Shown: in pieces, positions 1-27,912 of the stretch | Layout: each line of letters starts with the position of its first letter | Position numbering within the stretch: position 1 is the first letter of the stretch | IMG/VR virus record: IMGVR_UViG_3300030419_008158 | Location: 256,518-284,429 of that record | Length of the DNA: 27,912 nt | Reading direction: 5' to 3' (one strand) | From: a virus | The notes under the pieces: model-generated | Database searches by the model: none | Seen by the model: only the letters and a program-made list of their open reading frames with translations | What the model was told of the DNA's origin: nothing | Program-made: the position numbers and the translations under genes

Positions 1-42
1 CCCCGCCGGAGGCACGCAACTTATATCTGGCGTCGCCTCTAT

Positions 43-447
43 CTAAATATCACTTTTCTCTTCTTCACTTGTTACATATGCCCCTTCCTGCCAATTTTTA
101 ATAAATTGTGTCAAATCAAGCAATGCAGCTACTTCGTCCATGGAGATTCTAGTTCCCTCTTGCAGGAACTTGAGCTCAAGTTCTTTGACGTTAACCTCTA
201 TCTGCTCTCCATCCGGACTGATCGTTGTAAGGCTTTTGACAACCCACGGTGCATAAAGAATAGCTTCTGACGCAGTTTGGTTCCCACTCAACACGTGTGT
301 TCTATGATCAACTGCTAGCTTTGCATGTCGCAAAGACGCGCCTGTCAGTTGTCTTGCATGTTTAATCGCGTGTATTTTCTTTCTTGCGACAATAAAGTCA
401 TCGATTACCTGCAAATCTTTTCTTTTGACACGTAGACGCTTTGTCAT
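43..447 (-). CDS. Small protein with ribosomal L7/L12 C-terminal-like motif
   Basis: A 134-residue protein with an ATG start. Residues about 23-48 have the pattern K-I-x-x-I-K-x-x-R-x-x-T-G-x-x-L-x-x-A-K-x-x-V, which closely resembles the helix-turn-helix of the ribosomal protein L7/L12 C-terminal domain (the factor-binding stalk). The remainder, with a charged C-terminus, is not recognised. It follows the basic protein at 451-723 by only a few bases, so the two are probably cotranscribed. A role in contacting translation factors is a guess from the motif alone. No strong ribosome binding site is visible before the ATG; reinitiation from the upstream gene is possible. Confidence 0.7.
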   Translation of the reverse strand: MTKRLRVKRKDLQVIDDFIVARKKIHAIKHARQLTGASLRHAKLAVDHRTHVLSGNQTASEAILYAPWVVKSLTTISPDGEQIEVNVKELELKFLQEGTRISMDEVAALLDLTQFIKNWQEGAYVTSEEEKSDI

Positions 448-450
448 AAG

Positions 451-723
451 CTACCCATTTATTTTTTTGTGACCTTCTAAAAGAAGGTCAGAGACTGCGG
501 CTGACCATACAGCCTTCTTGAAACGACTTTTTCTCATTTTTTGACGTGATGGATGAGATTCAATTTTCTTTTTTGCTCTTCTAAGCAGCTTTCTCCATTT
601 GCGCTTTGCCTTTCTAGCCTCAGATGGAGACATTTTTCGAAGCTGCTTATCAATATCACACCCAGGTATGATGACGCCCTTTTCAAGGGCGCCCATTGCA
701 ATCAAAACATCACGATCGAACAC
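451..723 (-). CDS. Small highly basic hypothetical protein
   Basis: About 90 residues if translation starts at the GTG at 723, which has GGAG six bases upstream; an in-frame TTG at 735 is the longer alternative. The middle is strongly basic, with runs such as KRKWRKLLRRAKKK, and probably forms a helix that binds nucleic acid or another acidic partner. No family is recognised. It lies between the RNA ligase (upstream) and the L7/L12-like gene (downstream) and is probably cotranscribed with the latter. A TACAAT box at 744-749 could serve as its own promoter. Confidence 0.6.
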   Translation of the reverse strand: MFDRDVLIAMGALEKGVIIPGCDIDKQLRKMSPSEARKAKRKWRKLLRRAKKKIESHPSRQKMRKSRFKKAVWSAAVSDLLLEGHKKING

Positions 724-743
724 GCATAACTCCAAGCGTATCT

Positions 744-749
744 ATTGTA
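744..749 (-). promoter_or_regulatory. Possible extended -10 promoter box
   Basis: TACAAT preceded by TGT on the minus strand gives an extended -10 arrangement just after the RNA ligase stop. Unlike the four stronger promoters in this window it has no GTGTAa element 17-18 bases upstream; the corresponding hexamer is CTTGCA. It would transcribe 451-723 and 43-447. Weak support. Confidence 0.3.
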
Positions 750-762
750 ACAAAAAACTAGT

Positions 763-1992
763 CTACTGCAAGGAAAAGGGAAGGTTTTCACCCTTGTTTC
801 CGCCGGCGGCAACCACATCCTTGTAATAACTCCGACAAACTGTTCGGAAATAATCCACACCACCCTCATTTGGGCTGTAGAGTGAATAGAGAGTCTTATA
901 ACCTAGGTTACTATTGGCTCCGGCATTCGTTGCTTCTACGACCTCACTAACCATATCATATGCCACTGCACGAATCTCTTCTGGCAGCGTAATGAGCATC
1001 TTATCCAGCCGATCATTCTTGATACAGTTCATCAAGTACTTGTAGCTTAGCTTAGATTTTACCATTTCTCCAATATAAGCGATGTACTTGAACTTGATGC
1101 GTCGATCTTTGCCATCGGCGTCTGGAATAAACGCAACCCAGCCCTCACGATTATGAACATCACGGTCGTTGATCTCTGCTACAAGCTCAGTCAGAGTCAT
1201 TTCTCGAAACTCTGGCAATACAAAATACTCGTACAATTCATCGGAGATTGCCTCGAGAACCGGGCGGCCAACCATTTCGCCGCTAGTGTCGTATGCTTCA
1301 AGCAAGAACAGCTTTTTAGCATCACCATAGTCCACATGAACTCGAGTAATGGGATGAACAAACTCACAAACTAAGCTCATCAGATCCTTGCCAAACCGCT
1401 TTGAAATGATTTGTGCCTTCATGAATGTGCTTCGTGCAATCATGTCAAGCGCAGCTTCAGCTGAAGGCGTGCCTAAGCGGCCTCGAGTAGTTGCGCATAG
1501 CTTGCGATCATGCATAAAATACTCGATCATGTGACCGTCTTCTTTAGCAGTGCATGATAACAGCTTCTTACCTGCAGCAGCAGCAAGAACATCCATGCCC
1601 GTCTCAGGGATTTCTGATTGGTTGAAGAACTTCTCAAAACCGCGAGAGACGAGCCTTACGCCTTCTACATTTCCTGGATTTTCCCAGGCGTAAATAAGAC
1701 CTCGCATTTGTCGCAAGACAGGAGACCATCCGCCTTCAATCTCGTGCAGCAAGTTGTGTGCTGAAGCTGAATAGTTCAGCAAAATAAGCTTTCGCTCTTC
1801 GTCGATGTCAAATCCGATAAGAGATCCCGCCTGCAACCCCCATTCCGGATTGACGCCAAGAATCTCACACAACTCGCGATCATAACTCTTTTTGAAAGAA
1901 GCCCAATTAGCCTTCTTATCATCACGGTTAGTCATCTCACGAGTGATGAGTGCAACAAGTTGAGGGATTTGATTGTCCAAGATCTGATTCAT
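763..1992 (-). CDS. T4 Rnl1-type RNA ligase
   Basis: ATP-dependent RNA ligase of 409 residues that joins 5'-phosphate to 3'-hydroxyl RNA ends through a lysyl-AMP intermediate. The nucleotidyltransferase motif I is KEDG, with the catalytic lysine near residue 150. It is preceded by the ligase-typical segment ending RGFEKFFN and followed by RGRLGT. Motif V-like IKFKYIAYI is present near residue 320. In T4 this enzyme repairs tRNA cut by host anticodon nucleases; no polynucleotide kinase partner lies in this window. The start at 1992 is chosen because AGGAG lies just upstream; an in-frame ATG at 2025 would run into the small gene at 2001-2141. Length is close to the T4 enzyme (374 residues). Confidence 0.92.
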   Translation of the reverse strand: MNQILDNQIPQLVALITREMTNRDDKKANWASFKKSYDRELCEILGVNPEWGLQAGSLIGFDIDEERKLILLNYSASAHNLLHEIEGGWSPVLRQMRGLIYAWENPGNVEGVRLVSRGFEKFFNQSEIPETGMDVLAAAAGKKLLSCTAKEDGHMIEYFMHDRKLCATTRGRLGTPSAEAALDMIARSTFMKAQIISKRFGKDLMSLVCEFVHPITRVHVDYGDAKKLFLLEAYDTSGEMVGRPVLEAISDELYEYFVLPEFREMTLTELVAEINDRDVHNREGWVAFIPDADGKDRRIKFKYIAYIGEMVKSKLSYKYLMNCIKNDRLDKMLITLPEEIRAVAYDMVSEVVEATNAGANSNLGYKTLYSLYSPNEGGVDYFRTVCRSYYKDVVAAGGNKGENLPFSLQ

Positions 1993-2000
1993 GCTTTCTC

Positions 2001-2141
2001 CTAAACGCCCATGGCGCACATGCAAACAACTAAAACATACATCATCGGTATGCTGATGATTCCAAAAATAATATCGTTACGAAGCTCACGCTTTCGAATA
2101 GTTTCCCACTTTTCGTTTCGGGGTAGTTTTCGAAAAACCAT
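2001..2141 (-). CDS. 46-residue single-pass membrane protein
   Basis: A short gene with a near-perfect ribosome binding site (AGGAGG, six bases before the ATG). The first 22 residues are strongly basic, followed by one hydrophobic segment (about residues 24-46, starting IIFGIISIPMM) that runs to the C-terminus. The positive-inside rule suggests a cytoplasmic N-terminus. It is the first gene after the promoter at 2167-2195 and ends 8 bases before the RNA ligase start, so the two form one transcription unit. No family is recognised. Small inner-membrane peptides of this sort are common in phage early or accessory operons. Confidence 0.75.
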   Translation of the reverse strand: MVFRKLPRNEKWETIRKRELRNDIIFGIISIPMMYVLVVCMCAMGV

Positions 2142-2166
2142 AAGTCCTCCTACGTGATATGGTTAT

Positions 2167-2195
2167 ATTATAACACACGGAAAAACTCATTACAC
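2167..2195 (-). promoter_or_regulatory. Promoter GTGTAA-N17-TATAAT
   Basis: On the minus strand, GTGTAA (2190-2195) is followed after exactly 17 bases by TATAAT (2167-2172), itself preceded by TGT (extended -10). It sits in the gap between the methyltransferase gene and the 46-residue membrane protein gene and would start transcription of that gene and the RNA ligase. The same -35-like hexamer recurs at three other gaps in this window, which supports it as a real phage-specific promoter class. Confidence 0.7.
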
Positions 2196-2215
2196 GTAAA
2201 TTGTGTAGATTTATT

Positions 2216-2905
2216 CTAGGGTTTTCTAAATACTAGCCTGACTATGTGTATACCGCCAGCGACATAGTATGTTTCATCTTCAGCGTTCGGATCTTCAGAA
2301 AGGCAGTGATTGAATGGGTAAGAAATGTCATCCTCTAAGGAAACTAGCCCACTTTCCTCTATCAAGTTTTTCATGATATCGGGCATTACAAACTCCCCTT
2401 CTTCCACATGATTGTGAGCATCGCTTGCGCAAATAAAATATCCACCAGGCTTAAGGACTCTATTGATCTCTTTGGCTGCACGAGACAATCCATCGTTTGC
2501 TGTGATTTCTGTCTTGATATCAAAGTGTGTCACTGCACATGCATCAAAAACAAAATCAACAGAATTATCATCAACAGACTTTATAGCACTAAAAAAATCG
2601 TCTACAATGCCAGTTACGCTCTCTTCTCTTTCCATGCACAAAGATGGCAGTTGATTCATGTCGATCAGAATTGCATGCATTCCCTTTTCGATAAAAAATA
2701 GTGACAAATGTCCCGGCCCGCAACCCGCATCAAGCACAACTCCGTCTTCTATCTCCAAATGCTCGGCAGCTTCTAAAATTGTCGACCACTTTAACAAAGC
2801 ATCTTCTTTTTGGCCGTGCTCTGTGTTGTTGTAATCTAAGATTCTCTCAAAAAAACTTTCATAAGCTTCAGGATCATCCTTTCTAAGGACTCTATTCATT
2901 TTCAT
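2216..2905 (-). CDS. Class I SAM-dependent methyltransferase
   Basis: A 229-residue Rossmann-fold methyltransferase. Motif I is VLDAGCGPG (about residues 58-66), the acidic end of strand 2 is in AILIDMNQ, and the post-motif VLKPGGYFICAS marks motif III/post-III. The acceptor cannot be told: the fold is shared by methylases of small molecules, proteins and rRNA, and no DNA-methylase catalytic motif (DPPY or PC) is present. It has its own upstream extended -10 box and follows the Hsp20 terminator, so it is probably a monocistron. An ATG two codons in (2899) is an alternative start. The four-codon ORF at 2902-2916 overlaps its start. Confidence 0.85.
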   Translation of the reverse strand: MKMNRVLRKDDPEAYESFFERILDYNNTEHGQKEDALLKWSTILEAAEHLEIEDGVVLDAGCGPGHLSLFFIEKGMHAILIDMNQLPSLCMEREESVTGIVDDFFSAIKSVDDNSVDFVFDACAVTHFDIKTEITANDGLSRAAKEINRVLKPGGYFICASDAHNHVEEGEFVMPDIMKNLIEESGLVSLEDDISYPFNHCLSEDPNAEDETYYVAGGIHIVRLVFRKP

Positions 2906-2916
2906 AAAATTTTCAT
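2902..2916 (-). other. Four-codon minicistron overlapping the methyltransferase start
   Basis: GGAG lies three bases before an ATG that opens a frame encoding only M-K-I-L and a TGA. That TGA overlaps the methyltransferase ATG as ATGA. The good ribosome binding site belongs to this ATG, whereas the methyltransferase ATG has none at the right distance. Ribosomes may therefore reach the methyltransferase by termination and reinitiation. This may also be coincidence. Confidence 0.35.
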
Positions 2917-2940
2917 CGCTCCAGAATTTTTCATCTTATA

Positions 2941-2946
2941 AGTATA
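2941..2946 (-). promoter_or_regulatory. Extended -10 box upstream of the methyltransferase
   Basis: TGC followed by TATACT on the minus strand, just downstream of the Hsp20 terminator and about 36 bases before the methyltransferase start. The region where a -35 would sit is occupied by the terminator stem (CACGCG), so recognition would depend on the extended -10. Confidence 0.45.
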
Positions 2947-2950
2947 GCAC

Positions 2951-2988
2951 AAAACAAAAACGGCGCGTGGGTAAAAGCCCACGCGCCG
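2951..2988 (-). terminator. Rho-independent terminator after Hsp20
   Basis: A perfect 11-bp GC-rich stem (2961-2971 pairing with 2978-2988) with a 6-base loop is followed, on the minus strand, by TTTTTGTTTT (2951-2960). It ends the leftward Hsp20 transcript about 20 bases past the stop codon. It is the only canonical intrinsic terminator I could see in the window. Confidence 0.92.
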
Positions 2989-3009
2989 CAAGAAAGAACG
3001 ATTAGGAAA

Positions 3010-3474
3010 CTACAAGATCTCAATATTCACCGGTTGTGTCTCGACTTTGCGAGGAACTGTAATTGTGAGCAACCCGTTCTCAAAGGCAGCTGAAGAAGCT
3101 GATAGATCGAGGTTGTTGTCGTAGTTTACATAAGTTTTGGTAAACGCTCTGCGAGCGATTCGACGATTATTGTCCTCAGTGCTTTCAACATTAGAAGACA
3201 CTGTGATCGAATGCTTTTCTGGTTGCACGTCAACTTTTAGATCATCCTTACTGAAGCCTGCAAGGGCAAATTCCATCACGGTCGAGCCGTCTTTGTCAGT
3301 AAAGATATCGGCAACAGGATAACCTGAAACAGTCTTACGCTGAAGCGCGCCTACATCTTGAAAGAAATCGTTGAAAAAGTCGTCAAAAATATTGCCCCCA
3401 AGAAGGCTTGGCAAGCGATTGTAAGCAGCAACGTTGACTGGTTTACGACGAATTACGGAAAGTGTGTTACTCAT
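3010..3474 (-). CDS. Small heat shock protein (Hsp20/alpha-crystallin)
   Basis: A 154-residue ATP-independent holdase chaperone. The alpha-crystallin domain spans about residues 50-145 and ends with the diagnostic A-x-x-x-N-G-L-L-T-I-T-V-P segment; the C-terminal tail has the I-E-I (IxI) motif used for oligomer assembly. The N-terminal arm is rich in F and D (FDDFFNDFF), as in class A bacterial Hsp20s. The start at 3474 has AAAGGAG upstream; a longer in-frame extension to 3540 runs through the untranslated leader. The gene has a dedicated promoter (3547-3575) and a strong terminator, so it is a stand-alone transcription unit. Hsp20 genes are known from cyanophages and other marine myoviruses, where they may help folding of virion proteins. 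Confidence 0.95.
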   Translation of the reverse strand: MSNTLSVIRRKPVNVAAYNRLPSLLGGNIFDDFFNDFFQDVGALQRKTVSGYPVADIFTDKDGSTVMEFALAGFSKDDLKVDVQPEKHSITVSSNVESTEDNNRRIARRAFTKTYVNYDNNLDLSASSAAFENGLLTITVPRKVETQPVNIEIL

Positions 3475-3546
3475 GATTTTTCTCCTTTTATAAAGCAAGT
3501 TGTAACAATGTGGGTCGATCCTACACAGCAATCGCCCCACCTTCTT

Positions 3547-3575
3547 AATATAATCACAATCTAGTGAATTTACAC
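3547..3575 (-). promoter_or_regulatory. Promoter GTGTAA-N17-TATATT for Hsp20
   Basis: GTGTAA (3570-3575) and TATATT (3547-3552) on the minus strand are separated by exactly 17 bases. A TG lies two bases before the -10. It is in the 115-base gap between 3591 and the Hsp20 start and leaves a 5' untranslated region of about 65 bases, which holds no other obvious element. Matches the other promoters of this class in the window. Confidence 0.65.
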
Positions 3576-3590
3576 CCCTAAATTGTTTTT

Positions 3591-3875
3591 TTATCGCTCA
3601 ACGTAAAAACAGTCGCGATACTCTTTTTCATCTTCAGAAATTATTATATCTGTGTCGCTATTCAAAATCGGATCTCTAAATCGAACTTTTACCAACGAGT
3701 CCCATTCGGAGTCTATGCCTACAGACAGTATAGATCCTTTGCACAAAATTGAACCTTCTGGGTGTGGAAGGCACTTCTCAATCTTATCGCAAATTGTGGG
3801 CATAGTCTTGATATACACATCGTCTCCTGACTTTATTCTGTGTGCGTACCAAATAGGGGTCATCTTCTTGAACAT
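3591..3875 (-). CDS. Hypothetical protein, 94 residues
   Basis: An ATG start with AGGA five bases upstream. The protein is a mix of short beta-prone stretches (DDVYIKTMPTICDKI, LVKVRFRDPIL) and resembles no family I can name. It directly follows the DUF3310 gene with no gap, so it belongs to the same leftward operon, which runs from Nudix to here. Cysteines at three positions do not form an obvious metal site. Confidence 0.65.
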   Translation of the reverse strand: MFKKMTPIWYAHRIKSGDDVYIKTMPTICDKIEKCLPHPEGSILCKGSILSVGIDSEWDSLVKVRFRDPILNSDTDIIISEDEKEYRDCFYVER

Positions 3876-4091
3876 TTATCCTGCCTCGTTTTTTGCTTTT
3901 TCAATTTCAATTAATCGTCTTAGATACCACGAAGCTTTTTCCAAATCTTGTAATCGGCACCCTTTGTAATTGCTTCGAGCGACATACTTTACAATGTTCC
4001 CCTCATAAAAGCCTAGCGACCAATCATCAATTACATCGATCACTTCAATTCTACCAGTATTGTAATGTGTCGGATGATTAACACTTGACAT
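3876..4091 (-). CDS. DUF3310 (SaV-like) phage protein
   Basis: A 71-residue protein with the full DUF3310 pattern: an N-terminal NHPTHYNTG, an I-E-V-I-D segment, a central F-x-x-G-N-x-x-K-Y-x-x-R and a final L-x-D-L-x-K-A-x-W-Y-L-x-R-L-I. The family is very common in phages, often beside nucleotide-metabolism genes, as here with ThyX and Nudix, but its biochemical role is not established. The start has GGAGGG upstream. Confidence 0.9.
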   Translation of the reverse strand: MSSVNHPTHYNTGRIEVIDVIDDWSLGFYEGNIVKYVARSNYKGCRLQDLEKASWYLRRLIEIEKAKNEAG

Positions 4092-4108
4092 TACAAACCC
4101 TCCAATTT

Positions 4109-4453
4109 TTATCTAGTGAAATCTTTGACTATTACAGACGTGGGAATTCTAGATGCCCTAGACATTCTAGACAGAACATGCTCTGAGTCGGCTGTTGTCA
4201 AACAGAAAAAGTACGCAGAATCAATATCCTCGTCGGAAATGATTTGTGTAAATTTTTGCCTAAAAGAATTGTCATCTACTTCAACAATTTCAACCCTTAG
4301 AGCCATTTCTTCTTCTGCTATTTTTGCAACTATTTTGTCTCCGCCGCGGCGATTGCTAACTACAATAGTTGACGAAATCGGCAACTCAACGAGATGTTGC
4401 CTCACAGTCTCTGCATCAAGCCAGTGTTGCGATGCCGCAACAAGTGCTCTCAT
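4109..4453 (-). CDS. SLOG/DUF2493-like protein, degenerate nucleotide-binding motif
   Basis: About 114 residues, starting at 4453 because GAGGAGAAG precedes that ATG; a longer frame to 4555 overlaps the ThyX gene. The N-terminal layout (MRALVAASQHWLD, then TVRQHLVELP, TIVVSNRRGGDKIVAKIA) follows the SLOG-superfamily DUF2493/YspA plan, in which a beta strand leads to a G-x-R-G-A-D nucleotide-sugar or ADPR-binding loop. Here that loop reads NRRGGD, so the glycine pattern is altered and binding may be lost or changed. It lies 2 bases after ThyX in the same operon. The assignment to SLOG is moderate. Confidence 0.6.
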   Translation of the reverse strand: MRALVAASQHWLDAETVRQHLVELPISSTIVVSNRRGGDKIVAKIAEEEMALRVEIVEVDDNSFRQKFTQIISDEDIDSAYFFCLTTADSEHVLSRMSRASRIPTSVIVKDFTR

Positions 4454-4455
4454 TT

Positions 4456-5169
4456 TTACTTCTCCTCTCTTGTATCTTTGTAAGATCTTACAGTTATTGG
4501 ATAAATTTCTGACACTATTTTTAGGATTGCCAGCGCTACTTTTTGTATTTCCCACTGCGCACCAGAGTGAACTCTAAGATCAATGAACTTCAAAATATTG
4601 TTTAAGTTTGCAGATGCATAATATTCAGTGTACATATTTTGCGGCAACACGCCTCTAGCTTGTTCACGACACACACCTCCATCCAGAAGCTTGTTGTAAA
4701 GTCGAACACACGAAGCGTGGTGGCGCTTGACAAGATAGTCAGCTTGATTTCCGCCTGATGCGCTTTTTACGTCTATTAGCGGATTGATGTTTTCACTCGA
4801 ATTGCTGGCTTGGCGATTCGACTTATGCTGAGTTCTGAATGACGTGGGCTCATAAAACTCTAGATCAACAGAAGTATATCTTCTACTAATTTCGTTATAA
4901 GACCATGTTCGATGTCTGTGATGCTGTGACCTTACAAAAAGAGGAACCTTTATGCGAAAAGTTACAATGCAGTGTTCCAGTGTGCTAGTATGCTTGTGAT
5001 CGACGAGGTATTTGATTAATTTTTCGTCTTTTTTGTCAATGCTTTCTTTGTGACTACCAAAAGAAACACGAGCACTATTGACCACGGAAAGATCGCTCCC
5101 AAGGTAATCAACAAGCTCCACAAATCCAATTCCATCATCATAGAGATCGATCTTTCTATTAGCGTTCAT
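4456..5169 (-). CDS. thyX: Flavin-dependent thymidylate synthase ThyX
   Basis: A 237-residue FAD-dependent enzyme that makes dTMP from dUMP using methylene-tetrahydrofolate and NADPH. It carries the signature R-H-R-x7-S (RHRTWSYNEIS) followed by RRYT, the upstream SARVSFGS and STLEH stretches that line the FAD/dUMP site, and the C-terminal LRVHSGAQWEI. The start at 5169 (ATG inside the end of the Nudix gene) is preferred; the frame stays open to 5220. Phages use ThyX to supply thymidine during replication. It forms an operon with Nudix upstream and SLOG-like, DUF3310 and 3591-3875 downstream. A stretch of about 25 residues rich in S and N (RQASNSSENIN) is an insertion relative to many family members. 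Confidence 0.95.
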   Translation of the reverse strand: MNANRKIDLYDDGIGFVELVDYLGSDLSVVNSARVSFGSHKESIDKKDEKLIKYLVDHKHTSTLEHCIVTFRIKVPLFVRSQHHRHRTWSYNEISRRYTSVDLEFYEPTSFRTQHKSNRQASNSSENINPLIDVKSASGGNQADYLVKRHHASCVRLYNKLLDGGVCREQARGVLPQNMYTEYYASANLNNILKFIDLRVHSGAQWEIQKVALAILKIVSEIYPITVRSYKDTREEK

Positions 5170-5608
5170 CACTAACTTCTCCCACATGTTTTTCTGTCCA
5201 GCCAACGACATAAGAAACAACAGGTGCCAGCCGCGGCGGCATAATATCGTCGAGCTGGTTTACTTCGACCCATCTATACTCGTCATTTTCAGGCTTGCCA
5301 AGCTCAGGACTTACAGGTAAAAACGGGTCTTTCCTGGATATTCTGTCAGCAAGATAATATGTGGCAGTTTTTTGTTTGGCGCCGGCGCCATATGTGACTG
5401 AGGGTGCTTTTACGCCTACTAGTGACACATCTGATCCCACTGATAGAGTTGTTTCTTCTCTTAGTTCTCGCGCGGCAGCATCAACAAGTGTCTCTCCCGA
5501 ATCGAGCTTTCCCTTTGGAAAATCCCAGTTACTATACGCACGAACACACAATGCTCTGGGGACGTTTCCTGCCCAATCAATGACAACTACTCCTGCACTC
5601 TGTATCAT
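5159..5608 (-). CDS. Nudix hydrolase
   Basis: A 149-residue protein with a near-canonical Nudix box: the G-x5-E-x7-R-E-x2-E-E helix reads GKLDSGE then RELREET, preceded by WDFPKG. These residues bind the divalent metals that cleave nucleoside diphosphate-X bonds. The substrate (oxidised dNTP, NAD, capped RNA or ADP-ribose) cannot be inferred. The start has GGGAGG upstream and lies just behind the promoter at 5629-5657, making this the first gene of the operon. Its 3' end overlaps the ThyX start by 11 bases. Confidence 0.93.
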   Translation of the reverse strand: MIQSAGVVVIDWAGNVPRALCVRAYSNWDFPKGKLDSGETLVDAAARELREETTLSVGSDVSLVGVKAPSVTYGAGAKQKTATYYLADRISRKDPFLPVSPELGKPENDEYRWVEVNQLDDIMPPRLAPVVSYVVGWTEKHVGEVSDER

Positions 5609-5628
5609 AAAATCCTCCCTGTGACCTT

Positions 5629-5657
5629 ATTATAACACAAGGCGTCATTTAGTACAC
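5629..5657 (-). promoter_or_regulatory. Promoter GTGTAC-N17-TATAAT for the Nudix-ThyX operon
   Basis: GTGTAC (5652-5657) lies 17 bases before TATAAT (5629-5634) on the minus strand, the latter preceded by TGT. Transcription would begin about 15 bases ahead of the Nudix start codon. The element abuts the stop codon of 5664-5861 with no terminator between, so read-through from the tail sheath side is also possible. Confidence 0.7.
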
Positions 5658-5663
5658 GAGCTG

Positions 5664-5861
5664 TTATTTTCCTAAAAACTGCCCGGATTTCCATGCAACT
5701 GCTAAGTCGACTAGTGCCTGTGAACCAATGTACACTAATGTGACAGCAACCCAGTCTTCACTGGTGACTACGCCGTACAGTGCCAAGCTTGTTGCTGTGC
5801 CCCACGCCAAAAATTTTCGACTTATAAATCTTTCTACATGCTTATCTAAAAAAGCTTTCAT
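5664..5861 (-). CDS. Small membrane protein, holin-like candidate
   Basis: A 65-residue protein with a charged amphipathic N-terminus (about 1-16) and two hydrophobic helices (about 18-33 and 37-57) joined by a short acidic turn (TSED). The size and topology fit class II holins and other small phage membrane proteins, but no endolysin is adjacent and the function is not established. GGAG precedes the ATG. It lies 20 bases after the tail sheath gene and is probably cotranscribed with it. Confidence 0.7.
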   Translation of the reverse strand: MKAFLDKHVERFISRKFLAWGTATSLALYGVVTSEDWVAVTLVYIGSQALVDLAVAWKSGQFLGK

Positions 5862-5881
5862 TATTCTCTCCGTTGTTTGTT

Positions 5882-8800
5882 CTAAATAGACTCGTCTACA
5901 TCAATTTTTATCATTTCATCAGACGCTACAGGCCTTATCATTACAGCGCCCCTTATTGTTTTTGCCTCTGTTTCTTGGTCTTGAGACCTGTTCAATAAAC
6001 CGCCAAAAGGCTTGAATCGATCTACGTTTGTCTGTATGTTTGTCGTAGTAGGAGGTCGATACGTAGGGAGAATTGATATTTCAAATGAATCAATGTGACC
6101 CGATCCTTTTAGTCCGGACAGATATTGATGAACTCTACGCCTAAATACTTCTATGACCGCTGAGTTGTTTTTTGCAAAAAGAATCCCTCTAGCAATGTTT
6201 CTCACATTTCGTCTAACTGTTATTAGAAGCCTTCTTATGTTGACTCTGCCAAGAGAGCTTTCTTGATCTAGCATTGTTGACTGCGAAATTACACAAACTC
6301 CGCTTAGATTTTCATCTTCGCCCGCCAACCCTTCTACGTTTGTCATGTCATCAATAATTGGATTAATATTAGCATCGATCAAAAACTGCTTATCGCTGTT
6401 GGAAAAAGTAATGTCTGCAGAGTTTCCTCCCAACACACGACCTCGTGTATATCCCATGGGAGCTGCGTGAGGGCTAGCTAGATCGTCAGATCTAGCAATA
6501 ACACCGAGGGCTGCCACTGTGGGAGGAACTGATTTTATCACTGGCGTCGTGAGATCAAAACCTATTTTTACATCTGGGAAATAGGCAGCCCCAAATGAAT
6601 TATCAACAGTTCTATTGACAAACTTTGTGACAGTTTGACTTAAGTCAACAGAGTCGCTCGAGCCTGTGGTCACATATTCAATACCTGAATCATATTGTTC
6701 AATGTCAGAAATAAACAAACAGTCAAATTTACTTTGAGCTGCTTCGAGGGCTGTGTCTATGACTGCTCTATGCCTAATTCCCGGAACTGCAAACACAGAC
6801 ATATCAGCTTCAGATTTTTCCTTCAAAATATTGATTGCTGCATTATACGCTGCTGTAGAAGAAGCTGATTTTCCGGAAATATTTGTATCGTATCTCTCTC
6901 TATAGATAGAGGTGTCTGACATTTTTTTGCCTTCTTCATCGAACAAATTTAAACCGTCAAACCCACCCAACATAGGCACACAAAATTTCAAAAACTTTCT
7001 ACACAAATCGTCTTTGAGATCCTCAGCTGGATCAATAAACCGAACTTTGTCTGTTGTGTCAGGTGGGTTTGTTCTATAGAGAGAGCTTGGCAGTTTTCCA
7101 TTTCTTATGTAGACAGCAGCAGGCCACTCAGCATAGTCTGGAAGAAGAGCATTTGGGTCTTTTGGAATTGGGTTGCTCGATCCTGTTATTACAGCAATCC
7201 TCTCAAGCGTAAACATATTGTTGTTGTAGCGGTCAGCGTCTAAAACAGTCCCACCCACATCTGCAGTCCCATGATTGTCACCGACCCATGGATTCTGAAA
7301 GGTTGTATGAAAACTAGGAAAAAATTCAAGCAAATTCAAAGATGTGTGGTCGCTTTGTTGTGTAAGGACCGGGCCTGCGCTGGGTGTGCCTATCCTTTCA
7401 TATCTGGTGCCCCACGGAATATTGTCAGAATTTGTTAAAGATAGAGAACTTACTCCCGGAGCGCCTGTAGAAAGACGATTTCTCATAGGTAGCGGAGGTT
7501 GAACAGTGCGACGAAGGTCATCTACGCTCGGCATCAGCCCTTCGTAAGTTGCTGCATTTGTCACACCTAGAGATGCCTGCCTACCAAAACTCCCGGTCAG
7601 AATGCTTGTGCTGCTTCCAGAAGTCACCAGATGATGAATTCCTCTGAATCCGGAAGGAACTGCATCTTTCGGAACTCTATCATTAAGGACATCTTTAGAA
7701 ACTTCAACCCTAACCAGCTGTGTCTGCAGCAAAGAATTTCCTACTACAACAGTTTTTCTTCCGCGCACATCTGCATCAAAGTCATAAAAAGAATGTCTAT
7801 CTCCTACAACATTAGAGATAAAATTCAAAGAGCTTGGATTTAGACTACAATTTGCAAACGTATGCAGTGCTGTCTGTGTGTATAGCGGATCAGTGCTCGA
7901 GTAAACTTCTATGTCAAAAGACGCATATCCGTCCTCGGTTTGTGACCCAGGAACTATATTAGAAACAATAAATTTATAATTTCTTGATCCTTCACCATCA
8001 GAAAAGGATCTGAGCCTGAACAAGTCAAATCTTCGTGACCCTATTTTTTGTGACATTACAAAGGGTGAAAAAGCTCCAGAAAATCTATCTTCAAAATTTT
8101 CAAAATTTGGCACACCGATGGTATTTTCTGCAGTATTAGTTGCACTTCCTGCATTTCTAGATAGAGAAGAAGTAAGTAACAGCCCTATGGGCTCAGTGCC
8201 GTCCCATGTTGAGCTGCCTAGCGCTAAGGTATCTGTAATAACACCCGATCCCGTGACCACAGCAAACGTATCCGGTATGTCATAGTATGTGTAAAGATAG
8301 TGACCAGCTTCTTGAATTTTGTAAGGATCTCTATTGAAAACGTTGGGAAAATACATACTGTCTGCTTCGCTTTTTCCATTAGGAAGTGAAGCATCAGAAA
8401 GACCGGAAACAGCAAGGTCGTTATAAGACCCTTGCATAGAAAAGGATGCCGTTATAGCACTTGGGTTCTCTGTTGTTGATGTATGGCCATTCAAGACCAA
8501 AACAAATGTTGATGTTTGCTGTTTCAAACCGTAAACAGACCCAACACCGCTACCACCGTCTAGAGCTGAACCGTCCGCAGCAACACCGTACTCTCCAAAT
8601 GAGGTCTCTGACGGCTCGTTGTAATTAGACAGATGAAGATTTAGAGACAAATTGACCCCAGAAGGTGAAAATAATACTCCTCTTACAATAGGAACAGATT
8701 TATTTTCTCCGACTGTCTGGAGCCCTGCATCGCTAAAAAATGTTGATCCATTAGATTCTGACATCATTGCGGCTAAAAAATATGCTCTTCCGGGTGGCCC

Positions 8801-9226
8801 TAACGATCCTGCGTATGGATTGGTTCCGACAAGGTTAGTAGCTGTATTTATCAACTCTTGGCCGGCCACAAAACCTGCATTATTTACTCTGCCCTGATTT
8901 TCTCCTGACTCTAGACGGCTTTTACAGTCTCCGGCGCCCAAAGTTCGAAAATAGACAACAGATGTTCCGTTGTTCTTGAAATATCTATCAGCTGCCAGCA
9001 TGCCATAGTGATCATTAGTAAGAGCTTCCGCTGTTGACCCGAAAACCTTTTCAAAATCACCAATAGACGCGATATCAAAAGGAACAAAAGCAGGCCCTTG
9101 TACTGCTGTACCAACTATTGCAGCAGGTGGGGGATTATTTCCAGGTTGGGCCAGCACTGTAGTCGCATTAACTGCCACAGTATTTGAAACGACATCAGGA
9201 AATTTTGGTGTTTTGTTTTTCGACAT
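5882..9226 (-). CDS. Contractile tail sheath protein, very long
   Basis: A 1114-residue protein of the gp18-like sheath family, whose subunits form the contractile cylinder round the tail tube. The N-terminus has the family hallmark: a strand with AAIVGTAVQGPA, then a segment SIGDFEKVFG and AADRYFKNNGTSVVYFRTLG. The C-terminal quarter (about 800-1090) carries the conserved sheath core, including VNIRRLLITVRRNVRN and a final beta region used for donor-strand exchange. T4 gp18 has 659 residues. The extra length falls in the middle (about 150-750), which is rich in S, T, N and G and beta-prone. It probably forms additional surface domains. GAGGG lies ahead of the ATG. No tail tube gene follows, which is unusual. 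Confidence 0.93.
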   Translation of the reverse strand: MSKNKTPKFPDVVSNTVAVNATTVLAQPGNNPPPAAIVGTAVQGPAFVPFDIASIGDFEKVFGSTAEALTNDHYGMLAADRYFKNNGTSVVYFRTLGAGDCKSRLESGENQGRVNNAGFVAGQELINTATNLVGTNPYAGSLGPPGRAYFLAAMMSESNGSTFFSDAGLQTVGENKSVPIVRGVLFSPSGVNLSLNLHLSNYNEPSETSFGEYGVAADGSALDGGSGVGSVYGLKQQTSTFVLVLNGHTSTTENPSAITASFSMQGSYNDLAVSGLSDASLPNGKSEADSMYFPNVFNRDPYKIQEAGHYLYTYYDIPDTFAVVTGSGVITDTLALGSSTWDGTEPIGLLLTSSLSRNAGSATNTAENTIGVPNFENFEDRFSGAFSPFVMSQKIGSRRFDLFRLRSFSDGEGSRNYKFIVSNIVPGSQTEDGYASFDIEVYSSTDPLYTQTALHTFANCSLNPSSLNFISNVVGDRHSFYDFDADVRGRKTVVVGNSLLQTQLVRVEVSKDVLNDRVPKDAVPSGFRGIHHLVTSGSSTSILTGSFGRQASLGVTNAATYEGLMPSVDDLRRTVQPPLPMRNRLSTGAPGVSSLSLTNSDNIPWGTRYERIGTPSAGPVLTQQSDHTSLNLLEFFPSFHTTFQNPWVGDNHGTADVGGTVLDADRYNNNMFTLERIAVITGSSNPIPKDPNALLPDYAEWPAAVYIRNGKLPSSLYRTNPPDTTDKVRFIDPAEDLKDDLCRKFLKFCVPMLGGFDGLNLFDEEGKKMSDTSIYRERYDTNISGKSASSTAAYNAAINILKEKSEADMSVFAVPGIRHRAVIDTALEAAQSKFDCLFISDIEQYDSGIEYVTTGSSDSVDLSQTVTKFVNRTVDNSFGAAYFPDVKIGFDLTTPVIKSVPPTVAALGVIARSDDLASPHAAPMGYTRGRVLGGNSADITFSNSDKQFLIDANINPIIDDMTNVEGLAGEDENLSGVCVISQSTMLDQESSLGRVNIRRLLITVRRNVRNIARGILFAKNNSAVIEVFRRRVHQYLSGLKGSGHIDSFEISILPTYRPPTTTNIQTNVDRFKPFGGLLNRSQDQETEAKTIRGAVMIRPVASDEMIKIDVDESI

Positions 9227-9280
9227 AAGCGAGCACCCTCAATCTAGATTAAATATCTTAATGCTTCGCTACCTCCAGCT

Positions 9281-9685
9281 CTACTGACATGCGACTGTCA
9301 ACATTTCATAAACAGCCTTCCTTAGCACGTTGTCACTGTCGGTGTCAAGTACATCGCCCACCTCGAGCGCCAGTTCATCACACGTACCTAATGGGAGCTC
9401 CAGCACACTATGGACGTCATTGTCACATTGACTGTGTCCCGTGTGTGGATGCATCCGATCCTTTTTAAGTATGACTCCACCGGCGTCGAGGTAGAGGATA
9501 TCAAGCGGAATATGTGTGTTCCGCATATGAAATCTTGCAGGCCCTCCGGGCATCTTGAAAAGCATTCCAGTTCCGTCTGGCATATACTTTCGCCCACTAA
9601 GTCCCACAGCTCTTTCTTTAGGAGTTTCTGCTATCTCAACAGTAAATGGATAACCATGTATTTCGATTTGCTCGGTGTTCAACAT
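9281..9685 (-). CDS. DUF192 family protein
   Basis: A 134-residue protein of the DUF192 family (beta-rich fold). Diagnostic features are V-E-I-A-E-T-P-K-E-R-A-V-G-L-S-G-R, M-L-F-x-M, the F-H-M-R-N-T-x-I-P-L-D-I-L-Y-L-D segment and a later VLELPLG. The molecular role of the family is not established. Cellular homologues usually have a signal peptide, which this one lacks. The start at 9685 lies one base past the GNAT stop (TGATATG), suggesting reinitiation; an in-frame ATG at 9757 is the longer option but sits deep inside the GNAT gene. Phage copies are known. Confidence 0.85.
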   Translation of the reverse strand: MLNTEQIEIHGYPFTVEIAETPKERAVGLSGRKYMPDGTGMLFKMPGGPARFHMRNTHIPLDILYLDAGGVILKKDRMHPHTGHSQCDNDVHSVLELPLGTCDELALEVGDVLDTDSDNVLRKAVYEMLTVACQ

Positions 9686-9686
9686 A

Positions 9687-10307
9687 TCAATAATACACGG
9701 CGCCGCTGATGTTAGCATCTGGATATTTCTTAGCCATTTTGTCTTTAAGGTGACCAATTTGAGGCTGCATCATCTTACCAAAGTGCACATAACCTCCATC
9801 CGGATCGACATATCTTTGAAAAAACTCATCGACTAATTTACTGGCAATTTGTTCACCTCGGTGATCTTGACGTACATTCAAATAGTCTATATGCCACCTC
9901 GGGTTGCCGTCGGCTGCCTCGCCTTCTTGGTGGTAATCCAAAAATCCTATGATGCATGGATCTGACACGCCTGGATGATACTGACCTTTTCTCGGTTTTT
10001 TCAACCTTCGGCCGGATTTTCCGTACCTCTCCATTTCTTGATAGCCGGTAAAATATGCATCTTCATAATCAGGTAACTCTGTCACATCGGTTTCACAGTA
10101 TGCCAAGCGTTTGCGATTTTTACTACCCCAGTATGCCAGAGGAGAATCTAGTTCCCGAAATACAATAGATTCGGCGAGAAGCTCTCTAATCAATGGTCTT
10201 AAAACTGTTTCCTGCATCACCTGGCCTTCAAGATCTTCCAGCACACTACGATTTATTGGTACATCTTGACGCTGCAGGCTGGTGAAGATTTGTGGCTCTT
10301 TTTGCAT
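9687..10307 (-). CDS. GNAT-fold acetyltransferase
   Basis: A 206-residue protein. Residues about 140-175 carry the GNAT core: a strand with WHIDYLNV, then RQDHRGEQIASKLV, corresponding to the acetyl-CoA pyrophosphate loop (R/Q-x-x-G-x-G/A-like) and the following helix. The acceptor is unknown. Residues about 31-46 (MQETVLRPLIRELLAE) are similar in spacing to the leader repeats found further right, L-R-x-x-I-R-E-x-L-x-E, which may be chance or a buried copy. The gene overlaps none of its neighbours and is followed by DUF192 with one-base spacing. Confidence 0.78.
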   Translation of the reverse strand: MQKEPQIFTSLQRQDVPINRSVLEDLEGQVMQETVLRPLIRELLAESIVFRELDSPLAYWGSKNRKRLAYCETDVTELPDYEDAYFTGYQEMERYGKSGRRLKKPRKGQYHPGVSDPCIIGFLDYHQEGEAADGNPRWHIDYLNVRQDHRGEQIASKLVDEFFQRYVDPDGGYVHFGKMMQPQIGHLKDKMAKKYPDANISGAVYY

Positions 10308-10308
10308 T

Positions 10309-10650
10309 TTATAGTCCTGTACTCGTCTCTAGATCCCATGGACCGTAATGTTCGTATTCGACCATTTTTCGACGGACTTCTTTCCATTCATATTCTCGAA
10401 AATTACCAATCTCGTTGATTTTCCCCAGGTCTTCGTAGGCATCTCTTGGCATCGTGACATTTCGCCCATTTGATCTATCAATCACAAGATTGCTGCGCGT
10501 ATCAATAACATAGGCGTGACCAAAGTTTACACCCTCAAGTGGGCCTTGCCCAGCAACCTCAGCGTGAACTATTGTGTAGTGACAGGGCCCAAACAGGCAC
10601 CTGTCCATAACAAAATTCGCGGCTGCCTCGTAACAATCACCTAGTTTCAT
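10309..10650 (-). CDS. Conserved phage protein with C/H/D arrangement
   Basis: A 113-residue protein. It has DCYEAAANFV near the N-terminus, HAYVIDTRSNLVIDRSNGR in the middle and EHYGPWDLE near the C-terminus. The pattern of a cysteine on a helix followed by GHAYV and a later D/N resembles cysteine-peptidase or transglutaminase-like folds, but this is only a layout argument. I recall similar proteins in phages and marine bacteria as hypothetical. The ATG overlaps the end of the preceding gene by 14 bases. Confidence 0.7.
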   Translation of the reverse strand: MKLGDCYEAAANFVMDRCLFGPCHYTIVHAEVAGQGPLEGVNFGHAYVIDTRSNLVIDRSNGRNVTMPRDAYEDLGKINEIGNFREYEWKEVRRKMVEYEHYGPWDLETSTGL

Positions 10651-10846
10651 CTTTTAGAGCCTCTTTAGTTGGTAATAGATCATTTATATTTTCGTTTCTA
10701 GTAATTCCAGACTGATAGATTACTTTTGCAAATTTTTTATCGTCTAAACTAAATATCTCAACAATTATCCCTAGTGTCCCTATTCTATTGTGTGTAACAA
10801 GATCTCCCTTTTGAAAACCTTTCTCATGTAATGTATAAGCTTGCAT
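10637..10846 (-). CDS. Small SH3-like hypothetical protein
   Basis: About 69 residues from the ATG at 10846. A beta-rich stretch (FQKGDLVTHN, then RIGTLGIIVEI, FAKVIYQSG) has the look of a small SH3/KOW-like barrel. A longer frame to 10912 overlaps the HlyIII-like gene and would add a hydrophobic N-terminus, which I consider part of the shadow of the upstream gene. Its start is 23 bases inside the HlyIII-like gene. Confidence 0.6.
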   Translation of the reverse strand: MQAYTLHEKGFQKGDLVTHNRIGTLGIIVEIFSLDDKKFAKVIYQSGITRNENINDLLPTKEALKDETR

Positions 10847-11363
10847 GTGTACACCACCCACAAATAACAAAAATATGCCATACAAAATGTAGCCAATTTG
10901 TATAGCTAGCAAAATAGAACGGCAGCCCGGCTGCGTAAATCAACGTTCCAATAGCAACAATCTCCCACTGACTGCTAAAAAGACACCCTATCGCAGTGCA
11001 TGCAACTGCAATTGTAATCAAAGTTACGTCTGTAAAAATAGTAGCAGTCTCAGATTTAATGACAGGAAAAGACATTGTTGCTGTTAGCACAAGAAAAGAA
11101 ACACCAAGATGTACTGGTAAGAGATGAAAAACAGAAGCTGGTATTAACCAAAAAATCGATGCAACATCCCATCTTCTGGCAATTCTCTTCCCTGAACTTT
11201 CAGGGAAGAGGTGGTAAATAGCTGAGAATAAAAATGTCAGAGAAGAAATTGCAAAAAAGACAAAATTTGAATTGCCTTCTAAAATTTTAGACAACGAATA
11301 TACTACTACAGGAAGGTGCACACACGCATTTGCGAATTCTTCAGATTTTGATCGACCATACAA
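10824..11363 (-). CDS. HlyIII/PAQR-like seven-helix membrane protein
   Basis: A 179-residue polytopic membrane protein with about six or seven hydrophobic segments. It keeps the three HlyIII/PAQR signatures: an N-terminal E-E-x-A-N-x-x-x-H (residues 8-16), a central S-A-I-Y-H (about 47-51) with a following R-R-W-D, and a C-terminal H-x-x-W-H-x-F-V (about 158-165). In the family these histidines and the acidic residue coordinate zinc and give hydrolase-like (ceramidase-type) activity or receptor function. Bacterial HlyIII proteins are about 210 residues, so this is compact but complete. The family is rarely noted in phages. A role in modifying the host membrane during infection is an inference. 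Confidence 0.8.
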   Translation of the reverse strand: MYGRSKSEEFANACVHLPVVVYSLSKILEGNSNFVFFAISSLTFLFSAIYHLFPESSGKRIARRWDVASIFWLIPASVFHLLPVHLGVSFLVLTATMSFPVIKSETATIFTDVTLITIAVACTAIGCLFSSQWEIVAIGTLIYAAGLPFYFASYTNWLHFVWHIFVICGWCTHASLYIT

Positions 11364-11399
11364 AATCCACCTTGCCCCGTGAAGTTGAACTAGAAAATA

Positions 11400-11546
11400 T
11401 TACCACTCTGCGTCGTAGCCGCCCTCAGACGCATCAATAATTTTATTTAGCAGCTTAAAAAACAAGGAAGTACAAAGCATGGAGGTCAAAATAAGAGAAG
11501 TGCCTAAGACAAATACCCCTATCAAAACGCTACCAAAGACGCTCAT
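11400..11546 (-). CDS. 48-residue single-pass membrane protein
   Basis: A short gene with a strong ribosome binding site (AAGGAG before ATG at 11546). Residues about 2-30 are hydrophobic (GVFVLGTSLILTSML), followed by a short polar tail ending GGYDAEW. It fills the gap between the HlyIII-like gene and the zincin gene and is close to both. Function is not recognised. A phage superinfection-exclusion or membrane-modulating peptide is possible. Confidence 0.7.
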   Translation of the reverse strand: MSVFGSVLIGVFVLGTSLILTSMLCTSLFFKLLNKIIDASEGGYDAEW

Positions 11547-11576
11547 TTTTACTCCTTGTCTATAACTATAGAACCT

Positions 11577-12224
11577 CTAGTCAGATTTTCCAGCATAAGC
11601 TGATAAAATTTTGCGGCTGTCTTTAATTTTTTTGTCAAGCCTGCCTCGTTTTATAAGATTTCTATTGTTTTCAATCTCTTCGTGCAAACTTTTTGTAAAG
11701 GGCCACATAAAATAATAGCTTGATCCTGTAAATTGCTTTTCTAAAAATTCAAGATCAGAAAACTGTCTGTATTGTGAAAATAATACAGCATCAGTCATTG
11801 CATATCCTCTAATCTCCCAAAAAGTCCGAAACGGTGCTGGCAAAGGAGCAAGAAATAAAAGAAAAAGAAGAGCCCAAGGCCCCACAATAAGCGCTGTTAG
11901 CGCGAACAAAGAAAGCCATTGTGGAAACAAATAACTCAGCCTAAACGCTATTGAACCTACATTTTTCTCATCGCTGATGTGTACTAGCTCATGACACAAT
12001 GTCCTTGCTGCTGTATCGCGATTTGTCTTGAGCCACTCTCTCGAAGGAAAGTATACGGTGTTACCTACAACAGTAGTGTAGCTTGTCATAAAGCCCTTGT
12101 TAAAAAACAACAGCACTGACAACAATTTCATCAATTTGCTCTCATTTTTGAAAGCAACTTTAGCACCAAAAAGTCGTCTACCAAGTACTACCAGTCTGTC
12201 GTATGAATCCAAAGTTGTATTCAT
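11577..12224 (-). CDS. Membrane-associated zinc metalloprotease (zincin)
   Basis: A 215-residue protein with the zinc-binding helix HELVH (about residues 78-82). Two adjacent hydrophobic segments follow (about 93-131), ending in FWEIRGYAMTDA, where E137 is a candidate third zinc ligand in an E-x-x-G-Y/A motif. A further hydrophobic stretch near residues 34-42 may associate with membrane. The arrangement resembles integral membrane gluzincins, but I cannot name a family. GGAGGT precedes the ATG. Neighbouring genes on both sides encode membrane proteins, so this block may act on the host envelope. The substrate is unknown. Confidence 0.7.
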   Translation of the reverse strand: MNTTLDSYDRLVVLGRRLFGAKVAFKNESKLMKLLSVLLFFNKGFMTSYTTVVGNTVYFPSREWLKTNRDTAARTLCHELVHISDEKNVGSIAFRLSYLFPQWLSLFALTALIVGPWALLFLLFLAPLPAPFRTFWEIRGYAMTDAVLFSQYRQFSDLEFLEKQFTGSSYYFMWPFTKSLHEEIENNRNLIKRGRLDKKIKDSRKILSAYAGKSD

Positions 12225-12251
12225 TTGACCACCTCCATGAGAACTAATTAT

Positions 12252-12728
12252 CTAGCGGATCTCTTTTGGTGCTCTTAGCAAAGACATGTTCGCTTCTTTG
12301 GGTGTTTTGCTACCTTTCCTGGTGTTACATGGTGAACAACATAGAACAAGATTTGTCCACGTATCTCTTCCACCCCTAGACTTTGGTAAAACATGATCTA
12401 CAGTTGATTTTGCAAATGACACAGGCTTGCAGCAATACTGGCATATTCCGTTGTCACGCTCAAAAATATTTTTACGATTTGGCTTTCTGGTTTTTGGAGG
12501 AACTTTTATTGCCCCTAAAAAAACTCCTTTTCGAAATCTAACAATGGATGGCATTGGCAAAAATCCACTCACTGTCCCAATTACCAGTTTGGGATGATTT
12601 TCGATCACTTCAAAACGACCAGTATGTACATCTTTTATAGCATCTTGCCATGTTGTTGTATACATTGGTTCGTACCCAGTGCTCAAGACCTCAACTGATT
12701 GCTTCGTATTAAGCAAATCACCTTCCAT
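12252..12728 (-). CDS. HNH endonuclease
   Basis: About 158 residues. The C-terminal half is a HNH nuclease: a strand with RNIFERDNGICQYC, CKPV, then VDHVLPKSRGGRDTWTNLVLCC, and CNTRKG with four zinc cysteines in two CxxC pairs (CQYC, CSPC). The N-terminal half (SVEVLSTGYEPMYTTTWQDA) matches the usual upstream part of bacterial and phage HNH proteins of this kind. The start at 12728 is chosen because family homology begins there; the frame stays open to 12803 but adds a hydrophobic stretch. No good ribosome binding site is seen at any candidate. It is likely a free-standing homing-type or phage-defence nuclease. The first base lies close to the plus-strand gene, so the two are divergent. Confidence 0.85.
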   Translation of the reverse strand: MEGDLLNTKQSVEVLSTGYEPMYTTTWQDAIKDVHTGRFEVIENHPKLVIGTVSGFLPMPSIVRFRKGVFLGAIKVPPKTRKPNRKNIFERDNGICQYCCKPVSFAKSTVDHVLPKSRGGRDTWTNLVLCCSPCNTRKGSKTPKEANMSLLRAPKEIR

Positions 12729-12734
12729 ATAACT

Positions 12735-12764
12735 AAGTAACATTAGGTTCAAAACTAATATAAT
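12735..12764 (+). promoter_or_regulatory. Possible plus-strand promoter
   Basis: TATAAT at 12759-12764 lies about 34 bases before the plus-strand start at 12798. AAGTAA 18 bases upstream (12735-12740) shares four of six positions with the GTGTAA element of the minus-strand promoters. It has no TG extension. Its position inside the 5' part of the HNH gene fits a divergent promoter but evidence is weak. Confidence 0.3.
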
Positions 12765-12797
12765 CAATTTGGATCGATTTTTCATCCGGAGAAAAAA

Positions 12798-13145
12798 TTG
12801 CAACTATTTTTTTTGATAGCAATCTTTGCTATTATGCACACCATTATATGGTACAGTACAAACTGGCAGCTAGTCAAAGGTGTTGACAAAAATAGCGCTC
12901 TTATGTTTGCTGTAGTTTTAGCAATTCCCATATCTTTGCTAGCTTTTTACGGAACTAAAATTGCTTATGAAGCATTTAGCAGCGCTTGGTCTGTAAGGCT
13001 TTTTGCGTTCGGGATGTCATATATTACTTTTCCAATTTTAACTTGGGTTATGCTAGACGAATCACCCTTCAATACAAAAACGATGATCTGCATATCGCTG
13101 TCTTTTATTATTATTGCAGTGCAGCTGTTTTGGAGAAATACTTAG
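12798..13145 (+). CDS. Four-helix membrane protein, DMT-like small family
   Basis: A 115-residue protein with four hydrophobic segments (about 2-17, 30-50, 63-80, 93-111). The sequence (IIWYSTNWQLV then a central PISLLAFYGTK, SWSVRLFAFGMSY) resembles a small family of uncharacterised membrane proteins of marine phages and bacteria with drug/metabolite transporter-like topology. The start is TTG at 12798 with CGGAG six bases upstream. It is the first of two plus-strand genes in an otherwise minus-strand region. Transport function is not shown. Confidence 0.7.
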   Translation: MQLFFLIAIFAIMHTIIWYSTNWQLVKGVDKNSALMFAVVLAIPISLLAFYGTKIAYEAFSSAWSVRLFAFGMSYITFPILTWVMLDESPFNTKTMICISLSFIIIAVQLFWRNT

Positions 13146-13149
13146 ATGT

Positions 13150-13449
13150 GTGGTCCAAAGAGCCAAAAATCTCACACTAATACTTTATATAGTAATTGCA
13201 AACTTAGTAGATGCGATTCTTACGTACACTGCTGTTAGCGATGGGAAAGCAAGCGAACTAAACCCGCTGATGGCATTTCTTCTCGAAGCCAATGCAGCCT
13301 ATTTCTTTCTAGTAAAGCTTTTACTAGTAACGCTAGGTCTAGCCCTGCTTTTTCTTAGCAAGAATCAAAAGCTTGCTTATTATGCACTTTGGGTGTGTGC
13401 TATTGTCTACACAGCTATCTTGATCATTCACGCAAATATTCCTTACTAA
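13150..13449 (+). CDS. DUF5658-like membrane protein
   Basis: About 99 residues from the GTG at 13150, four bases after the preceding stop; a longer frame from TTG at 13114 would overlap the upstream gene. Three hydrophobic segments are present. The N-terminal NLVDAILTYTAV followed by ASELNPLMAFLL is the hallmark of DUF5658, a family of small membrane proteins with a D-x-x-x-T and E-x-N-P motif and unknown function. The pair with 12798-13145 forms a two-gene plus-strand operon. Its last 26 bases overlap the 3' end of the GIY-YIG gene on the other strand. Confidence 0.75.
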   Translation: MVQRAKNLTLILYIVIANLVDAILTYTAVSDGKASELNPLMAFLLEANAAYFFLVKLLLVTLGLALLFLSKNQKLAYYALWVCAIVYTAILIIHANIPY

Positions 13450-13702
13450 AATTTGCAAGGCCGCTATTGAGTATTTCAATTTTCTGCTTTTTGCGGAGGC
13501 GCTTAAAAGCATACTCTACTTTGAGAGCGTCAGATTTGAATACTGAGACTTTACAAAAATCATCGAGGACAACTGGTAGACGAGAGCGTGTGTACTTAGA
13601 ACCCTTTCCCTTGTTGTGGACCTCTACTCTGGCTTGGACATTTTTTGTAATCCCACAATACAGAGAATTATCGCTACACTTTACGACGTAAAGATACCAC
13701 AT
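13424..13702 (-). CDS. GIY-YIG nuclease (YhbQ-like)
   Basis: A 92-residue single-domain nuclease. The first strand WYLYVVKC and second strand YCGITKN are the GIY and YIG elements, spaced as in the UPF0213/YhbQ subfamily; R27 and later E63 (FKSDALKVEYAFKRL) fit the catalytic arginine and glutamate. The stand-alone type is common in bacteria and phages, and its target is uncertain. The start shares one base with the stop of the preceding gene (TAATG). The end overlaps the DUF5658-like gene tail to tail. Confidence 0.88.
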   Translation of the reverse strand: MWYLYVVKCSDNSLYCGITKNVQARVEVHNKGKGSKYTRSRLPVVLDDFCKVSVFKSDALKVEYAFKRLRKKQKIEILNSGLANFSKEYLRE

Positions 13703-13908
13703 TAGACATTGTGAACAGAAAGCTCAGTTGTTTTGACGATAGCAAAGCTTTCATTATCAAGCTTTATTTTTGCGTATGCTTCAAAAGGAGGCACGCCACC
13801 GACCATTAGCATCGTCGTAGAAGGCTTATGAAATATTTCAACAACTTCTCCAACAATGTTAGCATCTAAAAATGCCCTTACTCTGTCCCCTACACGAACC
13901 TGTTTCAT
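13702..13908 (-). CDS. Small SH3/KOW-like hypothetical protein
   Basis: A 68-residue protein beginning MKQVRVGDRVRAF, then VGEVVEIFHKP, typical of short beta-barrel proteins with the V-G-D-x-V pattern (KOW-like). No specific family is recognised. The start overlaps the previous stop as ATGA. Confidence 0.65.
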   Translation of the reverse strand: MKQVRVGDRVRAFLDANIVGEVVEIFHKPSTTMLMVGGVPPFEAYAKIKLDNESFAIVKTTELSVHNV

Positions 13909-14168
13909 GCTTTCCCAACTTTTGTCATCATCAAGAGTTTAACTCTATCAACTGCGTTATCGATTGTTGTTTTTTGTAAATCTAGATGATTTTTCATGTC
14001 TGATGCTTTCATTTCATCAAGCATACACCAAACAGACTCTCTTTCATCTTCAATTTCTTCAAGAAGATCTAGTGCCATGACCAGTGCTTTTTCTATTCTA
14101 GCAGGGTCATTTGATTGACTTTCTTCTCTAAGATCTTCAATCTTTTTTCTATTGTCACTCATAGTCAT
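13905..14168 (-). CDS. Hypothetical coiled-coil protein
   Basis: An 87-residue, strongly charged and helical protein (KKIEDLREESQ, LLEEIEDERESV) with no leader peptide. A second in-frame ATG at 14162 is possible; neither has a strong ribosome binding site. It lies 33 bases after the first leader-family gene and overlaps the next one by four bases. No function is recognised. Confidence 0.6.
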   Translation of the reverse strand: MTMSDNRKKIEDLREESQSNDPARIEKALVMALDLLEEIEDERESVWCMLDEMKASDMKNHLDLQKTTIDNAVDRVKLLMMTKVGKA

Positions 14169-14201
14169 TAATGTAAAAAAAGCACGCTGTTGGTAAACTG
14201 T

Positions 14202-14519
14202 CTAAAACGTGTTGTACTTAGCATGCCCAAATACTTCGCCAGTATCCGGATCTTGATAAATTGTAACACCGCCCGGAAAACTTCCGCCAGACCACTGTTG
14301 AAATCTTTCAACTGTCTCTTCGGGAGACTCGCCCGGCTTTGACGACCAAATTTCATGCGTATCGGCGTAATATTTTCCGGCAAGTCTTTTTTTAAGATCG
14401 CTTACTTTGGCTTGAATGTCTGCTTTGAGAGCATAATTTACCTTGCTGCCTCTGATCGTTTGCTCTTTGTCGATCTGTTCCCTTATGAGGTCTCGGATCT
14501 GCTTCCTGGTTATCTTCAT
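14202..14519 (-). CDS. Leader-family protein, DPDTGEVFGHAKYNTF end
   Basis: A 105-residue protein starting MKITRKQIRDLIREQIDKEQ, the leftmost member of the leader family. Predicted prohead-protease-type sites would be I-R-E (12-14) and, weakly, I-D-K-E. The mature part begins near residue 15-20, continues with helical KADIQAKVSDLKKRL and a compact C-terminal strand region (GGVTIYQDPDTGEVFGHAKY). No other family is recognised. The start overlaps the previous stop as ATGA. Confidence 0.85.
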   Translation of the reverse strand: MKITRKQIRDLIREQIDKEQTIRGSKVNYALKADIQAKVSDLKKRLAGKYYADTHEIWSSKPGESPEETVERFQQWSGGSFPGGVTIYQDPDTGEVFGHAKYNTF

Positions 14520-14815
14520 CCTCTCATCTCCCTTGCAGTTGATAATTGTTCTCCGGACTCTTCTGCCCCTTCAACATCTCCCTTATCAAGAGCTTTTTGA
14601 CGTTGTGCTGACAAGGACTTGACATTTTGGGCAGTCGCTTGCTGTGTCGCTGGTGTAGAATCACCCATATCGACATCTAGGCCCATGGTTCCCACTGTCT
14701 CGTAACCGCTTTCGTCGTCGGTGTCATCTTTTTTTTCTGGTGGAGTGTATCCAACAACCTGCTCTTTCAAAGACTCCCTAATAATTCTTCTAAGCTGCTT
14801 TCTTGTAATTTTCAC
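14516..14815 (-). other. Nested in-frame leader start (GTG)
   Basis: The GTG at 14815 is exactly the first codon of the leader copy inside the cupin gene and is preceded by GAGGAAATATCTAAA. Starting here would give a 99-residue leader-family protein in the same frame as the cupin gene. Whether both are made cannot be told from sequence. Confidence 0.45.
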
Positions 14816-15043
14816 TTTAGATATTTCCTCTATTTCGACAACTAAGTTTTTCTGGCCCTTTATGATTCTGTGATAAGTATTTTTTGGAATAAAGTAAGTT
14901 TCGCCAGGAATCATTCTCCGCGGAATGTTGTTTTCTAGCTGCAGCTGCCAACCATCTCCATGGCAGACTTTAACATTTCGGTCCGATCGGTCCCTATGCC
15001 AGACCAACTCGTCAGAGTCGACATCGGCACTAAACTCTCTCAC
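14516..15043 (-). CDS. Cupin domain fused to an internal leader and acidic tail
   Basis: About 175 residues from the GTG at 15043, which has AGAGGT six bases upstream; the frame is open to 15133 but would overlap the neighbour by 49 bases. Residues about 1-70 form a cupin-like beta barrel (LVWHRDRSDR, GDGWQLQLEN, GETYFIPKNTYHRIIKG) of a type I associate with marine phages. A leader copy (VKITRKQLRRIIRESLKEQ) then begins about residue 77, followed by a D/E/T-rich tail with TTPATQQATAQ. Fusion of a cupin to a downstream leader protein is the simplest view. A GTG at the leader (14815) could start a shorter product. Confidence 0.7.
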   Translation of the reverse strand: MREFSADVDSDELVWHRDRSDRNVKVCHGDGWQLQLENNIPRRMIPGETYFIPKNTYHRIIKGQKNLVVEIEEISKVKITRKQLRRIIRESLKEQVVGYTPPEKKDDTDDESGYETVGTMGLDVDMGDSTPATQQATAQNVKSLSAQRQKALDKGDVEGAEESGEQLSTAREMRG

Positions 15044-15084
15044 TAGAAGACCTCTTTCTTTTTTTTGTTGAAAAGGATGCTTCA

Positions 15085-15819
15085 CTACCACCACCCTGCA
15101 ATATCTCTTCCAAAAAACTTTGTAGCGCGACATGACCAGTACCCTGGTTTTGTTTTATCTTTTTTATCAGAACAGTTGTGACGATCACCAAAGCTTTTCC
15201 TGCGCTTTTTGTGTGCAGGGCTATCGCCCATGGCATCAGGCATTGAAGAACCGAATGGGACTTTTTTCACTCTTATGGTGCCGTCCTTGTTCTTTTTTCC
15301 GGAATTTACATAGACATACGCTTTGCCGCCCTCGCCTCCGCGCTTTGGCTTGTTGAGCTCAACCTTCTTACCTTTGTACTCTGCTTCGTTTATGTGCTCT
15401 TCGTTTCCTTCCATGATTGGATAGTCTAAAGGGACAAGTTGGCCTTCGTATATTGCAAACTCACCGATGTCTAAATCTTCGAGAAGTTCGTACTCTTCTA
15501 AAGATTTCGGATCATATGTCCCCTCATAAAAACGTTGGCGTGCCTCTCTAAACAGAGCAAAGAACTTTGTAGATCCAGGACGAAATATGTTTTGATCCAC
15601 GCCCACACCTGCATCTAGGTGATAAAGGATTGCTTCTTCTAGCGTTTCTTTATCATCCTCGTTAATCTTTTCGCAGTTAGGGACCCTCTTTCCGCCTTTG
15701 CCTTTTTTGGTTTTCTTTCCAGACTGTGCTCCCGGACTATAGCCAGCCCAACAGGTGTTCTCCACTTCTTCCAGGGTCTCCCGAATTAAAATTCGAAGCT
15801 GTGTTTCTGAAATTTGCAT
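15085..15819 (-). CDS. Leader-family protein with RHNC...YWSC tail
   Basis: A 244-residue protein whose N-terminus, MQISETQLRILIRETLEEVE, is a divergent leader (I-R-E and L-E-E kept). It then has a CWAGYSPGAQSGKKTKKGKG and KRVPNCEKI stretch, an acidic helical middle, a lysine-rich stretch and a C-terminal RHNCSDKKD...PGYWSC motif. I recall both motifs from marine phage proteins of unknown function. Both have paired cysteines, which suggests metal or disulfide-stabilised modules. The C-terminus ends GRDIAGWW. It is larger than most leader proteins. Confidence 0.75.
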   Translation of the reverse strand: MQISETQLRILIRETLEEVENTCWAGYSPGAQSGKKTKKGKGGKRVPNCEKINEDDKETLEEAILYHLDAGVGVDQNIFRPGSTKFFALFREARQRFYEGTYDPKSLEEYELLEDLDIGEFAIYEGQLVPLDYPIMEGNEEHINEAEYKGKKVELNKPKRGGEGGKAYVYVNSGKKNKDGTIRVKKVPFGSSMPDAMGDSPAHKKRRKSFGDRHNCSDKKDKTKPGYWSCRATKFFGRDIAGWW

Positions 15820-15838
15820 TACTTCTTCTTTTTAGCTT

Positions 15839-16300
15839 TTAGTTATTTTCATTTGGGAGCTCTTTAACAACTTTTTTCAATTCATAAAATGACATACTGA
15901 GATTGATGCCATCAGAGCTTGTTTTGTCTGTCTTTAAAAGAGAGCCCTCTATTTCAAAACCATCAGAGCTTTGATATTCAACATACATTAACATAAGCAG
16001 ACGTGCTGCTGTTAAGTTTTTTTCAGAGGCGTCTCCGGGCCAAATAACGACAAGCAAATCAGGGACATTCATGCAGTTTTTGTGCCGCATTACTTGTGCC
16101 GGAATTGGAAATCTAAAAGGTGGTACTGTGTAAAACTCTTCAGGCTCGCTACACTTCTCTGCTAAGTTTTGTGCAGAAACATGGTCATGTTGTTGCTTCT
16201 TGATAACTTTAGTGGCTCCGCCGCATCCTGAACAGCTTGCAGCAAACATGAGAAGCACTCCCAAGAATATAAGTACAGTATTTTTTGCCTTTTTTATCAC
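15839..16300 (-). CDS. Predicted phage lipoprotein
   Basis: A 153-residue protein starting at GTG 16300 (overlapping the previous stop as GTGA; GGAG is upstream). The N-terminus is a positively charged and hydrophobic signal peptide followed by a lipobox-like FAASC-SGC near residues 20-26, so secretion and lipidation are likely, though the lipobox is not textbook. The mature part has no recognised domain; it may bind the outer membrane. Lipoproteins of phages often act in superinfection exclusion. It is the only exported protein within the leader array before the plus-strand gene. Confidence 0.7.
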   Translation of the reverse strand: MIKKAKNTVLIFLGVLLMFAASCSGCGGATKVIKKQQHDHVSAQNLAEKCSEPEEFYTVPPFRFPIPAQVMRHKNCMNVPDLLVVIWPGDASEKNLTAARLLMLMYVEYQSSDGFEIEGSLLKTDKTSSDGINLSMSFYELKKVVKELPNENN

Positions 16301-16656
16301 GTGTAGTCTCCATTTATAAGCTTGTCAGTAAACTCTTCCATGGTTTTGTAAGCTAGTTGTCGAACTCGACGAGTCAACTCATTCTCTAAATCAATAGCTG
16401 CATCATCGACCTGTGCTTTCCATACAGACTTTGCCTCAGCGGCTGTCTCGCCCATGGCCATCATGGAGGGATCGCCCTTGTCAAAAGCTTTGACTTCTGC
16501 ATCGTGCCACTTGTCAACTAGTTCACCCACATCAGACCAGTCAACCCTAGGCCAGTGATGCCCATTTCTTCCAAGGCCAGCAGCTTCATCCTGCTCTGCA
16601 AGATTTTCTTTCTCTTCTCTAATGATTCGCCTAAGTTGACGTTTTGTAATTTTCAT
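16297..16656 (-). CDS. Leader-family protein, HHWPRVDWSDVGELVDKW module
   Basis: A 119-residue protein with an excellent start (AAGGA, then ATG at 16656). The leader reads MKITKRQLRRIIREEKENL and is followed by L-A-E-Q, so I-R-E and L-A-E are the possible cleavage sites. The mature part is helical, HHWPRVDWSDVGELVDKW then a block with MAMGETAAEAKSVW and a C-terminal MEEFTDKLINGDYT. I recall this module from other marine phage proteins. The frame is open upstream to the stop at 16900 (see next entry), so a 183-residue start at 16848 is an alternative. Confidence 0.78.
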   Translation of the reverse strand: MKITKRQLRRIIREEKENLAEQDEAAGLGRNGHHWPRVDWSDVGELVDKWHDAEVKAFDKGDPSMMAMGETAAEAKSVWKAQVDDAAIDLENELTRRVRQLAYKTMEEFTDKLINGDYT

Positions 16657-16899
16657 TGTACTTCCTTTGTATTTTCTTTCGTTTACAGGTGTTTTCTTGT
16701 CTTGAACGCCGTGACCTGCTGTGATTGGGTGTTCTCCTTCTCGGACGGATTCAAGTAGACCCACTGGGATGTTTGTCTCAACTGACCCATCTGACCACTT
16801 GATATCGTACACCTCAATCTTTCCGTTTTTGTCCAACGAGTGCCACATTACCTTACCAATCTCTTCTAGAGCGGAATCCTTCCGCTTAACGTGAGTCAG
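16657..16899 (-). other. Open in-frame segment between two leader genes
   Basis: From the stop at 16900-16902 to the ATG at 16656 the frame stays open for 81 codons with coding-like content (for example IEVYDIKWSDGSVETNIP). An internal ATG at 16848 has GGTAAGG upstream. This segment looks like a domain of the same gene as 16900-17031, separated from it by one TGA. It may be read through, may be a decayed remnant, or may be expressed as part of a 183-residue product that continues into 16297-16656. Confidence 0.5.
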
Positions 16900-16905
16900 T
16901 CACGT
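16870..16905 (-). promoter_or_regulatory. Two tandem perfect hairpins at an in-frame stop
   Basis: Two inverted repeats sit side by side: a 6-bp stem with 5-base loop at 16889-16905 and a 7-bp stem with 3-base loop at 16870-16886, two bases apart. The TGA stop (16900-16902) lies in the 5' arm of the first. The following base is C, a context known to weaken TGA. There is no T-run, so an intrinsic terminator is unlikely. Confidence 0.55.
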
Positions 16906-17031
16906 ATGACCAATGATGTCCTTTTCATCACTATCTAAATCTTTAACAGGCTCGAGCCCTGAACCGAAAGGCACAGACTTTTCTGCCTCTTCTCTAATCA
17001 GTCTTGCAAGTTGTTTCTTTGTAATTTTCAT
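16900..17031 (-). CDS. 43-residue leader-family ORF ending at a TGA
   Basis: A short gene starting MKITKKQLARLIREEAEK, a clear leader, and ending at a TGA after only 43 codons (DEKDIIGHT). It is too short for length-filtered calls. The same frame continues after the TGA for 81 more codons into the next leader. It may be a truncated protein, a gene broken by a nonsense change, or one with programmed readthrough. Two hairpins overlap and follow the stop. Confidence 0.7.
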   Translation of the reverse strand: MKITKKQLARLIREEAEKSVPFGSGLEPVKDLDSDEKDIIGHT

Positions 17032-17032
17032 C

Positions 17033-17809
17033 TTAATATCTTCCTCCGCGGTCAGCTGGGTGTACCCAGCTAGGATCTACTTCACCGTTTCCGAATAGTT
17101 TCGGACGATGAGCATCTATAGCAATAGAGTATTCGTCATTGCCCCAATCACGCAGAGTTTTGTCTTTGCGTGGGTCGTATCCATCGTCTCCCGGATACTG
17201 CCAATTTCCACTTTCAGGATCTTTGTGTCCCGGACGGCTTTCGGCGAGCAAAGCTTCACGGATCACTCGTCTTAGTTGCTTCTTGGAAACTTTTACTCTT
17301 TTGCCTTCTTGAAATCCGTCGACTGTTCTGGCATCATACTTTGACTTTAACCAGCTAGCTAGCTTTTCATTAATGTCTGGAATGTCATCCTCATCTGACA
17401 ATCCTTCTAGAGAATCGAGAGCGACGTTAAGAAAGTTATCCTCGACCGTGTCATCCACAATAGCAGCGACTTCGTCATCGACGTTTAGTTTGTCAAGCAT
17501 CGTATCAGTCTTCTTATCATCAGGAGCAGAATACATACTCTTTAACGTCTGTGCTAGAGACAAAGCAGTGCCAGCGCCTGGAACGATATCAGCCAAAGCC
17601 CCTATTCCGAGATCCTTTAACCCTTCGATACCCAACTTCGCTCTTTTTTCGCTCTGTAGCGTCTTAATTATTTTTCGAAGATCCCCGACCTTTCTGATCT
17701 GAGGGTCTACATCCATCTCGTCAGCTAAGCGCTCCCAGTTGATTTCGTTGAGGAAACGTGCCTTCTCTTCTCTGATGATTCGTCTTAGTTGTCTTTTTGT
17801 TACTTTCAC
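17033..17809 (-). CDS. Two-leader fusion: hydrophobic-hairpin module plus small module
   Basis: About 258 residues from the GTG at 17809, which shares a base with the previous stop (TAGTG) and has GGAGGA upstream. Module 1 has leader VKVTKRQLRRIIREEKARFLNE, then a helical region with the hydrophobic, glycine-rich segment LGIGALADIVPGAGTALSLA (about residues 61-80), typical of membrane-inserting hairpins, and LNVDDEVAAIVDDTVEDNFL. Module 2 begins near residue 172 with leader VKVSKKQLRRVIREALLAES, whose first codon is GTA, not a start. The two modules are therefore obligatorily joined. Function is not known. Similar first modules occur in marine phages as I recall. Confidence 0.82.
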   Translation of the reverse strand: MKVTKRQLRRIIREEKARFLNEINWERLADEMDVDPQIRKVGDLRKIIKTLQSEKRAKLGIEGLKDLGIGALADIVPGAGTALSLAQTLKSMYSAPDDKKTDTMLDKLNVDDEVAAIVDDTVEDNFLNVALDSLEGLSDEDDIPDINEKLASWLKSKYDARTVDGFQEGKRVKVSKKQLRRVIREALLAESRPGHKDPESGNWQYPGDDGYDPRKDKTLRDWGNDEYSIAIDAHRPKLFGNGEVDPSWVHPADRGGRY

Positions 17810-18513
17810 TACCAGCTTCCTCCCTCGGATTTCGCATGATTGAAGCCCATAGACCACCACTCGTAATTTTCGTCCTCTGGCATTGTATCATAGCCAGCGC
17901 CTCCATGGCTGCCAGCCTCATAGCCCACATCAAACCAGGCTTGTTGGTTTTTGGTCAAGCCTCTCTTGGGATTATCACCATAATAAGATCCATACTCTTT
18001 GAGTGCATTACCCATAATTGCCATGGCAAATTTACGCGTTGCCAGCGACTCAAAGGGCACTATAGATTCAAGTAGCCTTGACTTTTCTTCTTTGATGATT
18101 CTTCTTAGCTGCTTCTTGGTAATCTTTATTTTTGATTCTCCCATCATAACAGCTCTTTCTGCTTGTTGCACTTTGATTTCATGGCTAATATCTGAAACCC
18201 TCAGACCAAATGCGTCAGCTATCATAACCTTGTATGCTTCTCGCTTTGGGTCCTCTACGATATAAGATGCCACAACGGAGGAAGCTGATGGCGTTATGTG
18301 TCCGTTCTCTTCTGCCCACGCTACATAGTCATCGACGGGATCAAACCCACCGTCGTCCTGAACTCCCCCTATAGGCGCGTCGCCGGTTGGGTTATCACGA
18401 TATCGCTCGTAGTCTCCAGGAACAGTTGGGTCGTAAGGTCGTCCACCATACTCCTCGAGCCTGGCTTTCTCTTCTCTAATGATTCTTCTTAGCTGCTTCT
18501 TAGTAATCTTCAT
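17809..18513 (-). CDS. Two-leader fusion protein
   Basis: About 234 residues from ATG 18513, with GAGG ahead of it; a GTG at 18519 is two codons earlier. Module 1 has leader MKITKKQLRRIIREEKARLEEY, then a G/D/P-rich stretch and a helical VDDYVAWAEENGHI...VASYIVEDPKREAYKVM block. Module 2 begins near residue 129 with leader IKITKKQLRRIIKEEKSRLL (first codon ATA), then a KRGLTKNQQAWFDVGYEAGSHG block and FNHAKSEGG. ATG codons at 18144 and 18147, five or six codons ahead of the second leader, could start a separate product but have only a weak ribosome binding site. Confidence 0.8.
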   Translation of the reverse strand: MKITKKQLRRIIREEKARLEEYGGRPYDPTVPGDYERYRDNPTGDAPIGGVQDDGGFDPVDDYVAWAEENGHITPSASSVVASYIVEDPKREAYKVMIADAFGLRVSDISHEIKVQQAERAVMMGESKIKITKKQLRRIIKEEKSRLLESIVPFESLATRKFAMAIMGNALKEYGSYYGDNPKRGLTKNQQAWFDVGYEAGSHGGAGYDTMPEDENYEWWSMGFNHAKSEGGSW

Positions 18514-18886
18514 TTTCACCTCTTATCCAGGCACCTATCTCATAGGGAATCTGTTCACGAACCAGTGTGTCTAGACGTTGATATTTGTCTATTAGTTTGC
18601 GACTTGGCTTGCCCACAGCAGACATGTCATGAAGTGCTGCACTGAAAACCGCCTCTAAATCTCTAGCATCGGCCTCGTACCCATCATCAAGGAACATCTC
18701 AATCGCATATTGCATCTCATCAATGGCTGACTCACTGAATTCGCCATCATCTTCTACGCTGCTCAACCTAGCATCGGTATCTGGAAAGTATGTCTGCTTT
18801 ATCTTGCCAGGTGCGCGTAACATCGGTGCTTCGCGGAGAAGTTCTTCTTTGATGATTCTTCTAAGCTGTCTCTTTGTGACTTTCAT
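18500..18886 (-). CDS. Leader-family protein, 128 residues
   Basis: Starts MKVTKRQLRRIIKEELLREA, with I-K-E and L-R-E. The mature part is acidic and helical: SAIDEMQYAIEMFLDDGYEAD, DLEAVFSAALHDMS and a C-terminal QIPYEIGAWIRGENEDY. No named family. The start overlaps the preceding stop as ATGA; its 3' end overlaps the next gene by 14 bases. Confidence 0.82.
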   Translation of the reverse strand: MKVTKRQLRRIIKEELLREAPMLRAPGKIKQTYFPDTDARLSSVEDDGEFSESAIDEMQYAIEMFLDDGYEADARDLEAVFSAALHDMSAVGKPSRKLIDKYQRLDTLVREQIPYEIGAWIRGENEDY

Positions 18887-19215
18887 GATCTGTCCTTGTG
18901 ATTTGGGTTGATGACGCCCGTGTAGATTATAAGGGCGCCCATGCCCGCTTTGTGGATTTCGGCGCCCATCATGCGCTCAGCTTCCGCAGCGATATCCGGA
19001 TCGTTTGTAAAGAAAATTAGTTCGCCACTGGGTTCATACTCACCATGTAGATGATTGTGTTCAGCCCAATCCATCCATTGTTGTTCTGAAGTGGCTTGGC
19101 GTGAAGAAGGAGACGCACCTAGTTTGTGACCGCCTACCGATGCTGCTCCATGGCCGGTGTAGCCCTTAACGATCTCAGATATAATGCCCCTAAGTTGTCG
19201 CTTCGTGATTTTCAT
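18883..19215 (-). CDS. Leader-family protein, 110 residues
   Basis: Starts MKITKRQLRGIISEIVKG, the copy where S replaces the usual K/R of the I-x-E triplet. The mature part is a short SSRQAT linker, then EQQWMDWAEHNHLHGEY, a strand GELIFFTNDPDIAAEAERMM and a C-terminal MGALIIYTGVINPNH. This alternation suggests a small alpha/beta domain. No family recognised. Confidence 0.82.
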   Translation of the reverse strand: MKITKRQLRGIISEIVKGYTGHGAASVGGHKLGASPSSRQATSEQQWMDWAEHNHLHGEYEPSGELIFFTNDPDIAAEAERMMGAEIHKAGMGALIIYTGVINPNHKDRS

Positions 19216-19481
19216 TCTGTATATTCCGGATGCTCTAAGGCTTCGATCGCTGCTATCACTGCGTTCATAGATTCCTTATTGCCTGTGTTTCTCGCTAAAA
19301 TAGAAAGCGCTTTCTTTAGGTGCGGAAGCGCCTCCGCCGGGTCGTGCCCACCAAAAAAACCCTCGGTGTCCAGCCTGGCTAGCCGCCTAGCTTCATCACG
19401 CTCGGCAGGTGTTACTTCAGAAAGCAACCTGGACCTCTCTTCTTTGATGATTCTTCTAAGACGACTTTTTGAAATTTTCAT
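19212..19481 (-). CDS. Leader-family protein, 89 residues
   Basis: Starts MKISKSRLRRIIKEERSRLLSE, with I-K-E and L-L-S-E. The mature part is a helical, A/E-rich segment (TPAERDEARRLAR, AEALPHLKKALSIL, NAVIAAIEALEHPE), with an order of about three helices that recalls TPR-like helical hairpins. A few bases separate it from the next gene. No known family. Confidence 0.82.
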   Translation of the reverse strand: MKISKSRLRRIIKEERSRLLSEVTPAERDEARRLARLDTEGFFGGHDPAEALPHLKKALSILARNTGNKESMNAVIAAIEALEHPEYTE

Positions 19482-19492
19482 TTTAGATGTCC

Positions 19493-19783
19493 CTAGTCCA
19501 AATCAGCTAACATGTATCGATACCCTATACTGTCCAAGAATTCACCAAAAACTTCAGTAACAGCGGCTACAGCCATTTCTTCAGCCTCTTCTTCCATAAG
19601 ACCTTCTTCAGCTATGAAGTCATTAACAGCGTTTGTGTATAGATGCGTCATTAATGTTTTAGATCTTTCAGCCATGTTGTTGTCTATAAGCCCTCGTCCT
19701 CTCTCGCCGAGCGTCATCTCACTAAGGAGGCTGGCCTTCTCTTCTTTGATGATTCTTCGCAGTTGTCGTTTGGTAATTTTCAT
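19493..19783 (-). CDS. Leader-family protein, 96 residues
   Basis: Starts MKITKRQLRRIIKEEKASLLSE, close to the consensus. After the second site (L-L-S-E) the mature part is helical and acidic: ERSKTLMTHLYTNAVNDFI, EEAEEMAVAAVTEVFGEFLDS. The start overlaps the stop of the coiled-coil membrane gene as ATGA. No known family. Confidence 0.83.
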   Translation of the reverse strand: MKITKRQLRRIIKEEKASLLSEMTLGERGRGLIDNNMAERSKTLMTHLYTNAVNDFIAEEGLMEEEAEEMAVAAVTEVFGEFLDSIGYRYMLADLD

Positions 19784-19971
19784 TTTTCTAGCCTCTTGAC
19801 ACGTTTCAAAAGTTTCTGGATCCTAATCTCAAGTCCCTTATTTCTCTTCTCCACGGATTCAACTTGCTGCTCAAGAGCGTTGAGCCTGTACTCAGTTCCG
19901 TAGTAGAAGCCACCGAAAGTGACTGCCAACCCACCGAGAAGGACCAACATCTTAAGATCAAGTTTCATCAT
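19780..19971 (-). CDS. Membrane-anchored coiled-coil peptide, no leader
   Basis: About 63 residues from ATG 19971 (TGATG overlap with the previous stop). An N-terminal hydrophobic helix (LKMLVLLGGLAVTFGGFYYG) is followed by a heptad-rich coiled coil (LNALEQQVESVEKR, IRIQKLLKRVKRLEK) that is strongly basic at the end. The layout resembles small phage membrane proteins such as i-spanin-like or tape-linked anchors, but no partner is adjacent. The only leader-less gene between the flanking leader genes. Confidence 0.72.
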   Translation of the reverse strand: MMKLDLKMLVLLGGLAVTFGGFYYGTEYRLNALEQQVESVEKRNKGLEIRIQKLLKRVKRLEK

Positions 19972-20396
19972 GGACATACCCACTTAGCCATCCTTTGTTG
20001 CCAGTATGGCTCAACAGTCTTTCCTGTTCTTCGATCTTTGCAACCCATTTCCTCGCCGGTAGGCTTTTTGTCTGCCCTGCTGGTGTCTACCCGACCTGAA
20101 GTGTCTATACCGGGCGTCCAGTACTCCTCGAGATCATCTTCTTTAAGCAGCGGCGCTGTATGAGCTAGATCATCAATTAGGCCTTCGTAGTCTTGAACGA
20201 CAGCAAAATGGCCTAGGTCATCCATAAAGTCATCGTACAGTAGATTTTTAATCGCGCCGGCGTCGCCCATGGAGGCCAGAGCGGGATCAGAATGATAAGA
20301 AGCTGCTCTATCTGTTAGATATCTTACAACTTCTTCATGAGAAGCTGTAGCAGCTTCGCGAATGATTCTTCTAAGCTGTCTCTTTGTAATTCTCAT
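19968..20396 (-). CDS. Leader-family protein, MRITKRQLRRIIREA
   Basis: About 142 residues from ATG 20396, with AAAGGAG upstream; the frame extends to 20423 but the leader fixes the start. After the leader, MRITKRQLRRIIREAATAS, comes a helical region (EEVVRYLTDRAASYHSD, IKNLLYDDFMDDLGHFAVVQ) and a charged C-terminus with TGEEMGCKDRRTG and KWVCP, including two cysteines. No family recognised. Confidence 0.8.
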   Translation of the reverse strand: MRITKRQLRRIIREAATASHEEVVRYLTDRAASYHSDPALASMGDAGAIKNLLYDDFMDDLGHFAVVQDYEGLIDDLAHTAPLLKEDDLEEYWTPGIDTSGRVDTSRADKKPTGEEMGCKDRRTGKTVEPYWQQRMAKWVCP

Positions 20397-20422
20397 ATAC
20401 ACTCCTTTGGGCACACTCAACA

Positions 20423-21460
20423 CTAAATATCATCATGTCTGGCATTATGATTGGTCATTCTTTCTAAAACATTTTCTACGATTCGTGCCTCATAAATCTT
20501 CTCTCTCTTGAACTGTTTTAGATTTTTTCTAATTTTTCTCTGGAGCTTTTTTGTAAACTTTTCTTCTGGGTACTCTTCGTAATACTCTTTAAAATTGTCA
20601 GCGACCCCTACGGACTTCGCTATTTTCTGCATTTTATCAATATCTTGAGATTCTACTGCTTCTAGAGCGCTATCTATGCCGTATGTCTGTGCCAACCGCT
20701 CAGCAAACTCATGCCCAAAAGCATCAATTTCAATATGTGATCCCAAATAATCTCTTCTGGGTGCTCCTTCGAGTGGAATAAGGCCCCAATCTTCAAGTTT
20801 CTTTTTTGCTTCCCCGCGGGAAACTCCCATGTCCCTGGAGATTGATGTGTACTGTCGATCATGCATAAGCTCATGTCGGATAGTTGCTGATATATCTTGG
20901 GCTATTTTGACAGGTTCAATTAGATTCTTGTCAAAGCTTTCATCAGCTGTTACTGCAAATAAAAGAAGAACGCCTCTGTCGCGGCCATCTAGGGCCATTT
21001 GTGCGCCGACAACAAAGCGATTTGGGTTTGAATTATTTTGCAGCTTATTAGACCCACCTTTAATTCCTGTCTGGTCGATGCTTACGACATTAACTTCAAT
21101 GGGAAGCCCTATTTCTTTAAAGAATAAATCTAACGTGTCATCAAGTGACTCTGCTGCGTCTGTTTGCTCGACGGCGCCTAGAAATTTAGAGCTGTGAATC
21201 TCTGTGTATTCATTATCCTCTAGATAAAACTTAGACGTCAACAGTGCATTTTCAATTCCACCATAAACATCGCGGCGGAGCGGAAGAGATTGTTCTCCTA
21301 TTAAATGCATCTTCTTGTAATAGTCAGAAATTTTACGCAAAAACTTAGAGTCGTACTCATTTTCATTCCCTTCTCTGTCCAAAAACAGAGAGGTGGAACT
21401 TGCCTGGTCATAAGGCTGGTTCGAACGCATTTTATATTTTCTGCGATTGCTCTTTTTCAT
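20423..21460 (-). CDS. HExxH metallopeptidase, no leader
   Basis: A 345-residue protein with a zinc-binding HELMH (residues 196-200) and, about 44 residues later, HIEIDAFGHEFAERL, where the glutamate of EIDAFGHE is a likely third ligand. This is a zincin/gluzincin layout of a kind found in several phage structural proteins and host-directed peptidases. No prohead-protease (gp21) or collagenase motif is seen, so a role in processing leader proteins is only a hypothesis. Its C-terminus is basic and helical. The start at 21460 lacks a clear ribosome binding site; ATG 21430 is an alternative. Confidence 0.75.
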   Translation of the reverse strand: MKKSNRRKYKMRSNQPYDQASSTSLFLDREGNENEYDSKFLRKISDYYKKMHLIGEQSLPLRRDVYGGIENALLTSKFYLEDNEYTEIHSSKFLGAVEQTDAAESLDDTLDLFFKEIGLPIEVNVVSIDQTGIKGGSNKLQNNSNPNRFVVGAQMALDGRDRGVLLLFAVTADESFDKNLIEPVKIAQDISATIRHELMHDRQYTSISRDMGVSRGEAKKKLEDWGLIPLEGAPRRDYLGSHIEIDAFGHEFAERLAQTYGIDSALEAVESQDIDKMQKIAKSVGVADNFKEYYEEYPEEKFTKKLQRKIRKNLKQFKREKIYEARIVENVLERMTNHNARHDDI

Positions 21461-21490
21461 AGATAGCTTTTAGAAGGTTCTTGGGTATTT

Positions 21491-21796
21491 CTAAGAAGTA
21501 CCGCTGACTTCTGCTGCTGCCTTCTTGAGCAAGGGAATTACTTTGATAATTTCATCTCCTTGATCTAGCAAGCCAAGAAAAAGATCTGCAATTACTTTGT
21601 TTTGCTTTGCATTTCTACCGGGTCCTGCTTTCATAGCAGCTGAAAGTACTGACTTGTTTACGTCTTTTCCCAACCCAAGCTTTGTAATAATTTTTTGCAA
21701 CTCATCGGTTGCTTCTTCATCTTGCTCTATCAGATTATTTTCTACAAGATATTTTCTGACAGAGTCACGTAATTTTTCTTCTGTAATAGCAGGCAT
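21491..21796 (-). CDS. Helical protein with a divergent leader
   Basis: About 101 residues from ATG 21796, which has GGAGGGG nine bases upstream; a longer frame to 21916 overlaps uvsE. The N-terminus MPAITEEKLRDSVRKYLVEN shows a stretched version of the leader pattern (I-T-x-x-x-L-R-x-x-x-R-x-x-L) and is followed by L-I-E-Q, an L-x-E site. The rest is helical (KIITKLGLGKDVNKSVL, IKVIPLLKKAAAEV). May be an older relative of the family. Confidence 0.72.
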   Translation of the reverse strand: MPAITEEKLRDSVRKYLVENNLIEQDEEATDELQKIITKLGLGKDVNKSVLSAAMKAGPGRNAKQNKVIADLFLGLLDQGDEIIKVIPLLKKAAAEVSGTS

Positions 21797-21827
21797 TTGT
21801 CCCCTCCGTGCATTGTGATTGTAAATA

Positions 21828-22766
21828 TCATGCTGCGGCTTGAAAATTCTTCTTTTCAAAGTCGAACAAGTACTTAAATACAGCTTTCTCTTTTGCTTTG
21901 GCTTCCATGGCAACATCTACTGACTTGCCGCAAGAATTAAAGGGTTTATAATAGTAATCAGAATGTGCTGCTACAGACCTACACGTAGGATCTTCATACT
22001 TTTTCTTGCTGTTTGAGTGATGACACATTGGCCTTATACCAGCAGGCCATGTATCGTAAGCCATCAGAAATGCCTCTTCGTAAGATGTATCCTGGGGCCC
22101 GCATTCAAAATGATGCGAATCAAAAACAATCGGCACACCCAGGCGTTTGTATACTGAGTCGTATAGCATTTTAGTTGAGTACAAATTTGGCCTGTCGTCA
22201 TTTTCGACAGTAAGTCGACTGCGAACATTTTCAGGAAGTTTTTCAAAATTTCGACACCATGTGTCTAAAGCTTTTTCTCTATCACCATACGAAGCACCAA
22301 TGTGAATGTTAATCTTGGCATTGTGATTCATGGGCATGCCCATCATGTCCATCTGATCGCCGTGAATGCTTAGATCTTTTACACAATTTGAAACTACATA
22401 CTCTTTGGGAGATGCCAGGCAATTGAAAGGTCCCGGATGAAAAGAAAGACGCTGGCCTGTTTTATGAGCAAAGTCTCCGACCTTTCTTAAATTTTCTCTA
22501 ATTTGCTCAATATTGGGAAGCTGGTGCCACTCATATTCGCTAGCCCAAGGAAATAAATTAGATGTAATTCGAAAAACTTCAAAGCCGTTTGCAGAATTCC
22601 ACTCTAAGATACGCAGAAGGTCTTCTGTGTTATCAAGAGCAAGTTTTGAGGTGTAACCTAAGCCCTTAGCTTTAAATGTCTTCTGCCTCATTGTACGACT
22701 TGTAAAGACACCTTCATTTTTTTGAAGCTCAAGATTAATACAACAGTATCCAAATCGATTCGACAT
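21828..22766 (-). CDS. uvsE: UV damage endonuclease (UVDE/UvsE)
   Basis: A 312-residue TIM-barrel endonuclease that nicks 5' of UV photoproducts and other distortions. Matches to the family are GYCCINLEL at the start, FRITSNLFPWAS, RLSFHPGPFNCLAS, the INIHIGASYGDRE segment, a LTVENDD metal site and VFDSHHF. The usual metal-binding H, E and D residues can be seen. Length matches the bacterial enzyme (about 300 residues). AGGAG precedes the ATG and its own promoter lies upstream. It interrupts the leader array but is transcribed in the same direction. Phage copies are known; UV repair suits a surface-water virus. Confidence 0.95.
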   Translation of the reverse strand: MSNRFGYCCINLELQKNEGVFTSRTMRQKTFKAKGLGYTSKLALDNTEDLLRILEWNSANGFEVFRITSNLFPWASEYEWHQLPNIEQIRENLRKVGDFAHKTGQRLSFHPGPFNCLASPKEYVVSNCVKDLSIHGDQMDMMGMPMNHNAKINIHIGASYGDREKALDTWCRNFEKLPENVRSRLTVENDDRPNLYSTKMLYDSVYKRLGVPIVFDSHHFECGPQDTSYEEAFLMAYDTWPAGIRPMCHHSNSKKKYEDPTCRSVAAHSDYYYKPFNSCGKSVDVAMEAKAKEKAVFKYLFDFEKKNFQAAA

Positions 22767-22793
22767 GTCCTTGCTCCTTGTAGGTACTTCAGA

Positions 22794-22823
22794 ATTATAT
22801 CATACTTAGTCTAAACAATACAC
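22794..22823 (-). promoter_or_regulatory. Promoter GTGTAT-N18-TATAAT for uvsE
   Basis: GTGTAT (22818-22823) on the minus strand is followed after 18 bases by TATAAT (22794-22799) with a TGA extension. It lies 27 bases before the uvsE start. The -35-like hexamer matches the GTGTAa elements of the other three gaps. The spacer is one base longer than elsewhere. Confidence 0.65.
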
Positions 22824-22847
22824 AAAACTGGCAAAACAGACGAAGAA

Positions 22848-23117
22848 ATGAAAACAAAAATCAAAATTTTACTGTCGACTTTATTTATATTTTTTCTTAG
22901 TATTACAGTCACTTCAAGTACTCATGCAAAACCGCCAAGAGCAACAAAATCAAAATTTTATGATTTCAGTGAACAACTAATTGATGGGCAAATAAAAAAA
23001 CCCACCAACCTCTATATTGACACTAGGTCCAAAGTTAAATTTGAGAGGCTACTTCGACTCAAGAAATCTTTCTTGCCTAAACTATTTGACACTGCAAGAG
23101 AAAAGGTGTTCAAGTAG
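22848..23117 (+). CDS. Exported protein of 89 residues
   Basis: An N-terminal signal peptide (basic MKTKIK, hydrophobic ILLSTLFIFFLSITVT, then a Ser/Thr/His/Ala-rich cleavage region near residue 27) is followed by a periplasmic domain with YDFSEQLIDGQIKKPTNLY and LRLKKSFLPKLFDTA. I recall this Y-D-F-x-x-x-x-I-D-G pattern with a later F-L-P from small periplasmic proteins of deltaproteobacteria-like bacteria (Myxococcota, Bdellovibrionota). If so, it could be host-derived. The start has only a weak ribosome binding site. It is a single plus-strand gene inside the array. Confidence 0.7.
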   Translation: MKTKIKILLSTLFIFFLSITVTSSTHAKPPRATKSKFYDFSEQLIDGQIKKPTNLYIDTRSKVKFERLLRLKKSFLPKLFDTAREKVFK

Positions 23118-23118
23118 G

Positions 23119-23223
23119 CTATTTTCTGCGTTTTTTGATCAAATTTGAAATAGCACAATAACACACAAAGTCAATGACAACTCCGAGCACTACACACCCA
23201 GCTAACACAGCTAATAATGACAT
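23119..23223 (-). CDS. 34-residue membrane peptide
   Basis: A very short gene that ends just beside the plus-strand gene (their stops are almost adjacent). A single hydrophobic segment (MSLLAVLAGCVVLGVVIDFVC) is followed by a short basic tail (NLIKKRRK), as expected for a one-pass peptide with an inside C-terminus. The ribosome binding site (AGAG) is weak. Support comes mainly from the clean transmembrane pattern and position directly behind 23236-23856. Confidence 0.5.
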   Translation of the reverse strand: MSLLAVLAGCVVLGVVIDFVCYCAISNLIKKRRK

Positions 23224-23235
23224 ATAATATTTTCT

Positions 23236-23856
23236 CTAGTCGTAGTACGAAGTTGTTCTCTTGACTGACTTGCGGCGCTTTCTCAAAGTTGCGCCGCCCT
23301 TCTCTAACACCTTGATAACCTTGTCGATAGTTGTTCCGGCCGCTTTTGCGCCCCTTTCGTCTACTACGAAGGTTGAATGACCTAAAGGCATTGTGCCCCA
23401 CGGGGTTTCACTATCTTCAATTTGGAAAGCTACAATCTTGCCACCCCTGCGAATAGGCTGGTAGGTCAAGTACGCTACCTCACGATCCTCGAGGCCGTCA
23501 TCTATTGCTTTGAGTTCTTTTATGTTGGGCGACTTAGAAATGTTTGCTTTTCGCTCGGTGTCTTGTGCATCGGTGATCGCATAGCTGATAAGTTCAAGAT
23601 CCGGGTATGGTGTAACCCCTAAGTCTGCAAGTGTGCCCCTGTCGTCTTCGTAAAAAGCATCTGCCTGATCTAAACCGTACTCGTCAATAAAAACCTGCGC
23701 AACTTTTTTGTGGTCAGCATTGCTCATTTTTGAAGGGTCTTTCGGGAGCGCAGCAACAAGCTTTTTCTCCCATGCATCCATCTCAGCCTGGCGTTCTTTC
23801 CAGGATTTTACTTGTTCTTTGATGATTCTTCTTAGATGGTTCTTAGTAACTCTCAT
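23236..23856 (-). CDS. Leader-family protein, 206 residues
   Basis: Starts MRVTKNHLRRIIKEQVKSW, with I-K-E. It is one of the longest single-leader members. The mature part begins with a helical WKERQAEMDAWEKKLV and continues with a beta-containing domain (EVAYLTYQPIRRGGKIVAFQI, TFVVDERGAKAA), and ends basic (RKRRKSVKRTT). The SYAITDAQDTERKANIS stretch is acidic. No known family. It overlaps the next gene by 14 bases. Confidence 0.8.
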   Translation of the reverse strand: MRVTKNHLRRIIKEQVKSWKERQAEMDAWEKKLVAALPKDPSKMSNADHKKVAQVFIDEYGLDQADAFYEDDRGTLADLGVTPYPDLELISYAITDAQDTERKANISKSPNIKELKAIDDGLEDREVAYLTYQPIRRGGKIVAFQIEDSETPWGTMPLGHSTFVVDERGAKAAGTTIDKVIKVLEKGGATLRKRRKSVKRTTSYYD

Positions 23857-24127
23857 AATCTAACACCCTCAAAACTTCTCGATGATCATCGTCAGTAATG
23901 TCATTTTTAGACAGCTCTTCGATTATTGCTCTAATAACTGATCTTGCACCCAGCTTTCTAATTGCACTAACATACGCATCCTCAACGTCGATCTGCTTGA
24001 ATTCTTCTCTTGGTTGGAATTTACCTCCACCTATAGCACCCATGATATCAGGTATGTCGGGCTGTTCCATAAGCTTAGCCTTCTCTTCTTTGATGATTCT
24101 TCTTAGTTGTCTTTTTGTGATTTTCAT
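23843..24127 (-). CDS. Leader-family protein, 94 residues
   Basis: Starts MKITKRQLRRIIKEEKAKLMEQ; L-M-E is the second site. The ATG at 24127 has GGAG upstream and overlaps the previous stop as TAATG. The frame is open to 24157. The mature part has a G/P-rich segment, then helices DAYVSAIRKLGARSVIRAII and HREVLRVLDYES. No family. Confidence 0.82.
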   Translation of the reverse strand: MKITKRQLRRIIKEEKAKLMEQPDIPDIMGAIGGGKFQPREEFKQIDVEDAYVSAIRKLGARSVIRAIIEELSKNDITDDDHREVLRVLDYESY

Positions 24128-24501
24128 TAGAATCTCCACCCTGCGTCTGGTGACCATGATACTGGTATCTCAACATAGCCACTCGCCATTTGCTTTTCTA
24201 TCTTGTCAATCATAGCGTCACCAAGAGCACCAGGAACCCTTTGGCCGGATGCGATGTAAAGTGCGCTAGGCACAAAGTCAAGCTCTGTCTCGCCTCCACT
24301 CACTAGAAGGGAATCGCCAGTGGGGCTCAATGTTATCGTGGTCTTGTAGCCCCGCTTCGAAGTTTGCTGGCTCCTTCCGAGGTACTTGTTTCCTGCCGCG
24401 GCAGGTTGTGCTTCAAACGAATCACCAGGTATCATACGGATGGGCTCATCATCCATGGCTTCTATAATGATTCTTCTAAGTTGTCTTTTTGTGATTTTCA
24501 T
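24127..24501 (-). CDS. Leader-family protein, 124 residues
   Basis: Starts MKITKRQLRRIIIEAMDDE, the copy with I-I-E instead of I-K-E. The mature part has a G/Q/S/T-rich stretch, a strand-rich TTITLSPTGDSLLVSGGET segment, and a final VEIPVSWSPDAGWRF. It looks like a small beta domain. No known family. The start shares a base with the previous stop. Confidence 0.82.
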   Translation of the reverse strand: MKITKRQLRRIIIEAMDDEPIRMIPGDSFEAQPAAAGNKYLGRSQQTSKRGYKTTITLSPTGDSLLVSGGETELDFVPSALYIASGQRVPGALGDAMIDKIEKQMASGYVEIPVSWSPDAGWRF

Positions 24502-24827
24502 TAGTATCTCCCCGGGGCTCTGTAGCTTGACTTCTGCTTAGAATACAGGTCGTGAATCTGTTGATATACGTCAAGAGGCCAGTTGATTGCCTGACCGCTG
24601 TCATCTCGGTATCCACCGCTGTGAATCTCGACCTCTTCTTTCATGTCAGCAGCATCACCTTCGAATTCGTAGAACGCTGTAGACAAAGCATCTGTGACAC
24701 CGCCGTAAGATCTGGTTACGCCGAGCTTCTTAAGCATTGTCTTGAGACCACGTGGGTCGACACCTTCGTTCAACAGACTGATTTCTTCCTTGATGATTCT
24801 TCTTAGTTGTCTTTCTGTGATTTTCAT
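24501..24827 (-). CDS. Leader-family protein, 108 residues
   Basis: Starts MKITERQLRRIIKEEISLLNEG, where E replaces the usual K at position 5 and L-L-N-E is the second site. The mature part has a helical segment DPRGLKTMLKKLGVT, an acidic EFEGDAADMKEE stretch, and PLDVYQQIHDLYSKQKSS near the end. No known family. It is spaced 5 bases from its upstream gene and shares a base with the next. Confidence 0.82.
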   Translation of the reverse strand: MKITERQLRRIIKEEISLLNEGVDPRGLKTMLKKLGVTRSYGGVTDALSTAFYEFEGDAADMKEEVEIHSGGYRDDSGQAINWPLDVYQQIHDLYSKQKSSYRAPGRY

Positions 24828-24832
24828 AGTTT

Positions 24833-25054
24833 TTACCTTTTCGTGCCTTCTATTTCATCAGCAATATCTCGAAGTGCACTAGCTTTTTCATTCGAACGTC
24901 TAAGTCCGTAGTGTGCTAATAAAATAAAAATAGCCTTAGTAAGACCAAGCGTCAGCAATGAAGACAAATCTTCTTTCAGCAGTGTATCTGGCATTTGTTT
25001 GTCTTTGACACTTTCTGCAATAATTTTTCTCAGCTGTGATCTAGTAATCTTCAC
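24833..25054 (-). CDS. Leader-family protein with a hydrophobic helix
   Basis: About 73 residues from GTG 25054, where the leader begins VKITRSQLRKIIAESVKDK. I-A-E is kept with A in the middle and L-K-E follows. An in-frame ATG at 25087 would add an unrelated dozen residues. The mature part carries a hydrophobic helix (SLLTLGLTKAIFILLAHYGL, about residues 32-51) and a helical tail with DIADEIEGTKR. It is one of two leader proteins with a likely membrane-binding segment. Confidence 0.75.
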   Translation of the reverse strand: MKITRSQLRKIIAESVKDKQMPDTLLKEDLSSLLTLGLTKAIFILLAHYGLRRSNEKASALRDIADEIEGTKR

Positions 25055-25262
25055 CGACACCCCTTTTATTTTCAGCAAACGGAACAAACTCTCCTTTGCA
25101 ATTGTAAATTCCCCACTTCTTGCTGTAGACTTTCTTGATAATTCTATTCAGCTTTTTCGCTGACAAGCTGTTCTTTTTAGATGCTTTTTGTTTGGGATCA
25201 ATTCCTGCCCACTTGTAATGTTCCGCTGGAATATTGATCGGAGATATCTTTTCAACTTTCAC
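25041..25262 (-). CDS. Small protein with a degenerate internal leader
   Basis: A 73-residue protein starting at GTG 25262, overlapping the previous stop as GTGA. Residues about 33-46 (LSAKKLNRIIKKVYSKK) look like a worn leader (K-K-L-x-R-I-I-K-K) in which the conserved E has become K, placed in the middle of the protein. The rest is not recognised (SPINIPAEHYKWAGIDP; GIYNCKGEFVPF). It overlaps the next gene by 14 bases. Confidence 0.65.
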   Translation of the reverse strand: MKVEKISPINIPAEHYKWAGIDPKQKASKKNSLSAKKLNRIIKKVYSKKWGIYNCKGEFVPFAENKRGVGEDY

Positions 25263-25501
25263 TTAGCAGCCTCATCTTTAGATTTTTTACTCCATTCCTC
25301 CTCAGGTAGAAACTTCTCTATCTTAAACTTGAGAATGGACTTTCCGTTGATTGTAGGATGACCATCATCGTCTTCTCCTATTTTATTCACGATTGTTCGC
25401 TTGTTTTTGAACTTACCTGTCAAAATGACATCTCCCTTCTCGATATTGAGAATGATGGCTTCTCTGATGATTCTCCTTAGATGTCGTTTTGTGATTTTCA
25501 A
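25259..25501 (-). CDS. Leader-family protein with a small beta domain
   Basis: An 80-residue protein starting at TTG 25501, encoding MKITKRHLRRIIREAIILN. The mature part (KGDVILTGKFKNKR, VNKIGEDDDGHPTING, ILKFKIEKFLP) is a compact beta-type domain I recall from several phage proteins of unknown role. The TTG is chosen because the leader fixes the start; AAGAAGAG precedes it. Short spacing from the preceding gene. Confidence 0.8.
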   Translation of the reverse strand: MKITKRHLRRIIREAIILNIEKGDVILTGKFKNKRTIVNKIGEDDDGHPTINGKSILKFKIEKFLPEEEWSKKSKDEAAK

Positions 25502-25502
25502 T

Positions 25503-25655
25503 TTACTCTTCTTTGTTCCAAGATGCTTCGGGATCTTCCATCATGTCAATCATGCTCTTTTCGAATCCTCTGGCAGCTATCCATGCACCCAGAATCATTC
25601 CAGTACCAATACACCCTATGAACAACAAGCCGACAAAAATTGAATCCCACGTCAT
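25503..25655 (-). CDS. 50-residue single-pass membrane protein
   Basis: A short gene with one hydrophobic helix (about residues 5-26, SIFVGLLFIGCIGTGMILG) and an acidic C-terminal tail (MEDPEASWNKEE). The start overlaps the stop of the 23-residue ORF as ATGA. It ends one base before the TTG start of the next leader gene. It lacks a leader. No function recognised. Confidence 0.7.
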   Translation of the reverse strand: MTWDSIFVGLLFIGCIGTGMILGAWIAARGFEKSMIDMMEDPEASWNKEE

Positions 25656-25723
25656 TTTTTATTGCCTTTTTTGCCCGGAAAGGGTGACAAACCCTTGAGA
25701 AGTGCCTGCCAAAACGTAATCAT
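25652..25723 (-). CDS. 23-residue translationally coupled ORF
   Basis: Starts at an ATG that overlaps the preceding stop as TGATG and ends in an ATGA overlap with the next start. It encodes MITFWQALLKGLSPFPGKKG and three more residues: a short amphipathic helix with a basic end. Overlaps on both sides argue for real translation, though so small an ORF could also be a coupling device only. Confidence 0.5.
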   Translation of the reverse strand: MITFWQALLKGLSPFPGKKGNKK

Positions 25724-26064
25724 CAATCCAAGCTCCACAACATTAAAGTGCCCGGGTCGTTCCACTCTGGAGCAAACCCATAATTGTCAATAACGAACGC
25801 CTCAAAATCAGGGTGTACACCAAATATATAGGGATCCGAGTTTATATAGTAATCAAAGAGAGGCAAGCCGTCCTCAGCCTCAGGAACATTGCTTTCAGCA
25901 TCGAGCCACACTCCTCCGGGAGTACCGTCAAATTCTTCAGTGGTTCTCACCCTGAGTCCGTATTTAGACTCAAGGGCGTCCATGAGCTCGTCTCTTTTGT
26001 CAACAGACATGGATTCCAGCTCTTCTTTAATAATTCGTCTAAGTTGTCGTTGTGTGATTTTCAT
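25723..26064 (-). CDS. Leader-family protein, 113 residues
   Basis: Starts MKITQRQLRRIIKEELESM; I-K-E is kept but the second site is weak. The start at ATG 26064 overlaps the previous stop as TGATG. The mature part has an acidic helix (DKRDELMDALESKYGL), a beta-rich central part (GVWLDAESNVPEAED, FDYYINSDPYIFGV) and ends PGTLMLWSLD. No family. Confidence 0.82.
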   Translation of the reverse strand: MKITQRQLRRIIKEELESMSVDKRDELMDALESKYGLRVRTTEEFDGTPGGVWLDAESNVPEAEDGLPLFDYYINSDPYIFGVHPDFEAFVIDNYGFAPEWNDPGTLMLWSLD

Positions 26065-26378
26065 CAAACACCTCGCTTCTTCATATCATGTGCCAAGTCT
26101 GACATTTCTTCAGCGGCATCCATCAAAAGCTCTTCTAGTTTATCATATCTGGAAGTGCCGAATTTGTTACCGTCATCAAGCCACTCCGGAGGTATAGATT
26201 TTATTTTTCGATATTCAAAGAACATTTTGTCCAGCGCTGATCTCATGGCTTCAACCCTGTCGACCTCACCCTGATTGAGAGTCTGCTGTCTAACATCTTC
26301 TCCAGCCCGAATCTCATTTACAAGCTTACCCTTCTCTTCTTTAACAATTCTTCTAAGTTGTTTCTTTGTGATTTTCAT
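26064..26378 (-). CDS. Leader-family protein, 104 residues
   Basis: Starts MKITKKQLRRIVKEEKGKLVNE, the copy with V-K-E instead of I-K-E and V-N-E as second site. The mature part is helical: RQQTLNQGEVDRVEAMRSAL, DKMFFEYRKIKSIPPEWLDDG, KLEELLMDAAEEMSDLAHDM. A compact helical bundle is likely. No named family. Confidence 0.82.
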   Translation of the reverse strand: MKITKKQLRRIVKEEKGKLVNEIRAGEDVRQQTLNQGEVDRVEAMRSALDKMFFEYRKIKSIPPEWLDDGNKFGTSRYDKLEELLMDAAEEMSDLAHDMKKRGV

Positions 26379-26381
26379 AAA

Positions 26382-26645
26382 CTACCGGCCTTTCATAATA
26401 TTATGCTTAGTTATAAAGTCATTAGCCCAAGCAGCCAGGCTATCGCTATCAGAGAAGAAGTCTTCGCCCAGAGCTTCTACTTCAGCAGCTAAATTGAATA
26501 ACTTGCCGGCGATGCTTTGAGGAGTGATCACTTTGCCTTGGTGGGTGCGTTCGAGCGGCCCGGGATCTGATCCTTCCAGCGCTTCGTTAAGCTTCGCCTT
26601 CTCTTCTCTAATGATTTGTCTAAGTTGTTTGTCTGTGATTCTCAC
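26382..26645 (-). CDS. Leader-family protein, 87 residues
   Basis: Starts at GTG 26645, overlapping the previous stop as GTGA, and encodes MRITDKQLRQIIREEKAKLNE. I-R-E and L-N-E are present. The mature part has a G/P/S-rich piece, then helices QSIAGKLFNLAAEVEALGE and SLAAWANDFITKHNI. No known family. Confidence 0.8.
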   Translation of the reverse strand: MRITDKQLRQIIREEKAKLNEALEGSDPGPLERTHQGKVITPQSIAGKLFNLAAEVEALGEDFFSDSDSLAAWANDFITKHNIMKGR

Positions 26646-27325
26646 TTCTTTTTACCCTTCTTTTTCTTTTTCTTGGACTTTTTCACAACTGCCCAAGGCT
26701 TTGAAGGCGTCGCAGAATTAACTCTTGCATGTGCCCATTGGTGCTGTGACATACCTTTCCTGGAGCCAGATGAAGCCCAGGCTGCTAGACCTTTCTTGAA
26801 CTCTGCATAGACAGAACTTGGGGTGAGACCTCTCTTTTCTGCCTTCTTCTTTAGCGTCGCCTTGGTCTTTGCACTGAGCTCCTCGGAAAGAAGATTTCGA
26901 ATCACTTCTCGGAGATCGGCCTCGGTCATTCTCATGTGGTGAGACTCTTTTTTAGTGTCTTTGCGAGGCTTGTTCTTAAATCCCTTTTTGGATCTTTCCT
27001 TCTTTTCCATTCTTTCTCGACGTCGATAAGCTCGAGCAATTCTCTCAGGATCTCCGCTTGCTAGGTCCTCTTTTGTTTTGTCTAGACCTTTGTCTCTTGG
27101 GCTGCCTTGTGGCGCACCGTACTGCTTTGGGTGTGGAGTATCAGATTCTTCCATACCGTGGTGAGCTTCTTTCTTACTCTTTTTGGATTTATTAATAATC
27201 CCTTTCTGAAGATGGTCAGGTAGCTTATCTTGATCACCCTTTAGGGCTGGATCGTCGTCGTATTTTTCAGTAGACTTAGCTTCCTCTCTGATTATTCTTC
27301 TTAGTTTCTGCTTAGTCATTTTCAT
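26642..27325 (-). CDS. Two-leader lysine-rich protein
   Basis: A 227-residue protein. Module 1 starts MKMTKQKLRRIIREEAKSTE, followed by a very basic, low-complexity stretch with two runs of K and R. Module 2 begins at about residue 131 with MRMTEADLREVIRNLLSEE, where the I-x-E triplet has changed to I-R-N but L-S-E remains. It is followed by a helical AKTKATLKKKAEKRGLTPSS and GLAAWASSGSRKGMSQHQWA block that I recall from phage proteins, and a long poly-lysine tail. Net charge is extreme, consistent with DNA binding inside the head. An internal ATG at 26935 could start module 2 alone. Confidence 0.8.
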   Translation of the reverse strand: MKMTKQKLRRIIREEAKSTEKYDDDPALKGDQDKLPDHLQKGIINKSKKSKKEAHHGMEESDTPHPKQYGAPQGSPRDKGLDKTKEDLASGDPERIARAYRRRERMEKKERSKKGFKNKPRKDTKKESHHMRMTEADLREVIRNLLSEELSAKTKATLKKKAEKRGLTPSSVYAEFKKGLAAWASSGSRKGMSQHQWAHARVNSATPSKPWAVVKKSKKKKKKGKKK

Positions 27326-27326
27326 C

Positions 27327-27602
27327 TTATTTTCCTTGCCTATACGCTTTATCTGCCTGGGAACCGACAGGAGCCATAAGTTTCTTTAATTGGTTAGAAA
27401 AAGAAAAGAAAGGATGACCGAACTCCTCGTATGCTGGATCACGTTCAGAGTACTTTACAATTTCTTCTGCAATCATTTGCGCTTTTTGAAGGTGATCAAG
27501 CATCAAATACATCTCATCGAGAGGATTATATTCATATGCTTCTTGTAGCTTCGCCTTCTCTTCTTTGATGATTCTTTTTAGTTGTCTTTTGGTGATTCTC
27601 AT
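27327..27602 (-). CDS. Leader-family protein, 91 residues
   Basis: Starts MRITKRQLKRIIKEEKAKLQEA; I-K-E and L-Q-E are present. The mature part begins YEYNPLDEMYLMLDHLQKA, then a helical AEEIVKYSERDPAYEEFGH and a basic C-terminus. One base separates the start from the preceding stop. Confidence 0.83.
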   Translation of the reverse strand: MRITKRQLKRIIKEEKAKLQEAYEYNPLDEMYLMLDHLQKAQMIAEEIVKYSERDPAYEEFGHPFFSFSNQLKKLMAPVGSQADKAYRQGK

Positions 27603-27603
27603 C

Positions 27604-27858
27604 TTAGTAATCCTTTAGCGCCTTTATTTGTTTTTCTAGATCTTCTGCCGCACGAATAACCTCTGGCTTTTGATTTTGCTTGGCTTCAGTCCATATGTCC
27701 CACAGCGCAGAAGTAGCTTCAGAAATGGAATCAATTGCCCTTTGTAAGTGCTCCGAGCGATAAGCTGCACGTGCAAACATATGATCAGCCTGCTCATTGA
27801 GAAGCCTGGCCTTCTCTTCTTTGATGATTCTTCTTAATTGCCTTTTAGTAATCTTCAC
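27604..27858 (-). CDS. Leader-family protein, 84 residues
   Basis: Starts at GTG 27858, with GGAGGA upstream, and encodes MKITKRQLRRIIKEEKARLL followed by N-E, the cleanest copy of the consensus. The mature part is helical: ADHMFARAAYRSEHLQRAI, SISEATSALWDIWTEAKQN, EVIRAAEDLEKQIKALKD. A short helical bundle is likely. No named family. It is the last complete gene of the window. Confidence 0.83.
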   Translation of the reverse strand: MKITKRQLRRIIKEEKARLLNEQADHMFARAAYRSEHLQRAIDSISEATSALWDIWTEAKQNQKPEVIRAAEDLEKQIKALKDY

Positions 27859-27860
27859 TG

Positions 27861-27911
27861 TTATCCTCCAAGCCGGCTATTCAAAATCTGAACTGCCTGA
27901 GCTAGTGTCTT
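27861..27911 (-). CDS. Partial gene, C-terminal 16 residues
   Basis: The window ends inside a gene that reads leftward. The frame K-T-L-A-Q-A-V-Q-I-L-N-S-R-L-G-G stops at TAA just before the next start, and its last codons overlap the ribosome binding site of 27604-27858. The helical pattern fits another member of the array, but no leader is visible because the start is outside. A second frame ending at 27877 is less likely. Confidence 0.5.
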   Translation of the reverse strand, partial: KTLAQAVQILNSRLGG

Positions 27912-27912
27912 G

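Follow-up and report, generated by a model that had tools for sequence, protein, structure and literature searches.

A leader shared by some 40 mostly unrelated proteins of a giant phage: strong support, short of proof, for a capsid-targeting tag that resembles the start of a head-assembly protein

The T4 prohead protease gp21 cuts after (L/I)-x-E, and the short N-terminal capsid-targeting sequences (CTS) of the T4 internal proteins are removed in this way. Within the T4 CTS, residues 4 and 7 serve targeting and residues 8 and 10 processing (PMC9026906), and the internal proteins are thought to counter 'first-response' host defences (PMC9391042). In SPN3US, gp53 and gp54 are identical over their first 15 residues, and the propeptides carry redundant cut sites (PMC5694885, PMC9026906). 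Other tailed phages inject polyvalent proteins, which bring several effector activities along with the DNA (PMC7824862).

The DNA analysed here (the window) is a stretch of 27,912 nucleotides, positions 256,518 to 284,429 of the 284-kb viral record IMGVR_UViG_3300030419_008158. A preceding sequence-only reading had counted 27 clear copies of one leader peptide in it, which could be confirmed: a regular expression recovered 26 and MQISETQLRILIRETLEE at 15819 was added, all of them minus-strand copies within 14202-27858. Its description of residues 12-14 was likewise accurate, with [I/V]-x-E in 26 of the 27 copies and I-R-N at 26935 as the exception (MRMTEADLREVIRN). The interval also contains ORFs without leader (e.g. 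15839-16300, 20423-21460 and 21828-22766). Over the whole record the leader occurs approximately 41 times, with the copies beyond the window located at C1:55-583 (three), C1:184.5-189.2 kb (11) and C1:226.9 kb (one).

Read along the minus strand, and each given by its leader, the series starts with MKITKRQLRRIIKEEKARLLNE (GTG start, 84 aa, 27604-27858), MRITKRQLKRIIKEEKAKLQE (91 aa, 27327-27602) and MKMTKQKLRRIIREE (227 aa, 26642-27325), which contains the leader-like copy MRMTEADLREVIRN (26894-26935), lacking E14 and followed by LLSE. It continues with MRITDKQLRQIIREEKAKLNE (GTG, 87 aa, 26382-26645), MKITKKQLRRIVKEEKGKLVNE (104 aa, 26064-26378), MKITQRQLRRIIKEE (113 aa, 25723-26064) and MKITKRHLRRIIREA (TTG, 80 aa, 25259-25501), the latter having about ten leader-bearing homologues in relatives. 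Five further genes, MKITRSQLRKIIAES (GTG, 73 aa, 24833-25054), MKITERQLRRIIKEEISLLNE (108 aa, 24501-24827), MKITKRQLRRIIIEA (124 aa, 24127-24501), MKITKRQLRRIIKEEKAKLME (94 aa, 23843-24127) and MRVTKNHLRRIIKEQ (206 aa, 23236-23856), are followed by MRITKRQLRRIIREA (142 aa, 19968-20396), MKITKRQLRRIIKEEKASLLSE (96 aa, 19493-19783), MKISKSRLRRIIKEERSRLLSE (89 aa, 19212-19481), MKITKRQLRGIISEI (110 aa, 18883-19215) and MKVTKRQLRRIIKEE (128 aa, 18500-18886). Two genes carry two leaders each: MKITKKQLRRIIREE (234 aa, 17809-18513), with the internal leader IKITKKQLRRIIKEE (18088-18129) preceded by M-G-E|SK, and MKVTKRQLRRIIREE (GTG, 258 aa, 17033-17809), with the internal leader VKVSKKQLRRVIREA (17255-17296) preceded by F-Q-E|GKR. 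The remaining genes are the short MKITKKQLARLIREE (43 aa, 16900-17031), MKITKRQLRRIIREE (119 aa, 16297-16656), MQISETQLRILIRETLEE (244 aa, 15085-15819) and MKITRKQIRDLIREQ (105 aa, 14202-14519), while the copy VKITRKQLRRIIRES (GTG, 14516-14815) stands in frame after an upstream domain ending in ..VVEIEE|ISK (ORF 14516-15133).

The recurrence of the leader is far above chance, since a position-specific matrix of residues 2-11 found, in the loci analysed, 531 distinct real start sites at 12 bits or more and not one among 79,295 shuffled start sites. Conservation was high up to E14 and dropped beyond it, and [I/V]-x-E at leader residues 12-14 reached 96%. A set of 269 copies chosen independently of the search pattern had I or V at residue 12 in 99% and E at residue 14 in 93%; the check proposed earlier, conservation of the I-x-E column in homologues, came out in favour, this column being among the most conserved of the leader. 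As the copies stand in tandem and share partial DNA identity, the repeat might be maintained at the level of DNA or RNA, as a hotspot for cassette-swap recombination or as a translation-start element, with a functionless peptide. Swapping of gene cassettes probably does happen as well. However, synonymous codons vary widely at the fixed residues, with L8 using all six Leu codons, which indicates selection on the protein; copies internal to genes retain the peptide without a start codon, and a head protein at a separate locus has the same peptide. An explanation at the nucleic acid level alone is thus hardly credible.

A gp21-like prohead protease, which the sequence-only reading had suggested looking for in the rest of the genome, is present: the record encodes a gp21-type S77 protease (PF03420, C1:82529-82945, E 5.7e-27; PHROG 'head maturation protease', E 1e-50), and also a gp23 capsid protein. 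Between the protease gene and the scaffold gene lies headL, whose N-terminus (MAKITKRMLKGIVKECLVEILSEG, 76 relatives) lines up with the leader in perfect register, E14 and E22 included. Comparison of the two by hhalign gave a probability of 96.5% (E 1e-9), against less than 1% for other head proteins and 13% for the best of 50 column shuffles. The cut site of the capsid protein, a prediction based on conservation and on the position in T4 rather than a measurement, reads [V/L/I]-[L/I]-[K/R]-E in most relatives and resembles the I-I-[K/R]-E of the leader. Among 34 distinct predicted sites, P2 was always K or R and P1' was never E; since E is the commonest P1' residue of the leader (60%), E14 itself may be cut poorly in many copies. 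Given that the tag matches the start of a head-assembly protein and that its cut sites resemble that of the capsid protein, it very probably loads a large protein cargo into the head and is then cut off. The scaffold motif EIDESVLRREL was considered as leader-like and rejected, as it scored poorly against the leader. The T4 late promoter TATAAATA was not enriched, with one chance-level match each in the window and the head module.

Most copies had been described as having a second L-x-E by residue 22. Such a site is indeed common (26 of 40 copies in the record), but it is not universal. Across relatives, 59% of leaders have a second L-x-E in residues 17-26, compared to 16% expected, and its presence is associated with the residue after E14, with 81% of E15 leaders and only 21% of A15 leaders carrying it; the association remained after strict redundancy removal (p 6e-5). 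Where E14 is missing, 19 of 20 leaders have another Phi-x-E at residues 13-25 (expected 23%, p 1e-11). The compensation statistics are drawn from related sequences, and the p-values are therefore approximate.

Some leader copies lie inside longer ORFs and have no start codon (GTA at 17296, ATA at 18129). Phi-x-E precedes 12 of 16 such internal leaders, compared to a rate of 7.7% in the bodies (p 6e-11). The possibility that this merely represents a translated Shine-Dalgarno sequence was rejected: in the same-frame sequence before separate leader genes, E is frequent (128 of 305) whereas Phi-x-E is infrequent (18 of 305).

A strongly basic leader (net charge +3 to +5 in most copies) with a helix predicted from approximately residue 5 could also be imagined to bind a target outside the head, such as DNA or the nucleoid, a membrane, or a phage-compartment import system, in which case E14 would serve helix capping or salt bridges and no proteolysis would occur. 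This appears very improbable, as it leaves unexplained why the leader matches headL and, with K/R at P2, the capsid-protein site, why 19 of the 20 copies without E14 have the cut motif at another position nearby, why E15 is associated with the second site, and why Phi-x-E stands ahead of internal leaders.

The bodies behind the leader had been called mostly unrelated, and this held: all-against-all BLASTP of the roughly 36 bodies in the record (residues 25 onward) returned nothing beyond trivial self-overlaps and a small number of weak pairs. Almost no matches came from scanning 37 record proteins against Pfam and PHROG, and a Foldseek search of one leader-protein model against the PDB gave none. 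In relatives, the bodies include YkuD, SLT transglycosylase and phage lysozyme domains as well as pentapeptide repeats, the first three being as expected for virion-borne proteins and all four being compatible with the inferred injection into the host. One relative's leader protein matched a baseplate-hub PHROG and is not obviously a head protein. In the MKITKRQLRRIIREE family, a linker of variable length separates a conserved leader from a conserved body. It is possible, though unlikely, that the leader does target the prohead core but that the proteins bearing it mostly assist the core or scaffold, similar to T4 gp67 and gp68, which are degraded in maturation and never injected. The resemblance of the leader to the N-terminus of a head-module protein would agree with such a role, as would the many bodies that are small and acidic and lack known domains. 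Nevertheless, the presence in a single record of some 36 bodies with almost no relationship to each other would be odd for a scaffold, and so would the enzyme and repeat domains of the relatives; the constancy of leader and body around a variable linker in the MKITKRQLRRIIREE family also speaks against it.

We consider it highly probable that the leader is a capsid-targeting sequence copied from the headL N-terminus, by which about 40 unrelated proteins are loaded into the prohead, with S77 cutting after residue 14 or around residues 21-22; scaffold binding, cleavage, presence in the virion and injection are inferred. As far as sequence evidence can carry it, this reading is strongly supported, not proven. 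The earlier proposal of a protease-cleaved capsid-targeting tag thus gains support from the S77 protease, the headL match, the P3-P1 match to the capsid site and the compensation, while packaging in the virion, cleavage and injection remain inference, the headL homology supporting entry into the prohead only indirectly. Mechanistically, the leader would form a short amphipathic helix, as predicted, that could bind the scaffold or core during prohead assembly and bring the tagged proteins with it. The gp21-type protease would then cut behind residue 14, the last of [I/V]-x-E, or behind the second L-x-E, and the freed bodies may stay in the head, be packaged with the DNA and probably be injected with it. 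In fused two-leader proteins, cuts flanking the inner leader would set two proteins free from each other. A broader proposal, to which we give about even chances, is that the N-terminus of one head-assembly protein has been made into a general head-loading address in a giant-phage family, copied to dozens of changing cargoes per genome and also inside fused genes, where cuts by the prohead protease before and after the inner tag would yield two to three cargo proteins per gene, i.e. polyproteins processed in the head.

Of the leader-bearing records, all 14 with a length of 142 kb or more encode S77, and the leader was found in five of six contigs chosen by the protease alone, the sixth being without it. 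Neither was found in 11 usable control contigs, picked by an RNR motif, of which only one exceeded 142 kb. A BLAST search of GenBank phages with the leader matched solely LR756508 (484 kb), in which diverged leader genes occupy a place within the head module, after the protease on one side and before the scaffold on the other. For headL, GenBank phages gave no match. The leader sequence was not found in the open-access literature searched.

To our knowledge, few internal proteins that counter host defences in the manner proposed for T4 have been described. Should the tag be a head address, the 531 distinct leader starts in the loci analysed would flag several hundred uncharacterised proteins as likely head cargo from sequence alone, provide a simple rule for finding injected proteins of uncultured phages, and supply a candidate set for screens against bacterial defence systems. 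It would also offer a testable origin, a head protein, for capsid-targeting sequences.

Like the T4 CTS (the IPI, IPII, IPIII and Alt propeptides), the leader is a short tag at the N-terminus of small proteins unrelated to each other, accompanied by an S77 protease in the genome and a cut motif comparable to [L/I]-x-E. A spacing of Phi-x-x-Phi-Phi-x-E is common to T4 (Y4, F7, I8, E10) and the leader (L8, I11, I12, E14), and is carried by the N-termini of T4 IPII/IPIII, gp22 and gp24. At E 0.01, however, the leader profile had no match in T4, nor in phiKZ, KVP40, Bacillus phage G, XacN1 or S-PM2, and the sequence link to T4 is thus by analogy only. In contrast to the T4 CTS, the leader is longer and strongly basic without detectable sequence similarity, has K/R rather than A/T at P2, has a second cut site near residue 22 and internal copies in fused proteins, and is clearly related to a head-module protein. 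Its members number about 41 against a handful in T4; so many tagged proteins are unusual given that T4 manages with few, which counts against the capsid-targeting reading. The phages phiKZ and SPN3US, whose proteases gp175 and gp245 are related to gp21, are likewise jumbo phages in which many cleaved head proteins are packaged and ejected. Their propeptides differ: those of SPN3US mostly exceed 100 residues, cutting takes place at S/A-x-E or A-x-E, and the proteins belong to a few paralog families, whereas in the present phage a single short tag is shared by unrelated bodies. The leader does not qualify as a phiKZ-type propeptide, with its I/V-x-E motif, a conservation that ends at residue 14-22 and no phiKZ match. 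Finally, while polyvalent proteins are large and multidomain, the leader cargo consists of many small separate proteins, some of them two- or three-leader fusions.

The leader, a short N-terminal tag common to mostly unrelated phage proteins (MKITKRQLRRIIKEE), was found in 27 copies in the window, all on the minus strand, 26 by regular expression and one extra copy, MQISETQLRILIRETLEE, at 15819. The window forms the final 28 kb (positions 256518–284429) of an IMG/VR virus record of 284,429 bases. Residues 12–14 read [I/V]-x-E in 26 of these, the exception being I-R-N at 26935, and the recount thus gave the same figure and the same outlier as the sequence-only reading. The claim of a shared leader on mostly unrelated proteins was borne out on a larger scale than proposed, as three further copies lay at the start of the record, 11 at 184.5–189.2 kb and one at 226.9 kb, for a whole-record total of about 41. 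Beyond residue 24, almost no similarity remained among the leader proteins. The two ends of the record are alike inside the leader array (window 27492–27605 and 27801–27912 against record positions 1–114 and 281–392, 91% and 96%), which makes it probable that the array runs on from one end to the other and that the assembly broke in the repeat. An ORF at 21491–21916 (minus strand) has an internal start, MPAITEEKLRDSVRKYLVENNLIEQ, which lacks E14, retains L-V-E and L-I-E, and looks like a strongly diverged leader. Two proteins within the array carry no leader, namely one of 345 residues with a HELMH motif like that of zinc peptidases (20423–21460, minus strand) and a UV-damage-endonuclease-like protein, judged by eye only (21828–22766, minus strand). 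The record also has, as judged by eye, a pair of distinct genes resembling tail sheath, about 1,050–1,110 residues long, one at window 5882–9226 and the other in locus L012 (L012:2674–5823).

Many IMG/VR contigs with the leader were recovered by a degenerate DNA pattern. When the scoring matrix was limited to residues 2–11, avoiding circularity in judging residues 12–14, at least 531 distinct leader starts were identified, and no equally good match occurred in 79,295 shuffled start sites. The proposal that I-x-E is the conserved column held in the 269 copies not selected by the search pattern, with I or V at residue 12 in 99%, E at residue 14 in 93% and a variable residue 13. Conservation was high through residue 14 and dropped past it; a second [LIV]-x-E was most frequent at residues 21–22, and this motif fell within residues 17–26 in 59% of proteins versus 16% expected. 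Many synonymous codons are in use at the conserved residues, which means that selection acts on the leader peptide; beside this, an origin in a repeat kept at the DNA or RNA level appeared barely credible.

The S77 protease, a gp21-type prohead protease, was sought in the genome given the cleavage inferred in the earlier reading, and it was found (PF03420 E 5.7e-27; PHROG head maturation protease E 1e-50), as was a gene for the major capsid protein, which is of the gp23 type. Alignment of 70 related capsid proteins to the T4 cut site gave mostly [VLI]-[LI]-[KR]-E, with A, Q, S, V or R as the next residue. This cut site is predicted from position and conservation; among its 34 distinct versions, every one had K or R at P2, and P1' was most commonly A and never E (0/34). 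Most leader copies read I-I-[KR]-E. In most relatives, the N-terminus of the protease itself contains L-T-E followed by W, resembling LIE-9 of T4 gp21 (PMC9026906).

Loss of the leader motif was accompanied by replacements nearby. Another Phi-x-E was present within residues 13–25 in 19 of 20 non-redundant leaders without E14 (expected about 23%, p 1e-11), and among leaders without E14 the motif had moved by one residue, to I-L-x-E15 in three and to E13 in two. Residue 15 corresponds to P1', and a second site was present in 81% of E15 leaders versus 21% of A15 leaders; this association persisted at a 46% identity cut-off on residues 14–24 (p 6e-5), and shared descent of leader subtypes could account for part of it. 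The motif appears to behave as a true cut motif, and with this pattern in view it was considered very unlikely that the leader serves another binding function.

Sixteen leaders were located inside longer ORFs without a start codon, among them those in the window with ATA at 18129 and GTA at 17296. Within the six residues before 12 of the 16, [LIVMF]-x-E occurred (M-G-E followed by SK, F-Q-E by GK, I-R-E by GE, L-G-E by SR), compared with a rate of 7.7% across these proteins' bodies (p 6e-11) and 18 of 305 (6%) upstream of separate leader genes in the same frame. The simplest reading of these arrangements is a polyprotein that would be cleaved both before and after the inner leader, for which there are no direct cleavage data. 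A translated ribosome-binding site was rejected as the source of the motif, as it accounts for the E but not for the hydrophobic residue two before. At window 14516–15133 (minus strand), a cupin-like domain is followed in frame by a leader copy; a related phage (L073) repeats this order, and Phi-x-E precedes the leader in both.

The same leader was recognised in headL, a conserved head-module gene of this phage (L012:15575–16036, 153 residues), located between the protease and scaffold genes. It is present in 76 relatives with the start MAK[ILM][TS][KR]xxLKx[IVL][VI]KECLVEIL[SA]EG, and its alignment to the leader is gapless across 22 residues, both E14 and E22 included (hhalign probability 96.5%, E 1e-9); seven other head-module proteins scored below 1% at their N-termini, and 50 column-shuffled controls reached 13% at best. 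The invariant residues in the headL alignment cluster in the leader-like segment, and AlphaFold predicted a helix over residues 6–25. No known family matched headL, so that its designation as a core protein is merely inferred, from gene place and Phi-x-E motifs. The scaffold (L012:12372–14003, minus strand) has a conserved internal motif, EIDESxLRREL, resembling the first half of the leader and possibly hinting at what the leader mimics. In some relatives (L148 and L166), the homologue of another head-module protein (L012:14003–14632) starts with MESELLKNLIRE or MERELIKSLIRE, which have the leader's Phi-x-x-Phi-Phi-x-E core.

Each of the 14 viral records that carry the leader and measure 142 kb or more encodes the S77 protease, as do two of 16 shorter ones, which are probably fragments. 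Conversely, leaders were present on five of six contigs picked by the protease alone, and neither was found in 11 control contigs picked by a ribonucleotide-reductase motif, only one of which exceeded 142 kb. Only four of 11.3 million contigs from bacterial and archaeal genomes matched the leader pattern; both of the large ones have a viral appearance, and each of their assemblies contains S77. The leader was not found in T4, phiKZ, KVP40, Bacillus phage G, XacN1, S-PM2 or LR756511, nor was its sequence found in the open-access literature searched. LR756508, a 484-kb uncultured phage, carries the leader in diverged form about 12 times (MRLSERKLRRIVKEEISRVL among them), in some cases between its protease gene and the genes for scaffold and capsid. 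The halves of its S77 protease are separated by an intein-like insert (L227:1–1298; LR756508.1 about 156.5–158.1 kb). Several of its proteins (L227:20793–25899 and L231) carry another tag at the N-terminus, shorter than the leader, M-[KR]-[FL]-K-x-[IL]-L-x-E, with the Phi-x-x-Phi-Phi-x-E spacing of the leader, and show ADP-ribosyltransferase-like motifs (LYRGT). T4's packaged Alt is likewise an ADP-ribosyltransferase.

Nearly all leader-protein bodies of the window's phage are without known identity. Leader-headed proteins of the relatives include an L,D-transpeptidase (YkuD), an SLT transglycosylase, a phage lysozyme domain, pentapeptide repeats, LRV and HEAT repeats, and an M78 peptidase; peptidoglycan enzymes are common as virion cargo. 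In the family of window 16297–16656, a fixed leader is followed by a variable-length linker, where model confidence was lowest, and then by a conserved body, an arrangement that fits a removable tag, as expected. The rivals were weighed against the whole statement, retention of the bodies included, and the possibility that the tagged cargo is core material that gets degraded was regarded as improbable, though not negligible.

We consider it highly probable that the leader is a capsid-targeting sequence (CTS) related to a head-protein N-terminus, which would be recognised while the prohead assembles and then be removed by the S77 protease. Injection of the cargo into the host is less certain and only somewhat favoured, the analogy being the internal proteins of T4 (PMC9026906, PMC9391042). 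CTSs have been suggested in a review to let T4-like phages load varied proteins, with T4 CTS residues 4 and 7 directing targeting and residues 8 and 10 directing processing (PMC9026906). These align with leader residues L8, I11, I12 and E14, and the Phi-x-x-Phi-Phi-x-E spacing is common to the leader and T4 IPII/IPIII (MKTYQEFIAE), gp24 (MAKINELLRE) and gp22 (MLKEQLIAE). No sequence homology to the T4 CTSs was detectable, and the leader is therefore classed as functionally the same kind of thing, working like a T4 CTS, from which it differs in its P2 preference and in having roughly ten times as many members, a relative among the head proteins and a polyprotein-like use.
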